This document shows positions 1 through 64,000 of a stretch of DNA of 64,000 bases, in pieces. The notes beneath the pieces were generated by a model that did not search any database, had not been told where the DNA came from, and saw only the letters and a program-made list of their open reading frames with translations. Position numbers and translations under genes: made by a program. The stretch's first letter is position 1. Each line of letters begins with the position of its first letter. This DNA is from Guyanagaster necrorhizus (taxonomy: Eukaryota > Basidiomycota > Agaricomycetes > Agaricales > Physalacriaceae). The DNA lies in assembly GCF_019112545.1 (NCBI RefSeq), contig NW_025064918.1:62001-126000 (forward strand). The letters are read 5' to 3'.

Positions 1-2360
1 GATGGCAGAGATGGCTTATCAGTAGATATGTCCTCTCTCCCTTGATGAGGCATTGTTGCATCAGGTATAGCAGTATCTGTGCTGTTATATCTGTTTGTAG
101 GAGATATATCATCACCAAGGGGATTTATAATATTTCTGTGATTTCCAGAAAATACATGCTCATTGAATACTGCATGGCTGGAGGTGATGAACTGCTGCAT
201 AGAAGGGTTTCAGAATAGCCAGCCTTCTACTCTCTCTGGATACCCAACAAAGATACATTTTTGGGTATGTAACTCTAATGCTCAATGTCTTTTTCTTCAT
301 ACTAGCACATATGCAAGACATTCAAACACACAAAAGTGAGATATATATGGTTTTCAATGATTTGGGTCCCATTCTGTGAAGAGTGCAATGTTCAGAAGAG
401 GATCTGTGGGGATGCAATTTTGGACATGGATGAATACTTGGAGAGCAAGATTCCAAAAAGATGGTGGGAAATGTGACTCATTTAGCATAGCAGTGATGGC
501 CTCTGCAATCATGCAGTTGGCTCATTCTGCTGTGCCATTCTGGTATGGTTTATCAGATTTAGTATGTTGCCTTTTGATCTCATGCTCAGCACAAAAGTTG
601 ATGAACTCCTTTCCCATATATTCACCACCTTTGTCTTTCTGAAACTCAATGATTTTGAGTCCTGGATGAGTATTCTCTGCATATGCTTTGAACTGCTTGA
701 AGGTATTAAAGGCATCACTTTTATACTTCAGAGGTGTGATGACCCAAGTGTCAGATGCACTGCAGATGAATGTTATCCAGTAGTGATAGCCCTCTGGAGT
801 TGTGACAGGCATTAAACCTTTGATATCACTGTATACTTGCTCAAGAAGATGTTTCTTCTGCTCTGAGAGGCCATGAAGAACATTGTGGTGATGCTGTTTG
901 CCAGTGAGGCATGATGTGCAAATAGGATCAGTTGAGGGACCTGACTCTTGCTTCATTCCAGTTACTAGCTGCTTTGTGTGCATGTGCTGTATAGTGTTCA
1001 TGTTTCAATGACAGCAATGTCTATGCCAAAGTGTGTTGTCCATCTGGCAGATACTTGTGGAGCTTGAGTTTGCAATGATAGTGGCCAATTTTGAGAATGA
1101 ATGTGTGGTAGCATTGACATAGCCAATATTGCTCTTGTTTACAGTTGCAGTGAATCAAACCTTTTCACCCTGGCTGAAAGTGACATCTAATCCAGTGATT
1201 GAGATCTTGAATCTCTTTTCCCATGTGAGATGATAGGGCAATAAGAGATTACTTTTCAATGCTGGTACATGTAGTATGTCAAGAAGTTCCACCACTGAAC
1301 CTTTCTCTCCCTGAATCTCTGGCTCTAGTACTACTGACCCAATCTCTGCTGAATAGATGACTGAATTGTCTGCAAGACAAATAGGAATGACATGTGGAGC
1401 ATAGAGTTGGAACCATTGTCAGTGAGGGGTCATATGATGAGAAGTGTCTGTATTGGTATTCCAATAAGACATGGCAGATGATGATAAATCAGTACTTGCT
1501 TGGCTAGCAGTCTTCTTCTTTGTCTCAGAAGAGTTAGCAGCTTCTGAATCCTTTTTTCCAGCCCTCTTGTGATGATGCTTCTCAGCAGCATAGTCAGCAG
1601 CATGTTCACAATCCTGTTTAAGTGAGAGCTTCTTGGTTATACACTCTTTCTCTGCATGATTCTTGCAAAGGCACCATCCACATTTTGCAGCAGCCTTGGT
1701 AGCTGAATTTGTGGCTGAATGGAAAGGTGTGGCTTTAAGAGCAATAGAGACTGCTGGATCACCAGCATGCAGCTTCTGATTGTTTTCTTCATTGTGAAAT
1801 GCAGTGTGAAGTCCTTCAAGAGTGAGCTTATCAGAGAGAAGAAATAGTGATGTGACAAAGTTTCTAAATTCAGACTAAGGGAGTGCATGAATCAGGGCCA
1901 TAATGAGAAGCTCTTCTTCTAACTGCTGGAGGCCAAAATGAGCAGGGCACAGAGCATGAATATGACTCATGATTTGGGTGCCTCAACTGGCAAGATCTGG
2001 AAGTGACTCTTCTGTCTCCTTCTTAAGATTGAAGAAGCTGTCATAGGCTACAAATTGAGTTGCTGGTTTTCTTTGCTGATGGTGTGCCTTTAATGTGTTC
2101 CACATTCTCTCTGGATCATCAAGGCAGAGGTAGATCATGCCAGCAGCTGATATCTGAGTCTCCTTTCAGTCCTTCTAGTTCTTCTTCTCCTGGTATGTTG
2201 GCTTCTCAGGGTCTGCAAACTCTGGTTCAGGGTCACAGCCAATAGTGATAAGGTAGTTATGGCAAGTTTTGAGTAGGGCTGACATGTTTTCTTCCCACTT
2301 GCCATAATTGGAGGCATTTAGATTGTTGAAGCCCTTTTTGATTGTGTCAAAGGATGGCAT
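1..2360 (-). pseudogene. Ty1/copia retrotransposon gag-pol, decayed and cut by the window edge
   Basis: Reading the minus strand from about 2360 down, the pieces appear in copia order. A gag start has the LNASNYGKWEENM motif (2360-2180). A protease-like stretch with the SHHMTPH motif lies near 1430. A GAG-pre-integrase segment with LWHRH and a CxxC pair covers about 1270-900. The integrase core (1001-522) includes SDIKGLMP and DKGGEYMGKEF. The integrase C-terminal side with FVGYPERVEGWLF runs to about 120. Reverse transcriptase and RNase H would lie beyond position 1. Frames are broken by stops and shifts, so no functional polyprotein is made. CpG is almost absent, as in the neighbouring repeats. 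The family call is firm; exact domain edges are estimates. Confidence 0.85.
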
Positions 2361-2384
2361 GATGTATATAGTGATATCATTTCA

Positions 2385-2625
2385 GTAGTGAAGTGACTGA
2401 TAGAGAGATAGCAGGACACAAGCAAGATGTGAAGATGAAAAAAATGAAATAGACCTTAAAACATGAGGCCCATAACCTGTTGCAGGCAGGTTATTAGTGT
2501 GCAGTGAATGACAGCCAGGCTGAGTATGATGGTCAATTGCTTAAAGGGAGTTGACTGTCAACTCAGGACAAAACTGTCTATGCTTATATAAGGTTGACAT
2601 CAGATACTTGTGTCATTCTGCAACA
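2385..2625 (-). repeat. Probable 5' LTR of the copia element
   Basis: This sequence lies just upstream of the gag start on the minus strand. It begins on that strand with TGTTGCAGAATGACACAAG, carries a TATATAAG box about 40 nt in, and ends near the gag leader. Between it and the gag ATG is TGATATCA (about 2372-2379), which resembles the initiator-tRNA primer site TGGTATCA with one G-to-A change. The other LTR is outside the window, so the borders are inferred from these landmarks only. Confidence 0.5.
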
Positions 2626-2802
2626 GTTAATTCAGAGAATCTGGTGTAGTTAGTCATCAAAGCACAAATTGTCCTTCTGTATTTAAGCTAAGTAAATACA
2701 TGCTAGTTTATAGTGAGTCCAAATGTACTTAGAATGTGAAAATGGAGATGTGGGCAAAATGAAAAAGTGAAGAAGGTTAATAATAACCTGATAATAATGG
2801 TC

Positions 2803-3585
2803 TCAAACATGAATCACAATAGTATAAAACAAGAGTGGCCTCTCTGATGATGATGATTGTTGAAAACATTCACAGTGATGACATGGGTCTGCAGTCAGAG
2901 GAGCAGAATAGATGGACTGCAGTGTGGTGGCTGACATGATCATATCCATGCCAGATTGCATGGATAAGTTGTTCTGAAATGCAAAGACAAAAGCATCCAG
3001 TGATTCTGAGTCCAGAGTGAGAGTAAATGTTGATGATAATAGCTCCATGTGTGATGCATTTTCCTGAGAAAATTTGAGGAGAGAGTAGAGAGGAAAAGAT
3101 GGCTGGGCATTGAATGGCACAGACACTGACAATGGCAACTGAGAATCTTTGAGTGGATGACTGGAATGAATAGCAGGGAGAAGTTCCTTCACTTCTACAT
3201 TTGCACTGTTGCTGAGGTCATAGGTTTCATCAAACAAGGCTTTCCCATGGGCATTAACCTCAATAAAGTCATAGGCCTGAATATCATTCAGAGTAGCAGT
3301 TGAAGGAAAAGTAGTAGTGCCATACAACTTCAAGCTAGAATCAATGATGCCTTTAAATTCAGCCATTAAGACCTTGACCCATGCTCTAGATGAGTGCTTG
3401 GGGAAAGGTGATTTCTTTTGTGCAAATATCTTTCTTAGCTTTGGAACATATTGGTGTTTGGCCACATGATGCTTGAGAAGGGCTGCAGAGTCAGCAGAAG
3501 TGAAGTTTGACTCATATTTCTCTTTTAAACAATGGTATGGCTTCAGCCTATAGCTGTATGTCCAATTAAATGTGAGGTTAGTCAT
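2803..3585 (-). CDS. Hypothetical protein, 260 codons, in CpG-depleted DNA
   Basis: This is one uninterrupted minus-strand frame and the longest open frame in the first 17 kb. The product is not recognised. Residues 15-46 contain a Cys followed by F-T-S-A-D-S-A-A-L-L-K-H-H-V-A-K-H, which looks like the second half of a C2H2 zinc finger with one Cys replaced. The rest is rich in Ser, Leu and Pro. A second open stretch at 3930-3610 on the same strand, with a CxxxxxC pair (CKIFGC), may be an upstream exon. All surrounding DNA is transposon debris, so it is probably part of a mobile element or a captured gene. It could also be a chance survivor. Confidence 0.35.
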   Translation of the reverse strand: MTNLTFNWTYSYRLKPYHCLKEKYESNFTSADSAALLKHHVAKHQYVPKLRKIFAQKKSPFPKHSSRAWVKVLMAEFKGIIDSSLKLYGTTTFPSTATLNDIQAYDFIEVNAHGKALFDETYDLSNSANVEVKELLPAIHSSHPLKDSQLPLSVSVPFNAQPSFPLYSLLKFSQENASHMELLSSTFTLTLDSESLDAFVFAFQNNLSMQSGMDMIMSATTLQSIYSAPLTADPCHHCECFQQSSSSERPLLFYTIVIHV

Positions 3586-3930
3586 TTACAATTTTCTGAG
3601 AATGTACTGTTAGTTCATATGGATTCTATAATTGAGAAAGATTTTGCCAAAAATTTGCAAATATGACAGTAGAACCTTTAGAGTGTTGTTAGAGCATAGA
3701 TCAGAATGTGAACAGCCAAAGATCTTACACTCCAGCTTTCTTTCCACATGCTGTCTTCTAATAAGGTCTGAGTTTACATCAGAAAGGAGACAATAATGCC
3801 AGGAGATACATCTTTTGTCTTGCAGCAGGCATGTTAATAAGAACTGGATGCTGGTAGAGGGAGAGAGAGGTGATGTGGCATGTTGTCTTTGCTGGAGAGA
3901 GCAAAGATATGTGGGAAGTGAGAAAAACAT

Positions 3931-6548
3931 TGCTCCTCTGCCCTGCCTTATATTGGATTCAGCAATGGGTGAATTGGTTGCTGCTTTTTTTCATATAAAG
4001 GAATGTATACATAGCAGGTGCATAGAGTTGCTCAAAGAAGCAAATTTGGAAGACCAATTTCTGGGGTTGCACAAACAACTGTTATATAAGAAGAAGGAGA
4101 GGAGTGCCAATCATGAAGATAGCTGCTTGAGAAAAGCTGGCCATAGCAAAGCCTCTTTTGTTTGGTCTCCAAGTAGCTCAGTGGTTAGATGCTCAGTATA
4201 GCAACACTGCTAAAGGACCCTGCATGAAAGGATCTATTTCTAGATAGGTCATGACTCACTAGTCCATTAATGACTTAGAACTTCTAAGTCAACAATGGAG
4301 AGTCAAGAGAAAACATTGTAACTAAAATAAATACTTAGCTGCTACATGATGGCTGTTAGTAATCAGATACTACTACTTCTTGCCTTGTCCTCTTTCTAGA
4401 CAACTGAAAAGAATTATGAAATTTCAACAAAATAGGCCAGATTTTTAGAATCATATTACTGTTTGTTTCTGTTGTAGAATTATTTGATGTCTTTATAGCA
4501 ACAAAGGAACATTAGACATACTTATATTTTATCACAGAGGTTGATTAAGTTATCACTGATTTGATCAAAAACTTCATATCCATGATGTGTGATTCACTCC
4601 ATGATATCTGCCAATGCTGAGACCTCAGCAGGGTCAGTGACTTTGGCCCTTTAGCCTTTCCCTATAAAATTTGAAAAAGTCTCTAATTATATGTCTCTCA
4701 GGTTTCTGTCTATCATATGCTTTAGAAATTTTAAATAGAGAGGTTATTGTGGGCTTGCTTTGTAACTGAAGTCAGTGAGATATCATGCACAGATAATCTT
4801 GATTGCTGTTGAATAATTAGGTAATTGGTATCTGAACACAACCAATGCACTTGGAAAACAGTAATCTACATGGAGTGCAAAGCTTAAATTTAATCATCAC
4901 CAAGGAATCATCTCTATTATATTGCATCAGAAAGATCCTGAAATTTGCCAAATAGACTCACACAAGGAATTTAGGAGAGTTACAGAGATGTGTGCTTACC
5001 TATTATATGCCCAGCTTTCTACCTCAGCCTGAGATGGTCTTGTAAACAGAGTCATTCCATAGCCAGTTCACCTGGAATATTGTATCTATGGGAGTTGAAG
5101 TAAGTATCTTTCTCTCAAGTCAAGTATTTGTTGAAGTCTCATTAAATTGATAGATATTGAAGAGACAGCAAGACATCGATGCCAAAATAGTCAAGCTCTA
5201 CTCAACCATTGATGTGCTTGGTAATGGCTAAATGATTAAGAGAGGTGAATGAGGAATGAACTCTCAAATGCCAACACCTAACCACTCAATACACAGTCAC
5301 CAAATACAGTTGAGGTCAGTTGTTTTGAGTATGATAGAAGTACTCTTGCAGTCTTAAGTAAAATCAATGAAACAGTCAATAAAGACAGTTATTCAACTCT
5401 ATCTTGCTTTCAAAGATGCAATACTCATGAGAGTAGTTTATAGCAATGTTTAAGTATAATTAGGACTTAGAATCAATGCCCAATTGTGCTCCAAATCAAC
5501 TTAGAATATTCTGAAATCCAATAAACTCCAAAACCCAAATACTAAGTCTATCAAGCATTTAGGCTTGACTAGCTGCACTCTTGGCTGGCTAGCAGTCCTC
5601 AAAACTAAAGAATTTATATTCTGATTCCAGAACCCTTATAGTTTGGAACCCAAATTAATCTGAAATCCAAAATACAGTTATTATTCCAATCTAATCCTCT
5701 CTAAGTGACAAAGCAACTTAAATAAATCACTAAGTCAAAGCAGAACTCAAAATCCGTTGTCTCAGGGACTAACTACAGTGAGCTAGAAGGCCTGAAAGCA
5801 GGGGTGTGTCGCTTGCTTGCTATTTTCCCCTCTTCCCTACTTTTATACATCAAAAACAGGTATAGAATCTATAAATAAAGCATCCAAAGTAGTATTTCTC
5901 CTATTTAAAGCAGAATCACACTATTATTCTGGAATGACAGCGCTTCTGGACTCCCCTAGGCTTGCCCAGACCTGCCTGGCCACCGCACAGCTTTATTTTA
6001 AGCCTACAGTGTCTGTGGGTACCTAACTCCTTTCTGTTTACCCAGAGTTTTAATCCTCTGAGTTATTCTTAGTAGCTCAATTGATTAGGCCTGATCAGGC
6101 CTGGTCAATCAGTCCTATCCACTCTATTCCTCTCAATTCTAAGTCTCTTAGATCACCTGATACCTAGGAAGTTTGGACTTAGGCATTTGAGTCAAAACTC
6201 AGAGTGCTAGCCACAGATCATTGGGTCTCTCTTTTTACTGCTTCTGGATGATGCTATCTTTACTCAATACTCTATAACAGGCTATGGTATTATGCCTCTA
6301 GCTGTCTTAGAATATACTTGTCTTAATGGCATGTAGAATTGGTCTCATTTGAGGTACTATTTCTAAGTCCAACTTAGACTTAGTATTTTCCAAGATGTGG
6401 TGCAGAACTTTTCTAAGTTCAAACCTGACTTAGGATTTTTATCCTTAGGCCATGTTATTTTACAAAGTCCCTTTTGGACTTAGTATTAGTGACTAGCATG
6501 ACTATCAGCTTAGAGCCTCAGCCATAGTTCTCTACTGGCTAATGGTCC
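3931..6548. other. CpG-poor repetitive DNA without a recognisable gene
   Basis: I see no coding frame here that I can defend. The hexamer ACTTAG and its complement CTAAGT recur many times between about 5460 and 6490. The stretch 5790-6000 keeps a few CpGs and could be an LTR or promoter remnant. A minus-strand open stretch near 4640-4530 (DPAEVSALADIME) may be a relic of a coding sequence but cannot be named. The KDZ transposase reading frame cannot be followed left of about 6550, so another insertion or decay has broken it here. Confidence 0.4.
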
Positions 6549-6549
6549 T

Positions 6550-6785
6550 CAGTTACTAGCATATTCTAGTGTGTTATGCAGAATTTGCAAATTATAGGGC
6601 TGGATGTGTATCCAGCATATCATTGTAATTATTCTAGCATCAATGTATGAGTACATAGTAAGTAGCCAGTACTCTGCATACTGATGGTGTATCAGTTCCT
6701 GTATTATCTGATAGCCAAGCCAAAGAATGATAATACTCATAAGCCAACAGCTTGCCCATAAACATAAGCATCTGGAATTGCTCTG
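6550..6785 (-). pseudogene. KDZ transposase, 3' segment left of the LTR insertion
   Basis: The minus strand starting at 6785 reads EQFQMLMFMGKLLAYEYYHS and then LAWLSDNTG. This is the KDZ transposase segment that normally follows the 'ATF..LE' motif ('FHLLSLQGK...F+RAL..LTDNTG' in relatives as I remember them). It joins in frame to the segment that ends at 14817, once the 8.03 kb LTR element and one copy of the CTCTG duplication are ignored. Stops appear after about 45 codons. The transposase cannot be functional because it is split and its catalytic part is not found. Confidence 0.7.
6781..6785. repeat. Target site duplication CTCTG, left copy
   Basis: CTCTG directly precedes the 5' LTR, and the same five bases follow the 3' LTR at 14817-14821. 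A 5 bp duplication is the usual size for Ty3/gypsy integrases. Confidence 0.85.
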
Positions 6786-7246
6786 TGTTATGATTTTCTT
6801 ATTTCTTCATTCCTTTCTTTCCTTTTAACCCCTATTTCTGCTTAGTCAAAGCACCTAGCCAGGTGCCTAGGACCATGGGACAAAGCTTAATCAGCACAAC
6901 AAGCCAAGCCCACCACCCACTCCTGAAACCAATGATGACTGCAGACAATATCCTTTTATGTATGGTAATGATGCTCCAGAACAATGAGCACAATGGACAG
7001 AGGACTCTACAATAAGCACATAGTATTATTAGGAGGACATGTGACAGTATTTAAAGGGCAGCTCTAGCTGGATAAAGACCCCAGCTTTGAGCTAAAGTTT
7101 ACAATCACCATTCTATCTTGAGTCTTTGTCTGACCTTGAGTCACACTGACTAGGATACACATACAGTGGACTCAGTTGATCTCTCGGAGTGCAAAGAGAT
7201 GACTGTTTATCATATGTATCTATTCATGTGATGCTTGGGTCTAATA
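6786..7246 (+). repeat. 5' LTR of the chromovirus
   Basis: It begins TGTTATGATTTTC and ends CTAATA, where the other copy has CTAACA. It aligns along its whole length with 14356-14816. I could not identify a primer-binding site directly downstream. Confidence 0.9.
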
Positions 7247-7302
7247 ATTAGCTCAAAGCTTCCTTCTTCCCTTTCTCAAGCCCAATTGTGCTGAGAAACT
7301 GA

Positions 7303-9250
7303 ATGCCCCCTCCTAGCAATGACAACTCAAACTTTGACCATGAGTTCTTCGAACTCCTTTCCTCCATCATCAGAACACTGATAGGCCTCTTGGTGATCAT
7401 CCAGCTGTGCAGGAGATGCCATTCTATCACTGTCTGGGCCATCAGATATTATCACAAATTCAGAAACATTCAAAGGATCTTATGCAATAAAACCCCTGAT
7501 CTCCCTCTACATGACATCCCTGAATCCCAACAAATGACCTACCAGCCCCCAGAAGCTGGGCCTAGTGGCTTACATCTGGAGAATGGTCAAGAAGAAACAA
7601 GAGGACAGCACTCTCCTTGACCTGGAAGTCAGCATCCTCGCATCCCAGGAGAACATGGGATCTTCATACTGGATGCGACACTCCACAGGAAGGACCAGGA
7701 TCTCCCCAAGAACTTCTTTGAACAGTCCCCCTCCTCCGACCCTTCTTCTGCCTCTCACACCCATAGGATTGCTGACCATGCCAGGGACTCTCTTGATGCC
7801 CCTCGGATGGCTTGAGGATCTCATGCCACAACACCTCACAGCCAGTCTCACTGCCCTCTCACCCTCAGCCAACCTGACACTAGGCTGGGAGGGAACCCCC
7901 AGAACAAAGAAGAGTGACAATGAGTATGGGAGGAAATCATCCACTGATACTTCCCTCTCTGGGACTTTACTATTCCCTTCAACTATGATGATGCTGTCCA
8001 ACAAGAGGAGCATAGGCAGCAGACTGAGTCACAGCCAGTACATGGAGAGCATAAGGACAGGCATGCAACAGAGGAGTGGCAGAGGAGAGAGGCCACCGAG
8101 TATGATGAGCAGAACTGGGACCACCAGTGGGAGACTGAGAGGAGCTGACTGGCTAGGGCTGATGTTTCCAACTGGTATAGATTATGACCTGAGGTTGCCA
8201 GCATACTCACACCAGTATGAGCCAATCCCTCTCTCTTGACCTCTGTCTTCAGAGAGCCCAGCTCCTCTCATAGCAGTACTCTGGAATATTGGGCCAATGG
8301 TACCAGGGCCAGAAGGAACCAATGACCTCCCTCCTGAAGAATGCCCAGTGCCGACACTGAGTTTGGTAGCGATGAGTCTGTCCTTGGGCATTATGGAACT
8401 GCCCATATCCCTGCCTGTGCACTCCAAGGCTTTCTTGGAAGTAGGATGGTCAGGCAGCTTGTCACCGACAATGACTACCAGTGAAACATCCACCTCTATT
8501 GTGAGCAAGTGGAGGCAGCAGGAGCAACAGGGGGAAACTAATATGACTCTGATATCAGTAGTCAGCCTGTTTTCACCTATCACAATCCACCAAACCCTCC
8601 AACCACTGGACTGAGTACTCAGCCAGAGCAGTGCAACAACAATCTGACAAGAGGGGGCTGAGAGTTTTTACGACCAGCCCACCACTTCCCTCCTTGAGGA
8701 GAAAGAGGAGGAAAAGGACACTGAGGAAACTGAGAGCAGCAAACAGCCCTGCCCTGGTGGAGTACTCAGATATGGGTTAGAAGAAACTACTGATGAAGAA
8801 GAGCTGGCACAGAAAATAAGGAGGGCAAGAATGCAAGAGTACCAGGAGTACTACCTACAGGGGGTAAACTTCTTATGGCATGATGCTACTTGAGTAGCAT
8901 CGCAGTTGGGACAATTATACTTGCATTCAAACACTGACCAGCAAACAGAGATACTAAGAAATGCAGCAACAGATTATGCTGTGCTACAATACAACAAACA
9001 ACATCCAGAAGACCAGGTCCAGAGGCCACCAGCATATCTGATGCTGACCCCTGTATGACCAATGCTGAAGACACCACCTGTCACCCTGAAGCGAGCCATA
9101 TACACAGCTCCCTCTCTCTGCAATGCACCTTCATACTCCGACCCCTCCATCTGCTCCACAGCAACCTGGCTCTCATGATCCTGACCCCAGTCAGCAGCAG
9201 GACCAAGTGTCTATCGAAACCCATGGATGGGCCAAGAAAGCCAACTTCTA
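7303..9250 (+). pseudogene. Chromovirus gag leader region, broken
   Basis: Plus-strand frames with Pro-, Ser- and Gln-rich content succeed one another (7303-7620, 7565-8239, 8297-8614) but none continues. One fragment near 7330-7480 has a hydrophobic run (SSIIRTLIGLLVIIQLC). It lies between the 5' LTR and the recognisable gag core, so it is most simply the N-terminal part of gag or a leader ORF. No domain is recognisable and the frames on the other strand look like shadows. Confidence 0.45.
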
Positions 9251-9499
9251 GGGGCTCAACTCCCACCTGATGAAGCGGAAGGAAGTGGCACTGGGAAAGA
9301 GCCAGAACAAGATGATCCTGAAGCAGTATGCCTGGGATTTACCATATGAAATGGGATCATTGTACAAAGGAGTGAGCTGCCACAGGGAAGCCTGGTAGCA
9401 GATGATAACTCTCTTCACTCCTTCTCTGGACCATCCAATGAATGGCAATGACCTTTCTTCTCAGAATGGCCTAACCTGATAGGGGCACTTCTCTAGGAT

Positions 9500-10324
9500 G
9501 CAGCTGTCCTTCAGTGCCACCCAGACCTCTTACAGAAGCCCTGCCCTTTTAAAGGGGCTTCAGATGACATTGATCACTTCCTCATTGACTGTGAGCAGTA
9601 TTTTGAGGTATACATCAGGTACCTGAGAACTGACATGAATAAAGTTGCCTTTGCCACTTCATACCTGGAAGAGAAGGTGAAGATATGGTGGATTCTCATT
9701 TCTCTGAACTTCTGATCAACCACATGAGACTATTACTGATACCTGTCATGGCCCATCTTCAAATGCATGCTGAACAACAAGTTCATTGACCTGATGGTAC
9801 AGGAGATACACAAACAGAAAATCAAAGAGTACAAGATGGGAGACAAGGTGGCCATGGACTACTTTGATGAGCTGGAGAGGCTTGCCAAACTGGCAGGGAT
9901 ATGGGATGACATGGCCAATGATGGCTGAATGATTGAGACCCTCAAACAAGGAGTTCCCTCTTTGTACCTCATGATGATCTCCACGATGGGTGTCAGAATC
10001 CTGATGCCAGTCAGATATGATGAATGGAAGGAGCAGATCATCAAGATGTACAAGGAATGACAAAGACAGAAAGTGGAATCATCGACACTGCAGGAATACA
10101 CCAAAAAGCTGACCCCACCAATCCTGAACAAGTCAGGGCAAACTGCTGGGAAATCACTGAGACTCTCAATGATCTTGAGCTATGGGAGCCAGAAGACCGG
10201 AACAGGCACTACTTACACCAGGGCAGAGAAGCCAATGGACATAGACTGGATAAAGAAGGAAGAGAAGTGCTTCAACTGCAGGCAGAAGGGTTATATGGCC
10301 AAAGATTGCCCTAAGAAGAAGTGA
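9500..10324 (+). pseudogene. Chromovirus Gag core with CCHC zinc knuckle
   Basis: The stretch 9770-9925 reads as the gag 'retrotrans_gag' region (FIDLMVQEIHKQK... MDYFDELERLAKLAG) and is then cut by TGA. It ends in CFNCRQKGYMAKDC at 10268-10309, a complete Cys-Cys-His-Cys knuckle apart from local substitutions. Gag packages the element RNA. The piece is interrupted by stops and frame changes and cannot make a full protein. Confidence 0.75.
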
Positions 10325-10879
10325 ACTCATGAAGACATATGGGCACAAATCACCAAGTTGCAGAAAGAAGAAGAAGACCTGGGGAAGGACACCAAGGTTG
10401 AGGAGTTAAAAGATGAGGCCAGCCAGTGAGTGATTCCACTGGACTGGCCAAAGAATTGAAAGGTGTGCATTCTGCAGCCACTAGTCAGACTTATGGCACC
10501 CCTGTAGTTACTTCCATATCACCACTATATATGCATTTGAATATACCCCAACCAGTCACTGCACACACCACAGAATCACAAGAAAAAACTCAAACACCTA
10601 TAGGCTGAAAAGGGGTAGAGAACCCCTCCAGCTGGCTCAGACCATTCAACACTGAATGGACCTGGAGAGCCATCAGAAAAGCCAGGGACAAGACCACAGC
10701 AAGAGCCATACTAAAAAATTGAATACATCAGACCCAAGTTAAAGAGATAGTTGATAAAATGATAGAAGAGATAAAGAGAGTGGAATGAAGCAGGGCCCTT
10801 GAATGGTTAGACAAGCTACACAGGCCACAAAAGTTCATCCGACATGCCAAAATCTCCAGAAGAGACCTGATGACAAAGG

Positions 10880-13800
10880 CTCAGATTGAGACTCTAACGT
10901 CCCAATCTATGTACTTGGTAACCACCCTGATTGACAGTGAGTGCACCAGAAGTTCAATAAACTGAGCCTTCATTGCCAAAAACCAACTCTCAACCAGAAC
11001 CACCATGGCCCCCATTCCAGTCTATAATGCCAATAGAACAAAAAATCAAGTGGAGTCAATCACTGAGTTCATTGAACTGCAGCTCACTATTGGAGATCAC
11101 TCCAAGCAGATTGACCTGGCTGTAACTGACCTGGAAACCAAGGAGGTGTTCCTGGATCATGATTGGCTCATACGACACAACCCACTCATTAATTGGAAGA
11201 CTGGATGGGTTACCTTTGCCCGATGCTGATGCTGAAAAATCCCATTTGAACTGCCTGACGAGGACCTGGAGGATTGATGGGACAAAGAAATGGAGGATGG
11301 GGAGACAATCCTCACTATAGACTTGCAAAAGGAAATCCACATCCAAGCCATCCATCATGCCAATAACCTGGCAGTGAAAGCCAATGAGAGAAAGGCAGAA
11401 AAGATGTTTGAAGAAATGATGCCAGAATGGGCACAAGACTATCAGGACCTCTTCAAGAAAGAGTGTTTCGATGAGCTTCCTGCTCCAAAGCCTTGGGACC
11501 ATGCAATCAAATTGATCCCGAATGCTAATGCCAATCTGGACTGCAAGACTTATCCCCTTGGCAATCAGAAACAGCAGGAGCTTGATAAATTCCTTGATGA
11601 GAACTTATCCAGTGGATATATCTGACCATCAAAATCCCTTATAGCATCACCATTCTTCTTCATGAAGAAGAAGGATGGCAAACTCTGACTGGTCCAGGAT
11701 TACCAAAAACTGAATGAGATGACCATTAAAAATCAATATCCTCTCCTCTTGATCTTGGAGTTGATGGACAAACTCCAGGGGGCCAAATACTATATCAAAC
11801 TCAATGTCTGATGGGGATATAATAATGTCCAAATCAAGGAGGGAGATTAGTGGAAGGCTGCCTTCAGGACCAACTGAGGGCTGTTTGAGCCTACCATTAT
11901 GTTCTTCAGCCTCACCAACTCCTCTGCAATGTTCCAGTGGATGATGAACAACATCTTCAAAGATCTTATCACCACTGGAAAGGTCACAATCTATTTGGAC
12001 AACATTCTGATCATGTCACAAATGAAGGAAGAACACAGGAGGCTAGTATGGCAGATACTAGCTCTGATGAGAAAACACAAGTTGTTCCTCAAAGTGGAGA
12101 AGTGTGAATTTGAAGTGCTCAAAACAGAATACCTCAGAGTAATTATCAGCAAGAGAAGTATCAGAATGGATCCCATCAAAGTGGCAGGGGTCACTGAATG
12201 GCTGGAGCCAACCAAGAAAAAGGAGTTACAATTCTTCCTTGGATTTACTAATTTCTATCAATGGTTTATCTGAGACTACAGCAAAATCATCTAGCCTATG
12301 ACCCAGCTCACCAGCAATGCCCCCTGGGCTTGGGAAAACCCTCAGCGGTCCACATTTGAAGACCTGAAATGATGATTGGCTAAAGACATTATACTTGCTG
12401 TTTCATCTCAGGAGAGAAGATTCCGAGTCGAGGTGGACTCAAGTGAAGGAGCAACCAGCATCATACTCTCCCAGAAACAGGGAGGGAAATGGTGCCCAGT
12501 CGCATTCCTGTCAAAAGCACTTACCATCACAGAAAGGAACTATGAGATCTACAACAAGGAGCTACTTGCAATAATGCTTGCCCTGGAAGAGTGGTGACAT
12601 TACCTGATAAGGGCAACCGAGGTCTTTGAGATCTGGACAGATCATCAAAATCTCAGGTATTTCTGACAACCCCAGAAGTTAAACTGTTAACAAGCTTGGT
12701 GGGTCACAGAGCTTAACCAGTATCAATATACCCTTCACCATAAGGCAGGGACAGTGAACAAGAAAGCTGATCTCTTAAGCTGATGAGCAGATCATGACCA
12801 GGGAGGAGCAGATAATGAAGGCATCACATTATTGCAACCTGAACATTTCAGGGCTATGATAATGCCAACAGAGGAAGAGATTCATGAACAAATCAAGAGT
12901 GCGACATGTGACAGCCACAAGTGGGACCAAAGAGTCACTCCATCTCTTAATCATGAAAGAGGAATGATGAAGGAGGATGGAATGATCCATTATGATGGAA
13001 GGATCTACATCCCTAGAGATTGAAGCCTACATGGGGAAATCATTGCCACATGCCACAACCATGTGACCACTAGACATCCTGGCATTGCAAAAACCAAGGA
13101 GCTCATTCTATGAGAATATTGGTGGCCCAAGATGGGAAACAACATCATTGCATACATCAAAGCATGCAAAGTCTGTCAGTGAGAGAAGGCCTCGACACAA
13201 CCTCATACAGCATCTTTACACCCAAATGAGATCCCATCATCCCTGTGGACACACATCTCCATAGATATAATCACCAGACTACCAGACTGTAATGGCTATG
13301 ATGTGATTCTCATCATTGTCGATCAATTCTCAAAGACAATCATTTCTGTTGCATGCTCCACAGAATTAACCTCAGAAGGATGGGCAAAGATCTTATGGGA
13401 TGAGGTTTATACAAGATATGGCATGCCCCAAGTGGTCATCTCTGACTGAGGGCCCCAGTTCATGTCCAAGTTTCTAGATGACCTTTACCATCTCTTGAAC
13501 ATCAAATGAAACACCTCCACAGCATACCATCCACAAACTGATGGGCAAACAGAATGAGCAAACCAGGAGATAGAAAAGTATCTCCAACTATTCATCAATT
13601 ACTGACAAGATGATTGGGTCGAATAGCTAGCACTCGCAGCATTCCAACACAACAACTGGATACACTTGGCCACAGAAAAGACACCATTTTTTGTAAATCA
13701 TGAATGACACCCCAATGTTGCCCACACTGAACACCATTACACAATAACCCCCACATCCACAGACTTTGCTGCTATAATGACAAAGATCTATGCTGAAACA

Positions 13801-14330
13801 AAGATGGCACTCAAGAAAGCTGCCTTGTTGATGAAGGCCCAGTATGATAAACATCATCACCCAGCATGCATATATTTAACTGGTGACAAAGTCTGGCTGG
13901 ACACAACAAACCTACATCTACCATGCCTGAAACAGAAACTGGCAGACAAATGTACAGGGCCCTTCCCCATCATCTCAAAAGTAGGGAACAGCACTTATAA
14001 ACTTCACCTACCCATTAGCTGGAAGATTCATGATGTCTTTAATGAGACACTGCTATCACCATACATCGCACCCACCTTCCCGAACCAAGAACAACCACCA
14101 CCACCTCCACCTGACCTGATCAATGATGAAGAACATTATAAAATTGAACAGGTACTAAACCATAAAATTTGAAAAATCAGGGCAAAAGGAGGCAGAATAA
14201 CAACAACAGTGGACTATCTAGTCAGTTGGAAGGGGTATGAACCAGAATCAAATCAATGGGTAAATGAAAAGAACATGAATGCTGACACTGCTATACATGA
14301 TTATAAACTATCTCTAAATTAAGCCATCAG
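10880..14330 (+). pseudogene. Chromovirus Pol: protease, RT, RNase H, integrase, chromodomain
   Basis: The protease active-site region reads DSEC (usually DSGC) near 10930. RT motifs run from about 11490 to 12280: MKKKDGK at 11660, then a TGA where relatives have Arg, and YLDN near 11990 in place of YLDD. RNase H begins with VEVDSSEGA near 12430. Integrase has the HHCC region at 13050-13180 and its core to about 13560, with PQTDGQTE and SD-stop-GPQF where relatives have SDRGPQF. A chromodomain, YLVSWKGYEPES, lies near 14215-14250. More than ten in-frame stops, mainly TGA, make it inactive. Confidence 0.9.
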
Positions 14331-14341
14331 GATGATGGTCT

Positions 14342-14355
14342 TAAGGAGAGGGTAA
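14342..14355 (+). other. Polypurine tract of the chromovirus
   Basis: AAGGAGAGGGTAA directly precedes the 3' LTR. This is the expected position and composition for the plus-strand primer of a Ty3/gypsy element. Confidence 0.65.
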
Positions 14356-14816
14356 TGTTATGATTTTCTTATTTCTTCATTCCTTTCTTTCCTTTTAACC
14401 CCTATTCCTGCTTAGTCAAGGCACCTAGCCAGGCATCTAGGACCATGAGACAAAGCTTAATCAGCATAACAAGCTAAGTCCACCACCCACTCCTGAAACC
14501 AATGATGACTGCAGACAATATCCTTTTATGTACAGTAATGATGCTCTGGGACAACAAGCACAATGGACAGAGGACTCTACAATAAGCACATAGTATTATT
14601 AGGAGGACATGTGACAGTATTTAAAGGGCAGCTCTAGCTGGATAAAGACCCCAGCTTCGAGCCAAAGTTTATAATCACCATTCTACCTTGAGTCTTTGTC
14701 TGACCTTGAGTCACACTGACTAGGATACACATATAGTGGACTCAGTTGATTCCTTGAAGTGCAAATGGATGACTGTTTATCACATGTATCTATTCATGTG
14801 ATGCTTGGATCTAACA
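14356..14816 (+). repeat. 3' LTR of the chromovirus
   Basis: It begins TGTTATGATTTTC and ends CTAACA, with terminal TG...CA. It is a full-length match to 6786-7246. The CTCTG duplication follows at 14817-14821. Confidence 0.92.
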
Positions 14817-16060
14817 CTCTGAAGCTGCAATAGTGACTGTGGTGCAAGGCTCTATCACAGTTCCTGGGAAAAGCCATGCATGTTGGAGTTGGCTAGCTAG
14901 TGGACATTCACATAAGCAACTACAGAAATTCAGAGCAACATCATAAACACTATTCATATCTATAATCATAAAATAGCTGCCAAATGCAGGCCTTAGATAA
15001 ATACAGATGTCACCTACAAGATGCTCCACTTGATAGCATAAACCAAGCTTCCAGAGCAGAATCTTGTCAAAGTAATCACTATTTCAATGCTTAAACATAG
15101 TGAGTGACAGAATTCCACCAAATAAGAATACACATCTGAATGATATGGGTAGGGGAACTCTGATGTGCCATTACCATGCATAACTTACAGAACAGTCCTG
15201 TGTCCCAGCATGTAACACACTGGTAGGTAAAATCCTCATTAGAACATTTAACACCTCCACAGAAAGGCTGTGAGATGGCATCACCTTGCCCTTTACATCT
15301 TAAACTTTCATCCAGATAGCTGTCTATGTGGGCACTGAAGACTGCAAGAGAGTCATATCAGCAGATATACATTAACAATGATATCACAGTCATAGTGCTG
15401 ATAATTAAATTACTTACTGTGTGAACATATTTATATAGGGCCATTGTGGCATCCTCCATATCTTCAGCCATAGCAAGTGCATATGCTTGTGGATCCAGGT
15501 GGTATGCCTCATTTGGGGTGTTATAGTCAACAGAAGTAAGGTCATCATTGTATTGGCTATGATTTGTCTTTTTCTTCTGTGGTGAGACTGGAAGATGGAC
15601 TACTCTTTGTCTGATAGAAGATGTAGCTCCCTGTGTTGCCAGAAAAGACTATGATTGGTAATGGTGAGAGTGTGATGTTGGAGGAATGTCAGAAGAATCA
15701 GAGAAGAGTTCAATAGCATGAGAGTGCCATCCAATGTGATATTACTTGGTCTGCTTGAGAGCACACAGCACAGCTATCAGTGGGAAATGGCATTTTTAGC
15801 TTTCAAGGATGTATCCTTTTATATCTTTCTGCTTGCACTTTTCAATGCATTCTTGGTGCTGTTCACATGCACTTTCAACATGTTTTCAGTGCTGTCCACA
15901 TGCAACAAAAGTATATACTCCTGTTGGCTCATTCATTATACAAGTAATGTATTGGATAGCCTGTGTTGTGCACTCAAGTTATCTTCTGCTAGCTTGCATC
16001 AGTAATATATTAGCCTCCATGGCATGGATCCAATCCTGAGGGCTTTGAAACTGACCATAG
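14817..16060 (-). pseudogene. KDZ transposase, 5' segment with CxC2-like cysteine cluster
   Basis: On the minus strand from about 16050 there is an exon-like stretch with QDWIHAMEANILLMQASRR. Next comes a Ser/His-rich leader (15720-15540), then NTPNEAYHLD and a segment with regularly spaced Cys and His (15340-15150) typical of the CxC2 cluster in front of KDZ transposases. The piece 15060-14817 reads LGLCYQVEHLVGDICIY, then FMIIDMNSVYDVALNFCSC, then AWLFPGTVIEPCTTVTIA. This fits the 'LGL..QLGH..G..C' and 'F.V.D..G.H.V.LDFC.C' motifs. At least three in-frame stops occur. Whether the leader at 16050-15720 belongs to the same gene is less certain. Confidence 0.75.
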
Positions 16061-16339
16061 AAAGTAACTGTACAGTTCTTCAAGTGGCAGCAAATTGTTT
16101 CCTCTTATTTCATTTAATGGCATGCTTATGTATCAAATCCTCCAAAAAGGTCTGATCATATCTGATATTGCATGGTGTTACTTATTGTACCTTAGATGCA
16201 TCTGACAGCACCACAAAAGGACTATCTCACCAAATATTTCATACTCTTTTGCTTTCTGGAGATACAATATCATTTGGAATATGCCAACATCTAGTTTGAG
16301 TCACTCTGGAAGTGCTTTATCATGCACTAGCCTATGAGA

Positions 16340-17320
16340 GATCTCAGTGAAACAGAGATAGATATTCTGAAGCAGGTATGAGAACAATGTTTTGCACTAG
16401 AAGTGTGCTACTGACTCTATCAATCAGCAAGTGAAGAATGATCTGCAGTGGCTGTTTTGGTCCCTCAATAGGGCCACCCAGCTTCATGAATAAAATCACA
16501 TTGCTCACCAATATAAGGCTGCTACTGCCTCCCACCTGCAGCAATGGTCCAAACCAATTGAGGTTGTGACACTCCATCTAGTGGCAGCTAAATTGTGACA
16601 ATATGCTGCAATTTTGGAGGCATATGGTGACAGATACCAGGAACATAATGAGGCATGAAAAGTGAGGATAGTTGGTGCTGAGGTGAATAGTGTAGCTGAT
16701 GTGACACACCAGAGCACTGTATAAAGTACCAAGCAAACACAAGACCATGCTGAAGAAGATGATAACAAGGGGAATTCAGAGGTGAGGGTGAGCAAGCATG
16801 CTCATAAGCCTCTAGACTCTCATGGGATCATCACAACAGATTGGTTGCCCTCAGCTGTGGGGTATCTCATGGATTTGACTTTGGGCTTGGAGTGGCAGGA
16901 CTTGCTTGTCAACTGGCAAAATCTCAAGGCACACATGTCACAGGTGCAAGGATGTTCTTCTGGCAAGATAAGCATCACCACTATTTGTTTACTGTATAGA
17001 TTATTGACTTGGCTTTTAGAGACATATGGGTGTGCTATCATTAAGACTGTCAGTGCTATTGCTCTGGCTTGCCAACTGCTGCTACAATGTCTATCTGAAT
17101 CCTCCTGCTAGCTTTTTAATGGAACTGTGCAAGTGGTGGAATGCAATGCAACCTGTTTGGCATCAAAACAAAATCAGCATTCTACCATTGCCAGTGTATG
17201 ATCATTCACTGAATAAGGACCTACAGAAAGGGGATCAAAATAGCATAGTCACCATCCTCATAGGGCTCATGTGGTGGGGACAGAGTACCCTCAAGGCCAA
17301 AAATAGGGTGCTTTAGAAGA
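16340..17320 (+). pseudogene. Decayed multi-copy gene with C-terminal 'GGxNGI..ILIGLxWWG' motif
   Basis: Plus-strand frames read through here with stops and shifts. One stretch near 16430-16660 (QWLFWSLNRATQLHE, then HLQQWSKPIEVVTLHLVAAK) leads into open frames at 16782-17111 and 17026-17316. The end carries LMELCKWWNAMQPVW, then LQKGDQNSIVTILIGLMWWG. From memory this resembles the tail of a very abundant gene family in mushroom genomes with a W-W...LQPxW and RGGxNG-hydrophobic-WWG signature, often near transposons. Its function is unknown to me. CpG depletion and broken frames mark it as dead. Confidence 0.45.
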
Positions 17321-17928
17321 AAATGATGGTGAATGTTGATAAGTGTATTCAGGTAATGGTCACATCACTTTTAATATGATGTGATGCCTTTTTAGTGCTC
17401 AGGGCCTATTTGTTTTGGATGTTCTTGCTTTTCTGCTTTCCAGCTTTCCCACTTTCATCCTTAGTTTAGCTTTGACATGTGTAATTGGTAGAATATGTAA
17501 TATATTGACTTTCATCTAGTATGTTATGTGTAAAAAGACAAACATATTATTTCATAGAAAAACAGGCAGAATAGATGGAAATATGTGATGCAACCCTATT
17601 CTATTCAGTGAGTGATGGTGAGCCAGTGATTGATCTAAGCACTTGAGGCACCAAGGCACATCTAATCAGGCAAAGACATTAAACAATCAATTTTGATGAT
17701 AGATCTAGACTATCAATATTTATAGACATGGGAATTTCTAGAAAAGGTTGGGGGCGGACCCTATTGCAAGTGATGCGGGATGGACGTGATGATGAGCAAG
17801 GTATTTGCTAATTGAAGGGTCACATGACTGGCTGACAGTAGTGATATAACACACCATCGCACGGTAGGATACATGCATTAATGCATTTTGATTGATGGTT
17901 TGGATCCGTCGTTTAAATATTAAATCGT
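17321..17928. other. Edge of CpG-depleted block, no gene seen
   Basis: AT-rich DNA without a coding frame. The first normal CpG density begins near 17755 (GGGGGCGGACC), which marks the right edge of the first repeat block. Confidence 0.5.
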
Positions 17929-18183
17929 ATGGATCCCTTGCTTTATCATACTGCTCTGGGGGCCATTGTATCCGAAAGCTCTCGGAAGGACATAGATTTG
18001 AGGGAATACATTCGTGATTTGCGAGCCGTCATTACTGTTGCGCGCGGCCCGATACACATCAAGTGGCTCGACAAGATGGTTTATCGATCGGGGGGCCTCT
18101 CTGCATCTTACTTTTTGAAGAAACTCCGCAGCGTCGTACAAGTTTCCGAAAATATGATGCTGCCTATCCGTCGATCCTTTTAA
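17929..18183 (+). CDS. Short hypothetical protein, 84 codons
   Basis: An ATG frame with normal CpG content begins MDPLLYHTALGAIVSESS and includes DLREYIRDLRAVITV. It is uninterrupted but short and not recognised. It lies between the repeat block and the first kinase relic. It could be a small gene, a first exon, or a remnant of a larger gene lost in the rearrangements that shaped the cluster. The opposite strand is also open over much of this stretch, which lowers confidence. Confidence 0.25.
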   Translation: MDPLLYHTALGAIVSESSRKDIDLREYIRDLRAVITVARGPIHIKWLDKMVYRSGGLSASYFLKKLRSVVQVSENMMLPIRRSF

Positions 18184-18697
18184 GATTTTCTACAGGATCC
18201 TGATCAATGCGGTGACGAATGGTGCATTAATGTGGGGAAGAGACAGAGAGCATGTGATTTGATTGAAGTGACAGTGGACGATGGATTCTAAATAATCAGA
18301 GATGAATGTTTTGTGCACGAAAGCTTAGTTGCAACCAGCACTTCAAAATTGCTTGTTATATAGATGATAAATTACCAAGATTTGACTCAGGTTCTTAATA
18401 TACTAAATATTTTGAAGTTGCGATGACCAATCTGATGTCCCTGAGATTCTGAAGAATCAAGTTCAAACCGCGTCACCGGCATGTCAAATGTCGGCTTAGA
18501 ATCACGGGTCTGTACTCCAAAGAAGTGAGCTGGGATTAACTGCGAAATATACTCGCTTACAGGTACTCCGAAAACCCCGGCAAATCAACGAACACGCATG
18601 TAAATACGCATGACAACGCAACGGCGACTGCCTGTCAGTGCCATGAGAAGCTCGAAACTGGCAGTTCCCGCTGCAAACTTTCATTTTTTCCTTCATT

Positions 18698-19112
18698 ATG
18701 GCCAGAACCCAGCCACCTGTACCTAGTGTCGGATAAAGACTTCGCCGGAATTTCTCAGTTCCCCAGCGCCGTATAATCCATTTCCACTGGACATCACCAA
18801 CGTCGGTGCTACGTTTCTCAGCTTTTGTGAGGTATTCCGTTCTGAATCTTACCGCTGTATCCCAAAGTAATACTTCTGCAAAGAAGTATGCTGGTGTGGG
18901 CGAATTCAAGCCGTTCCGTCTTGAGATGATGGCCGAAGATCCTTCTGATCGACCGACCAAGAAGGAAGTGCTCAGGAAATTTGGTCCTTGGGCCGAAGGA
19001 TCAGATATAGATGCGTAGTGGAATTTGGCTGGATTACTCATGGCATAAGCCCCCGTCTCGATTTGTTCAATTTCTTTGGTGGAAATTCCCTTCTCTTCTG
19101 CCGTACTTCTGA
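18698..19112 (+). pseudogene. Kinase-like family K, copy A: internally deleted
   Basis: The start is the same as in the intact copy at 21673 (MART at 18698, preceded by matching 5' sequence). After about 12 codons it jumps to the C-terminal half at about 18740 (IKTSPEFL, then NVGATFLSFCE). The normal last intron and the last exon follow (FKPFRLEMMAEDP, then PSRFVQFLWWKFP). About 900 bp are missing relative to the intact copy, covering the whole N-lobe, the catalytic loop and the DFE segment, and the junction is out of frame. The product cannot be a kinase. An antisense frame of 247 codons across this copy is treated as a shadow. Confidence 0.75.
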
Positions 19113-19647
19113 TTCTAGGTTTATTTACCCTGTGAGGATGCAAGGAAGCATCCTCAGTGTCGTATAATGCAGCAGTCGTGGCTAGAGACTTTGATCTGTG
19201 AAATGGATCCGTTTGATGGCTTGAATATCCATCTGCAACTACCATCGTTTAGACGGCGATTAAACCATAATGAGATATCTTGTACTCGATTTCGCGGTCA
19301 AGTATCAGAATCAAGCCATAAGCATCCTTTAGAGTAGCATATAAACTCACTGTGCAAAAGGTACAAACATTGGGACCCAGCATTGGATAGAAGAAAAACT
19401 GAGATGTGTCTTGGCAGCTGTTATTGTCTGGGTTCGTAAATACATTTCGGAAAAGAAAACGAATAAAAGAAATAGAGAAAACAGAGTGGAGTAGATAGAC
19501 GGCGTGTATCGAGGTCATTAAATGGATGGCAAATCATAAAATGAGTAGGGGCTTTGGAGAGAACGCAACAACACATTTCAAAACATATTCACAACTGAAA
19601 GCGACGGTGGGCACAAGATAACCTGTCAACGAAGAATATCTTATTCT
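19113..19647. other. Intergenic, no gene seen
   Basis: Sequence between the end of kinase copy A and the stop codon of the P-family gene. No convincing frame, RNA gene or repeat was found. Confidence 0.4.
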
Positions 19648-21346
19648 TTAGTTGCTGGACCCGGTATTGCCGCTGCTGGAACCCCCGGTGTATGCCCTTG
19701 TATTCCTAAAGATACAGATCAATCGGTCGTAATCAGAGATGAGATTAAGGACATATACATATTATTCCTGTTCGATGGACCGCTATTCCAGATCATGAGA
19801 AACATCAGTACGAGAAGAACGATGATTTGATGTGGCTTACGGGTCATTGCGGTGGTGTCTACACAATAGCTCTGTCAGATTCGTGCTGTGTAACGTTTGA
19901 AAGAATACTGACCCAGACGATGGCGAAGTGGCAGGGTAACCACTGCCTGTAGCTCCATATGACGATCCCTGAGTTTGCACGTGACTAGTATGACGGGTCA
20001 GCCGGAGACCATATGTGTTATAAAGCACGATTACCTCAAAGATGAAGCATGCGCCTGATTTGTATGCGCCTGCGCGTAACTGAAAACGCAATCGTTTTCA
20101 GCACGGATGCCATATTATTATTAGGACTTACGCCGCTTGCAGAGCTTCAATGTGGCGAGGTCTGTCGCGGGCAGGACTGTACGATTGGTTGCAGATATCA
20201 ATGAGTGATGTTGATAGACTGACAAGTTTGACTCACTGTGCGGACCGTTGTAGGACGGAGGATGGGATGGCCCTGCGAATAGGATATAAGCATTGGATTG
20301 TCGGTGGGAATACATGGAACCTACCCAAAGGTGTTGTTGTCTATGGTGGCAGGGTTTCCGTGGGAGAGATGGGGCCTTTGGAAGCACAAGGTCGAATGGT
20401 GTGAGATATTGGAGATAAGTATGACACGTACAAGGTCGTGGAACCAGGCGTATAGCTATAACTATTCATGGTCGAGGACGTTCCGTTTCCAGAATGAGCA
20501 GATGTTATGGAAGGTACAATAGAAGCAGACGTTCTTGCAGACGCGCCCAGACCGGACGAGGCGTACTGGCTATTGGCGGCAAATGACATAGACGACAATG
20601 TCCCCGGAATATCATCTGAGGTATGCCGTGATGTCGGTGGAGTGCTGTGGTTTCTATTAGCAGAAAATTCAGCATTGAGATGACCATATGACCTGGAATA
20701 ATGGGAAGATCTCGAGGGTTGATAGTGACTTGAGCTGCGAAGTGATGCAATGGAAGGATTAGAGGATGCATAGTGTCCTGCTGGCTGCCCTGCACCGCCT
20801 CCGGAATATCCTAAGGAGCTTGCTGGCGATACTGTGTTTCTGGTAGAATCCTGCAGTGAGTTTATTGAAGATTGTGCGTTATCTGCTGGCAAATATCCAG
20901 CCAATAATTGTTGCTGAGCCGCCTCTAGTTTAGACGCATTGGACGCATCCTGACATCAGTTGATGAGCTCCGATGAATAGAATTCTTTGAAAAAAGAGTC
21001 TTACCTCGTAATCCCGTTCGATTATAGCTAACGTAGTTCGTACCGTTTCTATGGTTGGCACAGTATTTGGAACTTGCGCTAGCTTATTCCGAATCCATGC
21101 ATGAAAGCGCGTTCTGATCCGGCCAATGAATGTCAGATCACCGAGCGAAGTAAGGAGACTGTAAATAGGGATTCAGATAAAAATAAATCACGGAAAATGA
21201 AGAGCAGCAAGCCAGCAAGTATACCTCTGGAGGTTCTTAAGGATGTCGTCTTTGTCTACGACTAGGGTCGTGTCTCGTTCGACGACTTCAACGAGTGCGA
21301 GAATCTGTTTCTTAACAGCAGCAATCTCGGCTTTCTTGACTGCCAT
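19648..21346 (-). CDS. Family P protein, copy P1 (short-head subtype with Ser/Tyr/Asn-rich tail)
   Basis: The ATG at 21346 (MAVKKAEIAAVKKQI) opens a helical head of about 95 residues spread over two exons. Introns of ordinary size follow at about 21225-21175 and 21003-20950. The head matches copy P6 (50836): both have 'VK+.E' at the start and 'L.DL..F+G.IR..F' in exon 2. The third exon (about 20940-20420) encodes a long disordered tail rich in Ser, Tyr, Asn, Gly and Thr. Further small exons (GPSHPPSYNGPHS near 20260, GSSYGATGSGYPATSPSSG near 19945, TGGSSSGNTGSSN near 19670) continue the same composition to a TAA at 19648-19650. It is divergent from kinase copy B, 326 bp away. Function unknown; the exon chain at the 3' end is a model. 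Confidence 0.6.
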
Positions 21347-21672
21347 TGGAAGTATAAAAGGGAAGTGACTCGAGTGAATGAGAATCAGTCTGGAAGTGCG
21401 CCTTTTTATACGATAATGACGACGATACCCGAAAATGGACTCCCATTTTCACAAACAAACCAAGCAACAAGACTGGGTGAGGTTCGGAATTTGGTTCGAT
21501 TTACCAGGAATGAGAAGGGTAAGAATTTCTGCAGATGTCACAAAGGGGATTAATTATTTGATTCATACCTCTCGCGAGATTCAGGTGGTTGACCGTAAGT
21601 TTACGGTCCGCGGGGCCGAAGACCAAAAATTATTCGGCAGTTTCCGCTGAAACCTTTCATTTCACTGTCATT
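21347..21672. promoter_or_regulatory. Shared divergent promoter region of P1 and kinase B
   Basis: These 326 bp separate two start codons on opposite strands. A TATAAAAAGG box faces P1 (minus strand, about 21400-21410), and a TATAAAAGG box on the plus strand lies at 21353-21361. The spacing is similar to the other K/P pairs, but the 15 bp element found in three of those is not clearly present here. Confidence 0.45.
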
Positions 21673-22968
21673 ATGGCCAGAACCCTGCCATCCTTGCCTG
21701 CGTTCGAAGATCCCCGAACCGCATCAGAATTATTTTGGGTGAAGCATCAGCCATTCTTGGAAACCCAAGGATTTATGCTCCGACCAAGGTACCATCCAGA
21801 TTGGCACCCATCGTGGATTCTGAAGGATGGCACGGACCTGAAAGCAAAGTATGGCTTCAAAGTCGAGGACGATAATATTTTTCTGGTAGGCGCTTATTAA
21901 AAAGTTGTTTCTCAAAAAGTATTATATGTATTTGCAGCATGGATCTGTCCTTCTCGACGCAACTCGGATGAAGGATGGTGTCAAGGTCGTCCTTCGAATG
22001 GTACCGGTAGGCTCACAAGAACTTGCCATGATGGAGCACTTATCATCTGCGGACATGGTCCGCGACCCGCGAAACCGCACTGTTCCTATCCTTGGAATAA
22101 TACCTATTCCAGGTGAAGAGAAACAACGTGTTTTTGTAGTCTTGCCTATGCTACGTGTCTTCAACTCCCCGCCATTTCACTGTCGACGTGAGTTCGCTGA
22201 TGCGTTTCGACAGATCTTGGAGGTAGGTGGCTAGTCCATTTTCGTCACCAAGATACCTACGCCAGTGATAGGGAATACATTTTATGCATGAACATAATAT
22301 CGCGCACGGGTAAGTCGTTTTCTTGTATACCGAAATATCATTCTCATCGATTGGTAGAGATGCATGCACAAGCAATTTCATGATGGACGCTACCGGTGTA
22401 TGTCCAAGGGGTTTTCATATCGCATACCCGCATAGCTACAATGGCGTCTATCACGTCCTTCACGAGCGACCTCGCTGCCTCGTGTCTCCGGTGTCCTACT
22501 ATATCATCGATTTTGAAACAACCCGGCACTTCCCTGCCGGGAGAAACGACGCGCGTGCTACGGCGATGAAGTGCCAGATCAAGAATTCCCCTGAGTTTCT
22601 CTGCTCCCCTCCTCTGCATAACCCTTTCTGTCTGGATGTATACAACGTTGGCGCCACATTCTTCCGAACTTGTGAGGTATTTCATCTTATCTTTCTTCCC
22701 GCTGTATCATCACAAGCTCATGTTCATTCGAAAGAGATATCACGGTCTAGATGATTTCAAACCTTTTTTTCTGACCATGATGGCGGAAGATCCGTTATTC
22801 CGACCGACAACGACGACAGCGCTCGAGGAATTTGATACGTTCATGGCCGCAAAGGATGTCATATGGATGCGTAGCCGCATTTGGCCGAATGACTCATTAC
22901 ACAAGCCACCGTCTCGCTTGGTGCAGTTTCTTTGGCGGAAATTTCCCTCTCTGTTACCGTATTTCTGA
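21673..22968 (+). CDS. Kinase-like protein, family K copy B (intact, 362 aa)
   Basis: Five exons (21673-21885, 21938-22222, 22272-22309, 22358-22676, 22735-22968) join with GT-AG introns into an open frame of 362 codons. The N-lobe signature GFMLRPRYHPDWHPSW is near residue 35. The beta-3 lysine is probably in VKVVLRMV or just before it. The catalytic loop reads HGDACTSNFMMDA: Arg of HRD is Gly, while Asp and Asn are kept. The metal-binding DFG is DFE (YYIIDFETT). The C-lobe has YNVGATFF and the family end PSRLVQFLWRKFPSLLPYF. Such small kinase-like genes are expanded in mushrooms and mostly uncharacterised. Activity is uncertain because of the HGD and DFE changes. It is divergent from P1. 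Confidence 0.8.
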
Positions 22969-25777
22969 ATCGGAATAGAGCATTTCCTGTTGTTTATTTG
23001 TTGTCATACTGCTGTTGACGCTGTCAAACATTTATCTTCAAGTACACAGATCTCTACTAGTAACTCTGTATCTGAAATTCAGTACGAACACAATGAGAAA
23101 ATTGATCTGTCATTGTTACGAAGCCATGAGCATCAAGGTGCCTTAAAATTGGAATCATTGATACACCATCGATGAACCAGAATGAGCCACAACGCAGATG
23201 TAATAGGAGAAACTTGAATTTGGTAGGACTTCGCCTGCCCGGGGAAGCATGTCGCACCATCAGAGAACTACCTCGGTATATCTAGACTGCGAGTCAGAAG
23301 GGGAAACCGAGTATGGGATGGAAAGATGAAATCCAAGAAGTGGAGGAATGTCCCGGGGTCGGGGCCGAAGCGAGTCGACATTTAGGAACCGGTGACATCT
23401 TTGAATTCGTGATAAGTAAGGGAACGGTATTCATAGGCAAAGACGAGGGGTATTTCTCTACGGCTTCGCAGTTTGCTTAAGACTAACATTAGCCTCAACC
23501 AGAAGAGCGTACAGGAAGTCAAAGTGGGACGCATTGTTGCCACATTTCAAATACGTTATCCTTCTGGCGATTCTTGGTCCATCATTCGAGCACGGGAATT
23601 TCTTCCTTATCGTTAGAAGATGTGAGCTGGTTCCCGAATTACCGAGGTGAAAACCTTAAAAACGTGATAGGAACTTAGATGCACTTCTCGTTACACAACC
23701 GGCTTTTTGCGATAGATTTGACAGGAAGAGTTATGGGAATTACGGAACACCGCAGTTTGTTGAGACTCTAGGGCCTAGGTTTCCCTCGTACCATGAGGCA
23801 AAGTCATACTAAAGCTCCAAGATCAATGAAATAATTAGCATTGTGAGAAACAAGTTCCGGTAATAATATTTGACATCCAGATCCGACTCCAGATGATGAA
23901 TGAAGATCGACTAGAAGGAAGTACAGCAACGATGTAGAATTATAGTTTCTGCGGGAGCAAGGATCCAGTAAACGAACATATTTCACCATGGAAGGGGCCA
24001 AGAAAATTCCAAACTGGGAAACCAATTACGCGGTGAGGTTACGCGATGGCTTGTGATGCTGATTCAGAAAGGCCGTGAGAAGAACGTCGGTACCACTGAT
24101 CTATGACTCGACAACGTCCCGGATCAACGTTTTCGGCAACCAAGAATCATACCGTCTCTTAGGGTTTGATCTTTATCTTTTGCTGCGGAAGTTTGCAGAG
24201 TTGAGATAAGGAATATTTGTGTGTTCTTGATTTCTGTTGTCCCAAAGGATCAAAGAATAAAATAGAAGGTATCACAGGACTCCACTTGCATCTCTGTATA
24301 TTAACCGAGCTCAGTGAACGGGATGAGTTCGTCTTGGATGGCGTTAATGGATTCATACAGTGATCATGAGTAATGACCATAGAAAGGGACGTTGAAATAC
24401 TATTAGGTCACAGTGTATCGGAATCGCATATCAGAAGGTAGTGGCCGGCTATCGTTGGTGTCATTTTCGAGTCAGAATGTCACCGTTGTTTTGGTGCATG
24501 AGGCCTTTTGAATAGTTTTCGGATCTTAGATCCACAGTAATCTGGGCGTGATAAGTGACAAATATCAGAACGTCTCTTGCCGGCTCTTATCATTGACGTG
24601 TAAACTTATGAACACAGGGAACGAATTACCTATTTCCACCTTGTCTGGTTCAAGCTTGCAAACCAATCCAAGACGCAGGAGTTCTGCTACCACACAACGA
24701 ATTACACGACATCGCTGAAGGGCTGAAGAAAGGCCGCGTCCGAATGTGCCAGGACACTGAGGTCACCTTACAGTGCAAGACAGATGAAATATGAACTGGT
24801 GTCAACGGCGCGAATCACTTTATGTGAACGCTTATCAGAATTGTGATTGGGACATAAACATTTTGACGGAAACGTTGAGGAACCGCAGCTACATCACGAT
24901 TTATGAGTACAGAGTTTGGATCCTGGGGCATTCTTGAAAGGGCAATAAGACCTATAATGCGGCGATTTAGTCAACATACAGCGCAACGATGAAGGGTTCT
25001 GAAGCTAGATCTGTCGGCTTCGGGGACTGGGATCAGCAGCGGTCAACTATTTGGATCCCGCGAAAGGTACAGTCCCCAGTGAGTCAGAAAATTATTCGCC
25101 ATGATCACATCTACAGAGGTCTGGACATTCTTGTCCGCTCGTAAATCGAACCAGAGTTCAACCTAATCAGTCGGCTGGTTCGTTTGCGGAAATGGCAGGC
25201 CATTTATAATTACTGACTATCATTGATATCATATACTTTTTATTTTCCCCGTCAACTCTGCATTGGTCTAAAATGGTATTTACGTCTACTTTTCAGAAAT
25301 CAAAGGAGTCACTGGCGTCCAATTGTCGATTTCACTCTCCATCTAGCATCAAGCCTAGACTCCACTATCCTGCATACTCCCTGGCAAAAACTCCGCTCCT
25401 TGAAATTGACCTTGCAATCTCATACGGCAAGTGTTGGTCTACCCTTTCGCCTCACCATCTGAACATACCCAGGTAAGTTTCTAATGATGTTCCACGGGCT
25501 GTCACTAGTCGGGGCTGGGGGAATGACAATACATCGAGTTTGTCCGATTGTGGCTATGGTTCATCGACGGTGTGTCAGCGATTGTATCAGCGATAAATGT
25601 CCTTTGACTACGAAGTCTGAGTGATTCATCGTCCCATTGTATGTCCATTGAATGTCAGGTACGGAGTCAGAGATCAGTGTACGGCAGGTTCAATATATAG
25701 ATAGATCATCATAGATATTTGACAGCTCTGATAGCAATGTGATAGCAAATGAACAATACGAAACGGTCTAATCTGAA
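22969..25777. other. Convergent intergenic region, decayed copies of the K downstream unit
   Basis: This stretch lies between the ends of kinases B and C. No coding frame is convincing. Parts resemble the sequence that follows other K copies, for example GATTCAGAAAGGCCGTGAGA near 24061 against GAGTCAGAAAGACCGTGAGA near 33208. I therefore read it as ancient duplicated flanking DNA. CpG content is normal. Confidence 0.4.
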
Positions 25778-27066
25778 TCAGAAGTACGGTAAAAGAATAG
25801 GGAATTTCCGCCACAGAAATTGAACAAATCGAGACCGTGGCTTATACCATGCGTAATCCAGCCAAATGCGACTGCGAAGCCATATCTGATCCTTCGACCC
25901 AATGAACACGTCGAATTTCCTGAGCATCTCCTTCGTGGTCGGTCGTTCAGATGGATCCTTGGCCATCATCTCAACACAGAACGGCTTGAACTCATCCACA
26001 CCAGCATACTTCTTTATAGCAACGTTAATTTGCAATACAAAAAGAGGGCTGAGAACTGAATACCTCACAAAAGCTGAGAAACGTGGCACCGACGTTGTAG
26101 ACATCCAGTCGAAATGGATTGTACGGCGCTGGCGCACTGAGAAATTCCGGCGATGTCTTTATCTGACACTTCAGCGCTATGGCTCGTGCAGCATCTTTAC
26201 CCTCGGGATAGTGCCTTGTTGTCTCGAAATCAATGATATAGTATTTGACGGGCGGCACAAGGCACCGTGGTCTCGCTTGAAGTCCAAGGCGAAGTCCGTC
26301 TATGCTGCCTATGTCGGATGTGAAACCCTTTCGGGCAGACGTTTGTGGCGTCCATCAGGAAGTTGAGCGTACATGCACCTCTAGAGCAACGTTACTAAGA
26401 TCGATTTAAGAGCATCGATGGACTCACCCGTGTGCGATGTTGTTTTCATGCATGAAATCTATACCCTTCTTCGTCGTAAGATGAGCCCGACTACGAAGGA
26501 TGCAGTAGCCCACCTCTAATATTTGTCTAAATGCATCAGCAAACTCTCGTCGACAGTGAAAGTCTGGAGAGTGAAACCATCGAAGAACAGGCGAGATCAC
26601 AAACACCCTATCATTCTCCTCGCCAGGTATCGGTATAGTTCCTAGGACAGGAACTGTATGGTTGCGTGGGTCGGAGGGCATTTTGGGCGAGGAGAGGTGC
26701 ATCATCATAGCCAGTTCCAGTGAGCCTACTGGTACGATACGAAGGACGACTTTGACGCCGTCCTCCATCCGAATTGCATCTATGATAGTAGATATATACT
26801 AGAAAGGAAGGCTCTTGTCTTCGGAAATAATAATGAAAAGATAAAAATCTCACAATCGAACGATGTTGGTCCTGAAAGATCAGAAAAGAATATTTTTCTT
26901 TCAAGTTGGTGCCATCCTTTTGGATCCACGAAGGGCGCCAGTCTGGATGGTATCGCGGGCGGAGCATGTAACCCTGGCTTTGCAAATACGGCTGATGCTT
27001 AACCCAAAAGAATTCACGGGGTGAGCTCAGATCTTCGAATGGAGGGAACGCAGGCCGCCTGGTCAT
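25778..27066 (-). pseudogene. Kinase-like family K, copy C: frameshifted, catalytic Asp lost
   Basis: The ATG at 27066 starts a copy whose exon 1 (213 nt), exon 2 (285 nt, 26798-26514) and exon 3 (38 nt) have exactly the lengths seen in copy B. GYMLRPRYHPDWRPSW is intact. In exon 4 the catalytic loop reads HGGACTLNFLMDA, so the catalytic Asp is replaced by Gly (GAT to GGT). About 60 nt further on, near 26300, a net 2 nt deletion relative to copy B shifts the frame before KYYIIDFETT. The rest of the C-lobe to LLPYF is present. This is a recent pseudogene, or a pseudokinase if an unseen splice repairs the frame. No family P partner is seen on its 5' side. Confidence 0.7.
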
Positions 27067-28410
27067 GGTTGAAATTGAATGGACGATGCTGAACGTGCCG
27101 CATGTAAGGTCCCGGTAATTTTGATTTTTATGCCAGTGTCCTTGGCAGCGCACGTCGCATAGAAATCATGGTAAATAAGACGAAGTAGACATTGATAATA
27201 CCGAATGAAAGTCGTTGGAGACCCAGGTGCATCCAGAATTTCGTCAACTTCATGCAGATGGCTGTTGGGTAATGACTTTGAGATCAGGGTCCCATCACAA
27301 GAAAAAAAGATCATAGTAACTCGCACACAGAGTGAATTTTTTCCATAAACATTCTTTGGAAACCTCTTATTGAAAGGTTGGGTCCCATGGAGCTATTGTT
27401 TTGTGCGCCGAGTCAGAGCTTGAGCCCTGAGGACCAAGATTCAGATATCTGCCAGCACGGAATCATGGATGTTGATTGAGCAGGGTAGCCAAAAAATTGG
27501 AAACCGATTTCCGAATCAAGAGCTTTAGAATACGAGTGGTGCAACACGATATTCGTGGTACACATTTTCCGGGTTTGCTTCTGGTAGGTGCCGGGTCGGC
27601 ATTCGAAAGAGGATACTTTGTAAGTATTATTTTCAGAGGGGCTCGCCTTCCTTATTTACTTATCTCTTGCTCCAATCTTGCTTAGCTCTCTCCTTCATCC
27701 TCAGTTTCTGGGCGGTGTTCCGATTTGATGGATAAAATATCTCATTGTATTATCTACCCCTTTGCCCATTGTCAAAGCTAATCTTCTTCAGCGGCTCGGT
27801 GCCTCAATATATTGAGGGATGTACCTATTGTCCTGTCTCCGATTAATTCGCCCCCGTCATTTTAAATGACTGGATTTTTCGAAATCCTTCCATTTCCACA
27901 GTAGGTTCACTTTGGCTGTAATATCAGAATAAAGGTTCCCTTTCAAACGCCGGTTTTCTGAATGTCAGCATTTATTTATTTCAGGCAAAGATAAAGCGGA
28001 TGGGATGTGCTCTTGAGTGCGCCACGTTGAATCCGGTGCTAGTATTACGCCACCAATCATCATAGGATGTCCCACGGAGTTATTCCTTAACTGGACATCT
28101 GGTAGGTCCATATACGTATTTCAAACATTAATTTCTATTTCGTCACCCATGTGGCCGTCGAGATGTTGAAAGTAGCTGATATCCATATGACGCTGCAAGG
28201 TTGGCCGAGAAAAGAATAAAAATACGGAGAGAATACCCAATGCCGAACAGGAGAGAGGGGTAGAAACGGAGAGAACAAGGTAGAAGCCGGGATGCCGGAC
28301 AATACGCCGTGACATACGGCAGCGGTGCTGGAACCTCGTTTTGGTCATCGCCGGGCCCAAGGCACCCCAAACAGTCGTCTCTCTTCATTTCTTTCTTTCT
28401 CACCTCCACC
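27067..28410. other. Intergenic region upstream of the bZIP gene
   Basis: It separates two divergent genes, kinase C and the bZIP factor. No third gene is visible. The last roughly 100 bp are pyrimidine-rich (TCTCTCTTCATTTCTTTCTTTCTC), typical of fungal transcription start regions, and lead to a CCACC context before the bZIP ATG. Confidence 0.45.
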
Positions 28411-30403
28411 ATGCTCGTCGACGCTCCATTATCGCCATCCCTCTCACTTACCGAGTACAATACCGACCTTTCAGAATACCTTAACACGGATCTCTTCGGA
28501 CCCAGCATAGAGGGCGAATCGTCTTCGCCCTCGTCGAGCGCGTCATCACCCCAGTCAGCATCGCTGTTGACACCGCCGCAGGCCCCGCCGTCGCCATCGT
28601 TCACCGACGTGTATGACTCTCCGTCGACGGGCAGCGCCCTTTTCAACTTCCTCGAAGACGAGCTGAAGCTTGATGTACAGCCATCGACGTCGCCGTTCCA
28701 GTTCTTGTCGAGGTATGAGGAGCAGCCGGAACCGATGGGCATCGACCCACAGCTGATGGCGACGCCTGCGGAGGAACCAATTCAGACGTTTAAGGAAGAG
28801 GAGAAGCCATTACAGCATGAGCCACAGCCTGTGCCCAAGCAGGAGAAGCTCACGTTGACCATTACTCCCTTCAAGGCTGGTGGTCACGGCCAATCGCGGA
28901 AGGGGACTGTAGTGAACGGTGGCGTTGTCAAAAGGTCCGTAGCTGCTCCGACACAGGCTACAGCCCCCGTCGTTGTGCCCAAAGAGAAGGAAAACATCGA
29001 CGACGATGACGACCTCCCCGCTGATTGGCGTCCCCCCCCAGAGGTCTTCGCAAAGATGTCGAGCAAGGAAAAGCGCCAGCTCCGCAACAAGATCAGTGCA
29101 CGCAATTTTCGTGTGCGAAGGAAGGGTAAGACATCTTTTCTTACTCGTCGTTGGCGCCACTGACATGGCGCAGAGTATATATCGACCCTTGAGCTCGATA
29201 TTGCGGAGCGGGACCGTCTGCTGCAGTCTATTAGGGACGAGCTTGGCTCCACTCAGTCGGAAAACGTGGCTCTGCGTCAGGAGATTGCGGCTTTGAAGAA
29301 GGCTCTGCTAGAAGGTCGTTCGAATATGGAGCTGACTACGGAGGATATCCCTGTGCTCAACCTACCCCCTCCAGGCCCTATACCGACTGCAACCCCTGCA
29401 GCAACAGTCTCCCATGCTACATCACCATCACCATCCCTCATCACTGCCAACACGCAGAAGGATGTTGCATCACCACGCTCCGGGAGCTTCTGGGGTGGCG
29501 CATCTAGAATGGGTAGTGGCATCACTCCCGTGCACACGGTACTTATTCCCGAGATAGCTTGGACCAAGTCTGAAAATATCAATCCCGCTCTCAATGCAGA
29601 GAAACGCGTTAAGTCGCCTGTCACTTCCGGTTTCGATGGATTTACAGACAGCCACCTCTTCACGATGAAGAATCTCGACATGTGCGTAATAATTATTGTC
29701 TTTCCTGAGTTGGAGTTATTTACGTACGTTTTCGTGCAGGTACCGCATGCACTTGTGGTCAAAGATGGCCTCACAGCAAATGTCCCAACAGCAGCCCCAG
29801 TACCCGCCATCGCCACCATTATCAGCACCTTCTTCGCCTCGGACCCCGAGCAATCCATTGTTTTCACCATCTCCGTTCACCAACCCTTCGCTTCCGTCGT
29901 ATTCCACGCCGCTCCACGGCCTCGCCTCGTTCATGGGCCCCAAATACTTCCAGACGTCGCACAAGGCGAATCTCCCTTCGCCACCCTCGTCCCCGCCAAT
30001 GATGAGCAAGACTCTCAGCAAGGTGTTGTCAGGCAAACACGCGACTTTATCCCAGGGAGGGTTTGGAAGGAAGAGTTCTGCGCCGGCTCCGCCGATGAAG
30101 GATCAGGAACAGGCCTTCGTTGCTGCGCTTGCTGGACAGACCCTGTTGAAGCGTCTTGGTGGCGCGTTCTGGGATGCGTTTTCTGGGTCCGAGTCATCGT
30201 CAAAGATGAGGAAGATCGACACGGATAAGGTGAGGAGAGTCTTAGAAGGCAAGGCGGTGGTGCAAATCGTGGATGTGGATGTTGAATATCGGAAGGAGGT
30301 GGGAACGATGGGACGCAAGATAGCGGAGAACTGCAAGGATTCGTGCTCGGTCACGGCCATTCTGGAAGAGAGTATGAGGAGTTTGACGTTGGGAAAGAAG
30401 TAA
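28411..30403 (+). CDS. bZIP transcription factor, about 628 aa
   Basis: Three exons (28411-29125, 29174-29681, 29740-30403) join into an open frame. The start is MLVDAPLSPSLSL in a CCACCATG context. Residues 1-210 are acidic and Ser/Pro-rich, as in activation domains. The basic region at the exon 1-2 junction reads KRQLRNKISARNFRVRRK then EYISTLE, with the N-x2-A-x3-(R) invariant pattern, so the 48 nt intron splits the DNA-binding helix. A weak zipper follows (Leu, Arg, Ile, Thr, Leu, Leu at heptad spacing). The C-terminal half has a Gln/Pro/Ser-rich segment and a conserved-looking alpha-helical piece (AFVAALAGQTLLKRLGGAFW). It would act in the nucleus as a dimer; its targets cannot be told. 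CpG content is normal and the gene looks intact, unlike its neighbours. Confidence 0.9.
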
Positions 30404-30935
30404 AGCCCCCTGCCCTGGTTTGTACTACTCACATTCGTTTTCTTGGAGCTTTCTAATGTTTCTTTTTCACCAATTAGTTATATAACTAACCCCATCTCAG
30501 CATAGCATAGCATCGTTCTTCTCTCGTTCGTATTTACCATTACCTAGAATTCTTCACTCAAAAAAATGGTCATAATAGTGAAAAATATATCAATAAAATG
30601 TTCTTTTGGCGGAAGGCAGAAAAAAACCTCACGTCACATGGCGACCGGTGAACTGATGGACCGGTAATTAAAGTCTCAAGTGCCGCCGGCATATCACCCC
30701 AGATTAGGCTGTGGTCCTCGGAAACGAACTGGTTCGTACCATTGCTATGGGGCCGATCATGATCGATGTAGCTGTGTTCTTCGCGTTGGAACTCTTTATC
30801 ATACTCATCCCTATACGGTCGAACGCAACCGTTCCTTACTGTATGAGACAATGGCATCCATAGTGATCAAATTGCATAAGAACATTATAGCTATGATGAG
30901 AACTGGTATTAGTGCTACATGAACAAGGGATCGTG
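30404..30935. other. 3' flank of the bZIP gene
   Basis: It contains the untranslated end of the bZIP gene and about 400 bp without a supported gene. CpG content is normal until about 30935. Confidence 0.4.
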
Positions 30936-31766
30936 TTATTTGAACATGTGCTTAAATTATTTCATGGAAAGTTGGCAAGCTTGGTCAGTGGATTTCACAC
31001 AAAGCTCATTGTCCAGATGACCCAAGAGCTTTTCTGGTAAAGTCCAGACAGTATCTATGATATTTACCATGGACATACCTGCTTTGAATAGCTATATTAT
31101 CAACTACAAGCCATTTACCCAGAGGAGGCAATGATTTTATCAACTTGGAGTTCCCAATCATTGTTGACAGTCCTTTGATATCATCATTTCAAGATATTAG
31201 CAGGGTAGGTTCTATTTCTTCCTGATTCATTCATAGTGCCTCCCTGAATGGTATCTTTTCACTAGTTTGCTGGATTATTTTATCTTGATTCTTATATATA
31301 TAGAACTATGTCAATGCCATGGAATCATCAATATGAAGCTGTACTATCTTGAATATGTTGTTGCACATCTCAGTAACCTCCTTAGGGTGATCTAATGGTA
31401 TGCAGGCATCCATCATCTGAACCAAGTGCATGCCTGTTTGTAGAAGTATGACTGGTTGAATTCTCATGGCTGCGCAAAAACAATGCCCCTCTGCATCTCA
31501 GACTAGTATAACAGCAGGAATGGACCTGAGCATGTTCATCAAACAATGGGATATCTTATCCTAGTCTACTCTGGTAGTGAAACTCCACCACATGGTTAAT
31601 AATACATGTGGCTGGACCTATATAGGAATCATGAAGCTTTGTTCCATATATTAACACAGGCACCTGTTAACTTTTGGCAATTCTGCCCAGAGTGGTAAAG
31701 ATCTGACTCTTCAGCCATTTGCAGGCAAGCCATGGATGGTGATGATATGCTTAGTGAATGATACTT
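30936..31766. repeat. CpG-depleted repeat remnant
   Basis: About 830 bp contain a single CpG (near 31473) while both flanks are CpG-rich. The left edge is GGGATCGTG at 30931 and the right edge is ACTTACGGTAAAT near 31765. Both strands carry short coding-like stretches with many stops. I cannot name the element. The composition matches the two other CpG-poor blocks in this window, which contain transposons. Confidence 0.5.
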
Positions 31767-33482
31767 ACGGTAAATTTTGGCACAAAGCTGCGTTGCGACG
31801 CATACCGGCACAGTGTTGGATTCCCAAATGTTTCTCATCATTTACCGGTGCGCACGACTCTAGCGGCGCGTCGCGCATTCAGTAATAGGGTATGCCGGGC
31901 CACAAAAACGACGTAATCCACGGCGACATGGTATGCTCCCAAGACCGGTGATAAGACGATGGCACACTGGAACAGGGAACGGATCTGAAAGCTCGGTGAG
32001 GAACCAGATGATAATTTCAAGATAGCGAGCTGTAAGGTACATCAGGCTTTAGGAAAGGAAGCAGTACAGACTACGGAGTGAAATATGAGGACCAAATTCA
32101 TCGCAGCTTACCAACGAGATATCGGCAAACTAGGTTCAGAGTGGACAGTCCTGATGCCGAGAAGTTTTCCTCGTGTTAAGCAGAGAAGCGCCGACATCGA
32201 ATGGAATAGTTATGTGAGCCACACAGGGAAGGGTGCGGATCCAGGTCGTGATTAAGCTTCCTAGAGATGTATACGTCGGCTAGCAGCATGAGAGCACAAA
32301 TGTCGCCAAGAAAATCTCATAGAGGAGTGGGAATCAGTGAAGACCATGAACATTTTCAAGAGAAAAGTTTGGGCGGCAGGTATAGAGCCACATCATGGAG
32401 TCAAAAAGCTGTGCGAATAACTCCGGTACTGCGGTGAGTCACAAAAACATGACTATGCATCGCCCAAAGAGTTAAAGGCTATATCTTTCATAACAGGCTT
32501 GATAAAGACTGCCCGTGGTGAAATACTTTCAGTCGCTCCCTAAATTTCAGGTTCGAATTTGCGATTCGGTTCGAAGCAAGGTTATGCGGGCATGCTTCTA
32601 TCAGCGACCGCCGTTCCACTGACAGCTTCCTAGGTAGTGCAGGAATAAAGTAAAAGCTCGAACAAGCAGAACATTAGCTCCGTCGTCAAACCGGTTCAAA
32701 GGTGAATGAGGAGGTCCAACCCAAAAGCTTTCCTGTAGCAGAAGAAAACTAGGGTTGTCTTCCGATTGGTGGAAATGTCCGTGTTCGCAACCTAGACCAT
32801 CAGCCGGCAGAGGAGCGCGCTCAGAACAGCTCATTAGTCGATATACAGCAAACCTTTACCAAGTACTGGGATCATGAGTTGAAACGATGGCAATGCGACC
32901 ACGCGGATGTCAGAGTCCAGGGGTCCAATCTAATCTGCTTCTTTCAGAGACGCGAGGAGATACATGGAACGTCACAGCCCCCGAATACTCCATCGCATCT
33001 TTAGTGAAGATATCAGGGAAGCATCGAAATCAATCAAATTGCTGTGAGGGCCACGAGTAAAGATAGCCACAGAGTTTCGACTAGGGAGTGGCGACAAAAC
33101 TGCAAAGGACGACGCAAAGTCTCAAGTTGCATCGAAAACATGTTCCAGAGAGCGAACCATTCAAAGGAAAGAAAGCAGGAATGCGGAAATATGAGCTGGC
33201 GTCATGAGTCAGAAAGACCGTGAGAGTGGCTCGGTACCGTACTGACTCGTTGACGAAGACGTCATGTTTGCAATGAGGATATCCACGTTCCCTCGGCAAA
33301 TGGCACGACCCTTTGTGTGATCTAGGTATCTGATCCTGAGCGGCGAGGTACCGTATCCTTTTGGTCCACTAGTACGATTGTTTCATCTCCAAAAGAACCA
33401 GTTCGGAGCAGAGCGGATTTCAGAGCTAAATTACAGAATGACAAGATAAAGATAACGATCTACGGAAAGCATTAAATATCAT
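31767..33482 (-). repeat. Downstream unit of kinase D, inverted copy of 43430-44760
   Basis: Read on the minus strand, this sequence follows the end of kinase copy D. It matches the plus-strand sequence that follows kinase copy F. Clear anchors are AGAGACGCGAGGAGATACAT (32946-32965) against the complement near 43960-43980, and the region 32500-32600 against 44320-44420 (around GAAATACTTTCAGTCGCTCCC). No gene was identified in it. It is probably non-coding flank copied with the kinase. Confidence 0.6.
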
Positions 33483-34491
33483 CTAGACGTAGGAATGACA
33501 AGGATGAAATACATAATATAGAAACTGTATCCAAAACATGGGACAAACCGATCGCACACCTCATTCGACCATATCCTCCGCGTCAGGGACGATTTGCCTG
33601 CTCATGACACCACATGTTCAAACTGACCAAGTGATTCGGACGCCATCGATCTCTTGTTAGGATCGATCGAAACCATCCTGCGTAGTAGAGGCTTGAAGTC
33701 GTTCAGTCCGGTATATTCCTGCATCACTGGTTAGGATTACAGACCAGACCTTGATAATAACAGTGAGGGCTTACCTCGAATATGTCGAGCATGGCAATTC
33801 TAAGCTGGTAGACGTCAGCTTTGAATGGGTTATAAGATACATTACCTGAGTCCTTCATCTCCAGTACGCGCTGACCGACGATTCCCGAGACAAGGTCTTT
33901 ATCAATTCCCTCAGGGAAGCATTCCGCGAATTCAAAATCGATGTAGTAATAGTCGACTGGACCGACGTAACATCGAATTTCAGTGGAGAGACCCCACTCC
34001 ACGTCGTCGTGACTGATCCTATCACCGAAATGGTACCCCTTGGGAATTACGTGTCGATGGTTCATTACGAGATTATTTATACTGATGTCTCTAGATGCAG
34101 GACAACATGAGTCAAAGAGGAGACACAAAAAAGAGTTAACAAGACTTATGAGCAGTGTTTTTGGTATGCATGAATTCCAAGCCCTAATCAATGCAATAAG
34201 TAACAGACAATCATGATAATATCACAATACTCAATGGAAAGCAGTTGTCTGAATATCTCTGTAAACTCCAGTTGACAATGAAAAGGAGGAGTCACAAAGT
34301 TCTAACATGCTAGGAATTGGGAATATGTTGAGAAAAGGTATGACATTATTACAGGGATCTTTTCTCATCACCTCTGTTGACAAAAAGTGTGTGATTGATA
34401 GTTCAGACTCACCCTTCTGCAACAACATGGCTTTCAGCATGACTTTTGAGCCATTGGAGAGGCATATGGCAGCTATAATTTGTCATCTCTA
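33483..34491 (-). pseudogene. Kinase-like family K, copy D: truncated and half CpG-eroded
   Basis: Exon 2 (from about 34491), exon 3 (near 34190-34150), exon 4 (34085-33772) and exon 5 (33720-33483) are recognisable. Exon 1 is missing: the sequence becomes repeat DNA beyond about 34500. Exon 4 has RDISINNLVMNH in the catalytic loop and YYYIDFEFAECFPEG. Exon 5 has one in-frame TGA (after FEHVVS). Exons 2-3 contain no CpG at all while exons 4-5 have normal CpG. In exon 2 the Arg of 'RKDPRNN' in copy F is Cys (RKDPCNN), a CGT-to-TGT type change. The copy is dead. It is the same subtype as copies E and F. Confidence 0.75.
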
Positions 34492-36300
34492 TAATTTTTA
34501 ATGAGTAAATAATACATACCATTAAAGAGGTGGTTGCATGCACAAACTAAAAACTGACACAGTGCAGAAATATACACTGATCACACTCATACCAACACAC
34601 ACACACACAACCTTCTTACTTCATTGGGGGATTATAATGTGATAAGAGTAGTAACAGCAATACAATCATATTTTCAGCAATCCACTGTGTGCAAATAGCA
34701 ATAGCACATGTATATATATCTGAGATCTCTCTAACTCTCAAAGCTTTTGTTTAACAAGAGGGGTGATGAATGTTGCTGGGCCTCAAGGCAAGGGTACTGT
34801 ATCTCAACACAATACTTTGAAACACTCCAAAAAAAAAAACCTCAAAAAGTCCCAAGCACTGCTCAGACCAAACTCAAAGACCTTAACATGCACAATACAT
34901 AACTTAAAGCTTCATGTTCTAAGCAGAAACACTTCACAAATATGTCCACAAGAACCACAGGGTTTGAATCTATGTGATCCAGAGACACAAAAACACAATA
35001 AAAACCCTGTCCACAGATCCAAAGGGTTTGAACCTCTGCCACCTGTAGTGCCTCACATTACAAATGCCTCAAAAACTCAAAAGAGTGCCCTCCAGACACT
35101 TCTCTCCTATTCTCAGACTAGAGCACAATTCAAAACCTTCTATTAAATCAGATTAGAGTCCTATAGAGGCTTTCATTGCCTTGTGCAATACTCAAATCAC
35201 TTGGAATGATATCAATATAGATCTATTCTCTTGCCTAAAGTTACAAACTAATTCCAGCAGCTGGAGCACAAGGTCTTCATACCTTTACACCACAACAGTG
35301 GGGGTTGGAAACTTGTATTCTACTCTTACAATGTGGTACTTAAATAGTCTACTACTGTACTTACTAAGACACATTAAATATAGTAGTTTCAAAGTGTGGG
35401 ACTCTGTTGCAGAGTCCCTGGCATATCATTCATGTGCATGTTGCAGTCTGACATGCATATTCTGCTCTGGGTCAGGACTGCCTTTTGTTTCTATGCAACC
35501 TGACACTGGTTGTCTCTGTTAGTGGCCTGGCCCCTGGTCTCTTTGCTTTCTTATTTCCCTGGGGCAATTAATCCATGGACAGGAGTCATTCTAGACTCCT
35601 GAGATCATTCCTGGTCATTTATTTCATCAAATCTTCTCATTTCTCAGCCAATCTCTCTGATATGCAGGTTTATCTCATTGTGCACCAATGCTCTGTTCTA
35701 GAACATATCCCTTGGCAATTTAATACCTATGCATCATTGATCAATGTGATGCAAAGTCAAGTGCAAAGTCCTGATCATATTTTGATCATGTGCTCTTTAT
35801 TTTTAGTGGGTCTTTCTGTACTTTTATTAGTGCAATTAGTGTCAAGTGCTGGGACCTCATGTGCAGTATGACCCCCCCTGGTATCATCCTGCTGCTAGGC
35901 CATGCTCTCCACCCATCATCACTCAAGCCAGCTGTCATATAAGTCCCATTTCACTGTGCTCTAGCCATATTCTTTATTGTGCACATAGTAGACTGTGATA
36001 CAGTCAATGTATTGTCATAATTCACAAAATTACATGCCTGGACATGCAGCAGGCATGTCAACATCTATGTGCAGCTATTCCTTGTTTCAATGAATATGTT
36101 CAACATCACATTTTAGAGTGTGGTCTTTGAAGGACAGATTCATGATAAATGAAGTACATATGATTACATCCATTCAGTAACAACAGGGTGGTAACATCAA
36201 AGGCAGATGAGATTAATACAAAGCATACAAAACACCAGTGAGCATTGCATAAAAGGTGTTGTATTTCAGGCCTGACAACAGGATTAGAACTAAAATATCA
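34492..36300. repeat. CpG-depleted repeat block right of kinase D
   Basis: No CpG was found between about 34082 and 36345 by eye. The block includes a short CA repeat (34592-34606), a tract of ten As near 34830, and a duplicated stretch with GGGTTTGAATC (34960) and GGGTTTGAACC (35023). A sequence beginning TCTGTTAGTGGCCTGG at 35515 could be an LTR start, but no partner LTR or polyprotein is visible. The open frame at 34763-35146 is low-complexity and not recognised. The block probably contains one or more old transposon fragments. Confidence 0.5.
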
Positions 36301-37211
36301 AATTATATTCACTCCTGTACCATATTGTCTGGGGATAGATCCACATTCCTGCACCGGCAAGTAGGAGACCGTGCTGCCCTGGGATTTGTCGGGGAGCTGG
36401 CAAGAATATATCGTTGAGTCGGAATGTATCCATCTTGTCGGATGCGCTCGCCTTCTCTGAGGCACTTTCAGTCTGGTTACGATGAGAAGGGCAGGTGCCC
36501 CACTTACTGAAGCCATGAATCAAGTAGGCTCACGCTCCTGTCCGAGCGAGCTAGGGATGCAGATGACGCGTCGTAGGCTGATGTCGGCGGGGAAATGCTA
36601 GTGATCTCATTAGAAAATAGTACAGCAACGTTGTGTGTACGTACCTTCCTCTGGTGCTACTAGTATCTATGGAAGATGCGTAGCCAGGAAATTGACTTGA
36701 TGCCGGGTTGGTACCAGAATTGGCAAGATTGTTGGTATTCATAAGCTTTCTCGTTTCCGATTCTTTCTGGAAATACAACAGCATGACGACGAATCAAAGA
36801 GAATCAAAAAGGAAACGTAAAATCTCATTTATGTGCATCCTCTTCAACGTTTCGAAGATATACAAAAGTCGTCCACTGAGGGCGTCCACGACAGAACTCC
36901 TGTAAAGCGCTTGAACACCAGCGTATACCAGTCGTCCCGTGTAGATAAAGCCGCTGCAGCGGCTTCGAGGTTCGTAATTTGGCCCAACGCTCTGAATTGA
37001 TATATAAGTAAGCAAGGAGAAAGACAAGTACATATTATACAAACATTTTAACCTGATGTACTCATTTTGCAGCATCGTCACTAGCATTCGCCTCGTTGAA
37101 ATTATTCTGGATGTCGGGCTGGAGAGCATTTGCGACCTCCTTGACGTGTTAGGCATCGCCACTGATTACAGCGTTTCGTAGTCTCAGGTCCTGGGCAATA
37201 GTGCCAACCAT
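36301..37211 (-). pseudogene. Family P protein, copy P2 (broken)
   Basis: The ATG at 37211 begins MVGTIAQDLRLRNAV and aligns with copies P3, P4 and P5. The frame is cut by TAA after 20 codons (GDA-stop-HVKEVANAL) and by TGA later in exon 1. Exon 2 retains the family motif as DDWYTLVFKRFTGVLSWTP (about 36955-36890). Tail exons match P5 (SSQFPGYA near 36630, and QTESASEKASASDK near 36450). It is divergent from kinase copy E, with 272 bp between starts. Both members of this pair are pseudogenes. Confidence 0.65.
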
Positions 37212-37292
37212 TGGAGAGGTAGAGCTGAGGGGAGTCAGAGAGGGAGTCGCTTCGATCACCTGAAAAGCAGATACTGTGGCTATTTATCCTAT

Positions 37293-37307
37293 AGCCGGAG
37301 ATTTCCA
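37293..37307 (-). promoter_or_regulatory. Conserved element upstream of P2
   Basis: AGCCGGAGATTTCCA lies with its first base 82 bp upstream of the P2 ATG. On the minus strand it reads TGGAAATCTCCGGCT and is followed after 5 nt by a TATA-like ATAAATAG. The same arrangement occurs before P3 and P5. Confidence 0.55.
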
Positions 37308-37483
37308 CACAAGTGAAGGTTGACGACGCCTTCATTCCGAAGGAGGAATAAGAAAGAAAAGCCTCGAAGGGCCAAGGCAGTCGAAATAATATGAGCCGGT
37401 TTGCTCTTTCAATTTCCTAAATGGGTCGCATCAGAATCGTCACATAATCCACAGCCTTTTCCGATACTATCACCCACTCCAGC

Positions 37484-38796
37484 ATGGATTGCGCAAAGAT
37501 ACCACAGGCAGACACGATGTATATACCGATGGACTCGGAGAGCCAAGAATGTGAGCAATTCTGGGTTTCTCACCAGCCTTTCCTCGCCTCATGCGGATAT
37601 ATGTTACGACCACGATATCATCCTGATTGGATACCCTCATGGAAATCTAATCCTCACCCCATAAGCCTGTTGCAGTTTTATGAAGATGAGCATGTAATTC
37701 ACGAGGGTCGTGTATGTGTTATTCTGTGATATTCCCTTCATCCTAGTCTGCTCATCGATATTCAGGCATGGAGATTAATAGACGCCACTCGAATCTCTGA
37801 TGGGTGCAAGGTCGTACTGAAAGTGGTTTCGCTACTCGCAAATGAATACGAGCTGAGACTCACACACTTTCTCTCTCAGCCGGCAGTCAGACGGGATCCC
37901 CGCAATCATGCTATTCCTGTTCTTGATGTGGTCAACCTTCCGGACGTGAAGAACATAGCATTGATTGTCATGCCCATGTTCCATTCCTTCTTAAGATCTC
38001 CATTTCACTGTCGACTGGAATTCATCCAACTTTTCTAACGAGTTCTTTCTGTTGAGTGTTTCTTCTTCGAGAAAGTCCTCGTCCATTGACTCTCAGATAT
38101 TCTCAGGGATTAGAATTCATGCAGTCTAAACATTGCACATAGGTAATGTTAGTTCGAGTCCGCTCCCTGACCTTCACTGACTTCTGTATAGAGAGACATC
38201 AGTATCAACAATGTCGTCATGGATCAGCGGCGCATTATGCCGAAGAGGTACCATTTCGGTTTTGACGCTAGTCAAGATGGCATCGAGTGGAATCCTCCAA
38301 CGGAACTGCGATGTCTGGCCGGACCGGTGGACTACTACTATATCGATTTACAGTTCGCTGAATACTTCCCCGAAGGAAGGGATAAAGCCATCATTTCGGA
38401 AATAGTGGGCCAGCGCGTTCCTGAGATGAACAATTGAGACGATACTTTGTATAATCCATTCAAGGCGGACATTTACCAACTCGGTGCTACCATGCTCGAT
38501 GAATTTGGGGCAACGTCTGTCTGTCTCCTCTAATTCTTTTGAACTCATCGATCTTACAGAGGCATTCTGGACTGAGCGACTTTAAACCCTTACTGCGGAA
38601 TATGGTTTCGGTCAATCCTGATGAATGACCGACAGCTTCAGATGCGCTAACTCGATTCGACGCTATTATATCACGATCAAGTAAAGTGTCCATGACATGG
38701 AGGATATGGTCAAACCGCCTCCGTGATCCATCGGTTCCATGCTTCTGGAGTCGGTTTCTCTACTTTATTTTCCTTCCCTGCCGTTCCTTCATCTAG
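37484..38796 (+). pseudogene. Kinase-like family K, copy E: several stops
   Basis: The start MDCAKIPQADTMYIP and the 228 nt exon 1 match intact copy F in length and sequence (GYMLRPRYHPDWIPSWK). Exon 2 ends with a premature TAA at about 38037, where copy F has CGA (IQLF-stop against IELFR). Exon 3 is damaged. Exon 4 keeps RDISINNVVMDQ and YYYIDLQFAEYFPEG, so the DFE of copy F is here DLQ. It ends with a TGA after VPEMNN. Exon 5 has another stop inside NPDE-stop-PTAS. The copy is inactive but still nearly full length. Confidence 0.8.
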
Positions 38797-40048
38797 ATCG
38801 CTGTCTAATCATTCTGACACCCTAGCCCTGCGACCTATATATAATTTATTTCTGGAACAAAGTCTTTTGAACTGACTCGTAAATCCAGGGCTGCCACAAA
38901 GGATCAGGCATGCTGTCATCCAGAGCCCTGACCGGAGCCTGAGACCAAAAACAAGTAGCCTGTCATGGGAAAAGGAACACTGATGTCCATGTCACAGACC
39001 TTTGCGCCCTTCTGTGAGTCATTGCGGTACCGAAGCCATTCTCACGGCCATTAAGTTTGTGACTCACGAATCACGTAACGTAGAATCTCTCATACGTTGG
39101 GTACTTGAGAAATATCTCCCTATGGAGCACTGGAGTACCTGAAAAGGATTGATGATTCGCTTATGCGCAGGAGATTACAGTCTCATTGTTCTCCACTGGG
39201 CCATTGTTCGTCTCGCCTCTGCCTTGAGCCGGCTGTTTTGACTGTGGCTCTCCAACCAATTTGGCTGATGGCGGCGTTGCTCTGTTATTCCCCTTGGACA
39301 CGCTATATCATATTCTGACCTTCGGGACTTCTATTATTCGCTAGACTGTTACGCCTCGTGTCTTTGTGTGATTTTTACGAAAGCAGATTTATTGGACAAT
39401 GAAACCGCATTGTCCGCGCTATTCTAGTCCTACAGAGGTCCTTCCTCCAGTCTGGAAATCCATTTCTGCATGTCCTTGTGTGCTTGGATGAGCGACTAGT
39501 GAATGGTACATCATACTCAGTGGGAAACGGCGGTTTGTCGTCGAGTCATTATTCATTATCTTGAGCCCTATGTCCTCTGGTCGCCATGATTGACAACTGT
39601 TCTTCGGCATATCAGTAAGCGCCGTCTGATTAGGCACCATAGTATGTACTTCCATGTTTCTGGTTTTGATGTGAAACGAATGAGGCATCGTTATTCTCTG
39701 ACAGTCAAGCCGTGATGGCACTTGTTATGGCGCCAAGCTATACTCTTGCATTACTTCTGAATTTAGAGTTGGAAAAGATACCGAAAATTCGACTCAGTGA
39801 AATTCGCCCATATGAGACCTTTAAAGAAATACCTGACAGCCGGCTTCGGGGAGCTAGGACTCTTCTCGTGCTTGCCGAGAACGTGTCTTATTGTAGAAAG
39901 GTTAAATTTACAACTACAGTTTCGTACAATGCGATAGCAAGTGGACGCGTACACGGAAAGCACAAATGCACTACAAAGAGATTCAAAAATTATCGATTCC
40001 GCCACGGCATAATTTGATTAGATGTTCAGTAACTGGCACTGAACTCGG
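38797..40048. repeat. Downstream unit of kinase E
   Basis: It is homologous to the sequences after kinase relics F and G. Anchors include TTCGCTAGACTGTTACGCCTCGTGTC near 39340 against similar stretches near 44795 and 45650, and ATAATTTATTTCTGGAACAA near 38840 against 45255. I see no gene. Frames at 39712-40017 on either strand look fortuitous. Confidence 0.5.
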
Positions 40049-41849
40049 TCAGCTTCTTGCAGTCATCGAAATAAATAACTCCACGTACCCTGGCGAGCGC
40101 AGGCTGCTCCCGGAGGAGCCCGCTCCGGAGCTCTGGCCTTCACGAGACGCCTGACCGTATGTGCTGGTCGACGTGCTCGCTTGGCGACCGTGCTGCTTCT
40201 TTCCACTTTTTCTGTCATAATAGAATCAACCGTAATCCTTATTTTGTCTGGAAACGCGCATTACTCACTCAGAACTCTGGTGCGAACCGGACGATCCCAA
40301 GGACGAAGAAGATACATTATTGTGCATCGATGTGTGCCGAGAGATCCTAAAGAGATATCATGAATCACAGAAGATGGAAGGACAGTCTGGGAACATACCT
40401 GACTCCAAATGTGTTAGTAGTATGAGTGGTATGAGTGGTATGAGTAGTATCAACCGACGGCTGATGAGCGTGGCCAGGGACGTAGCCTGAAGCAGCTATG
40501 CTGTTTCCAGTGTTAATGACATTGTGTGGTCCGGACGGCCCGTTGTAATTTCCAGAATTTCCAGAGGTTCCAGCAGCAGGGATCGAACCCACGAGCCCTG
40601 GTCTCACGGCCCTAGAAACGATTAGCACCGACTGAGATGTTCATGACAAAAAACTCACGGCAAACACGGGATACTCCGGAATGCCTGCGATGCGGCACGA
40701 AAGGGAGCCGATAGTTCATTCTCCTCGGAGGCACGGCGGGGAGGAAGTTCCCTGTGAATAAACCGAATCAACATGAAGATCGAACAAGAGGAACAGAACG
40801 TACGGTGGGCTGGAGGGAGGGTAGCGTGTTGTTGAATTGATCATACATGAGACAATGCAGCACGCACTTGTTGTATTCCTCCCAGGAAACGATCTGCCCT
40901 GGGAATCCGGGCTTGGGGAGGTTTGTCAGGATTTCAGAAGGGTATCCTTGCCAACCGGTGTTGTGTTCTAGTCAATGACAGTAGGCCTGAATATCGATAG
41001 CTGTACTATACAGTTCTCGACGCACCAGCCATATATGCATTCTGTGGCAAATTCGGCGCAGAGTATTGGCCTTGTCCGACATTGTATTGAGGGAAGGATA
41101 GAGTAGGTAAATCTTGCTGCGAACCTGAATTCATATGAAGAGTAAGAGATACACAGATGCGTGTATTTGATACACGTACTGATAGGAAGTTTACGACTGG
41201 TAGATCTATTGCTGATCTTCGGAAGCGATAGCATTGATCTGCTTTTACTGGAAATATTGCCGAACACATTTCCTCCAGAGTTAACAATTGTAGACTGTTG
41301 GGTCGACGGAGAGGCGGAAGGTGCGGAGGAGTAATTGTTGACTGCCTGAGCCTGAGAATTCTCGGCGATTCTCCGTTCAGATTCGTTCTAGAACCCGCCA
41401 AAACGACGTTATTGAAGAATAACCGTAAGATATGGAAGCGCACCCTGGCATTCAACTGTGACTCTTTCAAATCCCGATAGATGTCGTCGAGTTCCTGTGC
41501 CAGTGGTGTGGCAAGAAGGACTCTAAAACGACTGGCTACCATACTATACCACTGCTCACGGGTAGCCGGAGATGCCCTCTGTTCCTTGATCTGCGTGATA
41601 GTTTTCAGTGCCCTTGACACGTGTCGTCAGTCCTGTAGAAACGAAAGTAGTGAGATGGACAAACTGATCAACATTGTCTAGCAATTCCTGGATGTCGTCG
41701 TCTCTAGTAAGGGTCCCCTCTGGAAGAGGAAACAGTTCTTGGATTTCAATGTTGACAGCGTCGGCAATGGCCTTCACATGGTCGAGTTCTTTGCCTCGAA
41801 TGACAGCATATCGCAGCTTCAAATCTTGGGTAACAATACGCTTAGCCAT
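40049..41849 (-). CDS. Family P protein, copy P3 (WYS-TP subtype with low-complexity tail)
   Basis: The ATG at 41849 (MAKRIVTQDLKLRYAV) aligns with the starts of P2, P4 and P5. Exon 1 encodes a helical segment ending near 41670. Exon 2 (about 41605-41470) carries EQWYSMVASRFRVLLATPLAQEL, the best copy of the family motif. Later exons are a model: a Ser/Gln/Asn-rich piece (AVNNYSSAPSASPSTQQS near 41330), a more ordered piece with GFPGQIVSWEEYNKCVLHCL (about 40910-40850), a His/Thr-rich piece with repeated THT (40450-40400), and a last exon rich in Ser and Gly with a TGA at 40049. Intron positions match P4. It is divergent from kinase F, 269 bp apart. Function unknown; the disordered tail suggests protein-protein contacts. 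Confidence 0.6.
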
Positions 41850-42118
41850 GAGAGGTGAGAGCACGGCTTGGGGCCTGAGAAGTGGGGATTCCGAGTGACA
41901 GCCAACCAAATGTCGCGACTTTTATGTCAGAGCCGGACATTTCCATTACATATGATATAACAGAAAAGTAAAAGTAAATGGTCGAATGAGGAACCCTCAA
42001 GGCACGTTGAGAACATCATCCTTGTGAGCCAGTTTGCCTGATGACTGTCACCAAAACAGGGCACCCATCAAAATCTGACATAATCATCTTCCCTGGTTCT
42101 TTCCGACGTCCACCTGGC
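41850..42118. promoter_or_regulatory. Shared divergent promoter of P3 and kinase F
   Basis: These 269 bp lie between two start codons on opposite strands. On the kinase side, copies E and F share CATCA-A-AATC followed by ACATAATC about 45-60 bp before the ATG (near 42065-42085 and 37425-37448). On the P side lies the 15 bp element described separately. Conservation at both ends suggests coordinated expression of the pair. Confidence 0.5.
41931..41945 (-). promoter_or_regulatory. Conserved element upstream of P3
   Basis: AGCCGGACATTTCCA begins exactly 82 bp from the P3 start codon, the same distance as in P2. On the minus strand it is followed after 5 nt by ATAAAAG, a likely TATA box. Confidence 0.55.
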
Positions 42119-43425
42119 ATGGATTCTCCGGAGCAGCCTCGCGCCAAGAAACTCTACATACCAGCTAACTGTGATCGCAAAGAAAATGAAATGTTTTGGG
42201 TCAACCTGCAACCTTTTCTCGCTTCCCAAGGATACATGCTCCGGCCACGATATCACCCGGACTGGATTCCTTCGTGGAAGTCCAATCCTCATCCGCAAGC
42301 GGACTTGAAGTCCTATGAAGACGAGCATACTATACATGGCGGACGCGTACGTGGCAATCATTTTGGCAGTTCGTCTGCTCATGAAATTTCAGAGATGGAG
42401 AATTATAGATGCAACTCGTGTATCTGATGGCAGTAAAGTGGTCATTAAAGTTGTATCATTGTTGTCGGACGAGTTTGAACTCGGAATTTTGCAATTTTTC
42501 TCGACGGAGGAAGTGCGGAAGGATCCTCGTAATAATACCATACCGCTTCTCGATGCATTCCCAATTCCCGGTGTGGAGAATTGGGCTCTAGCGGTCATGC
42601 CCATGTTTCGTTTCTTTGCATATTCGTATTTTCATTGTCGGTTGGAATTTATTGAGCTGTTCCGACAGCTACTTTCCGTTGAGTATTGTCTCTGCAGTGT
42701 GCTCTACGTCACTGATATTGATGGATCAGGGCTTGGAGTTTATGCATAGCGAGAACATCGCTCATAGGTGCAGTTTGTTTTCTACAATATATTTGCTTGC
42801 TCATCTTGACCCACATGCACAGAGATATCAGTGTCAATAATATCCTCATGGACCATCGACGGGTCATGCCCAAGGGCTATCACTTCGGCCTCAAACGTAG
42901 CCATGATGGTGTCGAGTGGAGTTTGCCAACTGAACTCCGTTGCCGCGTCGGACCAGTAGACTACTACTATATCGATTTCGAATTCTCGGAATGCTTCCCC
43001 GAGGGAAGGGAGAAAGCCCTTGTTTCGGGAATCGTTGGCCAGCGTGTTCCAGAGATGAAGAATTCGCAGGACGTTCTCTACAATCCGTTCAAGGCAGATG
43101 TCTACCAGCTTGGTATTGCCATGATGAACATCTTTGAGGTATGGCCGTCTGCTCCCCTCTGATTTGTATTTTCTCATCAGCGCGACAGGGTTATACTGGC
43201 CTTAATGATTTCAAGCCTTTGCTGCGGAAGATGGTCTCGATTGATCCCGATGAGAGACCAACGGCATCGGAAGCGCTAGTCCAGTTCGAGGCTATCGTTT
43301 CTCGGTCAAGAAAATCGTCCTTGTACTGGAGGATATGGTCAGATGACTTGTATGATCCATTAGTACCGTGGTTTTGGGTTCGATTCTTCTATCATATCTT
43401 TCCTCCTTGCCGTTCACATGTTTAG
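42119..43425 (+). CDS. Kinase-like protein, family K copy F (intact, 367 aa)
   Basis: Five exons (42119-42346, 42393-42677, 42730-42767, 42823-43138, 43189-43425) give an open frame of 367 codons. The exon lengths of 285 and 38 nt are identical to copy B. GYMLRPRYHPDWIPSW marks the N-lobe, SKVVIKVVS holds the likely beta-3 Lys, and the catalytic loop HRDISVNNILMDH is canonical. The metal-binding motif is DFE (YYYIDFEFSECFPEG) and the APE equivalent is VPE (GQRVPEM). Phosphotransfer is therefore plausible, more so than for copy B. There is no signal peptide or membrane segment. ATG 42119 is chosen because copy E starts at the same place; an in-frame ATG at 42041 exists. It is paired head to head with P3. 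Confidence 0.85.
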
Positions 43426-44894
43426 ACGCGATTCAATTTATTCTATGTAGTTATTATTTTTATTCAGCTACTCTGTAATTCAGCTCCGCAACATGCGTTC
43501 GTAGAGGGTTCTTCTTTTGGATCGTAACGATGGCATCCTGAACCGATCCGCAAGCCACATTTTGCTCGTGCTAATGGACCAAAATGGCGTGGTACCTCGC
43601 TGCTCAGGATCAGATAGCCTTGATCACAGCATGATCGTGACATTTGCCCGCATTGCAAATACGAACCTTTCTTCAACGAGTCAGTATGATACCAAGCACT
43701 TTCATGGTCTTTCTGACTCATGACGCCGACTCGTTGGTCAACATTTGTGCTTCTTCCGTTTAAACTGTTGCTCTCTCACTCTCTGGAACATATTTTTGAT
43801 ACCGTTTAAGGCTTTGCGTCTTTCTTTGAACTTTCGTCACCACTCGCTAGTCAAAACTCTGTGGCTGGCTTTACTCGTGGCTCACACAGCAATTTGTTTG
43901 ATTTCAGTGCTTCCCTGATATCTCCACTAAAGATGAGATGGAGTATTCTGGGCTGTGACGTTCCATGTATCTCCTCGTGTCTCTGAAAGAAGCAGATTAG
44001 AGTTGGACCCTTAGACTCTGACATCCGCATGGCCCCATTACCGTCCTTTCAACTCCTGACCCCAGGACTTGGTAAAGTTTTCCTATATATTGACTAATGA
44101 GCTATTATCAGTTCTCAGCGCCCTCCTCTGTCGTCTGATGGTCTAGGTTCCGAACACCGACATTTCCATCAATCGAAACGAGACCCTGGTATTCTTCCGC
44201 TACACGAAAGCTTTTGGGTTCACCTTTGAACTGGAAATTGTAATGCTGACGACTGAGGTAATGTTCTGCTTGTTTGAGCTTTTACTTTATTCTTGCGCTT
44301 CCTACGAATCGCGCTCGCTAATAGGAGCATGCCCGCTTCGAACCGAATCACAAACTTGAACCTGGGATTTCAGGGAGCGACCGAAAGTATTTCACCACGC
44401 GCAGTTTTTATCAAGCGTGTCATATAAGATACAGCCTTTTACTATTGGGGCGAAGCGTAGTCATGTCCTTTGTGACTCACCGCGGTACCGAATTTATTCG
44501 CACGGCTCTTTGACTCGATGATGTGGCTCTATACCTGCCGCCCAAGCTTTGCTCCTGAAAGGTCTTCATCGTCTTCACTGATTCAGATTCGTCCATCAGA
44601 TTTGTTTCGCGATGCTTGTGCTCTCATGCTACTATCCGACGTCTACATCTCTCTAGGAGGCTTAATCACGATCTGGATCTTGTGTGGCTCACATAGCTAT
44701 TTCATTTGATGTCGGCGCTTCTCTGCTTAGCATGAGGAAATCTTATCTGATATCCCCGCTCGAACACGTGATGTGGTTTCCTGGCCCTCGACGCTTCTGT
44801 TCGCTAGACTGTCACTCTTGTGTCTCGTGCAAACTTCTGGATTTGGACAATGGATTCCTGTAAATATTCCTCCTCGATCTGGAAGTTTGTTCTT
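43426..44894 (+). repeat. Downstream unit of kinase F
   Basis: It matches the minus strand of 31767-33482, the flank after kinase D, and part of it recurs after kinases E and G. No coding frame is convincing. CpG content is normal, so it escaped the erosion seen near copy D. Confidence 0.55.
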
Positions 44895-45230
44895 GCGGAT
44901 GTTTACCAGCTTGATGTCGCCATGCTGGACCTTTGCGAGGTAACGTCTGTCTGCCTCTTCTGGTTGTGTAAAGCTAATCCGTGATATAGAGGTATACCGG
45001 GCTGCGCAACTTGAACCTTTACTGCGGAGCATGGTTTCGGTTGATGATCCTATGATGATCTTACTAAGAAACTGACAGCTTTAGACGTGCTAGCCCAATC
45101 AGAGGCCATCGTCTCTCTCGTCTCTCGCTCGAGCAAATTGTCCATTTCATGGAGGATATAGTCAAACAGAGTTTGCGATCCTTTGGTCCCATGGTTCTGG
45201 GTTAGCTTGCTCTGCTTTGTTTTCCCTCAC
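44895..45230 (+). pseudogene. Kinase-like family K, relic G (C-terminal part only)
   Basis: GCGGATGTTTACCAGCTTGATGTCGCC starts a relic of the exon 4 end (ADVYQLDVAMLDLCE). It is followed by the intron and a shifted exon 5 (near 45000-45215) that still shows the end of the C-lobe (CATGGAGGATATAGTC against the tail of copy F). It has no N-lobe or catalytic loop. It probably arose by tandem duplication of the kinase plus its downstream unit. Confidence 0.6.
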
Positions 45231-46016
45231 CCTAGTCTTGCAGTCTGCTGTGTTATATAATTTCTTTTCTGGAACAAGGCCGTTGTCAACCTGACTCGTA
45301 AACAAAGGGATCCCAGGAGACCAGAGACGCCGTTGTAGTAATAGGCACTCCAGAAGACAAAGGTGACCGAGGATTGGAAAATGAACACTAATTTCCCCGT
45401 CGGAGACCCTGGCACCCTGGTAAGTCATTGTGGTCGACACATTCTCATTGCTCACGGGCGACCAGAACGCGTGATTTAGGGACTGGCTACACCGAGGGTA
45501 CACACTTGCCCCTACTGATTATAATCTCATTGTTCTCCTCTGAGCCACTGTGCGTCAACGCTCTTCCGTCAATTTGACTGATCTCTGCGCTTGTCTGATA
45601 TCACCCTTGGAAGTGCGATATGGTATCCTGGCCGTCGATGCTTCTTCTATTCGCTAGATTGTTACGCCTCGCGTCCTTCTGCGATCTTCACAATACCAGA
45701 TTTGTTGAACAATGGAGTCACGTCGTCCACATTACTTTATCCCTGTAAAGATTATTCCTTCGATCTGGAAATCCGTTCCTGAAGTGACCGCCCATAATCC
45801 TTCGTTTCGCCTGGAAGGGTACTTCCTTCAGACTCTTTGGGAAACAAAGCTTGGGTGTCGTGTCAAGATTCTTTATCTCGAACCCTATTCGGCATGATTG
45901 CATGATTCATAGTATTCGCGCGCCTGCTCGTCGTTCTGTTGTAAAAGTCTCCCTGCTTGGCCTAAAACTTCCCTACCAACCCCCCCCCCCCCAAAAAAAA
46001 ATCTGTTGCAACATCC
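45231..46016. repeat. Third copy of the K downstream unit, leading to P4
   Basis: It carries the same anchors as 38830-39420 (for example TTCGCTAGATTGTTACGCCTCG near 45652). A homopolymer run of about 12 C followed by 9 A sits at 45979-46001, just before the P4 start. No gene was seen. Confidence 0.5.
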
Positions 46017-47302
46017 ATGGCTGACCACAGCACCGATGGTCTAATGCACCGAAACACTGTCAGTGACAAGGAGATCGAGCAGGTCAAGACCATTGCAAAC
46101 GAACTCATCTCCAAAATCAACACGAGGTTTACAAAGGCGAACACTAGTGGGGACGCCATTCTCGAGCAATGGGTCGAGAATGTTACATTGTTCGTCTATA
46201 TATTTATTCAGTTCGGGTTGTCTCTTTTCTGAAAATATGATATCACCAGGGCCTTGGGAGATACCACTAATATCGAATATACCGATTGGTATTCTGAACT
46301 GGCCAAACGGTTCGTATATTTCCTCGAATCTACACCTGCGCAGGAAGAACTCCCTTTGGTATTCGGGAAATTACAGGAGATCGAGATCGGTTCCGAGGTG
46401 CATGATGAAAACATTGACTTTAGAGATTCGCCTTCTTTACATTGGTTTCAGAACACTTTCCGATCAAAGGAAGATTTACCTTGATAACGCCTCCTCGAAC
46501 AATTCTGTTACATCTCAGAATGTATCAATTCGACCCGGGAATACTGTGACTAGCATATCGGACAATGATCGCCTCGTCACTTCCTCCGGGAAAGCCCCTT
46601 GTCTCACCGTTGAGCAGATTAAAGAAGCATTGTCCTCAGTGTACCGTCTTTACCCTTATGATCCGTGAGTAAGATTGTGATATAGTCCTCGATAACTCTG
46701 ATGGCGGTCTAGGACCCTGGGGCAATTCAGAGGTTGCGTTAGAAAATATAACTATGCCACTAGACCGAACGGCATGGTTGACGCTGGGACTAATTATGCT
46801 TCAGGCCACATTCCTAGCCATTCCCGTCCCCCGGAGAATACCACCCACCCTACCGATACGTCTGCAGTTAGGTATGTCCGCAGGTTATCGTTTCATCTCC
46901 TTTGATTAATAGCGTTTCTTTAGGGAAGCGTCGATGCATATCGCATCGTCCTCATCCTTAAGATTTCCTGTTTTTTTCTTGGGCTCGAGAAGCCAGCTTG
47001 AAATCATTGCAACCTACCTCAAGCTTCGGTACGTAACGCTTTTATGAACGTAATGCGGATTGCGATTAATCTTATCGCACAAGACGAGGTGTTTATGAGC
47101 GTCCGGATGGCCAAACGAGCGGATCGGAGAGCCCCACGCCGGCCAGACGCCTCACGGAGACCAAAGCGACTCAGGATCCTCGGGGACAGCTCCTCCCCGC
47201 ACAGGTATGTTAGGTTATTGTTTTGATGTTGGTGATAAAACTGACCAACTTTAATACCAGTTCCTGAGCGTCCAGTATTATGCCGTCGCTATTGATCTAT
47301 AA
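46017..47302 (+). CDS. Family P protein, copy P4
   Basis: The ATG at 46017 begins MADHSTDGLMHRNTVSDKEIEQVKTIANEL. Exon 1 ends near 46190. Exon 2 from 46247 carries TDWYSELAKRFVYFLESTPAQEEL, the family motif. The tail exons as modelled contain NASSNNSVTSQNVS (46490-46545), then LTVEQIKEALSSVYRLYPYD and, after an intron, NYASGHIPSHSRPPENTTHP (about 46790-46850). These parallel P3. A last exon ends in TAA at 47300-47302 (FLSVQYYAVAIDL). No stop was found in the exons as modelled. There is no kinase head on its 5' side, only the K downstream unit, so this copy is unpaired. Confidence 0.5.
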
Positions 47303-47729
47303 GTTTGGAATAGTTGTTTCATATGCACGCTTTTTTGTTTCAACATACTCCTGCCTTCCATGTACCCAATACTATCAAAGTGTATGAAATCGGAATTTTA
47401 TGTTTTATTATGCGACACATCTTAGTTTGCCTCAGTATGATCCCAATTTTACGAAAAGAACACCAGGTATTGCTCGGGAATGTCATTACAACGAGACTCA
47501 CTTCGAGTCAGCGATCACTCACGGTTTACGTATCCTTTCCGGCTGTCTGGTCAGTTCACGGTTGATAGGTTGATAAGCAATACATACATGCACCATCAAA
47601 TCAAGGGCTGAGGCTTGAGAGGAAAAGACCCGGATACCCAGACCCGCCTGCACGCGAATGCTATGAATCATGTTGACATAGAGTTCAAAATAAAGAATCG
47701 TGACACTCAAACTTGGTCTCCCCAAGAGT
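47303..47729. other. Intergenic, no gene seen
   Basis: This gap lies between the P4 stop and kinase relic H. No supported feature. Confidence 0.35.
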
Positions 47730-48480
47730 CTAAAGGAAGTACTCTTCCAGGTGCACAAGGAACTCATGCGAGGTCACTTCCTTGCACGGGCTGATGTAGA
47801 TGTCGTTTGAGTTATTCATCTCTGTAACTCGCTGGCCCACCGTTCCCGAAACGACGGCTTTAAGTTTGACTCCTCCTTCCGAGGGGAAAGCATTCAGAAT
47901 AAAATCGATATAGTAGCAGTCACCTGGTCCCGCGAGACAACTCAGCTCGTTCGATAAATTCCAGTCGACAGTGAAACGGAGGAGCTGACAAAGAATGGAA
48001 AAATCAAAGCAAGGTTCTTCACAGATAGACCACATCACGAATGACAATAACACGATTACGGGGAAGTCGCCTGAGTCCTGGCCGAGATAGAAAATGTGCG
48101 ATTCGCAGCTTGAACACGTTTCGATAGTAGTGAGACGACTTCCAGTATGACCTTGCATCTGTCAGAGAGTCGAACCACGTCTACTATCATTATGCCTGAA
48201 CCTCAGTGAGCAAATAACGAAATTTCATACGATAATGCTTACACGACCGACGTAGATTACACGTTCATCTTCATAAAACTGCAACAGGATTATGGGATGA
48301 AGATTGAACTTCATGAAGGAATCTGGCAATCAGGATGATATTATCGCGGTCGTAGCATGTGTCTGAAGATGGTGACTGATAGATTATGTAAGTCTTTGGC
48401 GACCTCATTTAGGAAGGTCCATGATCGAACAAATCGGCTCAATTCAATTCGTCTTGACTTCTTCCTCCCTGGCGCCTATA
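47730..48480 (-). pseudogene. Kinase-like family K, relic H
   Basis: On the minus strand, remnants appear in the right order. MLRPR lies at 48358, followed by a stop within the YHPD motif. A damaged exon 2 follows. Exon 4 matter reads NELSCLAGPGDCYYIDF, then GTVGQRVTEMNNSNDIY (about 47950-47790). The catalytic loop itself is not found. Comparison with copy F puts its former start codon near 48478, about 125 bp from the start of P5, so a divergent K/P pair once stood here. Confidence 0.65.
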
Positions 48481-48504
48481 TTGTGTGCTGTTTCTGTCTC
48501 TAGA

Positions 48505-48520
48505 ATGGACATCTCCGGGG
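48505..48520 (+). promoter_or_regulatory. Conserved element upstream of P5
   Basis: ATGGACATCTCCGGGG corresponds to the complement of the P2 and P3 elements. Its last base lies 82 bp before the P5 ATG at 48602, and it is followed by ATAAAAC at 48530. Three independent copies at one distance argue for function. Confidence 0.5.
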
Positions 48521-48601
48521 CAGTCAGAGATAAAACCTACCGATATCTGATGGCGCAGAGCCACTCCTCTTTACCCAATCCCTCCCCCCTTTCTGACTCT
48601 C

Positions 48602-49547
48602 ATGGACAGCCCTATTACCCAGGATTTGTGGCTACGAGGTGATATCATCTGTAGCAAGGAGATCCTTCAAGTCAGAGTCATTGCGAATTCCCTCCAGCTT
48701 CACATCCAGAATACTTTTGACAAGGCATGCGCCGACCAAGAATTAATCAAATGGGTATTACGCGTCGAAATGTTCGTTCAATATGCAGAGACCTTCATCC
48801 TGGCTTAATAATCTCTCAATCCAGGCTTTTGGATAAAATTCCAAGCTTGGAAGCCAATGCTAACACCCGGATGGAGTGGTACACAAGTATATACCAGCAG
48901 TTTAAGGAAGCCCTTTCGCATACACCGCTCCGTGGTGAGCTTTCGTTGATCAATGCGCGGTTGCAGAAGATTCAAGATGGCGCGGACGTATGTCTTCATT
49001 TGCATTGTCTTCGACTGTCGTCACGCGGATACTATTTCTAGAGAGAATCTGATCAGAGAATGATCGACAATCTAGCTAACGCTGGTAACATCCCCACCTC
49101 AGGACAGTTTCCTGGCTACGCATTTTCTGTAGATTTTAGCAATACTGGAGGAAGGTGTGTGACCAAAAATGACATCGTACTGTTTTCTAAGCAGATTACC
49201 TACTAGAAGCATTTTCCTGCCAACATCAAACTACAACACGTCGTCTTCATCCTTGGCTGGCCCTGCCAGGGGCTTAAACCATCAAGATCAAGCATGGCTG
49301 CGGTATGTGGCGCAGTTACTCTTCTTGTAGTGACCAGACTGAAAGTGTCTCAGAGAAAGCGTTCGTATCCGACAAGGCGGCTACACTCCGAGTCAGCCAT
49401 ACATTTACGCGAGCTTCCATGACCATCTCTGTAGATGCCACAGGGATGACGAGTCCTCCCAGACAACTCAATACGGGAGCTACTAATGCTCTGATGCTCT
49501 TCCCGTTATTAGGCCTGAAACTTGAAGAAAGGATTAAGACTAAGTGA
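48602..49547 (+). CDS. Family P protein, copy P5
   Basis: The ATG at 48602 begins MDSPITQDLWLRGDI, matching P2-P4. After a first intron (about 48776-48824), exon 2 carries MEWYTSIYQQFKEALSHTPLRGEL. Exon 3 (about 49045-49155) has GQFPGYAFSVDF. Exon 4 is Ser/Asn-rich (NYNTSSSSLAGPARG). The last exon (about 49330-49547) contains DQTESVSEKAFVSDKAATLR and ends in KTK-stop. P2 has the equivalents of the last two motifs. No internal stop was found in the modelled exons. It is divergent from kinase relic H, so the P member survived while its K partner decayed. Confidence 0.55.
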
Positions 49548-50162
49548 ATGATGGATGCATTATGAATAATGTTTAATTTTGGGTCTCTTTGCCGTGGCGT
49601 TTGTGTAATCTGTCTTCGATGTTACCAACTACTGTCGAAGAAATGAAATCGTATTCTTACCTCATGAGAAGTTCTCAAGTGTCGCTTCTTGCAGAAAGAC
49701 GGCGAGACACATTGCAGTCGCCGTTGATCTCGCGCATTAGCTACTTCATTCTCGACAGCTTAAGTTGGACTTGACGTGTCTTGAGCTGCCCGAGTGTCCT
49801 TCTTACGTCGTTGGCCACGACAACTGCATGGAAGCGGGCATGGATAGTTAGCGAGAAGATGCGTCATATATTCGTAAATATTGGAGTGGAGTTAGAAATC
49901 ATGGGTCGTAGCTCGTGCTAGTTGAGCGGAGTGATAATAATACTAGTAGGTTGTGAGATGAATAGATAGTAGCGGTGACTATCATGGCAATAGCGTTTCA
50001 GAGCGTGGCTGAATTATGGTGAGAAACATGAAACTTCGTTGATGAGGATGTCGCTGTGAGGAGCCGGTCGAGGCCGGCTGAAGATAAATTGTCTAAAGAA
50101 GATGTTGAAGATGGGTGCGATATGGACCTTGACGTTGCGTCGGGGGCTAACGCTAAAAGGGA
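49548..50162. other. Intergenic, no gene seen
   Basis: AT-rich sequence between the convergent ends of P5 and P6. No frame or repeat was supported. Confidence 0.35.
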
Positions 50163-50836
50163 TTACGATAAGCGACATTTAATGTAACACAAATCAAAAC
50201 GCCTTACTCCATGTGGCCAGTAGCTTATATGCATATTTGTTGGCGTCATGCTTTCGGCGCGTCTGAACACAATCGAGGAGTCCGTAGAAGGTCTCCCCAG
50301 ATCACTCTGCTCTGGCTCCTTGGATGATAGTTCGTATTGTTTCAGAGGATCCCTTCGGACTGAAGACACCGACAGAGTAGACTGCCGATGACCCCGGTTC
50401 GGCAACCGGTACTTCTGAGGCCGCGAGTTTCCTTCAGCCGGTAAGATGAGCGGAGATTTGTCCTACCGAAATGGTCAAGATGGGCTGAGGTAGAAAATGA
50501 AATGGGAGGTACTCTGTAGGCCGTTTCTATGGCATCAACATTATCTCGGATTTCGGCAATAGAGGGCACTGCCTCTGGAATCTTTGCCATTACCCTACGA
50601 ACGCAAGCATAAAAGAAGACCCTTATGCTTCCTACGAAAGTATGATTATCTAAATCATGAAGGACTCTGCACAGAACAATTAGCAAGCACCATCGGCTAA
50701 AAAAAACCCCATACGCGTCGAGATCATCTAGAATCAACTGCTTCCCGTCTCCCAACGTGTCGTCTTCTTGGACGGTTTTGATGAGATTTCGAATTTGGTC
50801 GTGCACTTCCTCAACTTCCGACCTTTTGACCGGCAT
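50163..50836 (-). CDS. Family P protein, copy P6 (short-head subtype)
   Basis: The ATG at 50836 begins MPVKRSEVEEVHDQIRNLIK. After an intron near 50707-50665, the second exon reads DLDNHTFVGSIRVFFYACV. Both match P1 (MAVKKAEIAAVKKQI and 'L.DLTFIGRIR.RF'), including the intron position. A Ser-rich 3' exon with STLSVSSVRRDP (50390-50350) is plausible but the splice is not resolved. No kinase is seen on its 5' side. P1 and P6 lack the WYS motif, and I group them with P2-P5 because of the shared architecture and genomic setting. Confidence 0.45.
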
Positions 50837-51632
50837 CGGGGGCTACGGAAGGAGAAGGGAAAGAGCGAAACCCAACAGACGGTGGGTACGTATGTAATTG
50901 AGCTAGTGCCCGTGATTTTGGAACATTCACTCGAAGACAGCAAATGACAGATGCAGTTGAGAAGCCCGAGTACCGGAACTCGTGGCATTAGCCCGCTGGC
51001 AACTCGTACCGTTGTGCCGATGACTGATCAATCACTGCCACGACCCTTGGCGATCTCGCTTCGTTTCTTGCCCTGCTACCATTCTTTTATGGATCCAACT
51101 TGGTGTCCTCCAGGGCGCTGCAGAATAATTCACCGATGTTCTTTACCAACTTCTCCACTATTATCATTTGCATTCAGCACACTCGACCGGTGTCGCTCTC
51201 GGTTTGAAATTGTAGATGAGGATGGTAGCAGCAAGGAGAAGCAAAAGAGAAGTTTAAATTCGAGGATAAGCGTTGTTTCTTCACTTCAGACAGATTTTTG
51301 CTGTGTTCCTGAATTACAAGCCAATCAATATACTCATTTTTGGTCGTCTTGAACGCGATTCAAACGGCGGACGCGTCAAAGACAGTCTTCGAACTCTCCC
51401 AGTAGGAACATTGCGATGCCTAGCAAAGAGAAGAGTGGTGCAGTGCTGCCTATGATGCTACGGGCTTTGGGGTGCTATGTTCGCTATCTGGCTGAGTTCG
51501 CGCAGCCACTTCAGTGATTCGCGTCCACTCCTGGGCTCTTTTTCTCGATAGGCTGTGGGATGACTTTCTCGTTTGATGCTACTCACCTTAAGATTGCATT
51601 AGAAAAGATATCCCTATCCCCAACGATGCAAC
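50837..51632. other. Intergenic, no gene supported
   Basis: A plus-strand frame at 50951-51352 is open but has no recognisable domain and an irregular composition. I treat it as chance. This stretch marks the change from the duplicated cluster to conventional sequence. Confidence 0.35.
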
Positions 51633-51710
51633 GGTTCAGTGGTCTAGTGGTTATGATTTGTGTCTCACAAGGTACACACAAGGTCCCCAGTTCGATCCTG
51701 GGCTGAACCA
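51633..51710 (+). tRNA. tRNA-Val, anticodon CAC, with a short intron
   Basis: The acceptor stem GGTTCAG pairs with CTGAACC, with A as discriminator. The D arm GTC-TAGTGGTTAT-GAT holds the A box. The T arm CCCAG-TTCGATC-CTGGG holds the B box. The anticodon stem TGTGT/ACACA encloses 12 nt beginning CTCACA, which fits a normal 7 nt loop with anticodon CAC plus an intron of about 5 nt after position 37. A TTTT tract follows about 14 nt downstream as the Pol III terminator. Confidence 0.85.
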
Positions 51711-52723
51711 CTGTATGTGCATCTATTTTGAACCAATAACTAGACTTGATAGTCTAAATAGCTAGCACAAATCTTTTTCTCTTGTCAATCTAGTAGCGTT
51801 GTAGAGTGTGCCACAAAAGGCTGGACTATGATGGCTTCTACCGTCTTGTTTGGCTCGGTTATCATATCATAGAGCATGGCCGGGTTCTCATCATCAATAC
51901 ATTTTGTTAAGTACGCCTAGACAAAGGCCAATTCAACGAATCCCATTGAAACGCGACAATGTACTAAGGAACAAAACTACAAGGATATCTCTGGATCTCG
52001 AAGACAGGCGCACAGGGATCGACTCCGAACATTGCGCACGCACCCAATGCGCGTTTAGCATGAAGCTGATACAGATACATCTGGGAACAGTGCGTTCCAA
52101 GACAACCTAGACATTTTGATCACCAGCAAGGAATGAGTCGGGAGGAATATCAGTCGAAGACTAGCTCCGATCCTGCAATCTCAATTCGGTAGTTTGTAAC
52201 AGATTTGACATGAGCATCCCGGACAAAAGGAGAAACGGTAGTCCAAATGGAAGTTGGGATCACGATCATCGATCAATACCCATCTCGAAGGGCAGGATGA
52301 TCCAACTTCCAGTTCGGTCAGGAGAAATATTATGAAGATGGAAGGTGAACGTTAACCGTACCAGTTCTGAGGCTCTGTATCTTGACCACACTCTGTTCAA
52401 CATTGTTGGAAATCCTCGGTAATGCGCAGGGTAGACTCCAGGCTGGTAAGGCCAGAAGGTATAAACTCCTTATTCTACAGCTCCTACAGAGCTTGTATTT
52501 ATACTCTCCAGACTTATATCTAGAATCTACTATAACTTTCTCTTTCTCTCGAGCTTACTCATCAACTCTCGGCATGATGCCGGATTGCTCTTTCTAGAAC
52601 TTTCCAGCAAAATCCCAACAAACATGTCTCCCAGTGAGCAGATATTCTTTGGCCTCAGGAAAGACATAATACAGAACTAACGGGATTTTCTTGACATCGT
52701 GACAGTATCAAAGTAGCTACAGG
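51711..52723. other. Intergenic, no gene seen
   Basis: About 1 kb between the tRNA and the 3' end of the first alcohol dehydrogenase gene. No coding frame, repeat or RNA gene was recognised. Confidence 0.4.
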
Positions 52724-53924
52724 TTAGAAATTGAGGACGACCTTCATGGCTTTGTGTTCTGCCGCCGCCCCGAACGTAGTGTAAGCCTCTTCGATCTCTG
52801 CGAAGTTGTACCTATGCGTCACCAAGTCCCCAATTTTGATCTGTCCCGAACCGAGCAGTTTTATCAGCATAGGCACGGTAGTAGTATCCACCAGACGAGT
52901 GGTAATGGCTATTACACGCCCGTTAAATAAAGCCAATACCCTCAAGACGATAACAACTCACTAATGTTTTTGTCCCACAAAATTTCCAGGTGTAAATCCA
53001 CCTTACAGCCGTGTACGCCCATGTTCGCTATAGTCCCTCCCGGAGCAACGAGTTCCTGACAGAGCTCAAAGGTTGCGGGGACACCGACGGCTTCGATTAC
53101 CGTATCAGCGCCTTTACCGTTTGTGAGTTCCTTGACGGCCGCTACCACATCTACACCTTCTCCCGATACAATACCATGTGTCGCACCCATACTTTTGGCT
53201 AGTGCAATACGATTGGAGTTGCGACTAACCATGATGACTTGCGAGGGGGAATAGAGCTGCGCCGTGACCATTGCGCTAAGGCCGACAGGACCGCAGCCAA
53301 TAATAGCGACAGAGCATCCGGGGGCCACCTACCCACGTTGGTTAAAAAGTGTTCAATACATCAGCGAGCATAGGAGGATACCTTTCCACTGAGCACGCCA
53401 CACTCAAATGCGGTCGGCAAAGCGTCACTGATCATGACTTGCTCCTCGGCGGTCGCGCCTTCCACCATGAGATGCAAGCTGCCATCCGCATGGGGGATAC
53501 GGACGAACTCGGCTTGAGTGCCATCGATAGTATTCCCCAGAGTCCACCCACCGTCGACGCAGAGGGAAGGCATCTCCTTGCGGCAGTGGTCGCAGCTAGA
53601 GCAGGAGGTCACGGAGGAAACGATGACATTGTCGCCTGGTTTGAATCTCGTAACGCCGTCTCCGACGGATTGTACGACGGCAACGCCTTCGTGGCCCAGG
53701 ATCCGTCCGGTATCGCACGTAGAGACGTGGCCTTTGAGAATGTGTAAGTCCGACCCTGGTAGTGCATTAGAGCCTGTCTGGCAAAGAAAGACAGGAAGGC
53801 AAGAATCACCGCAAATCGTAGTCTTGACCATCCTGACGATAGCATCGGTTGACTCTATGATTGTCGGTTTTGGACGATCTTGTAGCATAGGTTGACCCTT
53901 TCCAGCGAAGACAAGCGCTTTCAT
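52724..53924 (-). CDS. Zinc-dependent alcohol dehydrogenase (MDR family), 346 aa
   Basis: Four exons, with introns at 53756-53809, 53329-53381 and 52909-52961, give 346 codons. It belongs to the medium-chain dehydrogenase family close to bacterial-type secondary alcohol dehydrogenases. Catalytic zinc ligands are Cys in TTICGSD and His-Glu in GHEG. The structural zinc site is C-x2-C-x2-C-x7-C (CSSCDHCRKEMPSLC). The nucleotide-binding loop is IGCGPVGLSA, and GATHGIVS and IEAVGVPATFELCQ are family hallmarks. The expected reaction is reversible NAD(P)-dependent oxidation of an alcohol in the cytosol. ATG 53924 (MKALVFAG) matches its neighbour. The open frame upstream of it is probably leader. A C replaces the more usual G in the GxGxxG loop. 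Confidence 0.9.
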
Positions 53925-55020
53925 AGTTGTATCCGACCTGTGAAAGGATGAAGATAGTTCATGGACATATTGGCCGACACTCACATGTGTAACACTGTTA
54001 GGTAGGTAGGTGGTTAGGAAGTGGTGCACCAGAACTGAAGGACTGTAGCTCGGATTTTGACCTGATACGAGGAGAACAGGAAGCCCAAAAAGCTCATTGA
54101 ATTGCTTGCCATGCAACTTGAGCGACGATGTTGCGGTGTTAACGTTCAATCCTGGCAGGTGACTAAATGGCGAAATCGTGCTGGTCAAAAAATTCAAGGG
54201 AAACAATTAGAATAGAGATCAATTCATGGTATAAATACGGCACAAGGAGAGAGCAGAAAGGCAAAGAAAGTTCATTGAAATGTTTCCCATGCAAGTTGAG
54301 CGATGACGTTGTGGCGTTAAGGTTATAACTACTCCTAGCAGGTGACTAAATCACGCTAGTCAATTAGAATACAGATGAATTTTTGACCTAGGCTTTTCAC
54401 CGCAGCAAAATAAGTCCGAGTCGGTTTTATCATTAGAGGGAATCCCGACTCATTTTGCAATGGTCCAAAGCTAGAAAAGTTTCACCTGTTATCTGCTTAT
54501 TTTCGCCCTGACACGGAATAGCTGCTTACCAGGCGCGGTTACCATGCCCTATCAGCACTGTCCAATTAGCAATGATGATTCGGGGAAGGGTAGAGGCCAT
54601 CAGGTAGGGTGCACTCTTTCTTCACATACGGCGCCCCCTACTATGAAGAAAGATGAATTCGAGACCAACATTGACACTTGTTTAAAGCTGAAGCTTGTTG
54701 CTGCGCTCTCTATTCCAACGCACATCGCAGCTGCGCCAATTATTAAGGAAAATCCAGGTTCTGTAGGACACTCAGTTTATGGAAATGTACCACATATTGT
54801 AGAAGCCGCCCAGGAGCATGCGTGATGCACCGTCCAGAACGAGACCGTAGTCGTTCTCCCTCGCTGGAAAGAGAACAGCCACAAATCTAAGAAGACTAGG
54901 AAGCAGAGGATTTCGAACCGTGCGGATTCAAACACAGTGGCTAGGTACAGGAAATATCATGGTATTGATTAAAAGTACAGGTCTTTCTGTTATCGGGCCG
55001 TATTTGGACATACCAACAAG
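53925..55020. other. Spacer between the two ADH genes, with a tandem promoter duplication
   Basis: Two segments, about 54083-54225 and 54255-54385, are diverged copies of each other. Shared stretches include AGTTCATTGAA-TG, CCATGCAA-TTGAGCGA, GGCAGGTGACTAAAT against AGCAGGTGACTAAAT, and CAATTAGAATA. They lie upstream of the 52724-53924 gene. An open frame at 54544-54825 is not recognised and not called as a gene. Confidence 0.5.
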
Positions 55021-56226
55021 CTAAAAGTTGATTATGACCTTCAAAGCATTATTCTTCGCTGCCGCCCCGAACGTGTCGTAGGCTTTAGCCATCTCCGAGA
55101 ACTTGTACGTGTGCGTTACCAATCCAGCGGTCTTGAGCGTTCCCGCGTCGACAAGCTTGATGAGCATAGGCGAAGTAGAAGCATCCACGAGACGTGTAGT
55201 GATAGCTATTTCGAAACCATCAGATCTCATGATTCTTGGCACGGTCAGATGATAAGATGACTGACTGATATTTCTATCCCACAATTTCTCCAGGTGCAGA
55301 TCTACCTTGCATCCATGAACGCCGAGGTTCGCTATGGTTCCTCCTGGGGCGACAATCTCCTGGCAGAGCTCAAACGTTGCAGGAACACCGACGGCTTCGA
55401 TGACGGTGTCGACACCCTTGCCTCCTGTCAGACCCATGACGGCTCCAACAACATCTGTGCCTTGGGCGGAAACAATACCGTGGGTGGCACCCAAAGTCTT
55501 GGCCATCTCGATTCGGTTAGCATCGAGGTCGATCATGATAATTTGTGAAGGGGAGTATAATTTCGAGGTGATCATCGCACCAAGACCAACTGGGCCGCCA
55601 CCAACAATGGCGACAGAGTTTCCTGGGGCCACCTAAATCACCTTTTCTGAGATTTATCCAGTGGTATGGGAATTGAAAGTCGTACCTTTCCGTTGAGAAC
55701 GCCACATTCGAATCCTGTCGGCAAGACGTCACTAATCATCACCTGCTCCTCCGCAGTAGCGCTTTTGACCATGGGATGCAAGCTGCCGTCGGCGTAGGGG
55801 ATACGGACGAACTCGGCTTGAGTGCCATCGATAGTATTCCCCAGAATCCATCCACCGTCGATGCAGTGAGAAGGCATACCCTTGCGGCAGTACTCGCAGC
55901 TAGAGCAAGAGGTGATGCAGGAAACGATGACATTGTCGCCTGGTTTGAATCTCGCAACGCCGTCTCCGACGGATTGCACGACGGCAACACCTTCGTGACC
56001 TAGGATCCGTCCGGTATCGCACGTAGCGACGTCGCCTTTAAGAATGTGCAAGTCCGTACCTAGTAGTTTATTAAAAGTTGTCTGGAAAAGTAACAGAGGG
56101 AAAACACTTACCGCAAATGGTCGTTTTGACCATCTTGACGATAGCATCGGTGGCCTTGAGAATCGCTGGTTGCGGACGATCCTGCAGCGTAGGCTGACCT
56201 TTGGCAGAGAACACGAGCGCTTTCAT
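55021..56226 (-). CDS. Zinc-dependent alcohol dehydrogenase (MDR family), tandem paralogue, 346 aa
   Basis: Introns at 56060-56111, 55633-55685 and 55206-55265 fall at the same positions as in the neighbouring gene, and the product is also 346 codons. Zinc ligands are in TICGTD, GHEG and CSSCEYCRKGMPSHC. The loop is VGGGPVGLGA, and the following DLDANR suggests a preference for NAD through the Asp. The third intron is 60 nt with no stop in frame, so a read-through would simply add 20 residues; the first gene shows that it is an intron. The start is MKALVFSAKG. The two genes lie head to tail about 1.1 kb apart and probably arose by tandem duplication. Confidence 0.9.
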
Positions 56227-58905
56227 TGTATCTGACCTGTGAAAGGAATGAACAACGCGTTCTGAGCGATGACTTGGGTAAACTCACATTGTGATTCTGG
56301 TTGTAGATATGTTTCTCCTAGGAACCAATGGTGTGTAAAAGTGATGTCGGAACGCTCCATAACGACAAGACGTGGTAAAGGCTCTTCCGCTAACGGTAAA
56401 GTTGGGCCGGAGGGGATCCAAAATGATGGCAAAGACACGCGCGCGCATCATATGAGCAGTTTGCAAATATGCTCGAAAAATGCTTTGGGTTTTTATAACC
56501 CGCAGGCTCCCGCTCTCCTAATACATTAGCCTCATGCTCAACAGCCGCGAAACCAATCCAGATTGATCGAAAGCGGGGCCGGAGAGATTCATAATGAGGG
56601 TCTATAGCCTGGGGTTGGGGAAATATCATGCAAAGCGCCTCGGTTCGTCCATTTTTATTTAGTGGGACCTTCGGGCCGCTTTTCCACATGCCGCCCAAAG
56701 CCGAAATGATATGGGCCCAGTCAGACTTGTCTCAGTTATATACTAAACCCGTCAGTAAATTTTGGACTTCATGGTAAGGGAACACTAACCATGTGAATAT
56801 TTGATGAAACGGAACAGATTGCACCATATGTGTCTATCACAGAGGACCACTGAGGCTACACCCATCTTGCCCTACGCCACTGGTGATTGAGCTCTGGTAT
56901 CGATACTTGAATGTCTTACGATCTGCTCTTGCTCTACTTTGGAACGCGGGTAGGATACGTTCCCGGAACGGCAGGGAGAAGGTGAGAGAAGGAAGGAAAG
57001 GAGCGATGACGCGATGAGTTGTCTTTTTATACTCGTCAGTAAGCAGGCGGGGGATCCGCGCATGGTAATGTCAACGCGTCATGGAAGCAACGTCGGTGAC
57101 GCCTACATCTCAGTCTGCACGTGGCGGCGCGACCAAAAGGTGTGTTTACAAATAACACAAAGGGCCACAACCGGTACTTTACTGACCGGATATAGAGACA
57201 GGCTTCGATATCCCTCGAATCCCTCGAATCCCTTGAATCCCTTGATGAGATATTTCTGTAATTCAAGTAATTTGTGATGTCGAGGTCACCGTGCGTGCGT
57301 CGGGCATATCGTACTCGTTCTCTCTGTTTTGATCATCTGCCATTGGATTCGAAACCTTTCTAGCCATTCAAAAGGAATGGGGCAGAACTAACGTTTTCCT
57401 CTGTGGCGCTCCTGTTCACGGACCCTCCGCCCTTCATAACGTTCTCGTCATTCTTATTTCTTCCGCTGCTTTCTATCGGTTGCGTTGGATATCGCGGTCA
57501 TTTTCTTCCGTGTGTGTGTCAGACTCTCTTGGCCTTGTTACTTCTCGCATTATAATTGCCGAAATTTCAACGGTTTCTCTCTTCCTCGCCACTCCTTCCA
57601 TGTCTCAAGTTTGGTAACCCACCCCCCCAGGCATGAACAATGCTAAGTAGTCGGCCCATCCTCTGGTTATTCACAATCGGCTACGAGATCCCCGAGTCGA
57701 GTCTACTCCTTGTGCCTTGCGGTTCTACATTTAGTTAATTGTTCAAGTCCTTTTTTCGATTTCATTTTGATGACTAATTGCTGCGTCTTATTCATGGAAT
57801 TATGGGACCGAAAAGCTGCTGGTGACTGCCCTTCCGCGAGTCTCTAGGCCTATTCTTAGCAAACATCGCTCTCTTTTTTTCGACATGAGTCAAGACGGAG
57901 ACTGGTGAGAAGTTGTTAGCTTCATCCTTAACGTCATACCGAGTCCATCAGAACAAGCTCTCTCTCTTTCGAGAGATGTACAACGAGGAGCGAAGGCTCT
58001 TCCCAAGCAGCCTGGCATTGTCGACCTTATACGCTTAAACGAAGCAAATGACCCGTCCCTCCCATCAAGAGGGCTCTGTCTAACTTTACTTTACGACGGA
58101 ACATGCCAAGTACTACCGGAAAGTGGTCAATTCAATCCACATAGCATATTGATTAATTTACCCTGCGTACCTGCTTTGCCCTTGGCATGGACATGCGGCG
58201 ATTCTATGCACGGGTGAAGCAAAAAAAAAAATCCTCTTTCCCATGGATGGTTAGCATGCCCAATCACCAGCGGGCGGCAATGATCCACAGCGTCCTTTCC
58301 GCGGGCTCGGAGCGCCCACCCATACTATTAGCGAGTCCTTCCCATCATAGCCGCAAAGAATCCAACATACTCGCACGCACGCAAGTTCTCCCGCGATATC
58401 CTCCTCCCAAAAACAAGGTCCTGCGCCCCTGCCCTGGAATGGGACCCGGTTCCCTAGTCAACCAAGCAGCTAAACTTTATTCGATCAGAAAATACATATC
58501 TACGTGCCTAACGAAGACGCAAAAAAAAAGATAAGGAGTACAATAGTAAAATTGCGTCATACAAAACAAGTGTGTTATACAGGTATATATTACATGTGCG
58601 GATATAGGGAGGGAGAAAGCATGGACGGACGATCTATAAATGGCGGAATGGGGACGGGGGGACAGGGTATGCAGGAGCGGGAATGACATGATCCGCACAG
58701 CCGAGGCGAGGGTGAGGTCGGCCCAATCTCTTCGGGTTTTTAGTTCTCAAAATAGGGTGGTCATCGCGTGGGTAACACAAAGAGTAAAGGAGAAACAGGT
58801 CGTAATGGGGCGTGGGTAGATGAACGGTATATGCCAGAAAGGTGTGGGATAGATAACGAATGAACGGACCATCGTTAGTGAGAGAGAGACAGACAGAAAT
58901 GGTGA
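56227..58905. other. Long intergenic region between ADH and G-alpha
   Basis: No gene could be supported in 2.7 kb. A plus-strand stretch open for about 100 codons (57915-58217, containing FILNVIPSPSEQ) has no start codon and may be a relic or chance. Pyrimidine-rich stretches and poly-A and poly-T tracts suggest untranslated regions. A 9 bp minisatellite is listed separately. Confidence 0.4.
57206..57246. repeat. 9 bp minisatellite, about four copies
   Basis: ATCCCTCGA, ATCCCTCGA, ATCCCTTGA and ATCCCTTGA follow one another directly. The last two units differ from the first two by a C-to-T change at the CpG. Confidence 0.75.
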
Positions 58906-61194
58906 TCATAGCAGCTTTGATTGCTTGAGGTGCTGTCGAATGACCATGTCGCGGACTATAGTACAATCAGTATCGTACCACATGCTGGCTGATGGCATAT
59001 GACATACCACTTGCTATGATCCCTGCGGTAGTCGCAGTGTCCTGTTATCACGCCACATAAGCTCCCCTCCCCTTCCACCAGGAAAGCAAAATAAAGGCAC
59101 TGACCGTAACAGACGTACAAAATGCATAAAACTTGCGAGGATTAGGCGAATACTCCCGATGTATGGCGTTGAATTTACTCCTCAGGTCTATGGAAGGAAA
59201 GGAAACGTCAACGGAGGCCATCGATCAACAGAGCACACGCTCACATTTGCTAACCGTATCCAAGTCATTCTCCCTATCGCCGTAGCTCCTTACATATTTT
59301 GACAGCCTAGACAGGGTTAATCAGCCATGGGACCTGAAACGCGTCATAGGCAATAACGTACCTGATACCCGACTTCAGCTTCGACTCGAGGATATCACAT
59401 TTATTAAGGAAGAGCACGAGGTCGACGTTCGCGAGTAGCTTATTTTGGCATACTGCCTTCCAAAGGAGCACGGAGTCCTCCTACAGTCGGCAATCAGGTG
59501 AGGGCATGGAGGCGATAGTTCGGGAGCCCATACCAAACGGTTCACTGTTCTATCTTCTGACAGGACTTGATCGAAGCCTGATATTGGCGCGAGGAAAATG
59601 ATTGCGTCGACTGTTTGAGAGATTGAATGAGCCGACGGACGCAAACAGCGGTGCAACTGTATACTTGCCATCATCAAAGAATGGTACCCAGGTTTCTTGG
59701 GAATGATGCCGATGAGTGGACAGCCTTTCAGAGCATTGATTTAGAGACTTACGACGCTATAGAGGGGTGGGAAGTGAGAAGCAAGGTCAAAAATACACTT
59801 GGGGATAAGCTTCACCTGACTTCTACTTCCACCGACGTCGACTATTCGCCACTCTGTCCCTGAATCCCTCCCAGCGGAAACCTCCATTTCGAATCTGTAC
59901 TCGGATACACCTACTGTTTTCAGACGGGCTCTGAGAACATCGTCTTTATGAACACATGAGTATCGGGCAATGCCTTTGTGATAAAATCACGATTACCGTC
60001 TGAAGGCATGTATTTTAAGGATGTAATTCTCTCTAGGTCATTCAAGAAACTATAAGAGTCGTCAGCGTGTAGAAAATGTCATGTCGTAAGAGTACTCACA
60101 ATCCTGGAAACTCTTCCAGCCGTATTCTCTTCTTTTTAAGAATCCGACGAACGCTCTTGTCTGACCAGAGATGAATCATATCCCTCCGACATGAATGAAG
60201 GACTTCTTGAGGTTCATCAGGGGTCTCCAAGCCAATATCGCCCGCGCTGACAGGTCTACTGCCGCCAGAAGATGATGAGGTATCGATACTTGTAGAACTG
60301 GGGTAGTGGACTCTTGCGCGCGCGAGTCCACCCTTCCACGCGGGCCCCGGACGGACGAAAATCTCTGGAGTACGCACTGGGGAGGAGTGCGAGGGGCCAG
60401 CAAGATGTGTAGCCTCGTCTTCGTTTGGTGGGACGAGCTTCGCTATCAGAAGCTGTTCGATGTGTTTCAAGGGTAGTAGACGCATTCGCAACTCGTCGAA
60501 ACTCGAAGAAGGCGGCGGTAAAGCAGGTTGCGAGCGATAGAAATGGTTGTCAGGGTCTGAGTCCGGGTCTGACTCGTTACCGGAATCGAGGCGAGCGTCG
60601 ATAGAGCTGTCTTGGCTGAAGGCTACGAAGTCGTTAGAACCACCCTTGGTATGGGAAGGTTTACGCTTGTTAGATGGGCTCCTGCGATGTCCGCGCGCAG
60701 GTGAGGTAGAGGGAGAAGCTGGACGAGCGACTGCATCGATGATAGTACGTATTGACCGGACGATATTGAGCTGAATGACGGCCCGCCAAAGGATACGCTC
60801 TTCACGGAACGCAGTAGGCGTGTAGAGCCGCTGGAACTCTGCAGAACAAAGTCAGAAAGAAAGAAAAGAGAAGAAAGTCGAGAAACACACGTCGAAGAGT
60901 GGTGGATTTGCCTAACCGAAATAAATCGAATGAACAGCCGAAGATCGCTGGGGTTGCGCAGCACTCACCGGATTCACTCTGGCCGAGTAACAGCAGCCTA
61001 ACGATCCGTTTCTTCCGCCGCGCCTGACGTTCTGCCTTAATGCTGGCGTCGATGGCAAGGCTTACCCGCCGAGCCTCCTCCTCTCGGGCGATACGTAGCT
61101 CACGGTCCTCTGGCGATTCGTCAACAGGCGGCTTAAGGGCCTCATCGAAGGGGTCGTCGGTAGGTTTCATACTGTGGGCAGCAGCGACAGGCAT
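58906..61194 (-). CDS. Large G-protein alpha subunit, DVGGSR type
   Basis: The ATG at 61194 (MPVAAAHS) opens exon 1 (61194-60969). Exon 2 is only 21 nt (60911-60891) and completes the P-loop GQSESGKST. Exon 3 (60838-60100) encodes the helical domain with a long Ser/Pro-rich insertion. Switch I has RARLKTVGV (near 59925). Switch II is VDVGGSR rather than DVGGQR, so the usual catalytic Gln is Ser. Then come FLAPISGFDQVL, the G4 motif FLNKCD and the G5-like CTSVT. The end is QHLKQSKLL, without the usual C-terminal Cys. There is no Gly2, so no N-myristoylation is expected. It would bind GTP and signal from receptors, but lipid anchoring and GTP hydrolysis must differ from the classic subunits. 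The splice in switch II (59821-59690) is not fully resolved. Confidence 0.88.
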
Positions 61195-64000
61195 CGCTGG
61201 TGGTGGTCAAGAAGTAAGAGCAAGAGCTGTGTGAACGGAGATTAGAAGGGATCCAAGGCTTGGGCCAAGGCCCCAGGCACAATTTGAATATTGGCTCGCA
61301 TGGCGTCACGTGCACCGCCTACAATGACCGCGCGGCACGTACCGACAATTTGATTTTCGGCTTTTGCTTCCATCTTGCGTCCTGGGCCTGGCAGCCAGGC
61401 GCCCATCATATCCTACAGCGATGCCCCTGCCTTCTGTTAGCCAATATCCAGGGACTGCAACCATGGAATCTTCGTAGGAGCCCTATCGTATATTTACCTT
61501 GCCTGCCTCGAGGTCTTACTGCGTACCTGAGGCACCGGCCAGGCACCGAGGAACGATCACCCCGTTTACATTAATATCCAAGCGTACGCCTGGCGCTCTC
61601 CTCTGTCCTCGACGTCTGGGTCGGTCTCTATGCTAGTATAGATTGTCTCCTAGGCGCCCCCAGTAACCCTTATAGATTTTACTGTATTCTGACAAGACGG
61701 AGTAGCACCCATCATATGACGCACTTGAGCTCCACTTTCGATGGTATCACACCGCAGCTTTCCCTCCAACGGTCCCTGTAAATCACAGGCCATCTGATAA
61801 GAGCTCGGGGTCGGGTCCTACCAACTGCTACCGATCCGGGTACCCATCTTCAGACATACAGCAGTTGCCAGATAGCTGTACCACTGCTACCGACCCGAAT
61901 ATCTTTCCCGTCCCCCATCCATACGTTACCCTTTTCCCTTATTCAAGCACTATCCTCCTATCAGGTTATTCTCTCTAAAGACGACGGATCACGGGCCCAC
62001 GCATAGGAAAACTTTCCACGTACATAACTCTATGACGAACGCGAAAGTCAGGAACAAGGTCCGATAGGTACCGGCACCATCGAACAGCACAGGTATCCAT
62101 GCAGGACTTTGATATCCAGCACACCCTTATTTGTCCTAGTCATACATCACTGCCGGCATCGGTACTACCGCCGTGCATTCCATTCACACGCTCCCTCTAA
62201 ATACTCTATTACTAGCCTTTGGGGGAATGGAAATCCCGCGATCAGCTACATCCAAGGTCCCCGCCTCATCTCCCCTCGTCCGCCTTATGACAATTGACTT
62301 CCTCTTCTTGCTATCCCGCCAGAGCTAAACTAGGGCGCGTAGTAACAGCCGGCGATGGACTCTTATACAATGATCGATCTGATCCACGAGGTCCCATCAT
62401 CGTTCTCGTTCAGATAGTATTCGTGCCCTGGGGAATACACCTTCAAAGCACGCACACAGCGTCTCCGGTAGACGCTCTTCCCTAGTCGGTTAGCCAACCG
62501 CCCCATCCTGGAATCACGGAGTGCCACATGCAACACCCCTGGACTCGGAGGCTAGATTTTCATCTCCCATTCGAACACCTGCCCCAAAATACGCAGCTCT
62601 ACTCCGGACCTTACAGCTAACGCAAAGCACCACGACAGCTAAAATGTACGTCTCATGCTACATATAGGTGTGTGTACTACTCTTCTCCCGAAAGTGATCA
62701 TCAATTCCCTTTCCTTCCTCCTCCGGTACCGGCTCGTTCTCCATCCTGTCAGGAACACTTCACCCGTGACCCACCTTTCCCTATGAATCAATCAACCGCT
62801 TCCCAGGAAATCGGATATGCCTGATTAGCAGCTTTGTAGCTATGGAAGAACGTACATTTAGCTCAGGAATTTAGTGTATGAATAGGCGAGATTAAGGGCT
62901 GGGAAAACATTATTAGATAACCTTTCATTCGGACTATTCAAGAAGCTTATACCTCGGGAAAACGAACACGGGTTGAAGGCACAGTAAACAATGACGCATA
63001 CAATGTCGGTCGATATACATAAAATGAAACCCGTTCGAGTATTACTCGGCGATAAACTGGCAAATCAGTGGAAATTTTTTCGGGCGCTGGAGGCTAGAAG
63101 AATTAAGTCTGCCTCATGTGGAACATGCAAGTGATGATGATATCCACCCCAATGATTATGACTTGAAAGTTGATGACGGCGATACCACTTTAGCTAACAG
63201 GAACAGAGTGCGATGAGAAGTTGGTGGACTACATGTGCACAACTTGGGACGAAACACCCCGCTTTACGAATCGAGTGCGCAACAGAAGATACTGATCAGC
63301 ACTCATATAGAAGCCAGAACAAAAGGAATGTGTAGACGTAATGGCTGTACGATCAATGGAAGAAATCTGACCTCGCCGTTCTCTATCCCTCCACACGAGC
63401 GTCGAGGACTAGTCGAGAAATTCTGATTCAAACTTCGCGAAATGTGGCTCCTTTCTAGAAATAAGACGTAACGGGCCTTAAGGGAGGAACATATAGCGCT
63501 TGAACCCAGCAGAGATCAAACAAAGCAGGTAACAAGAACGCGGTATAATGCAACCAGCGAACCTGATCAACTCAATGAAAAAAATACAGAAAGGAACGCT
63601 ATCCGGCCCGGTAACCCCATACCTAGAAGTATGAATAACGCGTCGATGAAAAGGGCCTTCGATTACTCCATATGTCGCAGGATCCCGCAAACAATGTTGT
63701 ATTCCTGAATCGGATAGACGGTCTTAGCAGGAGCTATCACCGTTCGACTGTTATCTAGGCCACCGCCCCGCACGGCAATCCAATCCCATCTTAAGCGGAG
63801 CCTCCAGAGTCGTCCGCGTCGAGAAACATCGCGCTTGGAGATAGAGAGTACCATCCACTGCCTCCGCCGCTGACTATTAAGGGCTCCAGATACTATGCTG
63901 TAACAGAGGCGGTCTCAGCTTTCTCGGGCATAGGGGGACTCGCTATCTCGCGCGCTAACCATTTTATCGGCCTTGGAGTGGAGCAGCGCTTGGCCACTTC
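61195..64000. other. Right end of the window, no gene supported
   Basis: About 2.8 kb of GC-moderate, CpG-normal DNA. Frames such as 61260-61574 (plus) and 63478-63690 (minus) are short, unrecognised and not linked by convincing splice sites. Two related stretches, CTGCTACCGATCCGGGTAC near 61826 and CTGCTACCGACCCGAATAT near 61887, form a short direct repeat. Confidence 0.4.

Follow-up and report, generated by a model that had tools for sequence, protein, structure and literature searches.

Four divergent gene pairs and their unpaired relatives

The window analysed here, a 64-kb stretch of a Guyanagaster necrorhizus contig, holds several copies of two unlike genes: K, which codes for a kinase-like protein, and P, which codes for a small protein. 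In four places a K and a P diverge from a short common spacer (326, 272, 269 and about 125 bp), and splice-aware gene models recover all four pairs in the state ascribed to them by the initial annotation. Two pairs are intact. In the first, P1 (20341–21346, minus strand; exons 21225–21346, 21005–21158 and 20344–20949, intron phases 2 and 0) is open, and its ATG at 21346 is separated by 326 bp (21347–21672) from the ATG of K-B at 21673 (21673–22968, plus strand), a kinase-like gene free of disablements with Arg in place of the beta-3 Lys and HGD in place of HRD. The splice-aware model of P1 ends at 20341 rather than at 19648, and further exons may lie beyond it; a Ser/Gly-rich tail follows a core predicted to be helical from its relative P6. 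In the second intact pair P3 (41178–41849, minus strand; exons 41665–41849 and 41444–41612, and a tail exon whose frame stays open as far as about 40971) is likewise open, and its ATG at 41849 lies 269 bp (41850–42118) from the ATG of K-F at 42119 (42119–43425, plus strand), a kinase-like gene of five exons with no disablement, the spliced product of which has 100% identity over 367 aa to the annotated protein P0001.

The third pair is dead on both sides. P2 (36392–37211, minus strand, start at 37211, far end approximate) has two stops and one frameshift, and across a 272-bp spacer (37212–37483) K-E (37484–38793, plus strand, ATG at 37484) is a pseudogene with three stops and one frameshift, annotated as the 247-aa protein P0011. 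The fourth has lost its kinase side only: the K-H relic (47781–48472, minus strand, 5′ end inferred), with four frameshifts in 120 aligned residues and residue 45, at 48340, as its first alignable one, lies about 125 bp, reckoned to its inferred start, from the ATG of P5 at 48602 (48602–49330, plus strand; exons 48602–48771, 48825–48987, 49042–49154 and 49210 onward), which is open.

Other copies in the window stand unpaired. No head-to-head K is seen at the P4 core (46017–46397, plus strand; two exons, tail extent uncertain) or at P6 (50166–50836, minus strand; exons 50715–50836 and 50513–50666, and a tail), which is open. K-C (25781–27057, minus strand) has one frameshift and HGG for HRD, no P was found upstream of it, and its likeness to a copy on contig C46 stops at 27035. 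The remaining K copies are relics: K-D (33486–34482, minus strand) is missing its 5′ exon, K-G (44895–45227, plus strand) is a 3′ part only, and K-A (18660–19115, plus strand) is a chimera in which 65 bp resembling the 5′ end of K-B (94% to copy a on C46) are fused to a 3′ portion of K-C type. No sign of a transposon origin of P was seen; a stretch resembling the Tf2-1 retroelement is present at about 12–15 kb, clear of the K/P pairs.

P as a gene family and K as a kinase

That the P genes are nothing but chance open frames beside K would fit their treatment in the annotation, where P3 is missing among the proteins of the length range searched and P8 (which, like P7, comes from a pair on another contig) lacks its first exon, as well as the outcome of a gene-structure search that found P8 and missed P7: it gave 16 matches in 455 kb of strand, six in P genes and ten elsewhere. 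This explanation is nonetheless very improbable, given that P1, P3, P5, P6, P7 and P8 have the same recurring intron phases (2 and 0) and a second exon of like length (151 to 169 nt), and that P1 as query finds P6 and P7 in its own genome at E of about 2e-5 and 3e-5. Substitutions at first, second and third codon positions number 43, 29 and 60 between P1 and P6, and 53, 29 and 68 between P6 and P7, a third-position excess that is favoured by construction, the alignments having been made on protein; P3 and P4 do not show it.

Taken by sequence alone, the homology among P1-type genes, P3-type genes and P8 is weak, with hhalign E-values of 0.022 (P1-type/P3-type), 0.0066 (P1-type/P8) and 0.032 (P3-type/P8) at probabilities of 2 to 6%. 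At E≤1 in 5.77 billion proteins P3 has no match (within 103–329 aa) and P8 none outside Guyanagaster, in a search whose length limits and exact-word prefilter miss unannotated, fused or very divergent orthologues; K orthologues are annotated in other species whose annotated proteins gave no P3 or P8 homologue. No Pfam match over cut-off was found for P1, P3, P5, P6, P7 or P8; that of P8 to an Allexivirus 40-kDa protein (18 bits, cut-off 26) and the weak ones of P3, below their cut-offs, are taken as chance. The structure model of P6, of low confidence (pLDDT 66), matched no PDB entry at E below 0.001, and the P core is probably helical.

The term kinase is borne out for K-F by its catalytic residues, but in the K-B subfamily the beta-3 lysine is gone, as is the arginine of HRD. 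K-F scores 45.4 bits against PF00069 (curated cut-off 31.7), has the catalytic Lys, the HRD Asp, the Asn and the Asp of the DFG position (K/HRD/N/DFE), and its predicted structure (pLDDT 73) has kinases as best PDB matches (E 5.5e-11, though at a query TM of only about 0.4 to 0.5). By score, residues and modelled fold K-F is accordingly placed among the protein kinases, and it may be capable of phosphotransfer, although it departs from typical PF00069 members in the DFE for DFG and K has a family-specific N-terminal part (LRPRYHPDW.PSW). K-B, at 22.8 bits, is not over the same cut-off. Arg replaces the beta-3 Lys in K-B, K-C, copies a and b on C46 and copies b and c on C11, and among the four Armillaria members of the K-B subfamily three have Arg and the fourth Gln; the subfamily is predicted to consist of pseudokinases or weak kinases. 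FunK1 (Pkinase_fungal, PF17667), which likewise comprises multi-copy fungal kinase-like genes, matches K-F weakly (18.2 bits where the cut-off is 24.1) and was rejected as its family; no PF17667 match is listed for K-B.

Recurrence, age and constraint of the pairing

A lack of P homologues outside this locus would have told against the reading of the initial annotation, but two more divergent pairs exist elsewhere, P7 with a K on C46 (286 bp) and P8 with a K on C11 (319 bp). This makes the arrangement more than a chance one and brings the total to six pairs on three contigs, their spacers ranging from about 125 to 326 bp, and seven P queries against the 53.3-Mb assembly located P relatives solely at K loci. 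A divergent P lies beside six of the eleven related (clade) K copies that have a 5′ end, and was found beside none of the 12 distant ones (Fisher 0.005, the copies not being independent); K-A, K-D, K-G, C11a, C39_341, one C2 piece and the C39:295 and C19:486 fragments, which lack a 5′ end or are fragments only, were left out of the count. Upstream of the other K copies, the scores of a P template stay within or near the range of eight null windows (36 to 50), with outliers of 52 beside one distant K and 53 in one intergenic stretch. Since P8 itself scored only 46 by template, a very divergent P could escape such a search.

The pairing persists through duplication, as had been proposed, and does so across the three contigs and an old split of the K family as well. 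P-bearing K genes occur on both sides of this split (support 100 each side), with Armillaria proteins on each, which argues that the pairing is old. K and P have also diversified together: over the six pairs their distances correlate with a Mantel r of 0.81, the best of 720 relabellings, and their neighbour-joining trees have one topology. The suggestion of a family amplified and quickly turning into pseudogenes, however, is not borne out as worded, as several K lineages are old, with many copies disabled in Guyanagaster and no recent burst. K-D, K-E, K-F, C39_343 and the C11 copies fall with different proteins of Armillaria or Desarmillaria, the K-B/K-C lineage groups with Hymenopellis and Mucidula proteins (support 92), and the only duplications with a recent appearance are K-B/C46a and K-C/C46b. 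Both intact kinase-like genes are under constraint: since it split from its dead C46 copy, K-B has accumulated 14 synonymous to 3 nonsynonymous changes as against 7:16 in that copy (Fisher 0.0016), and K-F has 56:30 as against 41:66 in the dead K-D (Fisher 0.0003). P diverges faster than K in the distances over the six pairs, and in P5 nonsynonymous changes outnumber synonymous ones by 37 to 15.

Part of this could arise if K and P simply shared a promoter and were duplicated together through linkage, as neighbours by chance without any functional link. The duplications are segmental, in blocks covering whole or partial pairs (P2/K-E with K-H/P5; K-D with K-F plus flank), so the congruence of the K and P trees comes in part from linkage alone; either side of a pair can die alone; and short-spaced head-to-head genes are common in compact fungal genomes. 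Linkage without function is nevertheless rather unlikely as the whole explanation. It sits poorly with a pairing kept across the split that has Armillaria on both sides, though no 8-, 9- or 10-mer is common to three of the six spacers, and with P relatives found nowhere but at K loci. Separation, moreover, does occur, as in copy a on C46, where a rearrangement breaks K from P about 40 bp upstream of the K start codon, and the separated K is dead.

A candidate two-gene module and its likeness to known systems

That the two products work together, as the initial annotation suggested, is a reasonable inference from the persistence of the pairing, because the K and P trees are congruent and P relatives are found only at K loci. 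The reading preferred here, to which we give a probability of roughly 55%, is that of an old, divergent two-gene module of armillarioid fungi in which P binds and regulates K. Both genes would be transcribed divergently, and presumably co-expressed, from the one short intergenic region; K would be a kinase-fold protein, catalytically equipped in K-F and a pseudokinase or weak kinase in the K-B subfamily; and P, a small protein with a probably helical core, a long low-complexity tail and a faster pace of evolution, would bind K as its inhibitor, adaptor or substrate. P is most likely a quickly evolving protein that partners or regulates K. Against such a module count the segmental duplications, the five clade K copies at which no P was found (all disabled), the open P5 and P8 beside a dead K, the weak sequence homology among P types, the nonsynonymous excess in P5, the K-B lineage without its catalytic lysine, the spacers without a common motif, and P3 and P8 without a homologue in the annotated proteins of other species.

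A more specific and unlikely proposal is that the module, hitherto undescribed, serves self/non-self recognition or acts as a poison and its antidote, one product being harmful and the partner restraining it, so that a fast-evolving helical P would restrain or license K and an active K would be kept only with P. Both undisabled clade K genes (2/2) do adjoin an open P, whilst all five clade copies with a 5′ end and no P found are disabled (5/5), but this association is not significant (Fisher 0.45), and K is disabled in four of the six copies with P too. The faster divergence of P would suit such a role, as would the survival of open P5, P8 and P6 without an intact K; P5 and P8 stay open where their K is dead, which suggests that P can be independent of its own K. 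Allorecognition by two-gene loci whose partners are divergent is known from fungi, as at het-B (PMC10890737), and Spok-type spore killers are another candidate parallel. The lack of a Pfam match over cut-off in P tells against the proposal.

Whatever its role, the persistent pairing of a kinase-like family with an orphan, fast-changing partner offers specific protein pairs in which interaction can be tested, along with a hint at the function of a large kinase-like family of Agaricomycetes, and it illustrates how an orphan family can be recovered by position and intron phase where sequence search fails. Literature searching, mostly broad and at title and abstract level with subscription journals thinly covered, found no study of K/P pairs or of the K family. 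Somatic recognition in basidiomycetes is itself described as poorly understood (PMC8229728).

Two known systems resemble the K/P pairs in architecture. The HD1/HD2 mating-type genes of Agaricomycetes are also unlike genes in divergent orientation, with several paralogous pairs per locus and some copies missing (PMC8686365), much as K and P are two unlike, divergent genes in six repeated pairs. K, however, has a kinase fold, the K/P pairs are spread over three contigs, and a mating-type A locus was rejected on the grounds that K-F, K-B, P1, P3, P5, P6, P7 and P8 have no homeobox match at Pfam cut-offs. The het-B locus of Podospora consists of two neighbouring genes whose variants differ strongly, and one of the two codes for a small protein (PMC10890737); K and P are similarly two adjacent genes, divergent, with P small, but het-B belongs to an Ascomycete and encodes HET/TIR and PII-like proteins, whilst K/P is known here from the genes of one assembly.

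Gene models of the pairs

The window (contig C39:62001-126000 in the 53.3-Mb assembly of 109 contigs) was modelled with a purpose-written protein-to-genome aligner with GT-AG introns, and the models recovered the spacer lengths given in the initial annotation for the divergent pairs of kinase-like (K) and orphan-family (P) genes. In splice-aware alignment, K-F (five exons) and K-B have zero disablements, and spliced K-F is identical across 367 aa to the annotated ‘kinase-like protein [Guyanagaster necrorhizus]’ of this Physalacriaceae species. K-C is interrupted by a single frameshift, K-E by three stops and a frameshift, and K-D by one stop and three frameshifts, its first exon also being absent; K-A, K-G and K-H are relics. 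P1, P3, P5 and P6, together with P7 and P8 from outside the window, have a common plan, in which exon 1 ends in phase 2 and an exon 2 of 151-169 nt ends in phase 0, followed by a tail. P2 is dead, and P4 and P7 have open cores and uncertain tails. On the spliced proteins (alignment A1, judged by eye) the introns of P1 share their alignment columns with those of P3; in a six-sequence P alignment the first intron still does so and the second is displaced by several columns.

K-F scores 45.4 bits against Pfam Pkinase (cut-off 31.7) and 18.2 bits against Pkinase_fungal, below the cut-off of 24.1; it has the catalytic residues K/HRD/N/DFE, and its AlphaFold model (13 sequences, pLDDT 73) matches kinases. 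In the K-B group the beta-3 Lys is replaced by Arg and the HRD motif reads HGD, HVD or similar. Across 117 homologues the beta-3 position holds Lys in 108, Arg in 5 and another residue or a gap in 4. The P6 core is modelled as four helices (pLDDT 66, with 16 residues of probable intron in the fold input), and it gave no PDB match below E 0.001.

Several rearrangements are visible around these genes. The 5-kb segment with K-B and K-C (window 21634-27035) recurs on contig C46 (locus L011, 449-6129) at 80-93% identity, but its K-B part is flipped there with respect to K-C; with breakpoints some 40 bp ahead of the K-B ATG and close to where K-C starts, the two copies have different P partners, P1 in the window and P7 on C46. 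K-A (window 18660-19115) is a chimeric relic, in which 65 bp resembling the 5′ end of K-B run into a 3′ part of K-C type, and is perhaps the footprint of a deletion between K copies. An inverted duplication (window 32159-34284 and 42629-44747, 73%) covers parts of K-D and K-F and about 1 kb of downstream DNA. A retroelement-like stretch with a Tf2-1-like SH3 domain occurs in three places on C39 (window 11833-14686, L013 682-2444, L024 8-2229) at about 70% identity. Neighbouring genes across window 28264-30400, 52700-56300 and 60096-60851 are a bZIP-like factor (under the Pfam cut-off), alcohol dehydrogenase-like genes and a weak G-alpha-like match, also under the cut-off. Elsewhere, FunK1-type kinase matches are paired on the same contig (C61:67809-69084 and 81219-82494; C13:1145375 and 1267387) with equal or nearly equal scores, and are perhaps recent duplications or assembly duplicates.

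P genes beyond the window and the frequency of pairing

Searched against the whole assembly, P1 matched C39 and one further place, C46:64632-64784 (E 3e-5), which adjoins a K gene. There P7 (model, ATG L011:6450, forward strand) faces K copy C46b (ATG L011:6163, reverse strand) across 286 bp; by hand arithmetic, the probability of a chance match adjoining a K-clade copy is near 0.0006 (16 copies × 2 kb, about 32 kb of 53.3 Mb). Of 25 rows in a structure search of the DNA preceding K copies, some of which overlap within a single C2 stretch, 3 were positive (K-F, K-B and C11b); C46b was negative, although P7 adjoins it. The C11 hit is P8 (ATG L012:2972, reverse strand), facing C11b (ATG L012:3292, forward strand) across 319 bp; it is annotated as BT62DRAFT_993886, which begins within the modelled exon 2 and lengthens the tail. 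Gene structure alone is a modest filter, since 455 kb of strand, made up of the window and all loci but L016, gave 16 matches, 10 outside P genes and 6 within them, one of these an internal P3 start. P8 is accordingly assigned to the P genes by its position, its structure and a weak similarity (hhalign E 0.0066, probability 6%).

Among the 11 armillarioid (clade) K copies with a 5′ end, a divergent P stands beside six (K-B, K-E, K-F, K-H, C46b, C11b) and the others are K-C, C46a, C11c, C39_338 and C39_343. Template and structure searches found none beside the 12 distant copies (four on C2, three on C14, two on C6, one each on C7, C11 and C20), where no template score exceeded the null range (36-50, 8 windows) apart from a 52 beside a single copy; 53 was reached in an intergenic stretch at 39 kb. 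The difference (6/11 against 0/12) gives a Fisher probability of 0.005, the duplicates not being independent. With P1, P3, P4, P5, P6, P7 and P8 as queries on the 53.3-Mb assembly no P was found elsewhere, matches outside K loci having E above 2; as the queries do not all recover one another (P3 and P8 recover themselves alone), a very divergent P could escape these searches.

Age of the K lineages

The 138 K proteins of an IQ-TREE tree comprise 21 models from Guyanagaster and 117 homologues, the latter from the best 120 of 347 over threshold, with two long ones removed and P0001 being the K-F row. It contains a clade of 30 (support 100) that splits into two groups of 15 (100 each), K-F (with P3) and K-E (P2) in one and K-B (P1), C46b (P7) and C11b (P8) in the other, and annotated Armillaria proteins are present in both. 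Two proteins from Hymenopellis and two from Mucidula also fall in the K-B group, on the K-B/K-C lineage (support 92), while the C11 copies join Armillaria. K-D, K-E, C39_343 and the C11 copies stand with separate Armillaria proteins (support 98-100). K-F joins proteins of Desarmillaria and of A. gallica; the support of that node was lost on re-rooting, and the surrounding clade has 99.

K-E, K-D, C39_343 and C11b/c are disabled in Guyanagaster, where their relatives in other species (P0002, P0003, P0004, P0005, P0026) are full-length or nearly so; the Guyanagaster pattern is therefore one of old lineages being lost, not of a fresh burst. K-E (window 37484-38793) and C39_343 (L013 7545-8812), modelled here as disabled, are publicly annotated as shorter proteins (tree rows P0011 and P0017, Guyanagaster's own), whose predicted introns probably bypass the disablements. 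K proteins of different lineages lie on equal-sized contigs in A. novae-zelandiae (P0003/P0006), A. gallica (P0010/P0097) and A. mellea (P0008/P0026), which suggests K clusters in these species too.

Co-diversification, constraint and possible function

Protein distances of K and P correlate over six pairs (r 0.81), a value attained by one of 720 relabellings, the true one, and neighbour-joining gives K and P one and the same topology. The two-subfamily block structure accounts for much of this correlation, the set includes disabled copies (K-H, K-E, C46b, C11b, P2), and the P distances, at 0.61-0.90, approach saturation where those of K are 0.34-0.73. Since their split, K-B has accumulated 14 synonymous and 3 nonsynonymous changes, against 7 and 16 in dead C46a (Fisher 0.0016; 12:6 against 8:16 with K-C as outgroup). 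The corresponding ratios are 56:30 for K-F against 41:66 for dead K-D (Fisher 0.0003), and 55:31 against 53:70 for dead K-E (Fisher 0.003). Differences at codon positions 1, 2 and 3 are third-biased in P1-P6 (43, 29, 60), P6-P7 (53, 29, 68) and P2-P5 (64, 57, 88), and lack this bias in P3-P4 (106, 85, 106). On the P5 branch nonsynonymous changes (37) exceed synonymous ones (15), so no constraint is demonstrated on P5.

The best reading, in which we infer the interaction, its direction and its biological role, is that both genes would be driven from one intergenic region and that P would act on its partner, being a regulator, an adaptor or a substrate of K, with its rapid change tracking K. A recognition or poison-antidote module also fits the pattern, in that intact K is found only with an open P (2/2) and P remains open without an intact K in P5, P6 and P8; with two intact K genes this is an anecdote (Fisher 0.45). 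No description of K/P pairs was found in literature titles and abstract openings. A two-gene allorecognition locus has been described (PMC10890737), and the divergently transcribed HD pairs of mushrooms (PMC8686365) are the nearest architectural analogue of the K/P pairs.
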